55,236 nt of DNA from Bacteroidales bacterium (lineage in GTDB: Bacteria > Bacteroidota > Bacteroidia > Bacteroidales > UBA932): positions 1 to 55,236 of the forward strand of contig SUYL01000007.1 in NCBI GenBank assembly GCA_015060445.1, given 5' to 3'. Under the pieces are notes generated by a model. That model ran no database searches. It had not been told where the DNA came from and saw nothing but the letters and a program-made list of their open reading frames with translations. Position 1 is the stretch's first letter. Every line of letters begins with the position of its first letter. A program made the translations under genes and the position numbers. This document shows positions 1-55,236 of this stretch, one piece after another.

Positions 1-89
1 ATACTACCAACATCAAAGACCTCTTTGCAAAACCTAACTACAATATTGTCAATGAACTGGATGGTTCTACCGAACCAAGTTTGTTTTAA
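1..89 (+). CDS. C-terminal end of an unidentified protein (partial)
   Basis: An open frame enters from the left edge and stops at the TAA at 87-89. The visible 28 residues end in ELDGSTEPSLF. The segment is hydrophilic, has no recognisable motif and is too short to assign a function. It is probably the end of a real gene because the frame stays open to the edge and the next gene begins on the opposite strand 33 bp further on, giving a convergent arrangement. It could also be a chance open frame. Confidence 0.45.
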   Translation, partial: TTNIKDLFAKPNYNIVNELDGSTEPSLF

Positions 90-121
90 TTGTTAAACTT
101 TATAATAATCGTCCGGAACTT

Positions 122-970
122 TTACCGGACAGCAATGATTTTGGATGCCAAATCATACCCTTCGTTGTACAAATCTTCAAGTTTGGATATATTTTTCTCC
201 ATTCTGCCAACCTGTACAGGTTTTATAGGGCGCAAAACTGTAATTTCCCCCTTATCTTCCATCTCCTCAATTTTAGAGAGGACAGCATTGTATTTGCTGT
301 TTCTGGCAATTATTGATTCTGCAAGGTGAGGGTATTTTCTGTAAAAAAGTTTTGGAAAAAATGCAGATGAAGAGATCTCCTTCCTGTAACCTCTGTTCCT
401 TGTAAGAACCACAAGGGAGTTTGTATAACCGTTGTCCCTTGCATATTCGAGCGGTATTGAATCTGCAATTCCTCCGTCGAGCATTGGAACTCCATTCACG
501 TATGAAATGGGACATACATACGGCAGACTGCTGGAAGCCCTCACAACCTCCATAATTCTCTTACGGTCATGTTTCTCCTCAAAATAGTTGGCCTCTCCAG
601 TATTGCAGTTGGTAGTAACCATAACATATCTCCCCTGCGAATTGGCCAGAGCATTGTAGTCATAAGGAATTATTTCATTTGGGAACTTGTTGAACAGCAG
701 GTCAAAATCCATAATGTTCCTTTGGGTGAAGAGATACTTGAATCCTATATACCCATACTTTTCCAAAAGGTCAATATTACTGTACTTTGCCCTTTTCATC
801 TGCCCCGACATATATGACAATCCGTTACATGCCCCAGCACTCACTCCAATGGTAAAAGGAAACTTAATCCCCCTCTCCATAAAATTGTCAAGCACTCCAC
901 ATGTAAATACCCCCCTCAGACCGCCACCTTCAAGCACCAGTGATGAGTATTCATCCAATCTGTACTCCAT
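122..970 (-). CDS. Patatin-like phospholipase family protein
   Basis: Predicted lipid acyl hydrolase using the Ser-Asp dyad of the patatin family. Counting from the upstream TTG at 1003, the oxyanion-hole motif EGGGLRG is at residues 25-31, the nucleophile motif GVSAG at 53-57 (Ser55) and the DGG motif with the catalytic Asp at 176-178. All three are intact, so the enzyme should be active. There is no signal peptide, which fits a cytoplasmic YjjU-like patatin. I choose the ATG at 970 (282 aa) over the TTG at 1003 because a Bacteroidota -7 box (TATATTTG on the minus strand, 983-990) lies inside the longer version, and the protein from 970 keeps the complete domain. The substrate is not evident. 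Confidence 0.85.
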   Translation of the reverse strand: MEYRLDEYSSLVLEGGGLRGVFTCGVLDNFMERGIKFPFTIGVSAGACNGLSYMSGQMKRAKYSNIDLLEKYGYIGFKYLFTQRNIMDFDLLFNKFPNEIIPYDYNALANSQGRYVMVTTNCNTGEANYFEEKHDRKRIMEVVRASSSLPYVCPISYVNGVPMLDGGIADSIPLEYARDNGYTNSLVVLTRNRGYRKEISSSAFFPKLFYRKYPHLAESIIARNSKYNAVLSKIEEMEDKGEITVLRPIKPVQVGRMEKNISKLEDLYNEGYDLASKIIAVR

Positions 971-982
971 AACATTTTTTTG

Positions 983-990
983 CAAATATA
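983..990 (-). promoter_or_regulatory. -7 box of the patatin gene
   Basis: TATATTTG on the minus strand matches the Bacteroidota -7 consensus TAnnTTTG. A weak ATTG sits 21 nt upstream where TTTG is expected. Transcription would begin only a few bases before the ATG at 970, which supports that start. The upstream region overlaps the arm of the 1002-1131 hairpin. Confidence 0.5.
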
Positions 991-1001
991 ATTTTTTCTT
1001 C

Positions 1002-1131
1002 AATCACGTCGCAATTTTGTACAATTATGTAGGAATCAGGTACTTATAAATAAAGCAGTACTGTGAATTTTACAATACTGCTTTTATAATGGATTGAAAA
1101 TTAAGTAATTGTACAAAATCACGTCGTGATT
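1002..1131. repeat. Long imperfect inverted repeat enclosing a terminator
   Basis: The 26-nt arm at 1002-1027 pairs with 1106-1131 at 23 of 26 positions. The three differences cluster in the middle of the arm, and the outer AATCACG and inner ATTTTGTACAATTA blocks are perfect. The arms enclose a separate terminator hairpin. The right arm overlaps the last codon of the thiol peroxidase gene and the left arm covers the promoter region of the patatin gene, so the structure links the end of one minus-strand gene to the start of the next. No mobile-element gene is inside. Confidence 0.65.
1052..1084 (-). terminator. Terminator of the thiol peroxidase gene
   Basis: AAAGCAGTA (1052-1060) pairs with TACTGCTTT (1076-1084). 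Read on the minus strand the stem is followed by a T-rich tract (TTTATTT). It lies 45 bp past the tpx stop. Confidence 0.65.
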
Positions 1132-1627
1132 ATATATGCCTCAATACCTCATCATAATCCGGCTCCTGAGTAATTTCAGGTACAAGTTGTACGTACCTTA
1201 CAATCTGGTCAGGATCAATTACTATTACTGCTCTTGCCAGCAATCCCTGAAGTGGACCATCTTCCATAAATACTCCGTAATTCTTGGAGAAGTCTGAGCA
1301 TCTGAAATCTGATAAAGTTATTACATTCTCAATTCCTTCAACAGTACAGAATCTTGAATGGGCAAATGGAAGATCTCTTGATATGGCCAATACAAGGGTG
1401 TCTTTCATATGTGAAGCCAACTGGTTGAATTTACGCACACTTGTTGCGCAAACACCTGTGTCAAGGCTTGGAAATATGTTGAGAACCAAAGTTTTCCCTT
1501 TTAAATCATTAATATTGATTGTGGCAAGGTCAGTTTTCACAAGTTCAAAATATGGTGCGAGTTTGCCAACCTCTGGCAAATTGCCGGAAAGAGTAACCGG
1601 ATGCTTCTTGAAATTTACTTTTTTCAT
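1130..1627 (-). CDS. tpx: Thiol peroxidase (atypical 2-Cys peroxiredoxin, Tpx)
   Basis: Reduces hydrogen peroxide and alkyl hydroperoxides in the cytoplasm using thioredoxin as the electron donor. From the ATG at 1627 the protein is 165 aa, the usual Tpx length. The peroxidatic cysteine is Cys60 in DTGVCATS and the resolving cysteine is Cys94 in SRFCTVEG, the spacing typical of the Tpx subfamily. The N-terminal VTLSGNLPEVGKLAP block is also characteristic. The frame extends eight codons further upstream to 1651, but the family starts at MKK. Together with the desulfoferrodoxin at 44477 it suggests an anaerobe with several oxygen-defence enzymes. Confidence 0.93.
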   Translation of the reverse strand: MKKVNFKKHPVTLSGNLPEVGKLAPYFELVKTDLATININDLKGKTLVLNIFPSLDTGVCATSVRKFNQLASHMKDTLVLAISRDLPFAHSRFCTVEGIENVITLSDFRCSDFSKNYGVFMEDGPLQGLLARAVIVIDPDQIVRYVQLVPEITQEPDYDEVLRHI

Positions 1628-1726
1628 ATCAATGTTTTTAAGAGTTAACAAAAAATGAATTATTATGTTTAAATTTACATTTCAAATTTGAATATAAAAA
1701 GTATTAATATTTAATAATTCAAAAGT

Positions 1727-2416
1727 ATGAAAAAAATTCTTATCTTCTTATCACTAATTTTAGTGATTTGTTCATGCTGCAACCAACCTGTTGCAAATCA
1801 GGAGGCAGACTCCCCAAAGGAAGCACAGATGAGGGCAATGGGCCTTGTTGACATTCATGATCTTGACTCTACACTTGCTGTAGATCTTATTTATGCAAAA
1901 CCTTATAACTTTATGGGTAAGGTCCTTTACAAAGATGTCAAGAAAGCATTCATGCTTCCAGAAACAGCAGAAAAACTTGTGAAGGCAAACAAACTGCTCA
2001 AATCCATAAGACCGGACCTCAACCTTATAGTATATGATGCTGCCCGCCCTGTAAGTATACAGCAGGAGATGTGGGACAGTGTAGAGGGAACAGACATGGA
2101 AGACTTTGTTGCAAACCCTGCAAGAGGCGGCGGAAACCACAATTTTGGCAATGCAGTTGATGTAACCATTATTGACTGTACAGGTCACCCAATTCCAATG
2201 GGGGCAGAATACGATTGTTTTGCAGACCATAGCAGGGTTAACATTGAGCAGCAGTTGCTGGATGAAGGAGTCATTACTAAAAGGGAACTGGAAAACAGGC
2301 TTCTATTGAGGAAGGTCATGACTGAGAGCGGCTTTCTTACAATAGATGAAGAGTGGTGGCATTTCGACAACAGGCCTACCAAATACGCAAGGGAAAACTT
2401 CCAATTGATCCCATAA
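1727..2416 (+). CDS. D-alanyl-D-alanine dipeptidase, VanX/DdpX-like lipoprotein (M15D)
   Basis: Zinc dipeptidase of the VanX family, expected to hydrolyse D-Ala-D-Ala released from peptidoglycan. The 229-aa protein starts with a lipoprotein signal (hydrophobic core, then ICSC with the acylated Cys about residue 17), so it is probably anchored in the envelope facing the periplasm. Zinc ligands are visible: His138 and Asp145 in HNFGNAVDVT, and His212 in EWWHFD, with Glu209 as likely catalytic base. There is no vanH or vanA neighbour, so a cell-wall recycling or nutritional role is likelier than vancomycin resistance. It has its own terminator and is transcribed divergently from tpx. Confidence 0.88.
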   Translation: MKKILIFLSLILVICSCCNQPVANQEADSPKEAQMRAMGLVDIHDLDSTLAVDLIYAKPYNFMGKVLYKDVKKAFMLPETAEKLVKANKLLKSIRPDLNLIVYDAARPVSIQQEMWDSVEGTDMEDFVANPARGGGNHNFGNAVDVTIIDCTGHPIPMGAEYDCFADHSRVNIEQQLLDEGVITKRELENRLLLRKVMTESGFLTIDEEWWHFDNRPTKYARENFQLIP

Positions 2417-2438
2417 CCATTTTCCCGACAGATAATTG

Positions 2439-2475
2439 AGGTTGGCAACAGTATATCTGATTGCCAACCTTTTTT
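2439..2475 (+). terminator. Terminator of the VanX-like gene
   Basis: AGGTTGGCAA (2439-2448) pairs perfectly with TTGCCAACCT (2461-2470), and the stem runs into a T tract (2470-2475). It lies 23 bp past the stop codon. Confidence 0.85.
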
Positions 2476-2522
2476 ATATTCCCGACAACTCTCTTCCATT
2501 AATGAATTTAATGTTCAATTCT

Positions 2523-2744
2523 TCTGCACATTCTCCGCGGGAACCAAGTACCTTCGTTCATGCCCGTCAGAGGCTGCTCGGCTGAAAAAATCATCTTGAC
2601 GGCTAACTCCTCATTTTTAGCCATCCTCCGGATGTCTAACATTCGTCAGACACACACCGTCACGAGACGATGATTTTTTCATCCTCCCTTACCGCCTCTT
2701 CCGGGAAATCACTCAGGTACTTGTTCCCTCCCCGAATGTGCAGA
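2523..2744. repeat. Long intergenic imperfect hairpin, element A
   Basis: A 222-bp stretch without a plausible gene whose two halves pair over most of their length. Paired blocks from outside in: 2523-2533 with 2734-2744 (11 bp, perfect), 2539-2553 with 2715-2728 (14 bp with one bulge), 2584-2595 with 2669-2680 (12 bp, perfect) and 2597-2602 with 2657-2662 (6 bp). Inside, GGCTA/TAGCC (2601-2605, 2618-2622) and TGTCT/AGACA (2633-2637, 2648-2652) could form two small hairpins, though the first overlaps the last stem by two bases. It could be a structured RNA or a degenerate mobile palindrome; the transcribed strand is unclear. Confidence 0.7.
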
Positions 2745-2770
2745 CCAATAGTACTATTCAGTAAATAATA

Positions 2771-3001
2771 TATTTGCAGAATTTGTAACGGAAGGGAATA
2801 AAGGTCAGGTGACTCCTGGAACGGCGTAAGCAACCATTGCAGATGTGCCGTAAGATTCCCGTCTGTCTGAACAGATGCCTCTTCGTGGATAAACTGGGGC
2901 ATCTGTGAGTTAGGGAATCAGGCACAGATGCAACAGGTTGCCAGCCAGGTGGAAGGTGGAACCTGACATTTATCCTCTGTAGTGAAAAATTCTGCAAAAT
3001 A
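2771..3001. repeat. Long intergenic imperfect hairpin, element B
   Basis: A second palindrome 26 bp after element A. Paired blocks from outside in: 2776-2784 with 2987-2995, 2798-2802 with 2969-2973, 2804-2810 with 2961-2967, 2830-2835 with 2936-2941, 2837-2841 with 2929-2933, 2844-2849 with 2921-2926, 2854-2860 with 2913-2919, and 2872-2879 with 2898-2905. The order is perfectly nested, giving one rod about 110 bp long with internal bulges and an 18-nt loop. Open frames here are short and look like by-products of the symmetry. No protein gene is supported between 2417 and 3135. Confidence 0.7.
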
Positions 3002-3080
3002 CTCATTTTATATGAAGGAATAATTTATGTATAGGATTGAGGGGCAGTATTGATTAGTTAGTGGTATGTTGGGATATAAT

Positions 3081-3111
3081 AAAAAATGGAGACCCGTGGT
3101 GGATCTCCATT
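3081..3111 (-). terminator. Terminator of pckA
   Basis: AATGGAGA (3085-3092) pairs with TCTCCATT (3104-3111). On the minus strand the stem is followed by a run of T (complement of the A run at 3081-3086). It is placed 25 bp past the pckA stop. Confidence 0.8.
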
Positions 3112-3135
3112 ATTTATGCGGATTGTCGGCAGGGA

Positions 3136-4740
3136 TTATAGTTGTGGACCTGCAGCAACCAATGCTTTACCAGCCTCATTTCCGGTGAACTTGTTGAAGT
3201 TCTTGATGAATCTGCCGGCAAGATCTTTTGCTTTTTCCTCCCACTGTGAAGCATCAGCATAAGTGTCTCTTGGATCAAGAATGCCTGAGTCAACACCAGG
3301 AAGTGCTGTAGGAACTTTGAATCCGAAGAATGGAATCTCTTTAGTTTCAGCCTTGTCAATTGAACCGTCAAGGATAGCATCAATGATTCCACGGGTATCT
3401 CTAATTGAGATACGTTTGCCAGTTCCGTTCCATCCGGTATTTACAAGGTATGCAGTTGCACCTGACTGCTCCATTCTCTTAACAAGTTCCTCACCGTATT
3501 TGGTTGGGTGAAGTGAAAGGAATGCTGCACCGAAACATGCTGAGAATGTAGGAGTAGGCTCAGTAATACCGCGCTCTGTACCAGCCAATTTAGCAGTAAA
3601 ACCAGACAGGAAGTAATATTTGGTCTGCTCTGGAGTAAGGATAGATACTGGAGGCAAAACACCAAATGCATCTGCTGACAAGAAGATCACTTTCTTAGCA
3701 GCCGGTGCTTTTGAAACCGGTTTTACAATATTGTTGATGTGGTAGATTGGGTAAGAAACACGTGTGTTCTCAGTTACACTCTTGTCTGCAAAGTCTATCT
3801 TGCCGTTAGCATCTACTGTTACGTTCTCCAAAAGGGCGTCTCTCTTAATTGCATTGTAGATATCTGGCTCTGCCTCTGCACTCAAGTTGATAACTTTTGC
3901 GTAGCAACCACCCTCAAAGTTGAAGATACCGTCATCATCCCAACCGTGCTCGTCATCACCAATCAACTCACGTTTAGGGTCAGTTGAAAGGGTTGTCTTG
4001 CCTGTACCTGAAAGGCCAAAGAAGATTGCAGTCTCACCAGCCTTGTTGGTATTTGCAGAGCAGTGCATTGAAGCAATGCCTTTCAATGGAAGAAGATAGT
4101 TCATGTATGAGAACATACCTTTCTTCATCTCACCGCCGTACCAGGTATTGATGATAATCTGCATTTTCTCTGTAAGGTTGAATACTACGGCAGTCTCTGA
4201 GTTCAAACCAAGTTCCTTATAGTTTTCAACTTTTGCTTTTGAAGCGGTAAGAACCACAAAATCAGGCTCGCCATAATTTGCAAGTTCCTCCTCTGTAGGA
4301 CGGATGAACATGTTCTTTACAAAGTGAGCCTGCCATGCAACCTCCATAATGAAACGCACTTTAATGCGTGTGTTCTCGTTGGCACCGCAGAAAGTATCTA
4401 CTACATATAGTTTCTTGTTTGACAACTCATCCTGTGCAATTTTCTTCAACTCAGCCCAAGTCTCTTTTGTAACAGGCTTGTTGTCATTCTTGTATTCCTC
4501 TGAAGTCCACCAGATGGTGTCTTTGGAAGTCTCGTCCATTACAAAGAATTTGTCTTTAGGGGAACGGCCTGTATAAACGCCTGTCATAACGTTTACAGCA
4601 CCCAACTCTGTAACCTGACCAACCTCAAAACCCTCAAGACCAGGTTTGGTTTCCTCTGCGTAAAGCACATCGTATGAAGGGTTATGCAAAACCTCTTTCA
4701 CTCCGGTAATACCGTACTTGCTTAAATCTACTTGTGACAT
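3136..4740 (-). CDS. pckA: Phosphoenolpyruvate carboxykinase (ATP)
   Basis: Interconverts oxaloacetate plus ATP and PEP plus CO2 plus ADP. In anaerobic Bacteroidales it usually runs toward oxaloacetate, fixing CO2 and making ATP on the way to succinate. The 534-aa length is standard. Visible motifs are the substrate-binding RSPKDK (59-64), the P-loop GLSGTGKTT (242-250) and the metal-binding [11 protein letters not shown] (259-269), all typical of the ATP-dependent class. It is monocistronic, with its own terminator, and transcribed divergently from recQ. A -7 box (TATATTTG on the minus strand, 4788-4795) lies 48 bp before the ATG, leaving a leader of about 40 nt. Confidence 0.97.
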
Positions 4741-4787
4741 AATTTTATATTGTTTTATAAAGTTTATAATTCACTTTTTACCGTTGG

Positions 4788-4795
4788 CAAATATA
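4788..4795 (-). promoter_or_regulatory. -7 box of pckA
   Basis: TATATTTG followed by C on the minus strand fits the Bacteroidota consensus TAnnTTTG. No good TTTG is seen about 19 nt upstream. Confidence 0.5.
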
Positions 4796-4853
4796 ACTAA
4801 AATAGTACAATCTGCCGCAATACATATCATCAAAATGTTTGCCAAAAATATTA

Positions 4854-4861
4854 TAAATTTG
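4854..4861 (+). promoter_or_regulatory. -7 box of recQ, overlapping one TGTCGGGA octamer
   Basis: TAAATTTG fits the -7 consensus and lies 20 bp before the recQ ATG. Its last two bases are the first two of the octamer at 4860, so any protein bound to the octamer would sit on the transcription start. No TTTG is seen at the ideal upstream distance. Confidence 0.45.
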
Positions 4862-4880
4862 TCGGGAGTAAAAATGTCAT

Positions 4881-6776
4881 ATGATTAAGGGGATTTTAAA
4901 GAAATATTGGGGATATGATGAATTCCGGCCCATGCAGCAGGAGATAATTTCTTCAGCACTTGCGGGAAAGGATACACTTGCACTCATGCCTACAGGTGGG
5001 GGAAAATCTGTATGTTTCCAGGTTCCCGCTATGGCAAGGGAGGGTATATGCCTTGTAGTTTCACCCCTTATTGCTTTAATGAAAGACCAGGTGCAAAATC
5101 TTGGAAGTAAGGGTATTAAGGCCCTGGCTGTCTATTCGGGAATGACATACAGCCAGATTGACGCAGCACTGGACAATGCAATTTATGGAGATTACAAATT
5201 TCTCTATGTATCTCCCGAAAGGCTCCACACGGGAATATTCAGGGAGAGGGTAAAGAAGATGGATATCAATTTCCTGGTTGTGGATGAAGCGCACTGTATT
5301 TCACAATGGGGTTATGATTTCCGTCCTGCATATCTGGAAATCAGCAGGATAAAGGAACTGATAAATGATGTGCCGGTAATTGCCCTTACCGCCACTGCCA
5401 CAAAGTCAGTTGCTGAGGATATAATGAGGATACTGAATTTTTCGGAGCCTAATGTCATTTCTTCTGGATTTGAAAGGAATAATCTCTCATATGTGGTTAG
5501 AAATGTGGATGATAAGTTTGGCAATATGCTCAAGATATGCAATGGGGTGCCGGGTACTGGAATCGTTTATGTGAGGGAGAGGAAAAGATGTGAGGAGATT
5601 TCATCATTTCTGCGCCAAAATGGCATAACTGCGGACTTCTACCATGCGGGGTTGAGCAAAGAACTGCGCAATGCCAAACAGGATTCATGGATAAAGGGTC
5701 AGACAAGGGTAATTGTTGCGACCAATGCATTTGGAATGGGAATAGACAAACCGGATGTGAGGTTTGTAATCCATTATGACATGCCAGATTCGCTTGAAGC
5801 ATATTTCCAGGAAGCGGGGAGGGGAGGACGCGACGGGAAACGTTCATACGCCACAATGTTATGGAACAGTACAGACATTTCCCGCCTCAGGCAGATACAT
5901 ACAATTTCTTTTCCCGACATCCAGTACATAAAGGAGATTTACCAGAAGGTCTTCATCTATCTCAACATTCCTTATGAAGAGGGGAAGGAGAGTGTGAACA
6001 AATTCAATCTTGTGGAGTTTTCCAAGAAGTATTCACTCAACTCTGTTTCTGCCTATTATGCAATTAAATACCTGGAACAGGAGGGGTACTGGGAACTTAC
6101 GGATGAACTTGACAACCCGTCAAGAATAATGTTTGCAGTTGGAAGGGATGAACTCTACAAAGTTCAGATAGACAATCCGGCACTTGACAGTTTCATAAAA
6201 TCCATTCTGAGGATATATACTGCATTATTCTCCAGATTGACCCCTATTGATGAAGAGTACATTGCCAGGGTAACTATGGATTCACCTGCAGGGGTTAAGG
6301 AAAAACTGAAACAACTTTCGGGGCTGAGGATTATCAAATATATTCCAAAAGTGCGTACACCTCTCATTATCATGAACTATGAGAGACTTGTTGAGTCAAA
6401 CCTGTACATATCCCAAAAGAGATACCGGGAGAGAAAAGACCTATATCAGAAAAGGATAGAGAGCATCATTTCATACGTTAAGGAGGATAGCGTATGCAGG
6501 AGCAGGATGCTTATAGACTACTTTGGCCAGGAGGTTAAAGATGAATGCGGAATATGTGATGTATGCATAAGGAACAGGAACAATTCAAATTTCTCTTCCC
6601 GACAATTGGCTGTAAGGAAGCATATTCTGGAACTGCTCGGCAAAAATGGCAGGATGAAGATTGGGCAGATTGAAACTATAGCGGCAGATGAATACAAATT
6701 CTACCTGCAAGTACTCCGGGAAATGATTGACAATGGGGAGGTATCCGCCAACGGAGAATATATTGAAAGGAAATGA
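4881..6776 (+). CDS. recQ: ATP-dependent DNA helicase RecQ
   Basis: 3'-5' superfamily 2 DNA helicase acting in recombination and fork repair. The order is helicase core then RQC domain. Walker A is MPTGGGKS (36-43), the DEAH box is at 135-138 and motif VI lies in QEAGRGGRDG. The RQC zinc site has Cys539, Cys556, Cys559 and Cys562. At 631 aa there is room for a winged helix but only a short tail, so a complete HRDC domain seems absent; many Bacteroidota RecQ paralogues are like this. The gene is alone on its strand and ends two bases before the maf stop, so the two genes are convergent with essentially no space between them. Confidence 0.96.
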   Translation: MIKGILKKYWGYDEFRPMQQEIISSALAGKDTLALMPTGGGKSVCFQVPAMAREGICLVVSPLIALMKDQVQNLGSKGIKALAVYSGMTYSQIDAALDNAIYGDYKFLYVSPERLHTGIFRERVKKMDINFLVVDEAHCISQWGYDFRPAYLEISRIKELINDVPVIALTATATKSVAEDIMRILNFSEPNVISSGFERNNLSYVVRNVDDKFGNMLKICNGVPGTGIVYVRERKRCEEISSFLRQNGITADFYHAGLSKELRNAKQDSWIKGQTRVIVATNAFGMGIDKPDVRFVIHYDMPDSLEAYFQEAGRGGRDGKRSYATMLWNSTDISRLRQIHTISFPDIQYIKEIYQKVFIYLNIPYEEGKESVNKFNLVEFSKKYSLNSVSAYYAIKYLEQEGYWELTDELDNPSRIMFAVGRDELYKVQIDNPALDSFIKSILRIYTALFSRLTPIDEEYIARVTMDSPAGVKEKLKQLSGLRIIKYIPKVRTPLIIMNYERLVESNLYISQKRYRERKDLYQKRIESIISYVKEDSVCRSRMLIDYFGQEVKDECGICDVCIRNRNNSNFSSRQLAVRKHILELLGKNGRMKIGQIETIAADEYKFYLQVLREMIDNGEVSANGEYIERK

Positions 6777-6778
6777 CC

Positions 6779-7369
6779 TTATAAGGCCATTTCCTTAAGT
6801 TTATTGTACAAAATGTGGACAGGGAGCCCCATTACATTGAAAAAAGAGCCCTCAATCCCTCTTATACCGGCGTACCCAACCCAGTCCTGTACACCATAAG
6901 CACCGGCCTTGTCGTAGGGTTTATATGTATCTATATAATATTCAATCTCTTCTGCAGAAAGATGTCCGAAATGGACATCCGTTGATGCTGTAAATGTAAT
7001 GATTTTGGAGTTGCTTCTCAGACACACACCGGTAAGCACTTTATGTTTGTTGTCAACCAGTTTTGCAATCATCCGTATTGCATCATCCCTGTCTAAAGGT
7101 TTACCCATTATCTCATCACTGCAAAGCACCATGGTATCTGCAGTAATGAGTATCTCATCATCCTCAAGTTCCCTATGGAATCCATATGATTTTCCTATGG
7201 CCATATTCTCGGGTATCTGGGTAAAGGAAATATTGTCGGGAAGGGACTCCTCAAATGAATTAACAGTATCAACGGTAAAATCAACCCCCAATCCTGCAAG
7301 AAGTTCCCTTCTGCGGGGGGATGCGGAACCAAGGACAATCCTTTTGCCTTTGAGCAATTTGTTAAGCAT
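6779..7369 (-). CDS. maf: Maf family nucleotide pyrophosphatase
   Basis: Predicted dTTP/UTP-type nucleoside triphosphate pyrophosphatase that removes non-canonical or excess nucleotides. The 196-aa protein has the signature LGSASPRRRELL (13-24), the Lys/Asp motif in ILITADTMV and the GxxxDKAGAYGVQ block. It is the last gene of a three-gene minus-strand cluster (DUF2520, KdsC, Maf), with only 6 bp between the kdsC stop and its ATG, so the genes are almost surely co-transcribed. The KdsC-Maf pairing recurs in Bacteroidota. Confidence 0.92.
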   Translation of the reverse strand: MLNKLLKGKRIVLGSASPRRRELLAGLGVDFTVDTVNSFEESLPDNISFTQIPENMAIGKSYGFHRELEDDEILITADTMVLCSDEIMGKPLDRDDAIRMIAKLVDNKHKVLTGVCLRSNSKIITFTASTDVHFGHLSAEEIEYYIDTYKPYDKAGAYGVQDWVGYAGIRGIEGSFFNVMGLPVHILYNKLKEMAL

Positions 7370-7375
7370 AATGCA

Positions 7376-7933
7376 CTATTTTTTAGGATCATCCATTCCC
7401 TGACCGAATTTTCCGGCATATAAAGAGGCATCAAACTCCCACTTGCCCTGAATCTTGAGGACCTGCTCAATAAGGTCCCTCACACATCCGCGTCCCCCCG
7501 GGTATAACGACACATAATCACATACATCCTTTACCTCCTGTACTGCATCTGAAGGGCACACTGCAAGTCCGCACTCCTTTAGGATAGGGATATCCGGAAT
7601 ATCGTCACCTACGAATGCAACCTCTTTTGGAGAAATGCCGCATTTGTTGCAGAAATCATAGAAATCAGGCAATTTGTCCCTTGATTTCAAATATATATGC
7701 TCCACTCCAATCCCCTGGAACCTTTTCCTCACAGATTCAGAATAACCGCCTGTAATTATTGCTATATGATAACCGCACAAATATGCCCATCTTACACCGT
7801 AACCGTCCTTTGCATTATGGATACGCAAAAGGTCTCCGTCTGGCATCACCAGAACGCTCCCGTCTGTAAAGACTCCATCTACATCAAATGCAAATCCTTT
7901 GATATCTTTCAGTTTAGTCTTGTAATTGCTCAT
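7376..7933 (-). CDS. kdsC: KdsC-type HAD phosphatase (KDO-8-phosphate phosphatase)
   Basis: Removes phosphate from 3-deoxy-D-manno-octulosonate 8-phosphate to give KDO for the lipopolysaccharide core. At 185 aa it is a C0-type HAD without a cap domain, as expected for KdsC, which works as a tetramer. The nucleophile motif FDVDGVFTDG has Asp17 and Asp19; SRDKLP and FVGDDIPDIP provide the lysine and acidic metal sites. I take the ATG at 7933; a GTG at 7939 is in frame but its first four bases overlap the stop of the upstream gene. Related NeuA-linked phosphatases look similar, but KDO is the usual substrate in this context. Confidence 0.88.
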   Translation of the reverse strand: MSNYKTKLKDIKGFAFDVDGVFTDGSVLVMPDGDLLRIHNAKDGYGVRWAYLCGYHIAIITGGYSESVRKRFQGIGVEHIYLKSRDKLPDFYDFCNKCGISPKEVAFVGDDIPDIPILKECGLAVCPSDAVQEVKDVCDYVSLYPGGRGCVRDLIEQVLKIQGKWEFDASLYAGKFGQGMDDPKK

Positions 7934-7935
7934 AA

Positions 7936-8724
7936 TCACTTATCTGTATTATATTTTTTATATATCTTTTCTGTAAGGAATTTATAAACCTCCAAGTGCT
8001 CTGCAAATTTCTCGTCAGAGAGTACTTCAATATGTTTGTTTATAGTGTTAGTATCTCCCCGTTTGGCCGGTCCTGTCTGGGACACTGCCGGAGTGTTTAG
8101 AAAAGCTTTTCGTACACTCTCAATGGCGCTAGGAAGAAGAAATACAAAATCCGGATGAGAAATGTCATATGCCAAAGAAAGGGAATAGTTTATGAAATTT
8201 GTTGTAAAAATTGCAGCAGTATGGAACTGCAGCCTTTTATAAGAATCACAAATTTTATATTCGGCTTTTAAAGAATTTACAATATCTACAAGAATTTCCT
8301 TCCCATTGTCGCTGGAGTATTCAAGAAGAAACGGCACAAGTCTTATGTCAATATCCTTGTTCATGCTAAGGGTCATAAGCGGATAGAAAATACCGCAATT
8401 TGTAAGTCCTGCATCACTAAGGACACTCATTGGTGTTGCTCCGCTGGTGTGCACAGTAAAAGCATCCTTATGGGGCAACTGCAATGCTACAGATTTGATT
8501 GCATTGTCACTTACAGCAATAATTGTAATGTCAGAGATTGGAATTGAAGAGAAATCATCAGTTGCAAAAGCATTGCTCCGGCCACGTTTTAGGGCCCTTA
8601 CAACTTTTTCAGCCTTCTCCAGACTCCTTGCACAGACACACTCCACTGAATGGCCGGCCGCCTGTAGGAACAGCGCCATCCTGTATGCAACATTCCCTGC
8701 ACCTATTATATTTATACTGTACAT
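7936..8724 (-). CDS. Rossmann-fold and DUF2520 domain protein
   Basis: A 262-aa protein with an N-terminal NAD(P)-binding fold (IIGAGNVAYRMALFLQAAG, starting near residue 6) and a C-terminal helical domain of the DUF2520 type (LQFHTAAIFTTNFINY). The fold resembles 6-phosphogluconate dehydrogenase and F420-dependent NADP reductase families, so a dehydrogenase or reductase role is plausible, but the substrate is unknown. It leads the cluster with kdsC and maf, its stop practically abutting the kdsC start. It is divergent from the copper ATPase, separated by 94 bp. Confidence 0.8.
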   Translation of the reverse strand: MYSINIIGAGNVAYRMALFLQAAGHSVECVCARSLEKAEKVVRALKRGRSNAFATDDFSSIPISDITIIAVSDNAIKSVALQLPHKDAFTVHTSGATPMSVLSDAGLTNCGIFYPLMTLSMNKDIDIRLVPFLLEYSSDNGKEILVDIVNSLKAEYKICDSYKRLQFHTAAIFTTNFINYSLSLAYDISHPDFVFLLPSAIESVRKAFLNTPAVSQTGPAKRGDTNTINKHIEVLSDEKFAEHLEVYKFLTEKIYKKYNTDK

Positions 8725-8818
8725 AAACAGAAATTTTTGTAGTGTGCAAATTTACAATTTTAGATTTATACTCTCAATTTTTGTTAATTTTACAACACTA
8801 TTTGCATAATTCAAATTA

Positions 8819-11311
8819 ATGAAAAGGAAATATAACATAACCGGAATGAGTTGTGCGGCCTGTTCAATGAGGGTAGAAAAGGCTGTCTCACAAGTGGAAG
8901 GTGTTGAGAGTTGTTCTGTAAATCTCCTTACAAATTCCATGATTGTAGAGGGTAATGCAGGAGATTCTCCAATTATAGAGGCTGTAGTTGGTGCAGGATA
9001 CGGTGCTTGTGTTTCTGAAGAGAGAAAATTACAAGATAATCAACCCCATACCGAGAACAGTAAAGATCTGCAGAATCTTAAAGCTAGGGTGTCATTATCT
9101 TTGATTTTACTCTTTGCACTCATGTACCTCTCTATGGGACATTCCATGTGGGGCTTTCCATTACCTCCGTTCCTGGAGTACAATCCGTTGGCAAATGCCT
9201 TGCTCCAGATGGTATTGGCTGCCGGCATTATGGTTGCAAACATGAAATTCTTCACCAGCGGCATAAAAGGTATTCTACAGGGAGCCCCCAATATGGATAC
9301 ACTCGTATCTCTGGGTTCATCTGCAGCATTCATATACAGTCTCTGCCTTTTGTTCATGATGTCAGATGCGGCAATTAATGGCAACATTCAACAGATACAC
9401 ACTTTGTTGCACAATATGTATTTTGAATCTGCAGCAATGGTTCTGGCATTGGTTACAATTGGTAAAATGCTTGAAGCAAGGGCAAAAGGAAAGACTACGG
9501 ATGCTTTGGAATCCCTCAAGGGGCTCGCTCCAAAGATGGCAGTTGTAATGAGGGATAATGCTGAAATTTCAACTCCTGTTGGGGATATTGTTAAAGGTGA
9601 TATTTTTATAGTAAAACCCGGAGAGACAATTCCTGCAGACGGAACAGTAATTGAAGGTTTCAGCAATATTGATGAATCGGCACTCACAGGTGAAAGCATC
9701 CCTGTTGAGAAAATTGTCGGGAATAAAGTTTCCCAGGGGACAATCAACCTGTTTGGAGTATTGAAGTGCACTGCCGACAAAGTGGGGGAGGAGACCCTCC
9801 TTTCGCAGATTATCAATATGGTAAATGATGCTGCCGCAACAAAGGCACCAATTGCAAAGACTGCAGATAAGGTTGCTGGGGTTTTTGTACCGGCAATTAT
9901 TGCAATTGCGGTCATTACAGTGCTGATCTGGCTCATTTGCGGTGCCCAGATTGGATATGCCCTGGCAAAAGGAATCTCCGTACTCGTAATTAGTTGCCCT
10001 TGCGCCCTTGGCCTTGCAACTCCAGTTGCAATAATGGTGGGAACAGGTGTCGGCGCCCGAAACGGAATCCTCTTCAAGAATGCATCAGCAGTTGAAATGA
10101 CCGGTAAAATCAAATCTGTTGCACTCGACAAAACCGGTACCATTACTAAAGGTGAGCCGGTTGCAACTGATATTCTTACTGCCCCTGAATATGGGAAGGA
10201 AACCTTTCTCAAATATGCAGCCGCACTGGAGAGGTGCAGCGAGCATCCACTTGCCAAAGCCATCTGTAAACTGTGGCCATATGCATCGCCGGAGTATCAG
10301 ATATCAGATTTTCAGGCACTGCCCGGAAATGGAGTTTCCGCAATGGTAGATGGCAAACTGCTTCAGGGAGGAAGCATTATGTTCATGAAAGACAAATGCA
10401 ATATTCCCGACAAATTCCAAAGGGAAGCAGATCTCCTTGCATATAAAGGAAAAACTCCACTTGCCTTTGCCATAGATGGAAAATTCCTTGGAATCATTGC
10501 AGTTGCAGATACATTGAAAGATGACAGCATTGCAGCCGTTGAACAATTGAAGTCATTGGGTATTGCTCCTGTAATGGTAACGGGGGACAACAAGGGAACT
10601 GCGGAATACATTGCATCAATTGTTGGTATAGATTCCGTATATTCCGGAATTCTTCCGGGACAAAAAGAGGGTGTTGTTATGGAATTGCAGAAAAATGGCA
10701 GTACAGCAATGGTAGGAGACGGAATTAATGATGCTCCCGCTCTGGCAAGGGCAGATGTAGGTATTGCCATTGGTGCCGGTTCCGATATAGCAATTGATTC
10801 TGCAGATGTGGTTCTGCTTAAAAACTCCCTTTCAGATGTACCGGCAGCCATAAAATTGGGGAAGGCTACATTAAAGAACATACATGAGAACCTCTTCTGG
10901 GCTTTCAGTTACAATATAATTGGAATCCCTCTTGCTGCAGGGGCTTTTGTCCCCTTGACAGGATGGGAACTGAATCCCATGTTCAGTGCCGCAGCAATGA
11001 GCATTTCAAGTTTTCTTGTGGTATCAAATGCACTGAGACTCAACTTTGTAAAAATTCACAATAAAAATAACGGCTACAATAAAAACAATACTGAAATTAA
11101 GATTGAAAAGATGGAAAAGAGAATGAAAATTGAGGGTATGATGTGCCCTAACTGCGAGAGACATGTAAAGAGAGCCCTCGAGGCCATCCCTGGGGTAGAA
11201 TCTGCAGTTCCGGATTTCAAACAGGGTATTGCAGTTGTAACCCTTTCTGCGGAAGTTCCAGATGAAACACTCAAGGCTGCAGTAGAAGAAGAGGGCTACA
11301 AAGTACTGTAA
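8819..11311 (+). CDS. copA: Copper-translocating P1B-type ATPase with N- and C-terminal HMA domains
   Basis: Exports Cu(I) from the cytoplasm. Domain order in 830 aa: HMA metal-binding domain with CAAC (Cys12, Cys15), eight-helix membrane domain, the CPC ion site (Cys393-Pro-Cys395), the phosphorylation motif DKTGT (Asp437), the ATP-binding SEHPLA motif and GDGINDAPALA. After the last helix comes an Asn/Lys-rich linker and a second complete HMA domain (about 764-830) with MMCPNC (Cys776, Cys779). That C-terminal HMA resembles a free CopZ-type chaperone fused to the pump, and no separate copZ lies nearby. Upstream is an AT-rich region with TATTTGC about 20 bp before the ATG. A strong terminator follows. 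Confidence 0.95.
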   Translation: MKRKYNITGMSCAACSMRVEKAVSQVEGVESCSVNLLTNSMIVEGNAGDSPIIEAVVGAGYGACVSEERKLQDNQPHTENSKDLQNLKARVSLSLILLFALMYLSMGHSMWGFPLPPFLEYNPLANALLQMVLAAGIMVANMKFFTSGIKGILQGAPNMDTLVSLGSSAAFIYSLCLLFMMSDAAINGNIQQIHTLLHNMYFESAAMVLALVTIGKMLEARAKGKTTDALESLKGLAPKMAVVMRDNAEISTPVGDIVKGDIFIVKPGETIPADGTVIEGFSNIDESALTGESIPVEKIVGNKVSQGTINLFGVLKCTADKVGEETLLSQIINMVNDAAATKAPIAKTADKVAGVFVPAIIAIAVITVLIWLICGAQIGYALAKGISVLVISCPCALGLATPVAIMVGTGVGARNGILFKNASAVEMTGKIKSVALDKTGTITKGEPVATDILTAPEYGKETFLKYAAALERCSEHPLAKAICKLWPYASPEYQISDFQALPGNGVSAMVDGKLLQGGSIMFMKDKCNIPDKFQREADLLAYKGKTPLAFAIDGKFLGIIAVADTLKDDSIAAVEQLKSLGIAPVMVTGDNKGTAEYIASIVGIDSVYSGILPGQKEGVVMELQKNGSTAMVGDGINDAPALARADVGIAIGAGSDIAIDSADVVLLKNSLSDVPAAIKLGKATLKNIHENLFWAFSYNIIGIPLAAGAFVPLTGWELNPMFSAAAMSISSFLVVSNALRLNFVKIHNKNNGYNKNNTEIKIEKMEKRMKIEGMMCPNCERHVKRALEAIPGVESAVPDFKQGIAVVTLSAEVPDETLKAAVEEEGYKVL

Positions 11312-11318
11312 ACAAAAA

Positions 11319-11339
11319 AGGGCGTCATGATGACGCCCT
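11319..11339. terminator. Bidirectional terminator between copA and the acyl-CoA dehydrogenase gene
   Basis: AGGGCGTCA (11319-11327) pairs with TGACGCCCT (11331-11339) around a 3-nt loop. A runs precede it and a T-rich stretch follows, so it can serve both convergent genes. Confidence 0.88.
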
Positions 11340-11362
11340 CTATTATTGTTGTCGGGAAGAGG

Positions 11363-13093
11363 TTAGTTCTCTTCTGCTACATACTCATCTTTGATTGCTG
11401 AGAAAGCGGCAAGATCTTCCGGTTTGAAAGCAGCGATATATGATGCCCTCTCGTTGTTCCATGCCTCAGATTTGTTTGTATAAACCTCTGCGCTTCTTGC
11501 AAATGACTCGTCAACTTGTGCGTCAATGAGAAGAAGATAAGACATGATAATATGGGCAGCCATCTCCACAAGCCTTCTTGCGTGGAAATCTATATACTCC
11601 TCACCTTTACCCTGAACCATCTCACAAGCCTGCTCATACTGTGCAGTCATTGCAACAAGTTTCTCTTTAAGTGGTGCATACTCTGGTTTGAACTCCATTG
11701 CCTCATACTCACGTATTTTTGCAAGATACGAACCGTTGGTAACATATCTGATTGCTGCAACTGTCTGCAACTGCGAAGTACCCTCATAAATGGTAAGGAT
11801 TCTTGCATCCCTGTAGAGTCTCTCTACCGGATACTCCTTCATGAAGCCAGAACCGCCATGTACCTGAATTGCGTCGTACGCATTCTGGTTTGCGTACTCA
11901 GAAGACATCATCTTAAGTACAGGTGTGAACATGTCTGCATACTTGCTGTATTTCTTGTTCTCCTGTCTCTCCTCAGGGGTAAGTTTCCTCTCCTCTGCAA
12001 TTGCATTGTAGGCCTTGTACATGTCAACAAATCTTGTTGTTTCGTAAAGGATTGCCCTTGAAGCCTGAAGTTTTGCCTTCATTACTGCAAGAAGTTCATA
12101 AACTGCAGGGAAATTGATGATTGCCTTCTTGTACTGTACACGCTCGTGCGCATACTTCAAAGCCTCTCTATATGCAGCCTCCGACAAACCTACAGACTGG
12201 GCACCTACACCAAGTCTTGCACCGTTCATAAGTGACATTACATATTTGATAAGTCCAAGTTTCCTGTCACCTACAAGTTTTGCAGGGGCATTCTTGAATA
12301 CAAGTTCTGCAGTAGGGGAGCCTTTGATTCCAAGTTTGTTCTCAATACGTCTTACGTTTACTCCGCCCCATTTTTTGTCATATACAAAGTATGAAAGGCC
12401 ACGGCCGTCAGTTGTACCCTCTTCAGATCTTGCAAGTACAAGTTTAATGTCTGCATCACCGTTGGTAATGAATCGTTTTACACCATTGAGCAACCATGTC
12501 TGTTTCTCTTCATCCCAGGTAGCCTTAAGCATTACAGACTGAAGGTCAGAACCTGCATCCGGCTCTGTAAGGTCCATTGAGCATGTCTCACCTTTATTGA
12601 TTCTTGGAAGGAACTCATCCTTAATCTCTTTAGATGCAAATTCATATATTGTCTCTGCACAATCCTGTAGTCCCCAGATGTTTGCGAATCCGGCATCTGC
12701 CCTTGAAACAAGTTCTGCTGCCATTACATAAGGAACCATGCTGAAGTTTAATCCGCCATACTCCCTTGGTAGAGCAAGTCCATATACACCTGCCTGTGTA
12801 AGGGCATCGTGGTTCTGCTGTGTACCTGCTGCATAAGTGATTCTGCCGTTTGCACATACAGGTCCGTCGTGGTCAACCTGCTCTGCATTAGGGGCAAGAA
12901 TTTCACCGCAAATGCCACCAATGATGTCCATTACCCTGTCGTAAGAATCTATTGCATCTTCTACGTTAGCAGGAGCATAATCATATTTGCCGAAATCTTT
13001 GAAATTATCCTCTTTCAGTCCAACAATCTTATCCATAAGAGGATGTTTGAACTGAAATTTCAAATCTGAATTATCTCTATAAAAATTTGCCAT
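11363..13093 (-). CDS. Acyl-CoA dehydrogenase family protein
   Basis: FAD enzyme that oxidises an acyl-CoA to the 2-enoyl-CoA and passes electrons to ETF. The 576-aa chain is longer than the classical 380-aa enzymes and has an extra C-terminal helical region. Recognisable blocks are MDLTEPDAGSDLQ in the middle domain, VHGGSGFMKEYPVERLYRDAR and the nearby IYEGTSQLQ, where the family has its catalytic or structural Glu. It is the third gene of a minus-strand etfB-etfA-acd operon, 2 bp after the etfA stop, which makes the encoded ETF its obvious partner. Chain-length specificity cannot be read from the sequence. Confidence 0.93.
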   Translation of the reverse strand: MANFYRDNSDLKFQFKHPLMDKIVGLKEDNFKDFGKYDYAPANVEDAIDSYDRVMDIIGGICGEILAPNAEQVDHDGPVCANGRITYAAGTQQNHDALTQAGVYGLALPREYGGLNFSMVPYVMAAELVSRADAGFANIWGLQDCAETIYEFASKEIKDEFLPRINKGETCSMDLTEPDAGSDLQSVMLKATWDEEKQTWLLNGVKRFITNGDADIKLVLARSEEGTTDGRGLSYFVYDKKWGGVNVRRIENKLGIKGSPTAELVFKNAPAKLVGDRKLGLIKYVMSLMNGARLGVGAQSVGLSEAAYREALKYAHERVQYKKAIINFPAVYELLAVMKAKLQASRAILYETTRFVDMYKAYNAIAEERKLTPEERQENKKYSKYADMFTPVLKMMSSEYANQNAYDAIQVHGGSGFMKEYPVERLYRDARILTIYEGTSQLQTVAAIRYVTNGSYLAKIREYEAMEFKPEYAPLKEKLVAMTAQYEQACEMVQGKGEEYIDFHARRLVEMAAHIIMSYLLLIDAQVDESFARSAEVYTNKSEAWNNERASYIAAFKPEDLAAFSAIKDEYVAEEN

Positions 13094-13095
13094 AA

Positions 13096-14112
13096 TTATT
13101 TGCTGTGTTTTTTATAAGATGCAATCATCTTAGGTAATACATCATTAAGGTCTCCAATGATTGAGTAATCTGCAATCTGGTGGATAGGGGCATTAGGATC
13201 ATTGTTGATTGAGATGATCATGGATGACTGGTCCATACCTGCAGTGTGCTGTATCTGACCTGAAATACCTACTGATATGAAAAGTTTAGGTCTTACAGTA
13301 ACACCAGTCTGGCCAATCTGTCTCTCATGCTCACAAAAACCTGCGTCAACTGCTGCGCGTGAAGCACCAACCTCTGCACCCAATACTTTTGCAAGTTCGT
13401 GAACCAAAGCGAAATTCTCCTTGCTGCCTACACCGTAACCGCCGGCAACTATTATCTGTGAACCTTTTATGTCAATTTTCTTCTCCTCAATGTGTCTCTC
13501 AATAATTTCAACTGCGTAATCTGCATCTGTAAGGATTGAGTTAACATCTATTCTCTTTACTGTTCCCTGTACTGGGGCTGCAAGAGGCTCCTTCTTCATT
13601 ACACCCTCACGAACGGTAGCCATCTGAGGCCTGTGCTCAGGGTTAACAATAGTAGCAATGATGTTTCCGCCGAATGCAGGACGTATCTGATATAGAAGAT
13701 TGTCCCATTTATTGCCTTTGGTATCCTGATGGTCACCAATCTCAAGTGATGTACAGTCTGCAGTAAGACCGCTGTGCAGGGCACTTGAAATTCTAGGTGC
13801 AAGATCACGTCCTATGCAGGTTGCACCAAAGAGTGCAATCTGAGGCTGTTCCTGTTTGAAAAGTGAAATTGCTATTGATGCATAAGGAAGTGTTCTGAAG
13901 AACTCAAGTTGTTTGTCATCAGCAAGGTGAATTCTCTTTACACCATACTGGTAGAGTTCATTCTGAAGATTCTCAACGTTATATCCAATGAGCAGCGCCT
14001 CCAAATCACAATTGAGTGTCTGTGCCAAAGATCTTGCCTTTGTAAGAAGTTCCAGGCTCACATCGCACAATTTGCCGTTATCTGTTTCGCAAAAAACTAT
14101 AATGTTATTCAT
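13096..14112 (-). CDS. etfA: Electron transfer flavoprotein subunit alpha
   Basis: Alpha subunit of the FAD-containing ETF heterodimer that takes electrons from acyl-CoA dehydrogenase. The C-terminal FAD-binding domain is clear (VAGGYGVGSKENF, GASRAAVDAGFCEHERQIGQTG, VGISGQIQHTAGMDQS). I prefer the ATG at 14112 (338 aa) to the in-frame TTG two codons earlier. It is between etfB and the dehydrogenase gene with short gaps, in one operon. Whether this ETF is a plain carrier or an electron-bifurcating type cannot be decided by eye. Confidence 0.94.
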   Translation of the reverse strand: MNNIIVFCETDNGKLCDVSLELLTKARSLAQTLNCDLEALLIGYNVENLQNELYQYGVKRIHLADDKQLEFFRTLPYASIAISLFKQEQPQIALFGATCIGRDLAPRISSALHSGLTADCTSLEIGDHQDTKGNKWDNLLYQIRPAFGGNIIATIVNPEHRPQMATVREGVMKKEPLAAPVQGTVKRIDVNSILTDADYAVEIIERHIEEKKIDIKGSQIIVAGGYGVGSKENFALVHELAKVLGAEVGASRAAVDAGFCEHERQIGQTGVTVRPKLFISVGISGQIQHTAGMDQSSMIISINNDPNAPIHQIADYSIIGDLNDVLPKMIASYKKHSK

Positions 14113-14142
14113 TTTCAATCAAATTTATGTTTAGTGAATCTG

Positions 14143-15018
14143 TTATCCAATAGTGTGGTTGGCAAGAAGTTCTGAAATCAAGGAGTCAATATCCTCTGCA
14201 GAAGCGGTAAGTTTCTTGGCCTCTTTAGCCTGGAATACTATATTCTCAACTTTCTTCACTTTTGTAGGTGAACCTGCCATACCGTAACTGCTGTCCTCTC
14301 CTCCAACATCTGCGGTACCCCACTCGGTAATTTTAAGATAAGGGTAGTCTGCAAGTGACAGAAGATAGTTTGCTCCTTCTGCAGTATCTTCAGTAACTGT
14401 TCTTGCATATTTGTATTTCATAACCTGTTTGGCGTGACGAGGACGGCATGGTGCCGCAGTAGCATGTACAGTTACAAGACATGGAAGGGTACATGAAACA
14501 ACTTCCACACCCCTCTCAAGCCTTCTCTTGATTACAACTTTTGAATCTGAAATCTCCTGAATCTTCTCAGCATAGGTAACCTGTGGGATGCCAAGTTTCT
14601 CAGCAACCTGTGGACCTACCTGTGCAGTATCACCGTCAATTGCCTGACGTCCTGCAAGGATGATGTCGGGATTAATCTTCTTCACTGCCTGTGAAAGGGC
14701 ATATGAGGTTGCAAGTGTATCTGCACCTGCAAATTTCCTGTCTGTAAGGAGGACTCCGCCGTCTGCGCCTCTGAAAAGTCCTTCCCTTATAATATCCGCA
14801 GCCCTGAAAGGTCCCATTGTGAGCAACAGTACCTCAGAACCCGGATTCTGGTCTTTAATATACAATGCCTGCTCAAGAGCATTCATGTCTTCTGGGTTGA
14901 AAATAGCCGGAAGTGCTGCCCTGTTTACTGTTCCTTCCGGTGTCATAGCATTTTTACCGACATTTCTGGTGTCCGGCACCTGCTTGGCCAGAACAACAAT
15001 CTTCAATTTTTTTGTCAT
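14143..15018 (-). CDS. etfB: Electron transfer flavoprotein subunit beta
   Basis: Beta subunit of ETF and first gene of the etfB-etfA-acd operon. At 291 aa it starts with KIVVLAKQVPDTRNVG and contains the nucleotide-binding VLLLTMGPFRAADIIREGLFRG, the ILAGRQAIDGDTAQVGPQVAE segment and the RRLERGVEVV block, all standard ETF-beta features. The start is the ATG at 15018, 168 bp from the divergent valS. One TGTCGGGA octamer lies inside the gene at 14664, read here as Asn-Pro-Asp. Confidence 0.94.
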   Translation of the reverse strand: MTKKLKIVVLAKQVPDTRNVGKNAMTPEGTVNRAALPAIFNPEDMNALEQALYIKDQNPGSEVLLLTMGPFRAADIIREGLFRGADGGVLLTDRKFAGADTLATSYALSQAVKKINPDIILAGRQAIDGDTAQVGPQVAEKLGIPQVTYAEKIQEISDSKVVIKRRLERGVEVVSCTLPCLVTVHATAAPCRPRHAKQVMKYKYARTVTEDTAEGANYLLSLADYPYLKITEWGTADVGGEDSSYGMAGSPTKVKKVENIVFQAKEAKKLTASAEDIDSLISELLANHTIG

Positions 15019-15112
15019 AATTGTATCAATCTATGCTTTCTCGTATAGGTTTATAGTTTCCAATTTATGTTTTAACAAGCAAATGTACTAACTTTTTTCT
15101 TTAAAATAGAAT

Positions 15113-15142
15113 TTTGCATCATATTTTATTTAATTAACTTTG
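15113..15142 (+). promoter_or_regulatory. Promoter of valS
   Basis: TTTG at 15113-15116 and TAACTTTG at 15135-15142, separated by 18 nt and followed by C, match the Bacteroidota vegetative promoter (TTTG and TAnnTTTG). The ATG is 45 bp downstream. Confidence 0.72.
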
Positions 15143-15186
15143 CATGCTAAACTGTTTTTATAACTTTATAAAGTGTAATTATAAAT

Positions 15187-17940
15187 ATGGAAATTCCAGC
15201 AAAATATAATCCGGCCAACATTGAGGACAAATGGTACGAATACTGGTTGGAAAATAAATTTTTCCACTCAGAACCAAATGATAAAGAGGCATATACAATT
15301 GTTATACCTCCACCCAATGTAACTGGTGTACTTCACATGGGACACATGTTGAACAACACAATTCAGGACATTTTGATTAGAAGAGCAAGAATGAAGGGTA
15401 AAAATGCCTGCTGGGTACCGGGTACTGACCACGCATCAATTGCTACTGAAGCCAAGGTTGTAAAAAAACTTGCAGAGCAGGGAATAAAGAAAAGTGACCT
15501 TACCAGGGATGAGTTCCTCAAGCACGCATGGGAGTGGACAAACGAGCATGGTGGAATTATTCTCAAGCAGTTGCGCAAACTTGGTGCAAGTTGTGACTGG
15601 GACAGGACTGCATTCACTATGGATGAGGAGAGAAGTTCCAGCGTTATAAAGGTATTTGTTGACCTATACAACAAAGGGCTGATTTACCGTGGTCTCAGAA
15701 TGGTAAACTGGGATCCTAAGGCACAGACAGCACTCAGCAATGAAGAGGTTATATATAAGGATGAAAAGAGCAAACTTTACTATTTGAGATATTATGTAGA
15801 TGAGCAGCCGGGCTGTACAGATGGTGAAGAGTCGGGAGCAGTTACACTCAACCCTTCAGATCCATTTGATCCTGCAGTAAAACACCAGATACTGCACAGG
15901 GATGCAGACGGCAGGAGATATGCTGTTGTTGCCACTACCCGTCCTGAGACAATTATGGGTGATACTGCAATGTGCATAAATCCCAAAGACCCTAAAAACA
16001 CCTGGCTCAAAGGGAAAAAAGTGATTGTTCCACTTGTAAACCGTTCAATCCCTGTAATTGAGGACAGATATGTGGAGATAGAGTTTGGTACAGGATGTCT
16101 AAAAGTAACCCCTGCACACGATACAAATGACTACATGCTGGGCAAAACCCATAATCTTGAGACAATAGACATTTTCAATGCAGATGCAACGTTGAGTGAG
16201 GCAGCAGGTATGTACATAGGTATGGACCGTATGGATGTCCGCAAACAGATTGTGAAGGATCTTGAGGCTGCAGGGCTTATGGAGAAAGTGGAGGATTACC
16301 AGAACAAGGTTGGATACTCGGAGAGGAATTCCGATACTGCAGTAGAGCCAAGACTCTGCATGCAGTGGTTCCTGAAGATGCAGCATTTTGCCGACATTGC
16401 ACTTCCACCTGTAATGAACGATGAACTCAAGTTCTATCCTGTAAAATACAAGACCACATACCACAACTGGCTGGACAATATCCAGGACTGGTGTATCAGC
16501 CGCCAACTTTGGTGGGGTCACCGCATCCCAGCATATTTCCTTCCCGACAATGCTGAAGGTGAAGAGAAATTTGTTGTTGCAGAAACTGCAGAGAAGGCTC
16601 TTGAACTTGCAAAAGCCATCCCTGGATATGAAAATATAACAATAGCGGATCTAAGACAGGATGATGATGCCCTTGACACATGGTTCTCTTCTTGGTTATG
16701 GCCACTTTCATTGTTCAACGGTATAAGCAATCCTGGAAATGATGAGATCAATTATTATTATCCTACAAGTGACCTTGTAACAGGACCTGATATCATTTTC
16801 TTCTGGGTTGCCAGAATGATTATGGCTGGCTACGAGTACAACGGCACAATGCCATTCAGAAATGTATATTTTACAGGTATTGTAAGGGACAAACTTGGAC
16901 GCAAGATGTCCAAGTCGCTCGGCAATTCACCTGATCCTCTTGAACTGATTGCAAAATACGGTGCCGATGCTGTACGTATGGGAATGATGCTCTCCGCACC
17001 TGCAGGAAATGATATCCTATTTGATGAAGCATTGTGTGAGCAGGGCCGTAACTTCAACAACAAGATATGGAATGCATTCCGTCTTGTCAGCGGCTGGAAT
17101 GTGGATGCAAATGCGCAGCAACCGGAGAGTGCAGTAGTTGCAGTCAAATGGTTCAATGCAATGCTTGCCAAAGTAAGTGCCGAGATTGAGGACCTCCTTT
17201 CAAAATACAGATTGTCTGAGGCACTGATGGCCATATACAAACTCTTCTGGGACGATTTCTGTGCATGGTACCTTGAAATGGTAAAACCAGCATATGGTGC
17301 CGGAATTGATCCTCAGACCTACAAGGCCACAAAGGGATATTTTGACTCACTCCTGAGAATATTGCATCCGTTTATGCCGTTCATTACCGAGGAGTTGTGG
17401 CAGAATCTGGAACAGCGTAAACCTGGCGATACAATCATGTTCCAGAATGTTGCCGCTGGAGAAGAGTATGATGCCGCACTTCTTGAACAATTTGAAAATG
17501 CTTCACAAATTGTCATGAATGTGAGAAATATCAGGCAATCGAAACAGATTTCTCCTAAGGAGTCTCTTGAGATATTTGCCAAGACACCATACAACCGCTC
17601 TATGGATGCAGTAATAATGAAACTTGCAAACATTTCAAAGATAACTGCAGTTGAAACATTTGATGCAGATGCTCAGGGTGCAAACTTTATGGTAAAGACC
17701 AGCGAATTCTTTGTTCCGCTCAATGAACATATTAATGTAGAGGAGGAGGTTGCAAAGATGAGGGCTGAGATTGAGTATTATGAGAAGTTCCTCAAACAGG
17801 TTAACGGCAAACTTTCCAATGAGAAGTTTGTAAACAATGCACCGGCTAACGTTGTTGCCATGGAGAGGAAGAAGCAGTCTGATGCAACAACAAAACTTGA
17901 GAACCTTCATAACAGAATTGCTTCTTTGTTGAAAAATTAA
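15187..17940 (+). CDS. valS: Valine--tRNA ligase
   Basis: Class I aminoacyl-tRNA synthetase that charges tRNA-Val and edits misactivated threonine. The 917-aa chain has the HIGH-type motif HMGH (50-53), a CP1 editing insertion with [12 protein letters not shown], the KMSKS motif (573-577), an anticodon-binding helical domain ([13 protein letters not shown]) and a C-terminal coiled coil rich in Glu, Lys and Leu that grips the tRNA. It is a single essential gene, with a good promoter upstream and a hairpin downstream. Confidence 0.98.
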
Positions 17941-17951
17941 TTTGTTTTCAT

Positions 17952-17987
17952 AGTGCCGGGGCTTGCTTTTTGCTGTGTTCCGGCACT
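17952..17987 (+). terminator. Possible terminator after valS
   Basis: AGTGCCGG (17952-17959) pairs with CCGGCACT (17980-17987) across a 20-nt loop. No T run follows, so termination may be partial and some read-through into the calcium ATPase gene is possible. Confidence 0.45.
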
Positions 17988-18007
17988 TGTAACATAACAA
18001 TTCAAGG

Positions 18008-20596
18008 ATGCAACAATATAAAGGATTATATGACAAACAGGTTCTGGAGAGCAGAACAAAATATGGCACAAATGACCTGACACCCCCGGCAAGGGAGAGT
18101 TGGGTTAAATTGTTATTGGGAAAATTCAATGATCCCATAATAAAACTGCTGCTATTTGCAACTTTACTCTCCTTTATTACAGGATATTTCCACGGGTCAA
18201 TTGTTGAGAGCCTTGGAATTCTGTTGGCAGTATTCCTTGCCACATTCATTTCATTTATAAATGAGTACAAGGCCGGAAAAGAGTTTGATATTCTTAATAG
18301 GATAAATGACACGGTTCCGGTAAAGGTGTATAGGAATGGAGCCGTAACCCAAATCCCAAAGAATGAACTGGTAGTAGGGGATATTGTAATTGTAACCCAA
18401 GGAGATGAAATTCCTGCAGACGGCAAACTCCTTGAGACTATGGAATTGAGTGTAAATGAATCATCACTCAATGGGGAGTCGGTATCTTCCAGGAAAACCC
18501 ACTTTCCGGTAAAGGATTTTGCCGGAACTTATTCTCCCAATTTCATTTACAGGGGGACAACAGTCACTGAAGGAGACGGAATTATGGAGGTTACTGCAGT
18601 GGGAGATGCCACTGAGATTGGTAAAACTGCACGTCAGGCTGCAGAACTTACAGGTGCAAAGACTCCTCTCAACAGGCAGTTGGACAAACTGAGCGGAATT
18701 ATCGGGAAGGTAGGATTTACTGTTGCCGGTCTTACATTCCTTGCTCTGGTTATCAGAGATTATGCGGTTGGTATCCTTACATTTTCATTCTCGTTGGAAA
18801 ATTTGACATTATTGCTCAGTTTCTTCATGATAGCAGTTACCCTTATTGTAGTGGCTGTACCTGAGGGACTTGCAATGAGTGTTACACTGAGTCTTGCATA
18901 CAGTATGCGCAAGATGACTGCGGGGAATACACTTGTAAGGAAAATGCATGCCTGCGAAACAATGGGTGCAACAACAGTAATATGTACAGACAAAACAGGT
19001 ACCCTTACCCAGAACAAGATGCTGGTACAGTATTATTCAGGTGCTGCGTGTGAAGATTTTGTCCGTGATATTGCCCTTAATTCAACAGCGTTGCTTGAGA
19101 AGAACAGTAACGGGGAACTTTCTGCAGTTGGAAACCCTACAGAGGGAGCGCTGCTGTTGTATCTGGCAGCCAACGGCTTTTCCTATGAAGAACTCCGTAT
19201 GAAATATAAGGTTGTAAAGAGACTCCCTTTCAGCACTGAGAGGAAATATATGGCAACCATTGCAGATTTTGATCTTCCCGACAAAGTATCACTACTTATT
19301 AAAGGGGCACCTGAAATCATCTTCAGCAAGTGCAGCAACCTGGATGTTGTAAAAGAACTGGAGAAGGTGAAGGAGTTTCAGCAGAAGGGGATGAGGTCAC
19401 TCGCTTTTGCATCAATTGAAATTCCTCTCCTTGATGCAGACAAGGATATTGCCTCGCTTGTAAACGGAAACAAGTTCAACTATAATGGTTTTGTTGCAAT
19501 TGCAGACCCTATAAGAGACGATGTTCCTGCTGCAATGAAGCAGTGTACAGATGCAGGTATTGCAGTAAAGATTGTAACCGGAGACACCTCACTTACTGCA
19601 ATTGAAATTGCCCGCCAGGCAGGATTGTGGAAAGATGGAGATACTTTGGAAAAGAATCATATTACCGGAACAGCATTCTCGGAACTGGATGATGCCGCAG
19701 CAGCAGAAGCAGCCCTGAACATTAAAGTGATGTCACGTGCAAGACCTGCTGACAAAATGAGGCTTGTAAAACTTCTCCAGCAAAGTGGTCAGGTGGTTTC
19801 GGTAACAGGAGACGGTACAAATGATGCCCCGGCACTAAATTATGCAGATGTAGGATTGGCAATGGGTACAGGTACTGCTGTAGCAAAGGAGGCAAGTGAC
19901 ATCATCCTTTTGGATGATTCTTTTGCAAGTGTAACAAGTGCTGTAAGATGGGGACGTTCCATCTATCTGAACATACAGAAGTTTATCCAGTTCCAGTTGA
20001 CAATTAATGTTGTAGCACTGTTTACAGCACTAACTGGACCTTTCATAGGTATAGAATTTCCACTAACAGTTACCCAAATGTTGTGGGTTAACCTGATTAT
20101 GGATACTTTTGCAGCCTTGGCATTGGCAAGTGAACCTTCATACAAGGAGGTAATGAAGAAGAAGCCAAGGGGTATAAACGATTTTATCATTTCAAAGTCA
20201 ATGATGGCCAATATATTTGGTGTAGGACTTCTCTTCCTGGCTATATTGCTGGGTATCCTTGTATATATGAATAAAGATGGAATTGTATCAGTTTATGAAC
20301 TCTCGGTATTCTTTACTATCTTTGTGATGATGCAGTTCTGGAACATGTTCAATGCAAGGACACTTGGAGGAAACAGGTCTGCATTCTACAAACTGAATGA
20401 GAACAGGAACTTCGTTTTAATTGCAGTACTCATACTGGTTCTGCAGATTGTAATAATACACTTTGGCGGAGGATTCTTCAGGACTGAGCCATTGAGCCTT
20501 GAGCACTGGGCTGCAATCATTGCAGGAACATCAATGGTATTGTGGATTGGAGAACTTTGCAGATTGTTCAAAAGGATTAAGGAGAACAGACAATGA
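18008..20596 (+). CDS. Calcium-translocating P-type ATPase (P2, PMCA-like)
   Basis: Predicted Ca2+ efflux pump of the cytoplasmic membrane. The 862-aa sequence has the N-terminal cation ATPase region, the actuator motif (SSLNGES), M4 motif VAVPEGLAMSVTLSLAYSM (around residue 287), phosphorylation motif CTDKTGTLTQNK (Asp328) and hinge GDGTNDAPAL. The PEGL motif points to calcium rather than heavy metals. The next gene starts within its last codons (ATGA overlap at 20593-20596), so the two are translationally coupled. Mg2+ or Mn2+ transport is a less likely alternative. Confidence 0.92.
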   Translation: MQQYKGLYDKQVLESRTKYGTNDLTPPARESWVKLLLGKFNDPIIKLLLFATLLSFITGYFHGSIVESLGILLAVFLATFISFINEYKAGKEFDILNRINDTVPVKVYRNGAVTQIPKNELVVGDIVIVTQGDEIPADGKLLETMELSVNESSLNGESVSSRKTHFPVKDFAGTYSPNFIYRGTTVTEGDGIMEVTAVGDATEIGKTARQAAELTGAKTPLNRQLDKLSGIIGKVGFTVAGLTFLALVIRDYAVGILTFSFSLENLTLLLSFFMIAVTLIVVAVPEGLAMSVTLSLAYSMRKMTAGNTLVRKMHACETMGATTVICTDKTGTLTQNKMLVQYYSGAACEDFVRDIALNSTALLEKNSNGELSAVGNPTEGALLLYLAANGFSYEELRMKYKVVKRLPFSTERKYMATIADFDLPDKVSLLIKGAPEIIFSKCSNLDVVKELEKVKEFQQKGMRSLAFASIEIPLLDADKDIASLVNGNKFNYNGFVAIADPIRDDVPAAMKQCTDAGIAVKIVTGDTSLTAIEIARQAGLWKDGDTLEKNHITGTAFSELDDAAAAEAALNIKVMSRARPADKMRLVKLLQQSGQVVSVTGDGTNDAPALNYADVGLAMGTGTAVAKEASDIILLDDSFASVTSAVRWGRSIYLNIQKFIQFQLTINVVALFTALTGPFIGIEFPLTVTQMLWVNLIMDTFAALALASEPSYKEVMKKKPRGINDFIISKSMMANIFGVGLLFLAILLGILVYMNKDGIVSVYELSVFFTIFVMMQFWNMFNARTLGGNRSAFYKLNENRNFVLIAVLILVLQIVIIHFGGGFFRTEPLSLEHWAAIIAGTSMVLWIGELCRLFKRIKENRQ

Positions 20597-21030
20597 TACA
20601 GACAGAATGCAGCATAGAGGTGAGATACTATGAGACAGACCTTATGGGAATTGTCCACCACTCAAATTACATAAGGTATTTTGAGTATGGGAGGATAAAG
20701 ATGCTTGAGGAGATAGGTCTTCCCATAAGTGAGATTGAGGGAAGGGGGGTGATGCTCCCTGTAGTGTCAACTTTCTGCACATACAAGACTCCATCGAGGA
20801 TGGGAGAGACATTGAGGATAATTTCCAGTGTGGAGAGCATGCCGATGGCAAAAATGAAGATAAAGACAAGGATTGTGAAGGAGAGTTCACAGAACCCTGA
20901 GACACTTCCTGCAGAGATAGGGGCAACAGTGGCAGAGGGTGAAGTGGTGATTGGATTCATAAAGGCAGATACCAGGAGACCTTGCAGGATTCCTGACTAT
21001 GCTGCCCAAATAATGGAAAAATACTTTTAA
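20593..21030 (+). CDS. Acyl-CoA thioesterase, YbgC/4HBT family
   Basis: Hotdog-fold thioesterase of 145 aa. The catalytic block [20 protein letters not shown], with the Asp nucleophile and HHSNY, is near residues 13-32 and defines the YbgC group. Substrates in this family are short acyl-CoA or acyl-ACP thioesters. In Proteobacteria ybgC travels with tol-pal; here it lies between a calcium ATPase and tatA. Its start overlaps the ATPase stop by 4 bp and tatA begins 12 bp after it, so all should be on one transcript. Confidence 0.9.
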
Positions 21031-21041
21031 ACTTAAATAAA

Positions 21042-21254
21042 ATGAGAAGTTTGCTTTTGTTCGGCAGTTTTGGTGCCGGTGAGATTATCATTATTGCCCT
21101 AATAGTTCTGCTCCTTTTTGGCGGCAAGAAAATTCCTGAACTCATGAAAGGTATAGGTAAAGGTGTAAAGAGTTTCAAGGATGGTGTAAAGGGCATTGAG
21201 GATGAAATCAATGCCGATTCAACCAAGGACGAGAAATCAGAGGAGAAAAAGTAA
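21042..21254 (+). CDS. tatA: Sec-independent protein translocase TatA
   Basis: Pore-forming component of the twin-arginine translocase. The 70-aa protein has a short N-terminal segment with FGAGE, one membrane helix ([19 protein letters not shown]), an amphipathic helix ([18 protein letters not shown]) and a charged tail of Glu and Lys. There is no separate tatB, which is normal in Bacteroidota. tatC follows with no gap. A likely Tat substrate with an RRK signal is encoded at 45576. Confidence 0.95.
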
Positions 21255-22034
21255 TTGGCTGAGCAGGAGATGACATTTTGGGAGCACCTTGATGAACTGA
21301 GGAAGGTGCTTTTCAGGTCTGCCATAGTAATTGCTGTCTTTATGGGTGCAATTTTTATGGCAAAGGACTTTGTATTCAATACTGTGGTGTTTGCCCCAAT
21401 TGATTCAGATTTTATCCTGTACAGGATGATTGACAAAGTGCTTGCAATGTTCAATCTCCCCCTTCTCCCTCAATTTCATCTTGAACTGATTAACATCGAC
21501 CTGTCGGCCCAGTTTTTCATCCATATAAGCACTACATTCTACTTTGCGCTGGTATTGGCTGTGCCGTTTATCATATATCAGTTATGGTGTTTTGTGAGTC
21601 CTGCCCTATATGATAATGAAAAGAGGGCTGCGCAGATTGCATTTGCATTTTCGGGAATCCTTTTCCTTTTGGGTGTACTTGTTGGCTATTATCTGATATT
21701 TCCACTTACGCTCAGATTCCTTGGAACTTATCAGGTGAGTTATGAGGTTGCCAACCAGATCTCGCTGCAATCTTACATTTCAATGTTCACATGGCTCATC
21801 CTCATAATGGGAGTTGTGTTTGAAATGCCTTCACTTGCAGTAATCCTTTCAAAAATTGGGATACTCACCAAGAGTTTCCTTAAGAAATACCGCAGGCACG
21901 CTTTTGTGGTAATGTTGGTAATAGCAGCTTTCATTACACCAAGCGGTGATCCTTTTACCCTTATGGCTGTAGGCCTTCCACTTTACGGATTGTATGAATT
22001 AAGCATTTTGGTTTGCCGTGATTTCGATAAATAA
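21255..22034 (+). CDS. tatC: Sec-independent protein translocase TatC
   Basis: Receptor subunit that recognises twin-arginine signals. The 259-aa protein has about six membrane helices, the conserved N-terminal TFWEHLDELRKVLFRS and the GVVFEMPSL loop with its key Glu. I accept the TTG at 21255, directly after the tatA stop, since MAEQEMTFWEHLDELR resembles family starts; the ATG at 21270 is the alternative. The direct junction suggests translation by ribosomes finishing tatA. The last 17 bp overlap the next gene. Confidence 0.94.
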   Translation: MAEQEMTFWEHLDELRKVLFRSAIVIAVFMGAIFMAKDFVFNTVVFAPIDSDFILYRMIDKVLAMFNLPLLPQFHLELINIDLSAQFFIHISTTFYFALVLAVPFIIYQLWCFVSPALYDNEKRAAQIAFAFSGILFLLGVLVGYYLIFPLTLRFLGTYQVSYEVANQISLQSYISMFTWLILIMGVVFEMPSLAVILSKIGILTKSFLKKYRRHAFVVMLVIAAFITPSGDPFTLMAVGLPLYGLYELSILVCRDFDK

Positions 22035-23961
22035 TGTAAATGTTTCATTCGGTGGCTTTACGTTGCTCAATGATATAAATTTCCATATAACTGACAACGA
22101 CAGGATAGGACTTGTCGGGAAGAATGGAGCAGGAAAATCCACCCTGCTGAAACTTATTCTGGGGTTGAATTCCCCAACTTCCGGGAAGATTATGGTTCCT
22201 CCGGGGCTCACTCTTGGGTATCTGCCGCAGCAGATGGAACACGCCAAGGACAAGAGTGTGATTGATGAGGCCCTTACAGCATTCAATGAACTATTTGAAC
22301 TGCATGCCCGGATAGAGAAAATTAACGGCGAACTTGCAGAACGTACAGATTATGATTCACCGCAGTACAATAATCTTATTGTAAAACTGAATGAATACAA
22401 CGACCGTGTTGCAATACTTGAAGCGGAACCGGTACGTTCACAGGCAGAGAAGGTGCTTACCGGACTTGGATTCAAGAGGAATGAACTGGAGCGCTCAACA
22501 GCAACTTTCAGCCAGGGGTGGAATATGCGCATAGAATTGGCAAAGGTGCTTTTGCGCAAGCCTGATGTACTGCTGCTGGATGAGCCTACCAACCACCTGG
22601 ATATAGAATCAATTGAGTGGTTTGAGGATTATCTGAAAAGTTTTCCAGGTGCAATTGTGCTAATCTCGCACGACCGCAAATTCCTTGACAACATTACCAA
22701 GCGTACCGTTGAGATTATGCTTGGAAAGATATATGATTACAAGGTTCCTTACAGCAAATACAAGGAACTGAGGGCAGAACGTATGCAGCAGCAGTTGGCG
22801 GCATACGAGAACCAGCAGAGGATGATTGAAAAGACCGAGGAGTTCATTGAGAGGTTCCGTTACAAGGCTACAAAGAGCAACCAGGTACAAAGCCGCATAA
22901 AACAGTTGGACAAACTGGAGAGGATAGAGGTTGACATTGAGGACAAGAGTGCCCTGAGTGTGAAATTTCCTCCTGCACCACGCAGCGGACAGATTGTATT
23001 CAGTGCAAAAGATGCAACAATTGGATATGGCACCAAAGTTATTATTGACGGAGTGAACATATCTATTGAGAGAGGGGAGAAGATAGCATTTGTGGGGAGG
23101 AACGGAGAGGGAAAGACTACCCTTATGAGAATCATTACCAAGGAACTCTTCCCGATAGATGGTGAAGCCGGACTCGGATACAATGTGGATATGGGTTACT
23201 TTGCCCAGAACCAGGAGGATGTACTGGACAAGAACGACACAGTGTTTGATACCCTTGACAAGATTGCTGTAGGGGATATCCGCACAAAATTGAGGGATAT
23301 CCTGGGTGCGTTCCTTTTCAGGGGAGAGGATATAGACAAAAAGGTTGCCGTATTGAGCGGTGGTGAAAGGGCCCGTCTGGCAATGGCCAAACTGATGCTC
23401 AAGCCACATAACCTGCTGGCTTTGGATGAGCCTACCAACCACATGGACCTTATTTCAAAGGATATATTGAAACAGGCCCTCAAGGCATACGACGGCACTT
23501 TGGTGATTGTATCGCACGACCGTGATTTCCTCGACGGGCTTGTAGACAAGATTTATGAGTTCAAGGACGGTAAGGTTAAGGAACACCTGGGTGGTGTGCA
23601 GGATTTCCTTGCAAGGAAAAGGCTGGAGAACCTGAATGAACTGGAGAGGAAGGCTCCTGCTGCTTCGGGTAACCCTGCTGTGGCAGCAGAAAAACCTGCA
23701 GGGAAGCAGGAAAACAAGGCTCAGGCACAACTCACCTACCAGCAGATGAAGGAGATTGAGAGGGAAAAGAGCAGGCTGAAGAAAAAGATTGAGCAGTGCG
23801 AAAAGAGGATTGAGGAACTGGAGGGGATCATTGCGGCCCTTGAAAAGGAACTTTGTAATGTTACTGCTCCCGACAAAATACTTGAACTTACAGCAAAATA
23901 TGATACTGCAAAGAGAGAATTGGATGAGAAGATGGATGAGTGGGCAAAATTGAGTGAATAA
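22018..23961 (+). CDS. ABC-F family ATP-binding protein (Uup/YdiF-like)
   Basis: Soluble protein with two ABC cassettes and no membrane domain, expected to act on ribosomes or translation. In 647 aa: first Walker A GLVGKNGAGKST, first Walker B LLLDEPTNHLDIES, a charged linker helix, second Walker A FVGRNGEGKTT, signature LSGGERARLAMAKL, and LALDEPTNHMDL. A C-terminal coiled coil (EREKSRLKKKIEQCEKRIEE) matches the Uup type. The first signature is degenerate (FSQGW), usual for ABC-F. It begins with GTG at 22018 inside tatC, so coupling is likely. Antibiotic protection ABC-F proteins are related, but nothing here points to resistance. Confidence 0.93.
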   Translation: MISINNVNVSFGGFTLLNDINFHITDNDRIGLVGKNGAGKSTLLKLILGLNSPTSGKIMVPPGLTLGYLPQQMEHAKDKSVIDEALTAFNELFELHARIEKINGELAERTDYDSPQYNNLIVKLNEYNDRVAILEAEPVRSQAEKVLTGLGFKRNELERSTATFSQGWNMRIELAKVLLRKPDVLLLDEPTNHLDIESIEWFEDYLKSFPGAIVLISHDRKFLDNITKRTVEIMLGKIYDYKVPYSKYKELRAERMQQQLAAYENQQRMIEKTEEFIERFRYKATKSNQVQSRIKQLDKLERIEVDIEDKSALSVKFPPAPRSGQIVFSAKDATIGYGTKVIIDGVNISIERGEKIAFVGRNGEGKTTLMRIITKELFPIDGEAGLGYNVDMGYFAQNQEDVLDKNDTVFDTLDKIAVGDIRTKLRDILGAFLFRGEDIDKKVAVLSGGERARLAMAKLMLKPHNLLALDEPTNHMDLISKDILKQALKAYDGTLVIVSHDRDFLDGLVDKIYEFKDGKVKEHLGGVQDFLARKRLENLNELERKAPAASGNPAVAAEKPAGKQENKAQAQLTYQQMKEIEREKSRLKKKIEQCEKRIEELEGIIAALEKELCNVTAPDKILELTAKYDTAKRELDEKMDEWAKLSE

Positions 23962-23977
23962 TTAAAAACTGACAGAT

Positions 23978-24721
23978 ATGGAAGAGAAGACAAACTACCT
24001 GTTTGGTATGCATCCTGTATTTGAGGCAATCTCTGCAGGAAAGAATATAGAGAAAGTGTTTCTGAAAAAAGGTCTAACCGGAGAGCAGTTCCAGCAGTTG
24101 TTCACATTGCTGCAGGAGAAACAGATTGCATTCCAGTTTGTACCTGTAGAAAGGCTCGACAAGATTACCCGCGGACGCCACCAGGGGGTAATTGCCGTAA
24201 TTCCTTCTGTAGATTATGTTACGCTGGAAGATGCAGTTGAGCAGGCTTTTGCAAAGAAAGAAAATCCATTATTCCTCCTTTTGGACGGCGTAAGTGATGT
24301 GCGCAACTTTGGAGCAATTGCCCGCAGTGCAGAGTGTGCCGGGGTTGACTGCATTATCCTCCCTGCAAAGGGTGGAGCCTCAATTACCCCTGACGCCATA
24401 AAGACATCCGCAGGCGCATTGTTGAGAATAAATGTGTGCAAGGTGCCTAATCTCAAGACTGCTGCATATTACCTGCTCCAGAGCGATGTGCAGATGGTTT
24501 GTGCAACCGAGAAGGCCGAGGGCTACCTTTATGATGTGGACCTTACAGGCCCTACAGCCATTGTAATGGGTGCAGAAGACAAAGGAATTTCAGACCCTGT
24601 ACGCAAACTTGCTACCGCAGAGGCCAAAATCCCAATGGCCGGCAACATAGGTTCCCTTAATGTTTCTGCCGCCGCTTCTGTGATCCTTTATGAAGCTGTA
24701 AGACAAAGAATAAGCAAATAG
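23978..24721 (+). CDS. rlmB: 23S rRNA (guanosine-2'-O)-methyltransferase RlmB
   Basis: SpoU-family SAM-dependent enzyme, expected to 2'-O-methylate G2251 in the P loop of 23S rRNA. The 247-aa chain has an N-terminal substrate-binding domain (GMHPVFEAI) and the knotted catalytic domain with NFGAIARSAECAGVD, VMGAEDKGIS and GNIGSLNVSAAASVILYE. It follows the ABC-F gene by 16 bp and ends a plus-strand run that begins at 18008. The structured element at 24734 begins 13 bp after its stop. Confidence 0.92.
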   Translation: MEEKTNYLFGMHPVFEAISAGKNIEKVFLKKGLTGEQFQQLFTLLQEKQIAFQFVPVERLDKITRGRHQGVIAVIPSVDYVTLEDAVEQAFAKKENPLFLLLDGVSDVRNFGAIARSAECAGVDCIILPAKGGASITPDAIKTSAGALLRINVCKVPNLKTAAYYLLQSDVQMVCATEKAEGYLYDVDLTGPTAIVMGAEDKGISDPVRKLATAEAKIPMAGNIGSLNVSAAASVILYEAVRQRISK

Positions 24722-24733
24722 TTAATTTTCTCT

Positions 24734-24841
24734 AGAATTAAATAATTAACCCTACCTGCTCGAAGTCTCCTCTGCTACGCCATTGCTGTGCAATAGCTAG
24801 CAACCGTCGAATTATGCAGGCAGGGTTAATTATTTAATTCT
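24734..24841. repeat. Structured palindromic element with conserved core, copy 1
   Basis: Lies between the convergent stops of rlmB (24721) and the second SpoU gene (24853). The outer stem 24734-24753 pairs perfectly with 24822-24841 (20 bp), then one mismatch, then CCTGC with GCAGG (24755-24759, 24816-24820). The core holds GCTCGAAGTCTCCTCTGCT, then CG.CATT, a small hairpin (TTGC/GCAA), and GCAACCGTCGAATTATGC. The same core occurs at 46388-46448 with different arms. It may act as a two-way terminator for the convergent genes; its stem is AT-rich and long. It has no coding capacity. Confidence 0.8.
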
Positions 24842-24852
24842 AATCGGATCAA

Positions 24853-25596
24853 TTATCTTCTGAACTCGGCGCAAATTATTGCGGTGGCAATTGCAACATT
24901 AAGGGATTCTGATGTAACGGCGTCTGCAGGGTAAGGGGGGATGAGAAGTTTGTTGGTGATGAGGGATTCAAGGGCAGGGGAGATGCCGAATGATTCGCTT
25001 CCCATTACCACAAGGCCGTGTTTGGACTCTGCAGGGAGGTTTTCATACAGATTCTTTCCATCCAGGAATGTGCCGTATACCGGAAGACCTGCGGCAGTGA
25101 ATTTTCTGCAGATTTCAGACAAATCTGTATAGATCACCTGTTTGCGGAATATTGCCCCCATTGTGGCCTGCACAACTTTTGGGTTCCATACCTCCACAGT
25201 GCCTGGAGTGGCAAATATTGCATCTACCCCAAACCAGTCTGCCACACGGATAATGGTGCCCAGATTGCCCGGATCCTTCACCCCGTCCAAAGCAAGGTAC
25301 AAAGGTTTTCTTCCCGACAGATTCCCATTAAGATTCTTGAGAATATTGTCGGGAGTAAAATTTGGTTTCTCCACAACTGCAAGGACTGGGGAAGGTGAGG
25401 AGAGACAGGAGATGCGCTCCATGCACTCGCGCCCAATCTCTTCTACTCTGTATACTTCCAGCACCTTGTACCCGGATGCAAGGGCTTCTGAAACTATTTT
25501 TTCACCTTCCGCTATGAAAAGGCCATGCTCATCCCTGAATTTCTTTTGTGCCAGGGAACGGATAAATTTTATCTTGTTTGTAGATAATGCAGGCAT
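24853..25596 (-). CDS. SpoU/TrmH family RNA 2'-O-methyltransferase
   Basis: A second SPOUT-class methyltransferase of 247 aa, diverged from its neighbour RlmB. It has an N-terminal substrate-binding domain (NKIKFIRSLAQKKFRDEHGLFIAEGEK) and the three catalytic motifs PGNLGTIIRVADWFGVD, VMGSESFGIS and SESLNVAIATAI. It could be a TrmH-like tRNA enzyme or act on 23S rRNA; the target is not evident. The gene is convergent with rlmB, with the structured element in the gap. An inverted pair of octamers (25312 and 25347) lies inside its coding sequence. Confidence 0.88.
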   Translation of the reverse strand: MPALSTNKIKFIRSLAQKKFRDEHGLFIAEGEKIVSEALASGYKVLEVYRVEEIGRECMERISCLSSPSPVLAVVEKPNFTPDNILKNLNGNLSGRKPLYLALDGVKDPGNLGTIIRVADWFGVDAIFATPGTVEVWNPKVVQATMGAIFRKQVIYTDLSEICRKFTAAGLPVYGTFLDGKNLYENLPAESKHGLVVMGSESFGISPALESLITNKLLIPPYPADAVTSESLNVAIATAIICAEFRR

Positions 25597-25664
25597 TGGA
25601 ACTTTGTTTTATACAAATATACGGAAGTTTGAACAAAAAGATTAAATTTGTGTAGAATTAAAGA

Positions 25665-27983
25665 ATGACAATGTACAGGCGTCCCATATTATATTTTCTT
25701 ATTCCAATTCTATTGCTTGCTGCCGGATGTTCAACCACAAGGGTAATCCCTGAAGGGGAGTCGAGACTGGTGCAAAATGAGATTCAAGTGCTCAATGACA
25801 AGAATTACCAGGTTTCAGGACTTGAACCTTACATAAGGCAGAAACCGAACACACAGTTTCTGTTTGGATTGAACCCTTTCCTGAGCATATACAACTGGAG
25901 CAACGGCAAGAACAGGGGATGGGACAAATTTGTAAAGACCATGGGGCAGGAGCCTGTAATTTTTGATAAGACGCTCACTGAGAGTTCTGTGGAGAATCTT
26001 CAGAACCATCTTGTGTATCAGGGATATTACAACTCACAAGTTAAAGATTCCATTGTTACAGCAAAGAAGAAAACCACTGTATTCTACAATATTACTCTTG
26101 GCAAACAATACAGCATAGATTCTACCGAATATGTTATAGAGGACAACAGTCTGGCAAAGAATTTTTACGGAGACTCACTCCAGAATCTGATTAAGAGAGG
26201 AGATGTATTGTCTGAAAATTTCCTAAATGAGGCATCTGAAAGGATTGCAGGAAAATTAAGGGACCAAGGGTATTTCGGATTCAGTAAAAACTACCTCTTT
26301 TTTACCGCAGACACCATTGGCAGGGACGGGAAGGCCAATCTTAAGATAGAGATAAAGAACTACTCCAGAAATGAATCTCCAAAAGAGGCCAGACCCCACC
26401 GCATATACCATTATGGAAAGGTAACGATGCACCCTATGAGGAAACCTACCAATCCATTGATTTACACATTTGTAGGAGATTCTGTTGTTGCAACACCGGC
26501 AATGAACCTCAATACCCCTACAGATTCTACAATATACAACGGTATAAACATAAAATACAGGAACAGCCTCATACTCAGGAAGAGGGCTATGACCAGAATG
26601 AGTTATGTCCGTCCAGGAGAGGTTTATAACGAGCAACAGGTATCAGATACATACCAGCGACTGTCTAACCTCAATCTGTTCAGCAGTGTAAATATACAGA
26701 TGGACCCCGTTGACTCCAATACGGTTGACTGTACAATGAAACTCACTGCATCGGAACTTCAGGGATACAAACTTGGGCTGGAGAGTTCAATAAATTCAAC
26801 AGGGCTGTTTGGCATATCTCCTTCAATATCATATTATCATAAGAATCTTTTCCATGGTGCTGAACTGTTAAGCGTTAACCTTATGGGAGATTTCCAGTTC
26901 GGATGGAACAACAACAAGAGGGCAAATGAATTTGGCATTTCAACATCATTGAGTACACCAAATTTTCTCCTTCTTCCCGACAGGATATTCAAATCTACCA
27001 ATATCCCAAGGACAGAGTTTGCAATATCATACAATTTCCAGGAGCGCCCTGAATACAGAAGGAACATAATCTCTGGAAGTTACAGTTACGTATGGAACAG
27101 CAGAGAGAGATTTTTCTTTAAAGTATCGCCGTTACAGGTTAACATAGTAAAACTGTACAACCTGAAGCCCGACTTTTATGAGAGCCTTAAGGACCCGTTC
27201 CTTAAAAACTCATATAAAGACCACTTTGATATGGGATTGGGTACCAGTTTCTATTACACAACAGATGCTTCTCCACGTCCTGCGCACAGTTATTTCTATA
27301 TGAGGTGGCAGAATGATTTGTCGGGAAATTTACTGAGTCTTTTCAACGGGGTAATGAAAAAAAATGAAAACGGTGAGAGGCTCATTTGGGATTCTCCTTA
27401 CTCACAATACTACCGCACAGAAATAAGTACTGTGTACACATGGAAGTTGGGCAAAAAGGAAAACCACTCCATTGCTGCAAGATTTCTTGCCGGTGTTGGT
27501 GTAGGATACGGGAATTCACTCTCTATGCCTTTTGAGAAACTGTTCTGGGCCGGTGGTGCATACAGTCTCAGAGCATGGCAGGCAAGGACAGTTGGCCCCG
27601 GATACGCCCAGATAGACACTACTTTTACAATTCCAAACCAGACAGGTGACATGCGTCTTGAGGCCAACATAGAGTACCGTTTCCCTTTGTTCTGGAATTT
27701 TGAGGGGGCAGTATTTATGGATGCCGGCAATGTGTGGAACATTAAGGACCATACAGAAGAGGGAGAAGAGAGAAGGGAAGGTCTTTTCAGGTTCAACAAC
27801 TTCTACAGACATATTGCGGCAGACTGGGGATTTGGAATAAGGCTCGACCTTAATTTTGTCCTCTTACGCCTTGATATGGGAATCAAACTGTATGACCCTG
27901 CAGAAAATGACTGGAAAGGTCCGGCAAGTTTCCTTGACAAAGGAAACTATGGAGTACAGTTTGGAGTTGGATATCCATTCTAA
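25665..27983 (+). CDS. tamL: TamL-type outer-membrane lipoprotein of the Omp85/BamA superfamily
   Basis: Predicted outer-membrane assembly protein of 772 aa. The N-terminus is a lipoprotein signal (FLIPILLLAAGCSTT, acylated Cys about residue 22), which defines TamL of Bacteroidota as opposed to TamA. POTRA-like repeats follow (GEVYNEQQVSDTYQRLSNLNLF), then a 16-strand barrel with FWAGGAYSLRAW, the VRGY-like motif of Omp85 proteins, and a C-terminal Phe. It probably works with a TamB protein encoded elsewhere to insert outer-membrane proteins or move phospholipids. The gene is alone on its strand, with TAAATTTG (25643-25650) about 15 bp upstream as a possible -7 box. Confidence 0.9.
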   Translation: MTMYRRPILYFLIPILLLAAGCSTTRVIPEGESRLVQNEIQVLNDKNYQVSGLEPYIRQKPNTQFLFGLNPFLSIYNWSNGKNRGWDKFVKTMGQEPVIFDKTLTESSVENLQNHLVYQGYYNSQVKDSIVTAKKKTTVFYNITLGKQYSIDSTEYVIEDNSLAKNFYGDSLQNLIKRGDVLSENFLNEASERIAGKLRDQGYFGFSKNYLFFTADTIGRDGKANLKIEIKNYSRNESPKEARPHRIYHYGKVTMHPMRKPTNPLIYTFVGDSVVATPAMNLNTPTDSTIYNGINIKYRNSLILRKRAMTRMSYVRPGEVYNEQQVSDTYQRLSNLNLFSSVNIQMDPVDSNTVDCTMKLTASELQGYKLGLESSINSTGLFGISPSISYYHKNLFHGAELLSVNLMGDFQFGWNNNKRANEFGISTSLSTPNFLLLPDRIFKSTNIPRTEFAISYNFQERPEYRRNIISGSYSYVWNSRERFFFKVSPLQVNIVKLYNLKPDFYESLKDPFLKNSYKDHFDMGLGTSFYYTTDASPRPAHSYFYMRWQNDLSGNLLSLFNGVMKKNENGERLIWDSPYSQYYRTEISTVYTWKLGKKENHSIAARFLAGVGVGYGNSLSMPFEKLFWAGGAYSLRAWQARTVGPGYAQIDTTFTIPNQTGDMRLEANIEYRFPLFWNFEGAVFMDAGNVWNIKDHTEEGEERREGLFRFNNFYRHIAADWGFGIRLDLNFVLLRLDMGIKLYDPAENDWKGPASFLDKGNYGVQFGVGYPF

Positions 27984-28011
27984 TTCTTCCCGACAATGAT
28001 TTGTGCAAAAT

Positions 28012-28040
28012 AAAAAAGGTGACTTTTACAGTCACCTTTT
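28012..28040. terminator. Bidirectional terminator between tamL and rny
   Basis: GGTGACT (28018-28024) pairs with AGTCACC (28030-28036) around TTTAC. An A run precedes and a T run follows, so it serves both convergent genes. Confidence 0.88.
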
Positions 28041-28059
28041 AAAGTATAATTAGAAGCAA

Positions 28060-29604
28060 TTATTTTGCGAAACTTACAGATCTGGTCTCCCTTATTACTG
28101 TAATCTTTACCTGGCCCGGATAAACCATCTCATCCTGAATCTTCTTGGCAATGTCTACAGACAACTGCTCTGCCTGCTGGTCGGTAACCTGCTCACTTCC
28201 AACAATTACCCTCAGTTCTCTTCCGGCCTGGATAGCATAGGTCTTTGTAACGCCAGGGTAAGACAATGCTATGTTCTCCATATCCTGAAGTCTCTTTATA
28301 TAAGACTCAATTACCTCGCGTCTTGCACCAGGTCTTGCACCGGAAATGGCATCACCTACAAGTACCAGCGGCGAAAGGAGTGAACTCATTTCAACCTCCT
28401 CATGGTGGGCACCAATTGCATTGCAGATTTCAGGTTTCTCCTTGTATTTTTCTGCGAGTTTCATACCAAGGATTGCATGTGGCAACTCAGGGTCCTCATC
28501 GGAGACTTTTCCAATATCATGCAAAAGACCAGCCCTTTTGGCTGCTTTAGGATTCAGGCCAAGTTCAGAAGCCATAATTGCACAGATATTTGCAACCTCC
28601 CTTGCATGCTGCAGAAGATTCTGACCATATGAAGAGCGGTACTTCATTCTACCTATCAGTTTGATAAGTTCAATATGAAGTCCATGTATACCCAAATCAA
28701 TACAGGTTCTCTTACCTGTCTCAAGAATCTCCTCCTCCAACTGTTTCTGCACTTTAGCAACAACTTCCTCAATTCTTGCCGGGTGAATACGTCCGTCTGT
28801 TACCAACTGGTGGAGAGCAAGTCTTGCAACTTCCCTTCTTACAGGGTCAAATGCAGAAAGGAGGATTGCCTCAGGAGTATCGTCAACAACAATCTCAACA
28901 CCGGTAGCAGCCTCAAGGGCACGTATGTTTCTACCCTCACGGCCAATGATTCTACCCTTAATTTCATCGCTCTCAATGTTGAACACAGTAACTGCATTCT
29001 CAATTGCAGTTTCAGGAGCAGTCCTCTGGATTGTATTGATAACAATTCTTTTGGCCTCTTTGGAAGCGGTAAGACGGGCCTCATCCATAACATCATTTAT
29101 ATATGACATTGCCTGGGTTTTGGCTTCATCCTTCATTGTCTCAACAAGTTGGGCCTTTGCCTCTGCGGCTGTCATACCTGCAATGCTCTCTATTTTCTCA
29201 ATAGCCTGCTGCTTGAGTTTGTCATACTCCTCACTCTTCCTGTTTACAATTTCAACCTGATTCTTGAGATTTTCCTTAATGAGGTCTATCTCCTTCTGTT
29301 TTTTTGCAATCTCCTGATTCTGCTGGTTGATAACAATTTCCTTCTGTTTTACTTTGTTTTCAATCTGCTGGATCTGGTTATTCTTCTCGTTTATAAACTG
29401 TTCGTGCTCACTTTTAAGTTGCAGGAACTTCTCTTTAGCCTGAAAGATCTTTTCTTTCTTAATGTTCTCACCCTCTGTCTCCGCCTCTTTAAGAATCTGT
29501 GCCTTCTTTTTCTTGAGAACAACATTGTTCACTACAAAATAAGCGACACAAAAACCTGCCAAAGCACCACAAAGTGATAAAATTGCAATAGTTAAACTTT
29601 CCAT
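28060..29604 (-). CDS. rny: Ribonuclease Y
   Basis: Membrane-bound endoribonuclease that starts mRNA decay. The 514-aa protein has an N-terminal membrane helix (residues 5-27), a long coiled coil rich in Glu, Lys and Gln (about 30-180), a KH RNA-binding domain ([20 protein letters not shown]) and an HD hydrolase domain ([19 protein letters not shown]). Length and order match the family. Upstream on the same strand come the probable 6S RNA and zapA, an arrangement that brings RNA turnover next to cell division functions. Confidence 0.97.
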
Positions 29605-29687
29605 CTCTTCGCTCTTTTTATATATATGTTATTATAGGTTTTGGTTAAGTTCAAGCATAAAAAAGCCGCTGGATCTGCTGTTTTCAG

Positions 29688-29710
29688 AAAAATCTTAAAA
29701 ATTAAGATTT
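29688..29710 (-). terminator. Terminator of the probable 6S RNA
   Basis: AAATCTTAA (29690-29698) pairs with TTAAGATTT (29702-29710) across a 3-nt loop. On the minus strand the stem ends in a short T tract. It lies between the small RNA gene and rny. Confidence 0.6.
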
Positions 29711-29843
29711 GGGCTCCAATGATAGACGCAACCTTCCAACGTCCCGTAAAACGGAATCCCCCGAAGGGTCACCCAGGCCTGGTTTTGTCTGTTGGTCACC
29801 CGGTTCTGTTTATAGTGTTGATTTTCGCAAAGAGCGTGATCCA
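29688..29843 (-). ncRNA. ssrS: Probable 6S RNA
   Basis: A 280-bp gap between zapA and rny holds an independent minus-strand transcription unit: a promoter with ideal spacing, about 155 nt of non-coding sequence and a terminator. The RNA is rich in local pairing, including CCC-TTCG-GGG with a stable tetraloop and CCGT-TTT-ACGG. The zapA neighbourhood is the classical place of ssrS, which encodes the RNA that binds and sequesters the main RNA polymerase holoenzyme in stationary phase. I did not find a convincing closing stem between the two ends, so identity rests mainly on position and unit structure; another small RNA is possible. Confidence 0.55.
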
Positions 29844-29848
29844 ACGGC

Positions 29849-29879
29849 TAAAAGTACATTTAGCAATATGTATGTCAAA
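29849..29879 (-). promoter_or_regulatory. Promoter of the probable 6S RNA
   Basis: On the minus strand TTTG (29876-29879), 19 nt, then TACTTTTA (29849-29856), which matches TAnnTTTG at all but the last base. It starts just after the zapA stop, so the RNA can be made independently of zapA. Confidence 0.7.
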
Positions 29880-29884
29880 TTATG

Positions 29885-30181
29885 TTATCTGCTTGCGGCA
29901 ATATATTCATCCAATTGTTTATCCAAAACTGTAAGGTCTTCCAATAAACTCTCAAATTCCTTATTCTGTTCCAGTTTTACCATCTTTACGGCAAAATGGA
30001 GTACCGACATTGACAACGCATCCTGAACATCCCTGTCCTTGAACTTGCTTTTATAGAATTCCACCATCTCCCTTATCTTGCTCACTGCAATACGCATGCT
30101 CTCCTCCTCAGACGGGTGAATAGTCAGCGGATACTGCCTTTCGGCAATCGTAATCTTAATCCTCTGTTTTTCTTCTTCCAT
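29885..30181 (-). CDS. zapA: Cell division protein ZapA
   Basis: Small FtsZ-ring stabiliser of 98 aa. It shows the ZapA pattern: a short beta-rich start with the family's IAERQYPLTIHPSEEESMR block, then a helical coiled-coil half (MVKLEQNKEFESLLEDLTVLDKQL) that forms an antiparallel dimer. The gene follows a coiled-coil gene by 2 bp and the probable 6S RNA comes after it. Confidence 0.9.
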   Translation of the reverse strand: MEEEKQRIKITIAERQYPLTIHPSEEESMRIAVSKIREMVEFYKSKFKDRDVQDALSMSVLHFAVKMVKLEQNKEFESLLEDLTVLDKQLDEYIAASR

Positions 30182-30183
30182 TG

Positions 30184-30477
30184 TCAGTCATTTAACATAG
30201 AAATACATTTGTCTATTTCCTTCACAATCTTCCCTATCTTCTTCTTTGCCTCTTTCACATCCTCTGTTGTTGCAGTAAAGGCTTCAGCCAACTGCATCTG
30301 TTCAACTTTCTGCTCTAACTCCTTTATCCTGTTGTTTTTAGTTTCTAATTCCTCTGTAATTTTATCCAATTGTCCTTTCAATGAACTGTTGTAGGAGAGG
30401 GCCAATTCATATTTTGAGATAATCTGCTCAATATGGCCTTTAAGTTTGTTGATTACTATTTGACTCTCTACACTCAT
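30184..30477 (-). CDS. Small coiled-coil protein, possible ZapA partner
   Basis: A 97-aa protein that is almost wholly helical, with heptad-like Leu and Ile spacing and many Glu and Lys residues (LKGQLDKITEELETKNNRIK). No enzymatic motif or membrane segment is present. It lies 2 bp upstream of zapA on the same strand. By its size, coiled coil and position it may act like ZapB, the ZapA-binding coiled-coil protein, but sequence similarity cannot be shown by eye. Confidence 0.7.
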   Translation of the reverse strand: MSVESQIVINKLKGHIEQIISKYELALSYNSSLKGQLDKITEELETKNNRIKELEQKVEQMQLAEAFTATTEDVKEAKKKIGKIVKEIDKCISMLND

Positions 30478-30528
30478 TATAATAACAATTGCAATAGCAA
30501 AAATAATAATATTTTTTCATTAAAAAAT

Positions 30529-30558
30529 AAAAGTCCCTACAAAATGGTAAGGACTTTT
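30529..30558 (-). terminator. Terminator after the 2-oxoacid oxidoreductase operon
   Basis: AAAAGTCC (30529-30536) pairs with GGACTTTT (30551-30558). The minus-strand reading runs into T residues. It lies 22 bp past the stop of the gamma subunit gene, closing the operon that begins near 35494. Confidence 0.78.
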
Positions 30559-30579
30559 ACTTATCAGTTAGATATATTG

Positions 30580-31131
30580 TTACAATATATTAATATCCAC
30601 AACTTTATCCATTCCAACCTTTATAGCCTCGGCATTCATAGGTATTAAGTGATGATGCCTTTCAGGTAATGATTTTTCAAGTCCCTTCAACACGCTCTCC
30701 ATTGAGACAACAGGCTTTTTCTTTAGGAATGCACCCAAAACAATCATATTGAAAGCCTTGAGATTTCCCATTCGGGCACTCTCTTCTGCAGCCTCTATAG
30801 AACAGATGTTTATATCTTTTCTTTGGGGATGTCTTGTAATTCCGTTAGGATCATAAATGAGAAGTCCACCCGGCTTGACATAACTCTCAAACTTGTCCAT
30901 AGACTGCTGGTTGAGTATGATTACTGTATCGCACTTGCCAAGTATAGGGGAACCTATTTTCTTGTCGCTCAATATTACTGTAACATTGGCTGTACCACCA
31001 CGCATTTCAGGTCCGTAAGACGGCATCCAAGTTACCTCTTTATCCTGCATGATTCCCGAGTATGCAAGGATCTTTCCCATTGAAAGGACTCCCTGACCTC
31101 CAAAACCTGCTATTATCAATTCTTCTTTCAT
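30580..31131 (-). CDS. 2-oxoacid:ferredoxin oxidoreductase, gamma subunit
   Basis: The 183-aa gamma subunit (VorC/KorC/PorC family) with the signature AGFGGQGVLSMGKILAYSG at the N-terminus and MRGGTANVTVILSD. It is part of a four-subunit enzyme that converts a 2-oxoacid plus CoA to acyl-CoA, CO2 and reduced ferredoxin. Last gene of the operon, 29 bp after the beta subunit stop. The substrate cannot be told from the gamma chain; branched-chain 2-oxoacids (Vor) or 2-oxoglutarate (Kor) are both possible. Confidence 0.9.
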   Translation of the reverse strand: MKEELIIAGFGGQGVLSMGKILAYSGIMQDKEVTWMPSYGPEMRGGTANVTVILSDKKIGSPILGKCDTVIILNQQSMDKFESYVKPGGLLIYDPNGITRHPQRKDINICSIEAAEESARMGNLKAFNMIVLGAFLKKKPVVSMESVLKGLEKSLPERHHHLIPMNAEAIKVGMDKVVDINIL

Positions 31132-31160
31132 CTTTATATCTGTATTAATGCGTTAATGGA

Positions 31161-31922
31161 TTATCTGTCTTTCATGTCGCCAAGCGGATAGAACGGGAAC
31201 ATATTCTCCTCCATCCATTTGTTGGCTTTTACCGGTGTCATTTTCCAGCCGGAATTACATGTTCCTACAACCTCCACAAAAGATGTCCCTTTCTCCATCA
31301 TTGAATTCTCAAACGCTTTTCTGATTGCTTTTTTGAGTTTCCTTACCGATGCAGGATTCTGTGCAGACTGTCTTGTAACGTAACAAGTACCCTCCAACTG
31401 GGCTATGAGTTCAGTAATCTTCAACGGGTAACCGTTCAGTTTTGCATCCCTTCCATAAGGAGTAGTTGCAGTAACCTGACCAAGAAGGGTAGTAGGGGCC
31501 ATCTGGCCACCGGTCATACCATATATTGCATTGTTGATGAATACAATTACAATATTCTCACCCCTGTTGCAGGCATGCATAACCTCTGCAGTTCCAATGG
31601 ATGCCAAGTCGCCGTCTCCCTGATAAGTGAATACATATTTGTCGGGATTAAGACGTTTGGTTGCAGTTGCAAGTGCAGGAGCCCTTCCGTGTGCAGCCTG
31701 TTCCCAATCTATATTCAAATAATTGTAGGCAAGAACGGCACAACCTACAGGTGAAATACCTATTGTCTTGTCCTGTATACCCATCTCTTCAATTACCTCT
31801 GCAATCACCTTGTGTACAACACCATGGGTACAGCCCGGACAGTAATGCATCACAGCATCTGAAAGTACTGGGGTTTTGGAATAAACCTTGTTCTCCGGTT
31901 TAATTATATCTTTTATATCCAT
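31161..31922 (-). CDS. 2-oxoacid:ferredoxin oxidoreductase, beta subunit (TPP-binding)
   Basis: The 253-aa catalytic subunit that binds thiamine pyrophosphate. The TPP motif is YQGDGDLASIGTAEVMHACN followed by INNAIYGMTGGQ, and the N-terminal CPGCTHG holds cysteines that help bind the Fe-S cluster near TPP. It lies 6 bp after the alpha subunit gene. Subunit sizes and order (small ferredoxin, alpha, beta, gamma) match the enzymes annotated as VorB-type or KorA-type in Bacteroidota. Confidence 0.92.
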   Translation of the reverse strand: MDIKDIIKPENKVYSKTPVLSDAVMHYCPGCTHGVVHKVIAEVIEEMGIQDKTIGISPVGCAVLAYNYLNIDWEQAAHGRAPALATATKRLNPDKYVFTYQGDGDLASIGTAEVMHACNRGENIVIVFINNAIYGMTGGQMAPTTLLGQVTATTPYGRDAKLNGYPLKITELIAQLEGTCYVTRQSAQNPASVRKLKKAIRKAFENSMMEKGTSFVEVVGTCNSGWKMTPVKANKWMEENMFPFYPLGDMKDR

Positions 31923-31928
31923 AGTCCG

Positions 31929-33008
31929 CTATTTATTGAAAGATTTTACAAATGCTTCATATACCTCATCAGGTGAAGGGATAATACCACCCATTCTGCC
32001 ATAGAATTCTACTGGCACCTTGCCTTCAACGGCAAGTTTTACATCTTCAACCATCTGGCCGGAACTCATCTCAACAGTAAGGATACCTTTGATTTGAGGG
32101 ATGAACTGCTGTATCTGTTTTACAGGGAAAGGGAAGAGGGTGATTGGTCTGAGAAGTCCAACCTTGTATCCCGCTTCACGGGCCTGGTCAACTACTGCCT
32201 CACAGATTCTGGACATACTGCCGTAGGCAATGAACAGATACTCGGCATCGTCGGTCATATATGTACTGTAAAGTACTTCATTCTCCTCAATCTCACGGTA
32301 TTTTGCCTGAAGTTTGAGATTTACCTTCTCCTGAACATTAGGGTCAAGTGCAAGTGATGTAATGAGATTCCTCTCCCTTTCAGGAGTCTTGCCTGTAAGG
32401 GCCCATGGACATTCAGCCTTAACCTGTTCTGCTGTTCTCCTTGGTTTCATTTCACGCATCTCAACTTTCTCCATCATCTGGCCAATTACACCATCAGAAA
32501 GGATCATGGCAGGAATCCTGTATTTGAATGCAAGGTCAAAGCCCAAGCCTACATGGTCATACATATCCTGTGCAGAAGCGGGGGCAAGAACAATCATTTT
32601 GTAATCACCATGTCCGCCGCCTTTAACAGCCTGGAAATAGTCTGCCTGGCTTGGCTGGATTGTACCGAGTCCGGGACCGCCCCTCATTACATTAACTACA
32701 ACACAAGGGAGTTCTGCACCGGCCAGATAACTCAAACCTTCTGCCATAAGGCTTATACCAAGGCTGCTGGAAGATGTCATAACCTTTTTGCCGGTAGAAG
32801 CACCACCATAAACCATATTTATTGAAGAGGTTTCACTTTCTGCCTGAAGCACAACCATACCTGTTGTTTCCCAAGGCTTTTCCTCCATCAAAGTCTCCAT
32901 AACCTCCGATTGTGGAGTAATAGGGTAACCGAAATATCCGTCGGCGCCACATCTTATGGCACCATGGGCGATTGCTTCGTTACCCTTCATCAGTATTTTT
33001 TCAGCCAT
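31929..33008 (-). CDS. 2-oxoacid:ferredoxin oxidoreductase, alpha subunit (VorB/KorA-like)
   Basis: The 359-aa alpha subunit. It begins MKGNEAIAHGAIRCGADGYF with GYPITPQSE, the pyrimidine-binding part for TPP, and has the transketolase C-like domain later (YIAYGSMSRICEAVV). The lack of fused gamma and ferredoxin domains shows a four-subunit enzyme. I lean towards a branched-chain 2-oxoacid enzyme (VorB) because of the adjacent acyl-CoA synthetase, but 2-oxoglutarate is a real alternative. Confidence 0.92.
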   Translation of the reverse strand: MAEKILMKGNEAIAHGAIRCGADGYFGYPITPQSEVMETLMEEKPWETTGMVVLQAESETSSINMVYGGASTGKKVMTSSSSLGISLMAEGLSYLAGAELPCVVVNVMRGGPGLGTIQPSQADYFQAVKGGGHGDYKMIVLAPASAQDMYDHVGLGFDLAFKYRIPAMILSDGVIGQMMEKVEMREMKPRRTAEQVKAECPWALTGKTPERERNLITSLALDPNVQEKVNLKLQAKYREIEENEVLYSTYMTDDAEYLFIAYGSMSRICEAVVDQAREAGYKVGLLRPITLFPFPVKQIQQFIPQIKGILTVEMSSGQMVEDVKLAVEGKVPVEFYGRMGGIIPSPDEVYEAFVKSFNK

Positions 33009-33020
33009 ATCCGTTGATTT

Positions 33021-33242
33021 TTATATTTTCACTCTATAAACTGTAATTACAGCATCAGGACATACAGTTGCACAATTTGTACATCCTATGCAATTGTCGG
33101 GATTCTCCATATATGCATAATTGTATCCCTTACCGTTAACCTGTTTTGACAATGCAATGGTTTGGGTTGGACAGTTTGCTATACAGACACTGCACCCTTT
33201 GCATTTCTCGGTATCTACCACTATTGCTCCTTTTACTGCCAT
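33021..33242 (-). CDS. 2x[4Fe-4S] ferredoxin subunit of the 2-oxoacid oxidoreductase
   Basis: Electron-transfer subunit of 73 aa, starting at the ATG at 33242 (MAVKGAIVVD); an upstream extension to 33266 in the same frame looks untranslated. Two cluster motifs are visible, CKGCSVCIANC with CP and CIGCTNCATVCP, giving two [4Fe-4S] clusters that pass electrons from TPP to free ferredoxin. It precedes the alpha subunit gene by 12 bp. One octamer lies within it, read as Asn-Pro-Asp-Asn. Confidence 0.93.
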   Translation of the reverse strand: MAVKGAIVVDTEKCKGCSVCIANCPTQTIALSKQVNGKGYNYAYMENPDNCIGCTNCATVCPDAVITVYRVKI

Positions 33243-33266
33243 ATCTATAATATTTAAAATTATCAA

Positions 33267-33434
33267 CTATTTGCCGCTGAAGAACCCAAAGCCCTGTTTA
33301 ATCCCTTCAATTGTTGTATCCCATCTGAGGAGGATTCCTATTATGAGGATTATACACAATACGACCATCCCTTTTGCGGTAGGGCTGAGTGCCCTGAATT
33401 CATCTGCTAATTTAGAAATTTTTCCTTTAATCAT
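33267..33434 (-). CDS. Small single-pass membrane protein within the oxidoreductase operon
   Basis: A 55-aa frame from the ATG at 33434 to the TAG at 33267-33269. It starts with a basic amphipathic stretch (MIKGKISKLADEF), continues with one hydrophobic helix of about 15 residues (MVVLCIILIIGILL, near 23-36) and ends in GFFSGK. It fills the space between the synthetase gene (stop 33437) and the ferredoxin subunit with junctions of 2 and 24 bp, which is why I think it is real. No family is recognised. It could tether the oxidoreductase or synthetase to the membrane, but that is speculation. Confidence 0.6.
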   Translation of the reverse strand: MIKGKISKLADEFRALSPTAKGMVVLCIILIIGILLRWDTTIEGIKQGFGFFSGK

Positions 33435-33436
33435 TG

Positions 33437-35494
33437 CTATTTTACAATTCTAATTCTTGCATCAACTGCCACCACTTGAGTGCTGTTTCCAAGAAGCGGA
33501 TTTATATCCATCTCCATTATTTCAGGTGCTGCTGCACATAATGAGGAAACTCTTGAGACCAACTGGGCAAAAATACTCTCATTTACCCCCTCTGAACCTC
33601 TGATTCCCTGAATAATCTTATAGCCTCTGAGATCCCTTATCATTCCAAGGGCAACCTCTGCAGAGAATGGAGCCAAAGAGGATGATACATCACCCAGCGC
33701 TTCAACAAATATGCCACCAAGGCCACATAGAACCAATGTGCCAAAATCTCCTTCCCTTTTTGCACCAATGAAAACCTCTGTACCTTTGAGCATAGGTTGC
33801 AAAAGGACACCCTGGGCCTGGTCTATCTTCATCATTCTCACAAATTGTTCTTCCAGCATCCGGTCATTTGAGACATTGAGGGCTACGCCTCCTACATCTG
33901 TCTTGTGTACAGGGCCAACAACTTTCATGACAAGCGGGTAACCCATTTTCCCTGCTGCAGAAACCGCATCATCCAATGATGTTGAAACATGTTCCATAAC
34001 CCTGTCTATGCCTGCTGCATCGAGAAGGGCAGATACTGACTCCGGAGGGAGATAACCACAAGGTGCCTGCTCTATAATGTTTCTAATTCTCTCCTTGTCA
34101 ATATCATTGCAAATTGGGTCTGCATCCTTTTCCGGAGAGGTTGTAACCATATTGACAAAAGCCTTGCCAAAGGCAACCTCATCACTGAAACATATTCCCG
34201 ACGATTTCCTGAATTCTTCTATTGCCTCACCTGCATTTACAACTGAAGTAAGAATAGGATATATCGGTTTTGGAGACTCCTTCATCTTTTCAAGGATAAA
34301 TCTGTAGACCTCCGATACATCTGTAAGTCCGGGACTTCCGAATATTACAGCCATACCGTCAATTTCATCAAAGTCATTGTTGCAGGCATCTATAATATAA
34401 CCCAACTGCTCTTTGGTTCCGGTTGCCAGAAAATCAATAGGATTTGCAACCGATGAGCCGTGGTAAAGTTTCTCAAGAAGGGAGGCAGCCTTTTCTCCCT
34501 GCAGATGAGGAATGTTTATCCCGTTGCTGCTCAAAATGTCAGTAAGCATTACCGCAGGTCCACCGGCATGTGTAATCACAGCAATGTTTTTCCCTTTAGG
34601 CATTGGAAGCGAGAAAATGGAGGCCATATCAATCAGTTCGGTTCGGCTATATACCCTGCATATTCCAGCCTTCCTGAAGAGGGCATCTACTGCTTTGTCT
34701 GGGGTGGCAAGGGCTCCGGTATGGGATGATGCAGCACGGCTGCCGGCTTCACTGTAACCAGCCTTTATTGCAGCAATCCTCGCCCCTTTGGCTATGAGGG
34801 ACCTTGCATGCCGCAACAGTTTCTGAGGATTTGATATACTCTCAATATACATGAGTTTTACAGGAGAACTCTCTCCCGGAACAAAGGTTTCATCAAGATA
34901 CTCAAGTACATCTTCAACCCCAATCTGTGCGCTGTTGCCAACTGAAAACACATTTGAGAAATTGAGTCCCCTCTTTACCGCCTCCTCCATTATGAAAACA
35001 ACAGTTGCCCCTGACCCCGACACTATATCAATTCCGTCGGGAGACAAATTGGATACCGGATGGGTAAAGACTCCAGCATAGGAATTGGTAATGAGTCCAA
35101 TGCAGTTTGGACCAATAAGGGATGCTCCATATCTGTTCACGGTATCGGTAATCTCCTTTTCAAGAAGGGCACCCTCATGGCTTTCCTCATGAAATCCTGC
35201 CGAGAAAATTACAATTCCCCTGCACCCTTTGTCTCTGCAGAGTACCTCTACTGTCTGGGGACACATTTTTGCCGGTATGGCAAGAATTGCACAATCTGTC
35301 TGGGGGAGATCGTCTGCACTTTTATATGATTTTATCCCTTGGACATAATCATTCTTGGGATTGACGGCATACAGTTCACCACTGTATCCTGTATCTATAA
35401 GATTTTTAAGGGCATTGCCGCCGGGTTTTGAAGTGTCATCTGACGCTCCAATAACAGCAACGCTCCTGGGAGATATCAATTCTTTTGCAATCAT
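33437..35494 (-). CDS. ADP-forming acyl-CoA synthetase (fused alpha and beta)
   Basis: Converts acyl-CoA, ADP and phosphate to the free acid, CoA and ATP, the energy step of amino-acid fermentation. The 685-aa chain fuses a CoA-binding domain (VIGASDDTSKPGG, 14-26), a succinyl-CoA-synthetase-like domain with the phosphorylated His258 in SSHTGAL, and a C-terminal ATP-grasp domain (GYPLVMKVVGPVHKTDVGGV). This is the NDP-forming family, not the AMP-forming one. It heads the operon with the 2-oxoacid oxidoreductase, so its natural substrates should be that enzyme's products. A -7 box (TATATTTG, minus strand, 35518-35525) precedes it. Confidence 0.92.
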   Translation of the reverse strand: MIAKELISPRSVAVIGASDDTSKPGGNALKNLIDTGYSGELYAVNPKNDYVQGIKSYKSADDLPQTDCAILAIPAKMCPQTVEVLCRDKGCRGIVIFSAGFHEESHEGALLEKEITDTVNRYGASLIGPNCIGLITNSYAGVFTHPVSNLSPDGIDIVSGSGATVVFIMEEAVKRGLNFSNVFSVGNSAQIGVEDVLEYLDETFVPGESSPVKLMYIESISNPQKLLRHARSLIAKGARIAAIKAGYSEAGSRAASSHTGALATPDKAVDALFRKAGICRVYSRTELIDMASIFSLPMPKGKNIAVITHAGGPAVMLTDILSSNGINIPHLQGEKAASLLEKLYHGSSVANPIDFLATGTKEQLGYIIDACNNDFDEIDGMAVIFGSPGLTDVSEVYRFILEKMKESPKPIYPILTSVVNAGEAIEEFRKSSGICFSDEVAFGKAFVNMVTTSPEKDADPICNDIDKERIRNIIEQAPCGYLPPESVSALLDAAGIDRVMEHVSTSLDDAVSAAGKMGYPLVMKVVGPVHKTDVGGVALNVSNDRMLEEQFVRMMKIDQAQGVLLQPMLKGTEVFIGAKREGDFGTLVLCGLGGIFVEALGDVSSSLAPFSAEVALGMIRDLRGYKIIQGIRGSEGVNESIFAQLVSRVSSLCAAAPEIMEMDINPLLGNSTQVVAVDARIRIVK

Positions 35495-35610
35495 TGTCGG
35501 TAAATATAAATATTTAACAAATATAGTAAGAATTGGTTATAATTCATAATAAACAGATTAAACTTTATTACAGATTTCATATATTTGCATATAAATAGAT
35601 AAAAAAATCC

Positions 35611-36453
35611 ATGAAACTGTACATAACAGACGCATTTTCCAGCACCCCATTTGGAGGAAATCAGGCCGGGGTAGTATTATTGGGAGAAAATGAACCGTTC
35701 CCTTCAGAAGAGACAATGATAAGGACTGCTGCAGAACTGAGATATTCGGAGACTGCATTTGTGAAACAAAAATCATGTCGTGATTTTGAAACGAGATACT
35801 TCACCCCATATTCAGAAGTGGAACTGTGCGGACATGCTACAATTGCAACCTTTACAGTGCTGAAAAATGAGGGGATTGTAAAGGAGGGGAATGAATATGT
35901 AAACCACACATTGGCTGGAGAACTGAAGGTTAGGATTGGGAAAGATATCCTTATGGAGATGGCCAAACCGGAAATGATAAATAAGGAACTTGATACAGAT
36001 GCCCTGTACAGAATAATGGGAGCAGCACCACATAAAACACTCACGCCCAAAACGGTATCAACCGGTCTTCCCGACATAATACTCCCTGTTCAGACTCTGG
36101 AAGAATTGGAAGCAATGGCCCCTGATATGGACCAATTAAGCAGAATCAGTGAACAGTATGGAGTTGTAGGGGTACATGCCTTTGCTTTTGCAGATGACAA
36201 TGCAACGGCACATGTGAGAAACTTTGCGCCATTGTACGGTATTCCGGAAGAATCGGCTACAGGTACAGCAAATGGTGCTTTAGCCCATTATCTCCATTCA
36301 GAAGGGATTGTCGGGAGGGGGGAGAAGTGCATCTTTATTCAGGGAGAGAAAATGGGGAGACCCTCAAGCATTGCGGTTGAAATAACTGATAAAGGGGAGA
36401 TATATGTAGGTGGTACAGCATACATATTTGCAAAAGGGGAACTGTATATCTGA
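35611..36453 (+). CDS. PhzF family isomerase/epimerase-like protein
   Basis: A 280-aa protein with the two-lobed diaminopimelate-epimerase-like fold of PhzF. The conserved FGGNQAGVVLL (14-24) and catalytic Glu47 in YSETAFV are present, as is the second-lobe block ATGTANGALAHYL. The physiological substrate of most PhzF homologues is unknown; a phenazine role is unlikely since no phz genes are nearby. A -7 box TATATTTG is at 35580-35587. It is convergent with the radical SAM gene, whose stop lies next to its own. Confidence 0.88.
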   Translation: MKLYITDAFSSTPFGGNQAGVVLLGENEPFPSEETMIRTAAELRYSETAFVKQKSCRDFETRYFTPYSEVELCGHATIATFTVLKNEGIVKEGNEYVNHTLAGELKVRIGKDILMEMAKPEMINKELDTDALYRIMGAAPHKTLTPKTVSTGLPDIILPVQTLEELEAMAPDMDQLSRISEQYGVVGVHAFAFADDNATAHVRNFAPLYGIPEESATGTANGALAHYLHSEGIVGRGEKCIFIQGEKMGRPSSIAVEITDKGEIYVGGTAYIFAKGELYI

Positions 36454-38127
36454 TTACAGTTCCTCAGTGCAAATGTTGCAGGGGGCAACACGCTCAATCT
36501 CCTTATTGTAGGCAAACCAGTGTCTGCAATTGCCAACATGCAGATAGAAGTATCTGTATCTCGGATCCCCCTCCACAAAAATTGGATTTGAAACGGCAGT
36601 ATCCCCATAATTCCATTTTACAAACATCTCTGCCGGTTCTTTTTTCATGGAAAGTCCGTTATGGGCCCACTGGAGCGATATTTCTGCACAATTGTCGGGA
36701 CAATGCCTCTTGCAGAAACTGTATAGGAGAAGCCCTTTTGCCTCAAACCCCATTGGCTGGGAGATGAATTCCCCTTCACCCAGTTCATCAATCAGTACAA
36801 GGAGCAGTTCCTTGTTTGCAGAAAATATCTTTCCGAAAGGTTTTCTCCATTTCTTGTCATTGTACCAGTAATCCAGAATCCTGGACAGCACCATACACCG
36901 GGAGAGGTCGTTATAAGAAATTGAAGGTGTGGAGAGGACCTCATAAGGGGGAAAAGGGGAGTATTTTATACCATATAATTCCGACATGTTCCTGAAATGT
37001 GTACCCGGTAGTAGTTTCAGGCTCTCCAACTGTATCTCGGCAGGAGAGACAGCCATAAGGGACAATGTATCATCAACCAATGAATTGAAAGTGTAGCCTG
37101 GCAATCCCGCTATAAGATCTGCATGAACCTCAAAATTTGTACATCCTATAAGAAACTTCAGCCCCTCAAGCGAGTTGGCACAGGAGCCTTTTCTGCCACA
37201 ATTGTCAAGCACATCCTGCTGTAGAGTCTGAATGCCTGCTTCCAGGTGCAGAAGGCCGGCAGGAAGAGACTCCAGCATCTGTCTCAATTTGGCAACCGGG
37301 GAAGAATCATTGCCACTGGAGATGTGAAGAAGTGCAGGGTGAACCTCAAGATGGAAATTGAGTTTTCCTGCAAATTCTGAAAACAGTTGGAGGAGTGAAA
37401 TGGCACGCAAAGGGTTTGCGTTGAAGGTGCGGTCAAGTACCCTTACCTGTCTGATACCTTTTGAGACAATAAGTTTCAACCGTTCACCCAATTCCTCAAC
37501 AGGGATGTCCGTTACAGGACTCCTATCTATACCGCTTACACAGAACCTGCACGAATTGAAGCAGCCGCGGGAAGTTTCAAGTTGGACAAATGATTTGTCC
37601 CATGAAAAAAGAGGGGAGCAGGTAGGAGGTGCAAGTGAGATGAACTCTTTTGTTGAAACAGCGAGAGAGCGGTGCATCCCTTCCATATCAATGAATTCAA
37701 AACCCGGAATCTCCCTCCATTTCTCATCCGAGTTGAGCAATGAGGAGATGAACGGTTCAAAAATCTCCTCTCCCTCACCTTTGAACACTGCTGTAATGAA
37801 ACTGTTATTCTTGAGAAAATTGGTGTTGTCGCCCAAAAATTCGGGGCCACCAAGAAAAATCCCTTTTGGAGAACATAAAGATGAGACTCTCCCAAGAACT
37901 GTAAGAAGATAATCTATATTGAAAAGCCATCCGGTTGCAAAAATATAATGAGGTTCCAAAAGTTCCAGTTGCCCTATAATCTGGGAAATGGGACTCTTTA
38001 CAGTACCTCTTACAACCTTCATGTTGCATTTTGATGCAGTAGATCCACTCAAATTGGCATGAAGGGCAGGCAGTGCAAGTGAAGAGTGAGACCAGGAGGC
38101 ATTGATATCTAACCAGACAAAATTCAT
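36454..38127 (-). CDS. B12-binding radical SAM protein with DUF4080 C-terminus
   Basis: A 557-aa protein. The N-terminal half resembles a cobalamin-binding Rossmann domain (FATGWLFN, FLGGPEFLG), then a radical SAM core with the cluster motif CFNSCRFC (Cys189, Cys193, Cys196) and HLEVHPALLH. The C-terminal part carries several Cys (SFCKRHCPDNC, residues near 480; NICTEEL at the end), perhaps an additional metal site. Members of this class are often methyltransferases or have unknown reactions. No partner gene indicates the substrate. An octamer lies in the CPDNC motif. Confidence 0.85.
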   Translation of the reverse strand: MNFVWLDINASWSHSSLALPALHANLSGSTASKCNMKVVRGTVKSPISQIIGQLELLEPHYIFATGWLFNIDYLLTVLGRVSSLCSPKGIFLGGPEFLGDNTNFLKNNSFITAVFKGEGEEIFEPFISSLLNSDEKWREIPGFEFIDMEGMHRSLAVSTKEFISLAPPTCSPLFSWDKSFVQLETSRGCFNSCRFCVSGIDRSPVTDIPVEELGERLKLIVSKGIRQVRVLDRTFNANPLRAISLLQLFSEFAGKLNFHLEVHPALLHISSGNDSSPVAKLRQMLESLPAGLLHLEAGIQTLQQDVLDNCGRKGSCANSLEGLKFLIGCTNFEVHADLIAGLPGYTFNSLVDDTLSLMAVSPAEIQLESLKLLPGTHFRNMSELYGIKYSPFPPYEVLSTPSISYNDLSRCMVLSRILDYWYNDKKWRKPFGKIFSANKELLLVLIDELGEGEFISQPMGFEAKGLLLYSFCKRHCPDNCAEISLQWAHNGLSMKKEPAEMFVKWNYGDTAVSNPIFVEGDPRYRYFYLHVGNCRHWFAYNKEIERVAPCNICTEEL

Positions 38128-38212
38128 AACACACTTTTTATGGTACCAAAGTACAATAAATTCCCCAATAAAATAAAGAAATGTTAACTTTACATGCGTA
38201 AAATGAGGTTAT

Positions 38213-39484
38213 ATGAAAAAAACATTGCTTAAGGGGATATTTGTTGGCGGGAGTGTCCAGGATATACTTATAAACGGGAACAGGATATCTGAAGTGGGAG
38301 CAAATCTTCACAATAGGGTAATGCCGGATGAATGCAGGGTAATTGACTGCAGCGGCAAAGCCGCAATTCCAGGTTTTGTTAATATGCATACCCATTCTGC
38401 CATGACCATTACCAGAGGATACAGGGAGGATAGCAAACTGCAGGAGTGGCTCCAGGAGATTTGGAAAGTGGAGGCCCGTATGGATGAAGAGGCAATATAT
38501 TGGGGTACTAAACTTGCCTGTCTTGAGATGATAAAGACCGGAACCACATGTTTTTATGACCAGTACTGGATGATAGATACAGCAGTTGGGGCTGTAAAGG
38601 AGATGGGATTGAGGAGTGAACATGCTTTTGTTGCACTGGATCTTAAAGATGAATCCAAAGATGCAGCCATTAAGGAGGGAATGGAAGCAATGTACGAAAA
38701 ATCACTCCATTGGGGTGAACTCAACAAAATGTCTGTTGGAGTACATGCCCCATATACAGTATCGGACTCCATGATACAATGGTGCAGCAATTTTGCAAGG
38801 AAAAACAATCTTACACTTCATATACATGTCTCGGAAACTGAACAGGAAAACCTTGATTCTGTTGCATTGAACGGTTGTTCTCCGTTCAGGCACCTTGAGA
38901 ATCTGGGAGTCCTTGGTCCCGAAGTTATAGCCGCCCATTGCGTATGGCTTGGGGAGGAGGATATGGATATTATGGCAAAGTATGGTGTTACTGCTGTACA
39001 CAATATAAATTCAAACCTCAAATTGGCATCGGGAAGCAGATTCAAATACAATGAACTGAATGAAAGGGGAATAAGGGTTTGCCTGGGTACAGACGGCTGC
39101 GGATCATCAAACAACCTTGACATGAGGGAGGCAATGAAAACTGCAGCACTGCTGCAGAAAGGGTGGAGAAGGGATCCAATGGCATTCCCCCTTGAGGAAC
39201 TTATGAAAGTTGCCACATATAACGGTGCCCAGGCACTGGGGATTGATGCAGGAATCATTGCAGAGGGGAAACTTGCAGACATTACAATAATAGATATTGA
39301 CAACTATGCATTTACCCCTAACCTCAATTTCCTGTCCAATCTGGTATACTCTGCAAATTCTTCATGTGTTGAGAGTGTAATATGCAATGGGAAATTCATT
39401 ATGGAGAACAGGGTTGTAAAAGGGGAGAGGGAGATTCTTGAGAATGTAAATAGAGTGTGCAGGAAACTGTATTCCAACAAATAA
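38213..39484 (+). CDS. mtaD: 5'-methylthioadenosine/S-adenosylhomocysteine deaminase-like amidohydrolase
   Basis: Zinc amidohydrolase of 423 aa that should deaminate methylthioadenosine (MTA) and S-adenosylhomocysteine to inosine analogues. Metal ligands His59 and His61 lie in NMHTHSAMT; further ligands are in GVHAPYT, AAHCVW and the Asp in GTDGCGSSN. The next gene, 14 bp downstream, is a purine nucleoside phosphorylase, so MTA could go to methylthioinosine and then hypoxanthine plus methylthioribose phosphate. Related chlorohydrolase-type amidohydrolases (TrzA, AtzB) are the alternatives. Confidence 0.88.
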
Positions 39485-39498
39485 ATATAATTGGCGAT

Positions 39499-40332
39499 AT
39501 GGATGAAAGAATAAGCAGGATATATGAGGCTGCAGAATATATCAGAAATATAATAGGAGAAGAAAAACCGGTTGCAGGAATAGTTCTGGGAAGCGGATTG
39601 GGGAAACTTGCAGATGTAATTGAGGATAAAAAGATTATCCCGTACCGCGAAATACCGCATTTTCCGGCATCTACTGCTGTTGGACATAAAGGAAACTTCA
39701 TTGCTGGAAAACTTGGAGGAAAATTTGTTCTGGCCATGCAAGGGCGATTCCACTATTATGAGGGGTATCCTATGGAGTATGTAACACTGCCAATAAGGGT
39801 AATGAAAGTGCTCGGAATTGGGTATCTGTTTGTGTCAAATGCAGCTGGTGGGGTCAACTATAATCTTAAGATAGGCGACCTCATGGTAATTGCAGACCAT
39901 ATCAACCTATTGCCCAATCCACTGATTGGGCCTAATATGGAAGAGTTCGGTCCCCGTTTTCCCGACATGACACACCCGTATGACCTTTCATTGATCCGGA
40001 TTGCAAATGAAATTGCATCAGAGATGGATATAGAATTGAAAAAAGGTACATATCTTGCAAGTACAGGTCCAACATACGAAACCCCTGCTGAATACAAATA
40101 CTTCCGCACAATTGGAGCAGATGCTGTAGGGATGTCAACAATACCTGAGGTAATAGTTGCCAGACACAGCGGGATACCTGTATTTGGAGTATCGGTAATT
40201 ACAAATGAGGCACATGACAACTACGCAGAGGATTATGCCAATGACGGGGATGATGTTGTAAAGGCTGCTGATGCAGCAGCCGACAAAATGACCTCAATAT
40301 TTATATCAATGATTGAAAAACTGGAGCAATGA
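39499..40332 (+). CDS. Purine nucleoside phosphorylase (class II)
   Basis: Cleaves inosine and guanosine with phosphate to base and ribose 1-phosphate. From the ATG at 39499 the protein has 277 aa. Family motifs are [11 protein letters not shown] (phosphate loop), [36 protein letters not shown] and [20 protein letters not shown] with MSTIPEV. The Asn in [12 protein letters not shown] is typical for 6-oxopurine recognition. The neighbouring deaminase gene makes methylthioinosine a plausible further substrate. The stop overlaps the start of the next gene (ATGA). Confidence 0.92.
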
Positions 40333-40970
40333 TTAAAAATATCATATTTGATTTGGGGGGTGTACTTGTCTCGCTCGACAAAAACAGATGCCTCCAAAGG
40401 TTTTCACAGGACCTTGGCTTTGACAATTTTGGGGATTACCTGAACCCTTATGCACAAAAGGGCTTTTTTGCCGAATTTGAAAACGGCGATATGGATTCAG
40501 TGGAATTCAGGGAGATTGTAAAGGGACATTGCAAGAAAACCGCAATTGAGGATGTGGAAATAGATATGGCCCTCAATTCATTCCTCACCAAAGTCGAGCC
40601 TTATAAAGTGGAACTTCTTCTTCAGTTGAAGGAGAAGTATAACCTTATGCTTCTGAGCAATGTGAATCCTATTGCATGGAAAAGATGCTGTGAACTGTTC
40701 CTTGAGGCTAAAGGGATTGACATGGAAGATATATTTGAGAGGCTGTACCTCTCTTTTGAGATGAAAAGTTCAAAACCTGGCACGAAGATTTTTGAGATGC
40801 TTTTGGAAGATTCGGGGGCAGTGCCATCAGAAACGCTTTTCATAGATGATTCTCCTGCAAATGTTGAAACAGGAAAATCTTTAGGATTGAATACGCTACT
40901 TTATAATGTAAGTGACAACCTTGCAGAAAAAGTAAAGGCTGTGCTTGAAGAACTGGGGGAACAATGGTAA
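40329..40970 (+). CDS. HAD-superfamily hydrolase (YihX-like)
   Basis: A 213-aa HAD phosphatase of the capped subfamily I. The first motif is [11 protein letters not shown]: the nucleophile Asp8 is present but the usual second Asp is Gly, the DLGG form seen in YihX-type sugar phosphatases. Motif II (LLSNVNP) and motif III/IV ([19 protein letters not shown]) are intact. It is translationally coupled to the phosphorylase (ATGA overlap) and to the next gene (7-bp overlap), so it may act on a sugar phosphate formed by nucleoside phosphorolysis; this is inference. Confidence 0.87.
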
Positions 40971-41761
40971 AATTTTTCAGTCTCAGCAGTGGAAGCAACG
41001 GCAACTGCTATTATATAGGCAACGGGGAGACCGGTCTGCTTATTGATGCAGGAATTGGCCCAAGAACCATAAAGAAAAGGTTGCTGGAGTACGGCATAAC
41101 AATTGATTCTGTAGAGTTTGTTCTTGTTACCCACGACCATATAGACCACATAAAAGGGCTTGGGATGGTTGCAGAAAAGTTCTCCAAACCTGTTTATGCC
41201 ACTGAAATACTCCACAACTCACTTGATAACCACCCCTGCACAAGGGGGAGGATGAAGGGGTGTGTAAGGAAAACTGTAGCAGGTGAGGCAAGTTCTTACA
41301 AAGGTGTAACATTCATACCGTTTATTGTTCCACATGATGCTACAGAAACTGTAGGATACCATATAGATTTTTATGGGACAAAGTTTACTTTCCTTACAGA
41401 TTTAGGGGAAGTTAATGATGATGTTGTAAAATACTGCAAGATGTCCCAGATTGTAATCTTTGAGAGCAACTATGATCTTGACATGCTGCTTGGCGGCCCA
41501 TATTCACCCGAACTTAAAGTGAGGATAATGCAAGGGCATGGACATTTGAGCAACGAGCAGGCTGCATCTGCCGTAAAAAGGTTCTGGCATAAGGGGTTGA
41601 CACACCTGTTCCTGTGCCATTTGAGCGAAAACAACAATACACCCGGCACTGCCTGCTCCTGCATGGAAAAAGCCCTTAGGGAGATTGGCGCTGTACCGGG
41701 CACTGATCTTGAACTTGTATGTCTTCCAAGAAAATGCATTTCAGAACTCTATGAGTTCTAA
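40964..41761 (+). CDS. MBL-fold metallo-hydrolase (YycJ/WalJ-like)
   Basis: A 265-aa metallo-beta-lactamase-fold protein. The metal site THDHIDHIKGL (His, His, Asp, His) is complete, with more ligands in GHGHLSNEQAA and FLCHLSENNN. The start SLSSGSNGNCYYIG is typical of the YycJ group, proposed to have a nuclease role linked to DNA replication or cell-wall control. It ends the plus-strand run mtaD-pnp-HAD-mbl and its stop is 2 bp from the stop of the convergent lipocalin gene. Confidence 0.88.
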   Translation: MVKFFSLSSGSNGNCYYIGNGETGLLIDAGIGPRTIKKRLLEYGITIDSVEFVLVTHDHIDHIKGLGMVAEKFSKPVYATEILHNSLDNHPCTRGRMKGCVRKTVAGEASSYKGVTFIPFIVPHDATETVGYHIDFYGTKFTFLTDLGEVNDDVVKYCKMSQIVIFESNYDLDMLLGGPYSPELKVRIMQGHGHLSNEQAASAVKRFWHKGLTHLFLCHLSENNNTPGTACSCMEKALREIGAVPGTDLELVCLPRKCISELYEF

Positions 41762-41763
41762 AA

Positions 41764-42231
41764 TCAGAAAACAAGTTTGCTGGGGTTGAACCCTCTTGTA
41801 CGGAGAAACTGGAAAATATGGTCGAGAGTTGTCCCGTCCATTATCCTGTTCCTGGACATTATCCACAAATATTTTCCATTGTTGCCGCTTACTACAGAGT
41901 AAGAATAGTCTGGTCCCAGCATAATGATATTGTAATCTGAGGCAAACCACCAGAAGAAACTCACTTTAAGATGTGCCGGTTTCCCCGGATTCGGTTGGAA
42001 AGCTGTACCAAAGATCTTTTTCTCCTTACCGTGCCTGTTCCTTCCAGAATTCTCAACTTTTACTGTTTTGTCGGGAAGGAGAGTGTATCTTGTCCAAACA
42101 TCTACAAGTCCCCTTTCAAATATGTTCTCATACCTTGCAATCTCATACCAGACACCCATATATTTTTGGATATCAAAATTTTCTACAGTTCTATTGTGGC
42201 TAGTCTTTGGGGTAATGTCTGTTGTTTCCAT
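41764..42231 (-). CDS. Lipocalin family protein
   Basis: A 155-aa lipocalin with the GxW signature in YMGVWYEIARY and the later MLGPDYSYSVV and LWIMSR strands, closely following the bacterial Blc type. Unlike E. coli Blc it has no lipoprotein signal in the frame seen (METTDITPKTS), so it may be cytoplasmic or use an unrecognised route. Lipocalins bind fatty acids or other small hydrophobic ligands. The gene stands alone on its strand apart from the two lipoprotein genes upstream. Confidence 0.88.
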   Translation of the reverse strand: METTDITPKTSHNRTVENFDIQKYMGVWYEIARYENIFERGLVDVWTRYTLLPDKTVKVENSGRNRHGKEKKIFGTAFQPNPGKPAHLKVSFFWWFASDYNIIMLGPDYSYSVVSGNNGKYLWIMSRNRIMDGTTLDHIFQFLRTRGFNPSKLVF

Positions 42232-42279
42232 AGAATTTTTTCATTTAAAACAACAGATAAAGGCAATAGTTTATGCAAA

Positions 42280-42798
42280 TTACCGGATAAATTGATCAAG
42301 GAGACTTGAGATTTCTACATCTGTAGGGAGGGGAGAATCGTCAAAACAGGCAACTATTCTTCCCGACAGATTTCCTATATATATACGGGGAATTGTGTGG
42401 GAAGCAAAGAGATTATATACTGCACGGTTGGTCTGTGCAGAATATGGCATTGTGAAGCCATTGTCTTTCCAGTATGCTGAAACTGTATCATTGCCCTCTT
42501 CCCTGCTGATAATTGCAAATTTTACACCTCTTGTTGAATATCTGTCATATATACTCTGAATGTATGGCAAAGTGGAGTTACAGTCCGGGCACGCAGTATT
42601 GAAAAAGACAATGCATGAGACTCCACTGCGCAAACTTTGTCCGGTTACAGTTGAGCCGTCATTCATCTCTACAGAGAAATTTGGGATAAGATCACCTGTA
42701 CGTATGATAGAACCGTCTTGAGAAAGGTTGTCACTGGAGCAGGAAAAAAGGGAAAGAAGCGGGATTGCAGATAATATGAGGAATAATATGTTCTTCAT
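42280..42798 (-). CDS. Thioredoxin-like lipoprotein (TlpA/ResA-like)
   Basis: A 172-aa envelope protein. It begins with a lipoprotein signal (FLILSAIPLLSLFSCSS, acylated Cys about residue 19) and has a thioredoxin fold with the redox motif in FNTACPDCNSTLP, a CPDC variant of CxxC. A cis-Pro region lies near HTIPRIYIGN. It probably reduces or exchanges disulphides in periplasmic proteins. The NlpE-like gene is 23 bp upstream on the same strand, so the two may be expressed together. Confidence 0.88.
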   Translation of the reverse strand: MKNILFLILSAIPLLSLFSCSSDNLSQDGSIIRTGDLIPNFSVEMNDGSTVTGQSLRSGVSCIVFFNTACPDCNSTLPYIQSIYDRYSTRGVKFAIISREEGNDTVSAYWKDNGFTMPYSAQTNRAVYNLFASHTIPRIYIGNLSGRIVACFDDSPLPTDVEISSLLDQFIR

Positions 42799-42821
42799 TT
42801 TACGGATACAATCTAATTTGC

Positions 42822-43235
42822 TTACTTACCTTTTACTATATTGTACAGTTCCGGATTCTGAGGCTCTTCAAGTTCTTTATTGACAAGACGGAGTACTTGA
42901 GAATCAACCACCTTAAAATATACGGTATCGTTTCCGGGAGGAGGAAGCAGCCTCAAGAACTGTGATTTGTCTTCATGCACCCTTACAACTTTTCCTGTAG
43001 AGTAGAAAACCATATCTATTCCGTCACCCTCACCATCTATATAGGTAATTGTCATTTTATAAGTTCCCTGTGGCTGGAGGCTCAGGATATATTCAATGCC
43101 GGAACAGTCTGCAGCAGGAAGAACACCCTCCCAGACTCCATCCATTTCAAAAGGCTTGCCTTCATTTGCAGAGTTGTTGTTGGCACAAGAAAATGCAATA
43201 AGCATCGCTATTACAGGTAAAAGGAATCTCTTCAT
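42822..43235 (-). CDS. NlpE-like lipoprotein
   Basis: A 137-aa lipoprotein with the signal FLLPVIAMLIAFSCANN (acylated Cys about residue 17). The mature part starts with MDGVWEGVLPAADCSGIEY, the pattern of the NlpE N-terminal domain. In NlpE that site is a CxxC-type region; here only one Cys remains. NlpE in enterics signals surface attachment and copper stress, but this short version lacks a second domain and such a role is not established. It shares a strand and short gap with the thioredoxin-like lipoprotein. Confidence 0.8.
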   Translation of the reverse strand: MKRFLLPVIAMLIAFSCANNNSANEGKPFEMDGVWEGVLPAADCSGIEYILSLQPQGTYKMTITYIDGEGDGIDMVFYSTGKVVRVHEDKSQFLRLLPPPGNDTVYFKVVDSQVLRLVNKELEEPQNPELYNIVKGK

Positions 43236-43322
43236 GTAACACTCTTTTATTGTGTGAAGATAACAATTCTTTTTATATTAAGTGAAAATAAAATTTTAAA
43301 TTTGCTGTAGAAACAAATATTT

Positions 43323-44330
43323 ATGGAGAACATATCCCCAAAATTCTCGGTTATCATACCTGTTTACAACAGACCCCAGGAGGTGGAGGAACTTCTGGAG
43401 AGTCTTCTGGCTCAGCATACAAAAGATTTTGAAACCATCATTGTGGAAGACGGCTCATCTGTAAAATGTGATGATGTGTGCAGAAAATTTGACGGCATCC
43501 TCCCTTACAGATATTTTTACAAAGAGAATGGAGGGCCAGCACTTGCAAGGAATTATGGTGCAGAAAAGGCAAATGGCGAGTGGCTGCTCTTCTTTGATTC
43601 AGACTGTATAATCCCGCCCCATTATATGGAGGCTGCAATTGGGGAACTGGTGAACAGGGAGTGCCAACTGTTTGGTGGAGCAGACAAATCACACCCCTCA
43701 TTTACACCATTGCAGAAGGCAATAGACTACTCAATGACATCTTTCATAACAACAGGGGGAATAAGGGGAAACAAGCGGAGTGCAGACAAATTTTACCCAA
43801 GAACATTCAATATGGGTATAAGAAAGGATGTATTCATGGAAATTGGAGGTTTCTCTGACATGAGGTTTGGAGAAGATGTAGATTTCAGTTACAAGGTAAA
43901 GGAGGGGGGATACAGCAGCAGATTATTTGAACAGTCGTGGGTGTACCATAAGAGGAGAAATACCCTGAGGAGTTTCTTCAAACAGGTATTCAATTCAGGC
44001 ATAGCAAGAATACATCTTACAAAACGTCATCCAGGATCTCTCAAACCTGTACATATGCTCCCTGCAGTTTTCTTTACAGGCTGCATATTTCTTGCAGTTA
44101 TGGCAATCCTGGTTTCAATATGGTTTTTGGCCCCTTTAGTATTGTTGTGGGCAATATTGTTCATAGATTCATCATTAAGGAAAAAGTCTGTTGTAACAGG
44201 ATGCTACTCTGTAATTACTTCATGTATCCAATTATGGGGCTACGGGAGCGGATTCCTTATAGGATGGTGGAACATCTGCGTTCTTAAAAAAAGGAGATAT
44301 GTTGCATTTGTTGAAAATTTTTATAAATAA
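43323..44330 (+). CDS. Family 2 glycosyltransferase
   Basis: A 335-aa inverting GT-A glycosyltransferase. The nucleotide-sugar fold begins SVIIPVYNRPQEVEELLESL, with ARNYGAEKANGEW and the metal-binding DSD in LLFFDSDCIIP. Acceptor-side residues are in GGFSDMRFGEDVDFSYK. The C-terminal 90 residues have two or three hydrophobic helices that anchor it in the cytoplasmic membrane. It is monocistronic, without surrounding polysaccharide genes, so the product (glycolipid or surface glycan) is unknown. TAAATTTG about 30 bp before the ATG may be its -7 box. Confidence 0.9.
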   Translation: MENISPKFSVIIPVYNRPQEVEELLESLLAQHTKDFETIIVEDGSSVKCDDVCRKFDGILPYRYFYKENGGPALARNYGAEKANGEWLLFFDSDCIIPPHYMEAAIGELVNRECQLFGGADKSHPSFTPLQKAIDYSMTSFITTGGIRGNKRSADKFYPRTFNMGIRKDVFMEIGGFSDMRFGEDVDFSYKVKEGGYSSRLFEQSWVYHKRRNTLRSFFKQVFNSGIARIHLTKRHPGSLKPVHMLPAVFFTGCIFLAVMAILVSIWFLAPLVLLWAILFIDSSLRKKSVVTGCYSVITSCIQLWGYGSGFLIGWWNICVLKKRRYVAFVENFYK

Positions 44331-44363
44331 TACTTATTTTTATTAATTATTATCTGGTATTTA

Positions 44364-44394
44364 TTTGGAATATTAATTTTTTGTTCTATCTTTG
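44364..44394 (+). promoter_or_regulatory. Promoter of the desulfoferrodoxin gene
   Basis: TTTG (44364-44367), 19 nt, then TATCTTTG (44387-44394) and C: a perfect Bacteroidota vegetative promoter. The ATG is about 82 bp downstream, leaving a leader of roughly 75 nt in which a purine-rich AGGGGAGA occurs. Confidence 0.78.
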
Positions 44395-44476
44395 CAATCA
44401 GAAACAGGGGAGATAAACAAAATGCAAACTTCTTTGTTTATAAAACAAGTTGAACACATTTAAAATTTATAAAATT

Positions 44477-44857
44477 ATGGCTACTAAATTCTACAAATGC
44501 CGCCACTGCGGCAACGTTATCGGTAAAGTTGTTGATTCTAAAGTTCCAGTTGTATGCTGTGGAGAGAAAATGGAAGAACTTGTTGCAAATACAGTTGATG
44601 CAAGTGCAGAGAAGCATGTTCCTGTGGTAACAAAAGTTGATGACTGCACAATTAAAGTGGAGGTTGGAAGTGCACCGCACCCAATGACACCAGAGCACCA
44701 TATCGCTTTCATTTTTGTTGAGACTGAGAACGGCGGTATGAAGATAGATGTAAAGGAGAGAGAGAAAGCAGAAGCAGTTTTCTGTACATGTGCAGACAAA
44801 CCTGTAGCAGTTTATGAGTACTGCAATCTGCACGGGTTGTGGAAAACTGAACTATAA
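44477..44857 (+). CDS. dfx: Desulfoferrodoxin (superoxide reductase, 2Fe type)
   Basis: Reduces superoxide to hydrogen peroxide without making oxygen, an enzyme of anaerobes. From the ATG at 44477 it has 126 aa. The N-terminal desulforedoxin-like domain binds one iron through Cys8, Cys11, Cys27 and Cys28. The catalytic domain has EKHVPVV (Glu45, Lys46, His47), PHPMTPEHHI and the C-terminal CNLHGLW with the Cys and His ligands of the reactive iron. Both sites are intact. It is a single gene with a strong promoter and terminator, which suggests high expression. Confidence 0.96.
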   Translation: MATKFYKCRHCGNVIGKVVDSKVPVVCCGEKMEELVANTVDASAEKHVPVVTKVDDCTIKVEVGSAPHPMTPEHHIAFIFVETENGGMKIDVKEREKAEAVFCTCADKPVAVYEYCNLHGLWKTEL

Positions 44858-44879
44858 TGAGTTAAAGTTGTATAATTAA

Positions 44880-44908
44880 TGGGGCCCGGAAATCCGGGCC
44901 CTTCTTTT
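44880..44908 (+). terminator. Terminator of the desulfoferrodoxin gene
   Basis: GGGCCCGG (44882-44889) pairs with CCGGGCCC (44894-44901) around AAAT, followed by TTCTTTT. The stem is GC-rich and strong; it may also serve the convergent gene at 44907. Confidence 0.9.
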
Positions 44909-45509
44909 ATGCTTTGAATTCAAATTTTTCTCCCATCAGTATCCTTGGAAGATTGCAGCCTATATAATTGCCAACTATAGACCAGAACCACGCACCCAAA
45001 ATCCACCATTCCCATTTTCCTGTAATTGCTGCAAGAGAATAATAGAAAGCATCTGCAACACAGTGGGGTAAACCGCACAAAATGAATACTGGAACTCCAA
45101 ACAGAAGTGGAAGGTAATGCTGCTTGCGGGCACCATAAACGGCCAAAGTCATTATCATTCCTGTTCCCGACGATGTCACTGCAAGTGAATGCCAAGATGC
45201 TGATTGTCGGGAAGAGAGGATAGTTGCAAGATTGGAACTTACTGCATCACTGGCTACATACTGTGCAATGTATGCGGCTATAAGGCATCCTATTGCATTT
45301 GCAGTGAGCATAAGGATGAGTTTAGGAAATTCTCTGAATGGCAGGAAACCGGATTTGCCGGTATAGAGTTGTGCCCCGCACATTACAACACAAAGGAGTC
45401 CGAATGCAAAAAGTACAGCACCTGGCAAACCGCCCACTCTAAGATAAACAAGTCCGCCGGTACCTATAAGAATTCCTGCAAAGACAGACATGGAAATAAA
45501 GTTTCTCAT
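44907..45509 (-). CDS. Formate/nitrite transporter (FNT)-like membrane protein
   Basis: A 200-aa protein from the ATG at 45509 with about six membrane helices. Segments AGILIGTGGLVYL, CGLPHCVADAFYY and SIVGNYIGCNLPR resemble the FNT signature helices of FocA and NirC. It is 60-80 residues shorter than typical FNT channels and the usual GNxxGG reads GNYIGC, so it is a divergent member. It could carry formate, nitrite or hydrosulfide. It runs divergently from the PIG-L gene, 67 bp apart. Confidence 0.72.
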   Translation of the reverse strand: MRNFISMSVFAGILIGTGGLVYLRVGGLPGAVLFAFGLLCVVMCGAQLYTGKSGFLPFREFPKLILMLTANAIGCLIAAYIAQYVASDAVSSNLATILSSRQSASWHSLAVTSSGTGMIMTLAVYGARKQHYLPLLFGVPVFILCGLPHCVADAFYYSLAAITGKWEWWILGAWFWSIVGNYIGCNLPRILMGEKFEFKA

Positions 45510-45575
45510 ACAAGGATAATTTTCTTCAAAAATATTAAATTTGTAACTATAGAGCAAATATTAAATCATTATAGT

Positions 45576-46346
45576 ATGGACAGAAGAAAAATGCTGAAAC
45601 TTACAGGAACTGCACTGGCAGGTTCTGCAGTATTGGGAACAGATGCTTTTGCAGGCAACAATTCAATTACAGGAAAAGCCACAGACACACCGGGTAAAGG
45701 TAAAAAGGCAATGGTAATTGGTGCTCATCCCGACGATCCTGAGACCGGATGCGGAGGAACCATAATGGTTCTTAAAAAGTTGGGGTATGAGGTGGTTGTT
45801 GTATATATGACCAGGGGAGAGGCAGGTGTTCCAGGGAAGAGCCATGCTGAATCATCTGCAATGAGAATGAAGGAGGCAAGGGAGGCTTGCGAGATATTTG
45901 GTGTAAGGCCAATTTTCATGACCCAGATTGACGGCAGTTCCGAAATTACAAAAGAAAGGTATGCGGAGATGAAGGAAGTTATTGAAAAGGAGAATCCCGA
46001 AATGGTATTCACCCACTGGCCAATTGATTCCCATAGGGACCACAGGATATGTTCTATCCTTACATATGATGCCTGGAGACAGTTGAAATATGGTTTTGAC
46101 CTTTATTATTATGAGGTAATGAGTGGCGTGCAGAGTATGATTTTCCACCCTACAGACTGGGTTGACATTACTGAATTTGCTGATATAAAGAAAAAGGCAA
46201 CCTACTGCCACAAATGCCAGAACCCAGAGGAGTGGTATGATGAGTCTCACGGACAAATGGAGATTTTCAGAGGTATGGAGCATAACTGCAAAAGGGCAGA
46301 GGCATTCATCCATATCCGCAGAACATCCAGCGACATAGAAGAATAA
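45576..46346 (+). CDS. PIG-L family deacetylase with Tat signal peptide
   Basis: Predicted zinc-dependent deacetylase of N-acetylglucosaminyl compounds. The zinc motif GAHPDDPETGCGGT and the partner HWPIDSHRDH are complete. From the ATG at 45576 it has 256 aa and begins MDRRKMLKLTGTALAGSAVLG, a twin-arginine signal, so it should fold in the cytoplasm and be exported by TatAC (21042-22034). The open frame extends upstream to 45204 but that part lies over the neighbouring FNT-like gene. A TAAATTTG box is about 40 bp before the start. Confidence 0.9.
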   Translation: MDRRKMLKLTGTALAGSAVLGTDAFAGNNSITGKATDTPGKGKKAMVIGAHPDDPETGCGGTIMVLKKLGYEVVVVYMTRGEAGVPGKSHAESSAMRMKEAREACEIFGVRPIFMTQIDGSSEITKERYAEMKEVIEKENPEMVFTHWPIDSHRDHRICSILTYDAWRQLKYGFDLYYYEVMSGVQSMIFHPTDWVDITEFADIKKKATYCHKCQNPEEWYDESHGQMEIFRGMEHNCKRAEAFIHIRRTSSDIEE

Positions 46347-46361
46347 ATACCTCAAAAATAG

Positions 46362-46474
46362 GAATCGGCAGAATATTGATTCTAACAGCTCGAAGTCTCC
46401 TCTGCTTCGTCATTTCATAAGAAATAACTCGCAACCGTCGAATTATGCTGTCAGTATCAATATTCTACCGATTC
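46362..46474. repeat. Structured palindromic element with conserved core, copy 2
   Basis: Lies between convergent stops, PIG-L (46346) and the M28 peptidase (46496). Outer arms 46362-46389 and 46447-46474 pair at 25 of 28 positions; two of the three mismatches would be G-U pairs on the minus strand. The core repeats that of copy 1: GCTCGAAGTCTCCTCTGCT and GCAACCGTCGAATTATGC. The inner small stem has changed from TTGC/GCAA to TTTC/GAAA while still pairing. The arms share no sequence with those of copy 1. CGAAG/CTTCG inside the core can form one more short stem. Confidence 0.8.
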
Positions 46475-46495
46475 TTCTATTTATTCACTTATCCG

Positions 46496-48049
46496 TTATC
46501 TTCTATTCTGCTGTGTAGCTAAAATGGCAGGATAACCAGGTTTTACTGGAATTCTTGAATCATCCATTGCAGCATTGAGAGCAAGCCAAGCAACAATAAC
46601 TGCATCAATCTTAAGATCCTGCAAAGAGAGCCTCTCGTAAGTATCCATTACGGTGTGGTATGTGCGGCCATACTCAAGAGGGTCCTGGATGAACTGATAT
46701 GCAGGAAGGCCAAGACGGTTGAATGTAACATGGTCTGTACTGCCTGTACGTCTCATTGAAATGGTATTGAACCCAAGAGATTCAAGGGGTTTCATCCAGG
46801 CCTGGAAGAATGGCACAGCCATGTCATTCTCCTCCAGATAGATGCCTCTAAAACGTCCCGATCCGTTGTCCATATTCAAATAAAGGGCAAAATCTTCATA
46901 TCCAGGAAGAACCTTTTTCTTCTCATTGTCATACAGTTTTGTTGCAGCATATCCGCGTGAGCCATATAGGCCCTGCTCTTCACCACCCCACAGGGCAAGA
47001 CGTATAGTACGTTTTGGCTTGATTCCAAGTTCTTTAATGATACGCAAGGCTTCTGTCATTACTATACATCCGGAAGCATTGTCTGCTGCACCTGTACCGC
47101 CATGCCATGAATCGAAGTGGGCACCAAGGAGCACAACTTCATCCTTGAGGGCAGGATCTGAACCGGGTATTTCCGCAACTACATTATTGATTTTCTGGTT
47201 GTCAGTAAACTCATTCCTTACATTAAGTTCCATCTCAACTTTCTCACCTTTTTTCATCATACGGACAATACGGGCGTGATCTTCGAGCGGAAGGATAATT
47301 TCAGGTGTAGGCTCAGGCTGGCCAACTTTATATTGTACACCTCTGGATGAAGGGACATTGAATGTACCGCCACTGCTTATTACAGCCAAAGGTTTCTCTT
47401 CTTTTAGAAGTTTGTTCATGGCACTCTGCAACTCCCTTGCTGCGGGATTGTAATTGTAGGAATATCTTCTTCCTTGTGACACATTTGCCCTGGAGTCTGT
47501 CTCCATCTCCTCCAACTGCTCATCTGTATATCGGGAAGCAAGAGGGGTGAATTTCATTTCGTATGTTTGGGTAGAGGGCATAAGTACAATTTTGCCGGCA
47601 AGTTTACCTTTATACGACTCCAGATCTGCAACATTTTTAGGATCAAGTACAATACACTCGCCTTTTACAAGACCATCTGTACTACCGCTCCATGCTTTGG
47701 GATTTGCAGCAAAACTGCAATAATATGGGGAGGTCATAGCCACATAATTCATTTTATTGTCCCAACCTCCTTTAGGAAAATTGTAAGCAAATTCAATTTT
47801 TACATTGGAAAAACCCAGTTGGGTGAGTTTCTCAACCATCATCTGTTCCGCTCTGAGTTTCAATTGCGAAGCGGCAAGTCTTGGCCCCATATCATCTGTC
47901 ATAAATTGGGCCAACTGTTCAATCTGAGATTTTGAAAAACCTTCATTCTTAACCTTATAGGCATAATCTGCAGGAAGGCACTGCTGCGAATAAGAAGCCG
48001 AATTTGCCAATAAAGAAAGGGCAAATAGCAAAATAACAACTCTTTTCAT
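46496..48049 (-). CDS. M28 family metallopeptidase, secreted
   Basis: A 517-aa zinc aminopeptidase or carboxypeptidase. A Sec signal peptide is at the N-terminus (VVILLFALSLLANSASYSQQ). After a PA-like region, the M28 metal ligands appear in order: LGAHFDSW (His, Asp), GAADNASG (Asp), LWGGEEQG (two Glu), YLNMDNGSG (Asp) and GSTDHVTF (His). The set for two zinc ions is complete. It probably trims peptides in the periplasm, fitting an amino-acid-fermenting lifestyle. A second, less similar M28 gene is at 51708. Confidence 0.93.
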   Translation of the reverse strand: MKRVVILLFALSLLANSASYSQQCLPADYAYKVKNEGFSKSQIEQLAQFMTDDMGPRLAASQLKLRAEQMMVEKLTQLGFSNVKIEFAYNFPKGGWDNKMNYVAMTSPYYCSFAANPKAWSGSTDGLVKGECIVLDPKNVADLESYKGKLAGKIVLMPSTQTYEMKFTPLASRYTDEQLEEMETDSRANVSQGRRYSYNYNPAARELQSAMNKLLKEEKPLAVISSGGTFNVPSSRGVQYKVGQPEPTPEIILPLEDHARIVRMMKKGEKVEMELNVRNEFTDNQKINNVVAEIPGSDPALKDEVVLLGAHFDSWHGGTGAADNASGCIVMTEALRIIKELGIKPKRTIRLALWGGEEQGLYGSRGYAATKLYDNEKKKVLPGYEDFALYLNMDNGSGRFRGIYLEENDMAVPFFQAWMKPLESLGFNTISMRRTGSTDHVTFNRLGLPAYQFIQDPLEYGRTYHTVMDTYERLSLQDLKIDAVIVAWLALNAAMDDSRIPVKPGYPAILATQQNRR

Positions 48050-48183
48050 TGTATATAATTATTAGTTAGGTTACATATTATTAGATATGCAGGTGTAAAT
48101 GTATGGTGTTTTTGAACAAAAACAAAAAAATATGACAATGAGCCACAATTATTATTAAATTTGTTGAAAATTACACCTAATTT

Positions 48184-48804
48184 ATGAATACTAAGAAGCA
48201 TAAGGCGCATCCTTGGCACGGTATAAGCCAAGGAGCCGATTTTCCGGATGCTGTAAGGGCATTCATTGAGATTGTACCTACAGACTCTGTAAAATATGAG
48301 GTTGACAAAGAATCGGGTTACCTTACATTGGACCGCCCTCAGAAGTTCTCCAATATAGTACCATCGCTATACGGTTTTCTTCCAAGAACATATTGCGGCC
48401 CCAAAATGGCTGAACTTACAAACAAGGCTCTTGTACGTACAGATGTTGACGGTGACGGTGACCCTCTTGATATATGTGTACTTACAGAGAAAGATGTTAC
48501 CCATGGTGACATCCTTGTAAATGCAAGGCCAATTGGCGGTCTTAGACTTCTGGACCATAACCAGGCTGACGACAAGATTATTGCTGTACTGAGAAGTGAT
48601 GCAGTTTATGGCCACATGACAGATATAGACCAGGTTCCTATGGACATTATCAGACGTCTTATCCACTACTTCAGTACATATAAGGACATTCCAGGCGAGC
48701 ATACAAGCCGCATGCAGTTCATTTCAATATATGGTCCTGAGGTTGCAAAGGATGTGATCCTCCGGTCAATGGAAGACTATAATGACCTTATAAGCAAAGA
48801 ATAA
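48184..48804 (+). CDS. ppa: Inorganic pyrophosphatase (class I)
   Basis: Soluble enzyme that hydrolyses pyrophosphate and pulls biosynthetic reactions forward. The 206-aa chain has the signature DVDGDGDPLDICV with the metal-binding aspartates, plus YGFLPRTYCGP and DDKIIAVL. TAAATTTG upstream is a probable -7 box. The iorA gene starts 17 bp downstream; this could be a shared transcript, useful if the acid-activating reactions nearby release pyrophosphate. Confidence 0.93.
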   Translation: MNTKKHKAHPWHGISQGADFPDAVRAFIEIVPTDSVKYEVDKESGYLTLDRPQKFSNIVPSLYGFLPRTYCGPKMAELTNKALVRTDVDGDGDPLDICVLTEKDVTHGDILVNARPIGGLRLLDHNQADDKIIAVLRSDAVYGHMTDIDQVPMDIIRRLIHYFSTYKDIPGEHTSRMQFISIYGPEVAKDVILRSMEDYNDLISKE

Positions 48805-48820
48805 CACATAATTGGAAAGA

Positions 48821-50407
48821 ATGGAAGAAACTAGGCTTCTTTTGGGAGATGAGGCTATTGCTTTGGGTGCCGTACATGCCGGAATCAGCGGAGTGTACGC
48901 TTATCCGGGGACCCCATCTACCGAGATTACTGAATTTATACAGACATTCTCGCCACAAGTGAGAAGCAGATGGTGCACAAACGAGAAAACTGCCATGGAG
49001 GCTGCCTTGGGCATGTCCTTTGCCGGCAAAAGGGCCCTTGTTTGCATGAAACATGTGGGAATGAACGTTGCCGCAGATGCTTTTGTGAATTCAGCAATTA
49101 CAGGAGTGAACGGAGGGCTGGTTGTAGTTGCAGCAGATGACCCTTCAATGCACTCTTCCCAAAATGAGCAGGACTCCCGTTTTTACGGCAATTTTGCCAT
49201 GATTCCAATATTGGAACCATCATCCCAGCAGGAGGTTTACGGGATGATGAAATATGCTTTTGAACTCTCTGAGAGGGTAAAACTTCCGGTTCTTCTGAGA
49301 ATAGTTACCCGTCTTGCACATTCACGTGCCGGGGTACGTATAACAGATGCTATTGCACAGAATCCTCTGAATCCAAGCAATGAGCGTTCAAACTGGGTAC
49401 TTCTTCCAGGAAATGCAAAGAAACAATATGCATCTCTTGTAAAGAAACAGGATCTCCTGAAACTTGAATCAGAGAACTCACCTTACAATATTGACACAGA
49501 TTTTGAAAAGTCGGGGCAGGGAATCATAGCATGCGGAATAGCGTTCAATTATGTAATGGAGAATGACCCTACGGTTCCTGTACTCAAAATTTCGCAATAT
49601 CCCCTTCCAGAGGCAACAATAAAAGAATTTGCCCGCAGATGCAGCAGTATTCTTGTTGCTGAGGACGGGCAACCTGTTGTGGAAAACCTTGTAAAAGGGA
49701 TTCTGGGAAACGGATACCCTGTTAAAGGGCGACTTACAGGAGATCTTCCACGAATGGGAGAACTTACTCCCGACAATGTAGGAGCAGCAATGGGAATTGT
49801 ACAGGAGAAGAGTTTCAGCACTTCTGAAAATGTAATGCCACGCCCTCCTGCACTATGCCAGGGATGCGGACACAGGGATGTATATAATGCCCTGAATGAA
49901 ATACTCAAAGGATATGAAGGGGCCAGGATTTTTGGAGATATCGGGTGCTATACCCTTGGCGCACTTCCTCCTTTCAGGGCAATTGACAGTTGCGTTGATA
50001 TGGGTGCCTCAATAACCATGGCAAAAGGGGCTGCAGATGCAGGAGTTTTTCCGGCTGTTGCAATTATTGGAGACTCAACATTCACCCATTCCGGAATGAC
50101 CGGGCTCCTTGATGCAGTAAACGACAATGCAAACATTACTGTAGTAATATCGGATAACCTCACTACTGCAATGACCGGCGGGCAGGATTCTGCCGGAACA
50201 AGCAAATTTGAAGCAATATGCATTGCCTTGGGTGTTGAGCCCGAGCATGTAAGGGTGGTTGTACCTATAGCCAAGAATATGGAAGAGATTACCCGTACAA
50301 TAAAGGAGGAAATTGAGTATAAGGGTGTTTCTGTAATTATTCCAAGAAGGGAATGCATTCAGACACTTAACCGCAAACTACGTAAAAAAAGGGCAGCGCA
50401 ACAATGA
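48821..50407 (+). CDS. iorA: Indolepyruvate:ferredoxin oxidoreductase alpha subunit, lacking the C-terminal ferredoxin domain
   Basis: Converts aryl-2-oxoacids from Trp, Phe and Tyr into aryl-acetyl-CoA with reduced ferredoxin. From the ATG at 48821 it has 528 aa; an in-frame TTG nine bases earlier is less likely. It has the TPP pyrimidine domain (GVYAYPGTPSTEITEFI), the C-terminal TPP domain (GDSTFTHSGMTGLLDAVNDNANITVV) and CQGCGHRDVY. Typical IorA proteins continue with about 80 residues holding two [4Fe-4S] clusters; this one stops after PRRECIQTLNRKLRKK. Electrons must therefore pass to a separate ferredoxin. It is coupled to iorB by an ATGA overlap. Confidence 0.93.
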   Translation: MEETRLLLGDEAIALGAVHAGISGVYAYPGTPSTEITEFIQTFSPQVRSRWCTNEKTAMEAALGMSFAGKRALVCMKHVGMNVAADAFVNSAITGVNGGLVVVAADDPSMHSSQNEQDSRFYGNFAMIPILEPSSQQEVYGMMKYAFELSERVKLPVLLRIVTRLAHSRAGVRITDAIAQNPLNPSNERSNWVLLPGNAKKQYASLVKKQDLLKLESENSPYNIDTDFEKSGQGIIACGIAFNYVMENDPTVPVLKISQYPLPEATIKEFARRCSSILVAEDGQPVVENLVKGILGNGYPVKGRLTGDLPRMGELTPDNVGAAMGIVQEKSFSTSENVMPRPPALCQGCGHRDVYNALNEILKGYEGARIFGDIGCYTLGALPPFRAIDSCVDMGASITMAKGAADAGVFPAVAIIGDSTFTHSGMTGLLDAVNDNANITVVISDNLTTAMTGGQDSAGTSKFEAICIALGVEPEHVRVVVPIAKNMEEITRTIKEEIEYKGVSVIIPRRECIQTLNRKLRKKRAAQQ

Positions 50408-50979
50408 AAAAGGATATAATACTGTCGGGAGTAGGAGGACAGGGAATACTTACAATTGCAACAATAATTGGTGATGCCGCTGCAGTTGCAGGGTTGTACC
50501 TCAAGCAGGCTGAAGTTCATGGAATGAGCCAGAGGGGTGGAGATGTGCAGTCCAATCTGAGGCTTTCTACTGAAACAATATATTCAGACCTTATAAAGGA
50601 GGGAGGGGCTGACCTCATCATTTCCATGGAGCCTATGGAGGCCCTGAGATATCTGCCATATCTGCATAAGGATGGGACAGTAATTACATCATCCCACCCT
50701 TTCAGGAATATCCCTGACTATCCTGAACTGGAGAAAATTGATGAGGAACTGGCATCGCTGCCACATTCGGTTTCTCTGCCAATTGAGGATATGGCAGCAG
50801 AAATCAATTTACCAAAAAGTGCCAATGTTATCCTGTTGGGGATGGCTGCCAAATATATAGAGATTCTTTCTCCAGAGCAATTGAGGGAGAGCATAAAGAG
50901 GATATTTGCACCTAAAGGGGAGCAGATGGTTGAGAGCAACCTCAAGGCTTTTGATTACGGATTCAACTCTGTCAAATAG
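50404..50979 (+). CDS. iorB: Indolepyruvate:ferredoxin oxidoreductase beta subunit
   Basis: The 191-aa gamma-like subunit of the IorAB enzyme. It begins DIILSGVGGQGILTIATIIGD, the nucleotide-binding signature shared with the gamma subunit at 30580, and has AEVHGMSQRGGDVQSNLRL. The ATG overlaps the iorA stop by 4 bp, indicating coupled synthesis of a 1:1 complex. An octamer lies in its first codons. The paaK-like acyl-CoA ligase that often follows is absent; a convergent orphan gene follows instead. Confidence 0.93.
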   Translation: MKKDIILSGVGGQGILTIATIIGDAAAVAGLYLKQAEVHGMSQRGGDVQSNLRLSTETIYSDLIKEGGADLIISMEPMEALRYLPYLHKDGTVITSSHPFRNIPDYPELEKIDEELASLPHSVSLPIEDMAAEINLPKSANVILLGMAAKYIEILSPEQLRESIKRIFAPKGEQMVESNLKAFDYGFNSVK

Positions 50980-50986
50980 ATCAGTA

Positions 50987-51637
50987 TCAGTATCCCAAGG
51001 ATTTGAAGAAGAACTCCCTGCGTAGATTGTCGGGAATGGCATATTTGTCTATACGTGAGTTTATTCCCTCGTAAAAGAGATTGTCGTGCAGATTGCACAC
51101 ATATAGGGTGTCTGTTTGTGACAGATAGAGGGTGTTGTATCTGATATCAAGATTATCCTGCAGACTTAAAGTATATTCAAGTGCCACTTCAACCTGAGTA
51201 AGATTGAGAAGATCCCGGCAGAATACAAACAGCCCGAACTCATTGAAATTTCCATAAAAGCCTGATGCAACTTTCTCAACTTTGCTTTTGAGAATACGCT
51301 TGAGCGGCTGGGCAAGTAACCAGTATTCCTCCTCCTTATAACCGGTATAATTCAATCCAGGCAAACCGTAAGCATATCCGGTATCAACTATTCTCTGCAT
51401 ATCTTCCTTCTGAGATTCGTTAATATGCATCCCGGCCAGTTCCTTAAGCAGTTGGTTTGCGTTATGGCGGTCGGGTTCCATGGCACGGGTAACCTCAATG
51501 CCAAGAGAATTGTCGGGAAGCTGGAGATCCGGCCTGTCCTTATTCTCAAGTGCACTAAAACGGGTACCAAGGATAGTTTCCAGGGTAAGATGTGCATAAC
51601 GCTCAAAAAAACAGGTGTCAAATTTTCTATAGGCCAT
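50987..51637 (-). CDS. Uncharacterised protein, possibly nuclease-like
   Basis: A 216-aa soluble protein that I do not recognise. Near the N-terminus the pattern ENKDRPDLQLPDNSLGIEVT (about 31-50) resembles the acidic core of PD-(D/E)xK nucleases: an Asp, then a short strand ending in Glu-Val, with Thr where Lys is usual. The rest is mixed alpha/beta with many Tyr and Leu. It has no signal peptide or membrane segment. It is convergent with iorB (gap 7 bp) and divergent from the second M28 gene. Two octamers lie within it. Confidence 0.7.
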   Translation of the reverse strand: MAYRKFDTCFFERYAHLTLETILGTRFSALENKDRPDLQLPDNSLGIEVTRAMEPDRHNANQLLKELAGMHINESQKEDMQRIVDTGYAYGLPGLNYTGYKEEEYWLLAQPLKRILKSKVEKVASGFYGNFNEFGLFVFCRDLLNLTQVEVALEYTLSLQDNLDIRYNTLYLSQTDTLYVCNLHDNLFYEGINSRIDKYAIPDNLRREFFFKSLGY

Positions 51638-51707
51638 ACTGCAGTTATTTCTGATGTAAAGTTACAGATTTTTAACTACATTTGTATAGGATAAAACACA
51701 TTAAAAA

Positions 51708-53132
51708 ATGAAAACTGTTGCTGCTTTAACTATGGCATTACTGGTAATGGGGAGTTGTGCTCCAAAACAGGAAGTACCTGCCCCAAGTGAACAATACTAC
51801 AGAGATGTGGTAAAGGAACTCTCTTCCGCAGAATATTTTGGAAGGAGCAATTATATGAACGGCACAATTAAAGCCGGAGAATTCATTATTGGAGAAATTG
51901 AGAAACTTGGAATTGGAACAATTCCTGCAGATGTAATTGAGAAGAGTTGGGAAGGGAAGAGCAGACCTGAACTCCACTCCCTGCAACCGGAATTCAAGAG
52001 CCTTATTACCCCTTGTAATGCCCGCAGATGGGAAGGGGCACCGGAAAGCAGACTTGCATACCTGCAACACTTCAACCACCCTCTGAATGCACAAAGGGGC
52101 AAAGTGGAGTTGACAGTTGACGGAAAGACTCTACGCAATACAATTGACTATACACTCAAGGAGTTTTCACCTTCATTTGAGGGAGAACTTGAAATTGTAT
52201 ATGTAGATGACAAATACATTACTCCCGACAAATTCTGTGATTATCTGAACTCCGGAAAATTCCAGGACAAGGCAGTTGTAATAAACTGGGAAAAGTTTAA
52301 GGAGACCATGTACACATACCCAGGAATAGAGGTTTACAAGACATACTTTGTACCCCTTACAAAAGTAGGGGCACTTATCTGCAAAGGGGAACTGCTCCCT
52401 TATTTCAAATCTCGCAACCATTTCAATACCCCTATGCCGGTATTCATAGTGGACGAATCATTCCCGGAGAACGCCAAAAAGGTGAAGATTGAGACACATG
52501 CAGAGATGGTTGACAATGATGCACACAACATTATTGCCTACATTCCTGGAAAATCAAAAGGCAATGAACATTTCATCCTTGCATGCCACTACGACCACCT
52601 TGGCATTTGTGGCCCCGATGACATCTTCTATGGTGCAAATGACAACTCTTCAGGTACAGCAATGCTTTTGAACCTTATGAGACATTTCAAAGCCAACCAG
52701 CCTGAACACTCAATTATATTCATATTCTTTGATGCTGAGGAGAACAACCTTCTTGGATCATTCTTCTATGCAGACAATCCGCTTCTTCCTCTTGAGGATA
52801 TCAAATACTTTGTAGAACTGGATATGATAGGAGACAACGGAGAGAACATCTACTGCCAGATTTCAGACCAGGGGGAGAGAGGTCTTGAGTGCCTGAATGT
52901 AATAAACGCTTCAATGGAGAAACCGTTCGCAAAACTGGACCGCCATCCAATGGATGATTATGCAGACCATTACCCGTTCGGGTTGAAGGGTGTTCCGGCA
53001 ATCTATATTGAACTGGACGGTGATACCAACAAGAATTACCATTCACCAAGGGACACTTACGAAAATTTCCACTCATGCAATTTTGAGAGAATCTTCAATC
53101 TTGTAACAGGATTTGTAGAGAATTACAAATAA
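51708..53132 (+). CDS. M28 family metallopeptidase, lipoprotein
   Basis: A 474-aa peptidase anchored by a lipoprotein signal (MALLVMGSCAPKQE, acylated Cys about residue 17). Metal ligands are in ACHYDHLG (His, Asp), GANDNSSG (Asp), FFDAEENNLLG (two Glu), VELDMIGDNG (Asp) and a C-terminal His in NYHSPRDTYENF. The site is complete. It differs from the peptidase at 46496 in length and N-terminal half, so the two probably have different substrates. TACATTTG about 20 bp upstream is a likely -7 box. A small gene follows after 3 bp. Confidence 0.92.
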   Translation: MKTVAALTMALLVMGSCAPKQEVPAPSEQYYRDVVKELSSAEYFGRSNYMNGTIKAGEFIIGEIEKLGIGTIPADVIEKSWEGKSRPELHSLQPEFKSLITPCNARRWEGAPESRLAYLQHFNHPLNAQRGKVELTVDGKTLRNTIDYTLKEFSPSFEGELEIVYVDDKYITPDKFCDYLNSGKFQDKAVVINWEKFKETMYTYPGIEVYKTYFVPLTKVGALICKGELLPYFKSRNHFNTPMPVFIVDESFPENAKKVKIETHAEMVDNDAHNIIAYIPGKSKGNEHFILACHYDHLGICGPDDIFYGANDNSSGTAMLLNLMRHFKANQPEHSIIFIFFDAEENNLLGSFFYADNPLLPLEDIKYFVELDMIGDNGENIYCQISDQGERGLECLNVINASMEKPFAKLDRHPMDDYADHYPFGLKGVPAIYIELDGDTNKNYHSPRDTYENFHSCNFERIFNLVTGFVENYK

Positions 53133-53135
53133 GAT

Positions 53136-53336
53136 ATGTCTGCAGTAAAGAAAATACAATACACTGGATTGAACTTCCATGAAGTGAAACAGATGTGCGG
53201 AGACATGGTGTTGGCTCCGTACATCTGTATGGGTTTCTCTATGCTCTCCTTGTTTACAGAAGAAGGATTTGTTTCTGTAAATGAAGGAGATACTATAGTT
53301 ATGGACGAAAAGGGGAATTTCTCTGTTGAGAAATGA
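53136..53336 (+). CDS. Small hypothetical protein
   Basis: A 66-aa frame 3 bp after the peptidase stop, so likely on the same transcript. The second half FVSVNEGDTIVMDEKGNFSV has a GDxIxxDxxGNF pattern reminiscent of small domains seen in phage and cell-surface proteins. There is one Cys and no signal or membrane helix. It is convergent with the GNAT gene, 3 bp between stops. I cannot assign a function. Confidence 0.65.
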   Translation: MSAVKKIQYTGLNFHEVKQMCGDMVLAPYICMGFSMLSLFTEEGFVSVNEGDTIVMDEKGNFSVEK

Positions 53337-53339
53337 CCC

Positions 53340-53810
53340 TTAATCCAGAACTTCTTCGTACATGTAATAATGGCACTCTGCCATACCAAGTTTCTGATAC
53401 ACTTTCTGGGCAGAATAGTTGGTCTTGTCTACATAAAGGCGTATCTGAGTAACTCCCTGCTCTTTAGCCATCTGTTTAATCTTCTCATACATAGCCCTGT
53501 AAGCACCCTTACCCCTGTACTCAGGCTTTACGTAAACACTCTGTATCCACCAGTACCAGCGGTTTGTCCAGTCGCTCCACTCACGTGTAAGCATAAGGCT
53601 GCTGATAGCCTGTCCGTCAACACTGCAGACAATATAGGTACCTTTCTGCGGATCATTTACGGCAGCGGTAACACCAGGCAGAACTGTCTGAATATCCAGA
53701 GTGGTTCCCTCAGACTCCTGAGCCATATCAACCTGAAACTGTGCAATTGACTGAATATCTTTTGTTGTTCCCACAACAACATCGTAATTGATTCTATCTT
53801 TAATTTCCAT
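53340..53810 (-). CDS. GNAT family N-acetyltransferase
   Basis: A 156-aa acetyltransferase from the ATG at 53810 (MEIKDRINYD); an in-frame extension to 53840 is less likely. Motif A, the acetyl-CoA pyrophosphate loop, is YVKPEYRGKGAYRAMYEKI, and the late ITQIRLYVDKTNYSAQKVYQKLG block is standard. The substrate is unknown. TACCTTTG on the minus strand just upstream is a possible -7 box, and the 52-bp repeats begin about 140 bp upstream of its start. Confidence 0.9.
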   Translation of the reverse strand: MEIKDRINYDVVVGTTKDIQSIAQFQVDMAQESEGTTLDIQTVLPGVTAAVNDPQKGTYIVCSVDGQAISSLMLTREWSDWTNRWYWWIQSVYVKPEYRGKGAYRAMYEKIKQMAKEQGVTQIRLYVDKTNYSAQKVYQKLGMAECHYYMYEEVLD

Positions 53811-53947
53811 AGTATTAATATTTTGCTGCAAAGGTAACAAATACTTTTATGAACACCACATTCCGGTGTGCAGGTATGGTCAAATGCTCCCCAAAGTTGA
53901 TCCCGAGTGCCTGGAGAATACTTTCTTCCACACAGAGGGTATCTGGT

Positions 53948-54217
53948 GTGGATGCAGAGCGGTGCGCTGCAGCGTTTGTCCACAAAATGGCACTCATCCG
54001 TGGATGGAGTGCGGTGCGCTGTAGCATTTGTCCACAAATTGGTACTTCTGCGTGGATGGAGTGCGGTGCGCTGTAGCGTTTGTCCACAAAATGGCACTCA
54101 TGCGTGGATGCAGTATGGTGCGCTGTGGCATTTGTCCACAAAATGGTGCTTCTGCGTGGATGCAGTGCGGCGCGCTGCAGCATTTGTCCACAAAATGGCA
54201 CTTCTGAGTGGACGAAG
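53948..54217 (+). repeat. 52-bp tandem repeat array (five units plus a partial sixth)
   Basis: Units start at 53948, 54000, 54052, 54104 and 54156, with a partial unit at 54208. Each has GTGGATG, a GC-rich GCGGTGCGCTG, and TTTGTCCACAAAATGG. Units differ mostly in two spots (CACTCATCC or CACTTCTGC, and GATGCAG or GATGGAG). TCCAC in one unit can pair with GTGGA of the next. Because 52 is not a multiple of three and stops are rare, open frames appear by chance in several frames; I do not treat them as genes. The array ends where the IS element begins. There are no spacers, so it is not CRISPR. Confidence 0.9.
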
Positions 54218-54239
54218 TGTCTTTCCCTGAAAAAAGTTG

Positions 54240-54256
54240 ACTCGTAATTTACGAGT
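54240..54256. promoter_or_regulatory. Palindrome just upstream of IS OrfA
   Basis: ACTCGTAA and TTACGAGT flank a single T; the ATG of OrfA is 5 bp further. The position suggests an operator bound by OrfA or a hairpin that limits translation from outside transcripts, as described for other IS elements. Function is inferred. Confidence 0.45.
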
Positions 54257-54260
54257 TAAT

Positions 54261-54644
54261 ATGTTTATTTATCGTACATCATTGAGAGATCGTTATTGCG
54301 AACAAGCACTCAAGCTATATCAAGAAGGTTTCTCATATCGAAGAATTTCTCAAATCATTCCTGTAGGTAAATCTACAATTGCAAAATGGATTGCTAACTT
54401 TGCAGAAGAATTGCCACCCGCAAAAGTTACCTATGGTATGAAAAGGATAAATTCACCCTCTCCTGAAGTTGTGGAAACCCCATCATCTTCAAATGATGTT
54501 CAATCACTTCAAGAAGAGCTTCAAAGACTTCGTGCAGAGCTTTTGAATGCGGAAATTAAAGCGGAGGCCTATAATGAACTCATCAATGTGGCTGAAGCTA
54601 AGTTTGGCATTCAGATAAGAAAAAAAGCTGGCGCCAAACAGTAA
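54261..54644 (+). CDS. IS3-family transposase OrfA
   Basis: A 127-aa DNA-binding protein from the ATG at 54261. It has an N-terminal helix-turn-helix (YCEQALKLYQEGFSYRRISQ then GKSTIAKWI) and a Leu-rich coiled coil (QSLQEELQRLRAELLNAEI) for dimerisation, the standard OrfA plan. Alone it usually binds the IS ends and represses. The run of seven A at 54620-54626, read in frame as A-AAA-AAA, is a -1 slip site that leads into OrfB to make the full transposase. Confidence 0.88.
   Translation: MFIYRTSLRDRYCEQALKLYQEGFSYRRISQIIPVGKSTIAKWIANFAEELPPAKVTYGMKRINSPSPEVVETPSSSNDVQSLQEELQRLRAELLNAEIKAEAYNELINVAEAKFGIQIRKKAGAKQ
54620..54627 (+). promoter_or_regulatory. Programmed -1 ribosomal frameshift site
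   Basis: Seven A then G. In the OrfA frame the codons are AGA-AAA-AAA-GCT, so a slip at A-AAA-AAA moves ribosomes to the frame read as Ser-Trp-Arg-Gln of OrfB. IS3 elements use the same kind of A-rich heptamer. Confidence 0.75.
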
Positions 54645-55236
54645 GCAACCTGCGCGCAAAGAACCCCAAGCGATATGAGGTTCAGAAACTTTGCGCACTG
54701 TTTGGCGTGAGTAAGCAGGCTTATTATAAGCATGACGAGTCCAAGGTACTTCAGAAGGTAGCTCAAGAGTCATTTGTTCTTGAATATGTGAAAGGCATAC
54801 GCAAGAAGGATCCTGGGATCGGAGGTAAGAAGTTGTGGTATATGTACTGCAGAGAGTTTGACGGGAATAATCCAGTAGGGCGCGACCGCTTTGCAGATAT
54901 CATAGACAGAAATAGTCTTAAGGTTCGTCTAAAGGTCCGTAAACCCCGAACTACAGACTCATCTCATGGTCTTCCTACCTATCCAAACATGATCAAGGAT
55001 CTTATCCCGTCCAGGCCTAACCAGCTATGGGTTAGTGATATCACTTATATAACGATATGGATCGATGAGTATCATTATGTCTTTTGCTACCTATCCCTGA
55101 TTCTTGATGCATATACAGAAGAAATCATTGGATGGAGCGTCGGCCCAACGTTAGAGACGGCATATCCTCTTGAAGCCCTCAAGATGGCTCTCAAGCGCAT
55201 TGAAGGAGTAGAATGTCCAGACCTTATACATCACTC
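54626..55236 (+). CDS. IS3-family transposase OrfB (partial, runs off the window)
   Basis: Read in the -1 frame relative to OrfA, without a stop to the window end (about 203 residues). It has the N-terminal HTH_21-like segment (LCALFGVSKQAYYKH), then the integrase core rve with the first catalytic Asp in NQLWVSDITYI. The conserved LILDAYTEEIIGWSV follows. The window ends at DLIHHS, exactly before the second catalytic Asp of the HSDxG motif; the Glu is further on. What is visible is undamaged, so the element may be active. Confidence 0.88.

Follow-up and report, generated by a model that had tools for sequence, protein, structure and literature searches.

An Abundant, Strand-balanced Octamer in a Bacteroidales Genus Forms Clade-specific Dialects and Resembles a DNA Uptake Sequence

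The window analyzed here is a whole stretch of 55,236 nucleotides from a Bacteroidales bacterium (contig SUYL01000007.1). It harbors a RecQ ORF and 33 exact copies of the octamer TGTCGGGA, 17 on the plus strand and 16 on the minus strand (Table 1), and these counts agreed with the original prediction. The strong over-representation claimed there was also evident upon recalculation. In 100 dinucleotide shuffles of the window, the word occurred 0.99 times on average and at most 3 times, and among all 8-mers of the window it ranked first when judged by a third-order Markov model, which gave an expectation of 1.5 copies. With genes picked by us from the ORFs of the window, a choice on which the frame counts depend, the copies were read as Pro-Asp (18), TCG-GGA (4), GTC-GGG (3), and TCC-CGA (2), and 6 were intergenic. 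The last three codon readings were as predicted, whereas 19 Pro-Asp and 5 intergenic copies had been claimed. The copies had further been described as fairly evenly spaced. This was not substantiated, because the spacing did not differ significantly from random either in the window (coefficient of variation 0.77 versus 0.96, p = 0.09) or in a 413-kb sample of the same genome (0.87 versus 0.96, p = 0.09).

Table 1. Exact copies of TGTCGGGA in the 55-kb window
Feature	Position	Strand	Context	Match
TGTCGGGA copy	2423..2430	-	intergenic	exact
TGTCGGGA copy	2480..2487	-	intergenic	exact
TGTCGGGA copy	4860..4867	+	intergenic, upstream of RecQ ORF 4881-6776	exact
TGTCGGGA copy	5912..5919	-	within RecQ ORF	exact
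TGTCGGGA copy	6597..6604	-	within RecQ ORF	exact
TGTCGGGA copy	7234..7241	+		exact
TGTCGGGA copy	9715..9722	+		exact
TGTCGGGA copy	10405..10412	-		exact
TGTCGGGA copy	11350..11357	+	intergenic	exact
TGTCGGGA copy	14664..14671	+		exact
TGTCGGGA copy	16542..16549	-		exact
TGTCGGGA copy	19276..19283	-		exact
TGTCGGGA copy	22113..22120	+		exact
TGTCGGGA copy	23868..23875	-		exact
TGTCGGGA copy	25312..25319	-	arm of inverted pair with 25347	exact
TGTCGGGA copy	25347..25354	+	second arm of inverted pair with 25312	exact
TGTCGGGA copy	26975..26982	-		exact
TGTCGGGA copy	27319..27326	+		exact
TGTCGGGA copy	27988..27995	-	intergenic	exact
TGTCGGGA copy	31640..31647	+		exact
TGTCGGGA copy	33095..33102	+	intergenic	exact
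TGTCGGGA copy	36069..36076	-		exact
TGTCGGGA copy	36309..36316	+		exact
TGTCGGGA copy	36693..36700	+		exact
TGTCGGGA copy	39960..39967	-		exact
TGTCGGGA copy	42069..42076	+		exact
TGTCGGGA copy	42361..42368	-		exact
TGTCGGGA copy	45205..45212	+		exact
TGTCGGGA copy	49768..49775	-		exact
TGTCGGGA copy	50423..50430	+		exact
TGTCGGGA copy	51028..51035	+		exact
TGTCGGGA copy	51511..51518	+		exact
TGTCGGGA copy	52223..52230	-		exact

The excess extended over the genome. The 2.18-Mb draft (87% complete) contained 950 copies of TGTCGGGA (488 and 462 by strand) versus 89 of the reversed word (46 and 43), and in the 413-kb sample the octamer was enriched 28.8-fold over a motif-masked Markov model. The ratio in the sample was therefore not near 1, the outcome set beforehand as refuting, but about 29-fold. 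One-mismatch variants were barely enriched in this sample (1.2-fold). The near variant CGTCGGGA had been noted as seen only four times, which is correct for the window; relative to expectation, however, its 50 copies in the sample, although fewer in number than those of TGTCGGGA, amounted to a 27.5-fold enrichment. Because this is close to the value for TGTCGGGA, we consider CGTCGGGA part of the motif, the fuller enriched form of which approximates YYGTCGGGARNA. The flank profile showed preferred bases at -2, -1, +7, and +9 and weak preferences up to +12. A long conserved flank was not present; thus, TGTCGGGA is not a repeat element, and a dispersed repeat was rejected as its source.

Codon usage was evaluated by shuffling synonymous codons in the 413-kb sample. 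The coding sequences contained 153 copies of TGTCGGGA versus 5.9 after shuffling, a 26-fold excess that persisted in five of the six readings; the sixth was not enriched (1 versus 0.9). Codon use is therefore no explanation for the excess, as originally argued. Pro-Asp accounted for 85 of the 153 coding copies, which would favour a codon-pair preference, but confinement of the excess to Pro-Asp codons, likewise named in advance as refuting, was not seen, and the density was higher between genes (0.68 per kb) than within them (0.40 per kb). Together with the unconserved flanks, these values leave a practically negligible probability that the excess goes back to a dispersed repeat, to biased mutation, or to preferred codons or codon pairs. 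A strand-balanced distribution over the genome and a strong excess beyond codon use, both found here, are properties by which uptake sequences are recognized. Frequent inverted pairs acting as terminators are a trait of the Neisseria and Haemophilus uptake sequences, albeit not a definitional one; close pairs of TGTCGGGA were not in excess (12 neighbours closer than 150 bp, 12.0 expected). Scarcity in recently acquired mobile DNA, a further property of uptake sequences, was observed on one island: within this genome, a 20-kb conjugative transposon stretch, selected post hoc for having the lowest density among 21 pieces, carried a single TGTCGGGA where about 9 were expected.

A comparison of relatives, proposed originally as a check, did not establish conservation of individual sites, which counts against the uptake-sequence reading. 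Single copies of TGTCGGGA were not clearly better kept than composition-matched words (13 of 37, or 35%, versus 28%, p = 0.21; 9 of 27 in a smaller initial count); in the reverse direction, 13 of 30 were kept (p = 0.048). Among the 24 copies not kept, 18 differed at three or more bases.

Related genomes carried different words. TGTCGGGA exceeded 130 copies/Mb in 12 of 37 genomes of the genus and ATCGCNGAG exceeded 150 copies/Mb in 11 of 39, and no genome was rich in both. A third word, ATCGSGA, stood out in G013, G010, and G014 at 7-9 times the reversed control, G010 being rich in TGTCGGGA as well. The dialects share R-TCG-...-GA and largely track a RecQ tree of 30 genomes, with the exception of G001, which lies on a long branch. 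Such clade-specific dialects following phylogeny are also known of uptake sequences. Inside the ATCGCNGAG clade, G033 and G036 had 61-66 copies/Mb of ATCGCNGAG, as against 311-484 in the nine ATCGCNGAG-rich genomes that the tree includes from this clade. In 24 genomes from other families of the order, TGTCGGGA reached at most 85 copies/Mb, and several of them exceeded the reversed control 2-5-fold (e.g. G040, 112 versus 22; G060, 263 versus 84). A search for similar words elsewhere yielded nothing comparable in 14 of 35 loci; ATGTTAATC occurred 15 times versus 1.1 expected in four pooled Ancylomarina loci, a count inflated by orthology of the loci. The papers among the literature matches listed for TGTCGGGA looked unrelated.

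The dialects bear on two other explanations. TGTCGGGA could be the binding site of a chromosome-organizing or nucleoid protein serving DNA packing or segregation, for which the many copies on both strands, in genes and between them, with no excess of close pairs, would be suitable. Clade-specific dialects and the low density in G033 and G036 are unexpected for a core packing protein, and TGTCGGGA is unlike the segregation sites known to us, which are palindromic, polar, or clustered. We regard this function as improbable. The differences among relatives also resemble the turnover of restriction systems, as if a DNA methyltransferase or a restriction system recognized TGTCGGGA and favoured its presence. 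Restriction normally depletes its own target words, however, whereas TGTCGGGA is enriched 29-fold, and the word has degenerate flanks and is not a palindrome, which makes this explanation very improbable.

The main rival interpretation holds that TGTCGGGA acts in double-strand-break repair as a Chi-type site, where it would regulate a helicase-nuclease of the AddAB/RecBCD type, and that it has changed fast between species. Like Chi, TGTCGGGA is a frequent non-palindromic word of 7-8 bases, and its scarcity in the conjugative transposon stretch would fit. Replication polarity was analyzed in the closed genome G034 for 166 CTGTCGGGAA sites, a subset of its 750 TGTCGGGA copies. Relative to an origin placed near 0.7 Mb on the basis of a sparsely sampled GC skew, 102 sites (about 61%) pointed along the direction of replication; the best axis, at 0.64 Mb, gave 103 of 166 (permutation p = 0.018). 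A polarity of 61-62% in one closed genome is nevertheless weak compared with the roughly 75% of Chi in E. coli, and a G-rich word lying on a strand with GC skew may be enough to produce it. In the own-genome sample, the G-rich form was more common on the non-coding strand (94 versus 59). Unlike Chi, moreover, the word differs within the genus, and three dialects would require repeated shifts in the specificity of the recombination enzyme. A Chi-type function thus appears unlikely.

Competence genes, which the original prediction had suggested looking for, were found in part. ComEC was present in 38 of 39 genomes, whereas a type IV pilus/type II secretion ATPase scored over the cut-off in none of the 39. 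PF00437 matches occurred in 31 of 39, but every one fell below the cut-off, and a type IV pilus was therefore rejected. Fifteen of the 39 genomes, including all 11 rich in ATCGCNGAG, encoded both an outer-membrane-type protein (E values no higher than 0.001) and a DUF5689 lipoprotein of 338-360 amino acids. The lipoprotein is encoded adjacent to the outer-membrane-type protein, which has a CarboxypepD_reg domain and a long C-terminal part presumed to form a barrel; Pfam was run on the G032 pair and on an additional lipoprotein. All 15 lipoproteins matched the NCBIfam model for the M949_1556 lipoprotein, although far below its cut-off (57 versus 475 bits for the G032 member), and the papers among the matches listed for this gene name concern Riemerella anatipestifer. 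Among solved structures, the lipoproteins had no match and the outer-membrane-type protein had only two weak scaffoldin matches.

Neither member of the pair was found in G033 and G036, where its absence is not certain because these drafts are 78% and 86% complete. Four of the 15 pair-bearing genomes had a low density of ATCGCNGAG (57-94/Mb), and the ATCGSGA-rich G013 yielded no pair. The link between the pair and ATCGCNGAG is largely that of one clade and provides only one or two independent contrasts. No pair turned up in the genome of the window, which is 87% complete, or in any other TGTCGGGA-rich genome. Searching with a profile built from the outer-membrane-type protein retrieved a distant plug-type TonB receptor from 7 of the 24 remaining genomes, each of them rich in TGTCGGGA; all three proteins run on Pfam had a plug domain. 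In three loci (G000, G010, and G016), this protein adjoined genes that we read as aro genes and lacked a DUF5689 neighbour. Five of the 12 TGTCGGGA-rich genomes had no match (G001, G007, G009, G018, and G034). We do not regard this protein as the TGTCGGGA receptor.

Taken together, TGTCGGGA (approximately YYGTCGGGARNA) is probably a genome-wide, strand-balanced species mark working like a DNA uptake sequence. The dialects, ComEC in 38 of 39 genomes, and the scarcity in the transposon stretch strengthen this comparison, which was drawn in the original prediction; it is supported in part, because a pilus motor was not found, close pairs were not in excess, the one closed genome did show a weak replication polarity, and even spacing was not confirmed. 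A surface DNA-uptake apparatus devoid of a type IV pilus would bind the word and prefer DNA bearing it. Incoming DNA would then pass ComEC and recombine, and through this biased gene transfer new copies of the word would continually arise across the genome. In the ATCGCNGAG sister clade, the candidate receptor is the CarboxypepD_reg outer-membrane-type protein with its adjacent DUF5689 lipoprotein. We tentatively propose that Bacteroidales may recognize self-DNA through clade-specific dialects, which an outer-membrane receptor and its partner lipoprotein would read without a pilus. Such a system would have evolved separately from those of Neisseriaceae and Pasteurellaceae and would act as a genetic password limiting gene exchange between gut species.

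To our knowledge, uptake sequences are known only from two proteobacterial families, both with type IV pili. If true, the present case would be a third and independent one, in Bacteroidales, where a single genus has three or more dialects; repeated evolution of DNA self-recognition would follow, as would natural transformation in a major gut lineage. Whether the DUF5689 lipoprotein reads the dialect is a testable point. Pasteurellaceae uptake signal sequences occur about once per 1-3 kb on both strands, mostly in genes and with uneven use of reading frames, and TGTCGGGA is alike in all these respects. It differs from them in the lack of long AT-rich flanking tracts beyond about +12 and in its barely enriched one-mismatch variants.

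According to passages of PMC8459023, transformation of Riemerella anatipestifer requires ComEC, DprA, ComF, RecA, a DUF5689 protein, and a carboxypeptidase-regulatory-like outer-membrane protein, with no pilus homologues; its main text has 0 occurrences of "uptake sequence". ComEC is common to both systems, and the sister-clade pair appears, by shared domains and adjacency as opposed to a direct protein comparison, to resemble the Riemerella pair. The sister-clade pair was not found in the clade of the window. The Neisseriaceae belong to another phylum and use another word, and, as the genomes here yielded no motor for a type IV pilus, a ComP-type pilin is not expected. Their DUS, as described in passages of PMC3630211, form several dialects in one clade that are congruent with phylogeny and share the core CTG. 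TGTCGGGA is likewise a short non-palindromic word in very high excess, with phylogeny-congruent dialects around a small core, here R-TCG-...-GA.

All 33 exact copies of the octamer TGTCGGGA that the original prediction had counted in the window were confirmed, and the word had the highest z-score among the 8-mers of the window. The 2.18-Mb draft genome (67 contigs), of which the window is contig C40, contained 488 + 462 copies, versus 46 + 43 for the reversed word serving as control. Enrichment was calculated for 413 kb of this genome (the window and 20 further stretches) against a Markov model with the motif masked before training. The 177 copies found there represented a 28.8-fold excess; CGTCGGGA was 27.5-fold and TATCGGGA 7.1-fold over the model, and the one-base variants of TGTCGGGA pooled without CGTCGGGA reached 1.2-fold. 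As separate observations on the window, the palindrome ATCTTAAGAT was present at 3 places, giving a both-strand count of 6 and an excess of about 43-fold, and the redox and ligase reading frames listed in the table suggest amino-acid fermentation, as judged from sequence.

The flanks were profiled on 239 of 240 GTCGGGA cores, one being left out as too close to an end. T or C was favored at -2 and -1, A or G at +7, and A at +9 and more weakly at +10 and +12, with nothing clear further out. On our own greedy ORF calls of at least 100 amino acids, 153 copies of TGTCGGGA were coding versus 5.9 expected from synonymous shuffling; these split by reading as 85, 44, 13, 8, 2, and 1, with enrichment in five of the six readings, and density was 0.68/kb between genes versus 0.40/kb within them. 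An excess of close TGTCGGGA pairs was looked for, and pairs matched random expectation. Two copies whose starts are separated by 35 bp form an inverted pair inside a frame read as an RNA methyltransferase.

When the genome was compared with five relatives of the same dialect (76-83% identity in aligned stretches), single TGTCGGGA copies were not clearly better retained than control words, and total density was similar among these genomes (304-436/Mb). Copies come and go while the total is maintained, as expected from drive or from selection on the word anywhere. The sparsest 20-kb piece of the sample, L039, held 1 copy versus about 9 expected (Poisson p 0.0013, for a piece picked after the fact out of 21). 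It encodes a TraG-type ATPase, TraJ, TraM, and DUF4138 proteins and is a Bacteroides-type conjugative transposon, nearly motif-free.

Features located in the window and in related genomes (L, DNA stretches; G, genomes)
Feature	Location	Occurrence
Electron-transfer flavoprotein/acyl-CoA dehydrogenase, 2-oxoacid and indolepyruvate ferredoxin oxidoreductases, ADP-forming acyl-CoA ligase (ORFs by reading)	window 11363-15018, 30580-35494, 48812-50979	
Inverted pair of motif copies	window 25312-25354	
Conjugative transposon	L039 (contig C1:60001-80000)	
Outer-membrane-type CarboxypepD_reg protein + DUF5689 lipoprotein	L239 1-2379; L228-L241, L243	15/39 relatives
Large surface proteins: BACON + DUF5689 + DNA/RNA non-specific endonuclease	L244, L247, L274, L276, L277	

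The best reading of the word is a probable uptake specificity. Its main rival, a Chi-type site, appears unlikely; counted in its favor was a weak replication polarity in the closed genome G034, where 102 of 166 CTGTCGGGAA sites (a subset of 750 TGTCGGGA copies) were aligned with the direction of replication from an origin near 0.7 Mb, inferred from the GC skew of 21 short samples.

Among the 37 genomes assigned to the genus, 12 exceeded 130 TGTCGGGA copies per Mb (densities based on rounded genome sizes), and many others lay near the reversed control. When k-mers were scanned in sequence taken from the contig starts of 32 among the 37, other dominant words emerged in several genomes, of the ATCGCTGAG type and the ATCGCGAT/ATCGGGA type, and none in others; G001 showed CTGTCGTGA alongside CTGTCGGGA. 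By whole-genome counts, ATCGCNGAG exceeded 150/Mb in 11 of 39 genomes (maximum 1058 versus 36 control copies in the same genome), none of them TGTCGGGA-rich. ATCGSGA was strongest in G013 (1300 versus 143 control), G010 (1221 versus 134; also TGTCGGGA-rich), and G014 (1170 versus 164; also ATCGCNGAG-rich), and lay 1.5-4-fold above control in many genomes of both groups (344 versus 202 in the window's genome). In a midpoint-rooted RecQ tree that included 30 of the 39 genomes, the two main dialects separated, except for the TGTCGGGA-rich G001, placed on a long branch across the root from its dialect. Because RecQ of the 16 genomes on that side was 58-63% identical to that of the window, the genus is deep. 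Low-count branches occurred within both groups (in one, G015, G020, and G030; in the other, G024, G033, and G036 plus G019, G029, and G061). Judged by where RecQ lies on the contig, G006 corresponds to the public MAG RGIG399 (dairy cattle colon) and G023 to RGIG4631 (roe deer rectum). The motif and its dialects are solidly a real signal. Two further repeats were observed. Overlapping 9-10-mers in G003 (L064-L067), each counted about 16 times in 80 kb over both strands, suggest a single longer repeat, which could be a CRISPR array; the 9-mer GTTCAGATG in G015 (L102-L104; 29 in 54 kb versus 1.2 expected) may reflect an array of repeats or a further word.

ComEC was found in 38 of the 39 genomes (on contig C47 in the window's genome). 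A type IV pilus/type II secretion ATPase exceeded the cut-off in none of the 39, versus 13 of 14 control genomes. DUF5689 exceeded it in 21, as a 338-360-amino-acid frame in 15 and as larger forms in six. The gene preceding DUF5689 in G032 encodes an outer-membrane-type protein with CarboxypepD_reg, which at E <=0.001 was detected in exactly the 15 genomes that have the short form; its copies in G031 and G062 are split or partial. In L239, a gene that we read as peptidase-like follows the lipoprotein gene. All 11 ATCGCNGAG-rich genomes carry the pair, four pair-bearing genomes are ATCGCNGAG-poor, and all 24 genomes without it are ATCGCNGAG-poor (Fisher p 8e-7, yet just 1-2 independent contrasts). 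The six larger forms came from genomes of the TGTCGGGA group and of the branch sister to it, with no dialect link seen; those read in G018, G020, and G022 have an endonuclease_NS domain (Pfam, G018) or, by eye, the DRGH motif of that domain and adjoin a different TonB receptor. The BACON/DUF5689/endonuclease proteins of the table and the TonB receptor beside them, with OMP_b-brl_4 (domains of both by Pfam on the G018 copies only), possibly form a nucleic-acid scavenging system.

Among the open-access titles listed for uptake sequences together with Bacteroidetes, Bacteroidales, or Bacteroidota, none concerned such a sequence in the phylum. Dialects of uptake sequences are described for Neisseriaceae (PMC3630211). 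According to a Riemerella screen (PMC8459023), transformation genes there come without a pilus and comprise ComEC, DprA, ComF, RecA, and proteins with DUF1343 and helix-hairpin-helix domains, one of each, together with a DUF5689 protein and an outer-membrane carboxypeptidase-regulatory-like protein in the same predicted operon.
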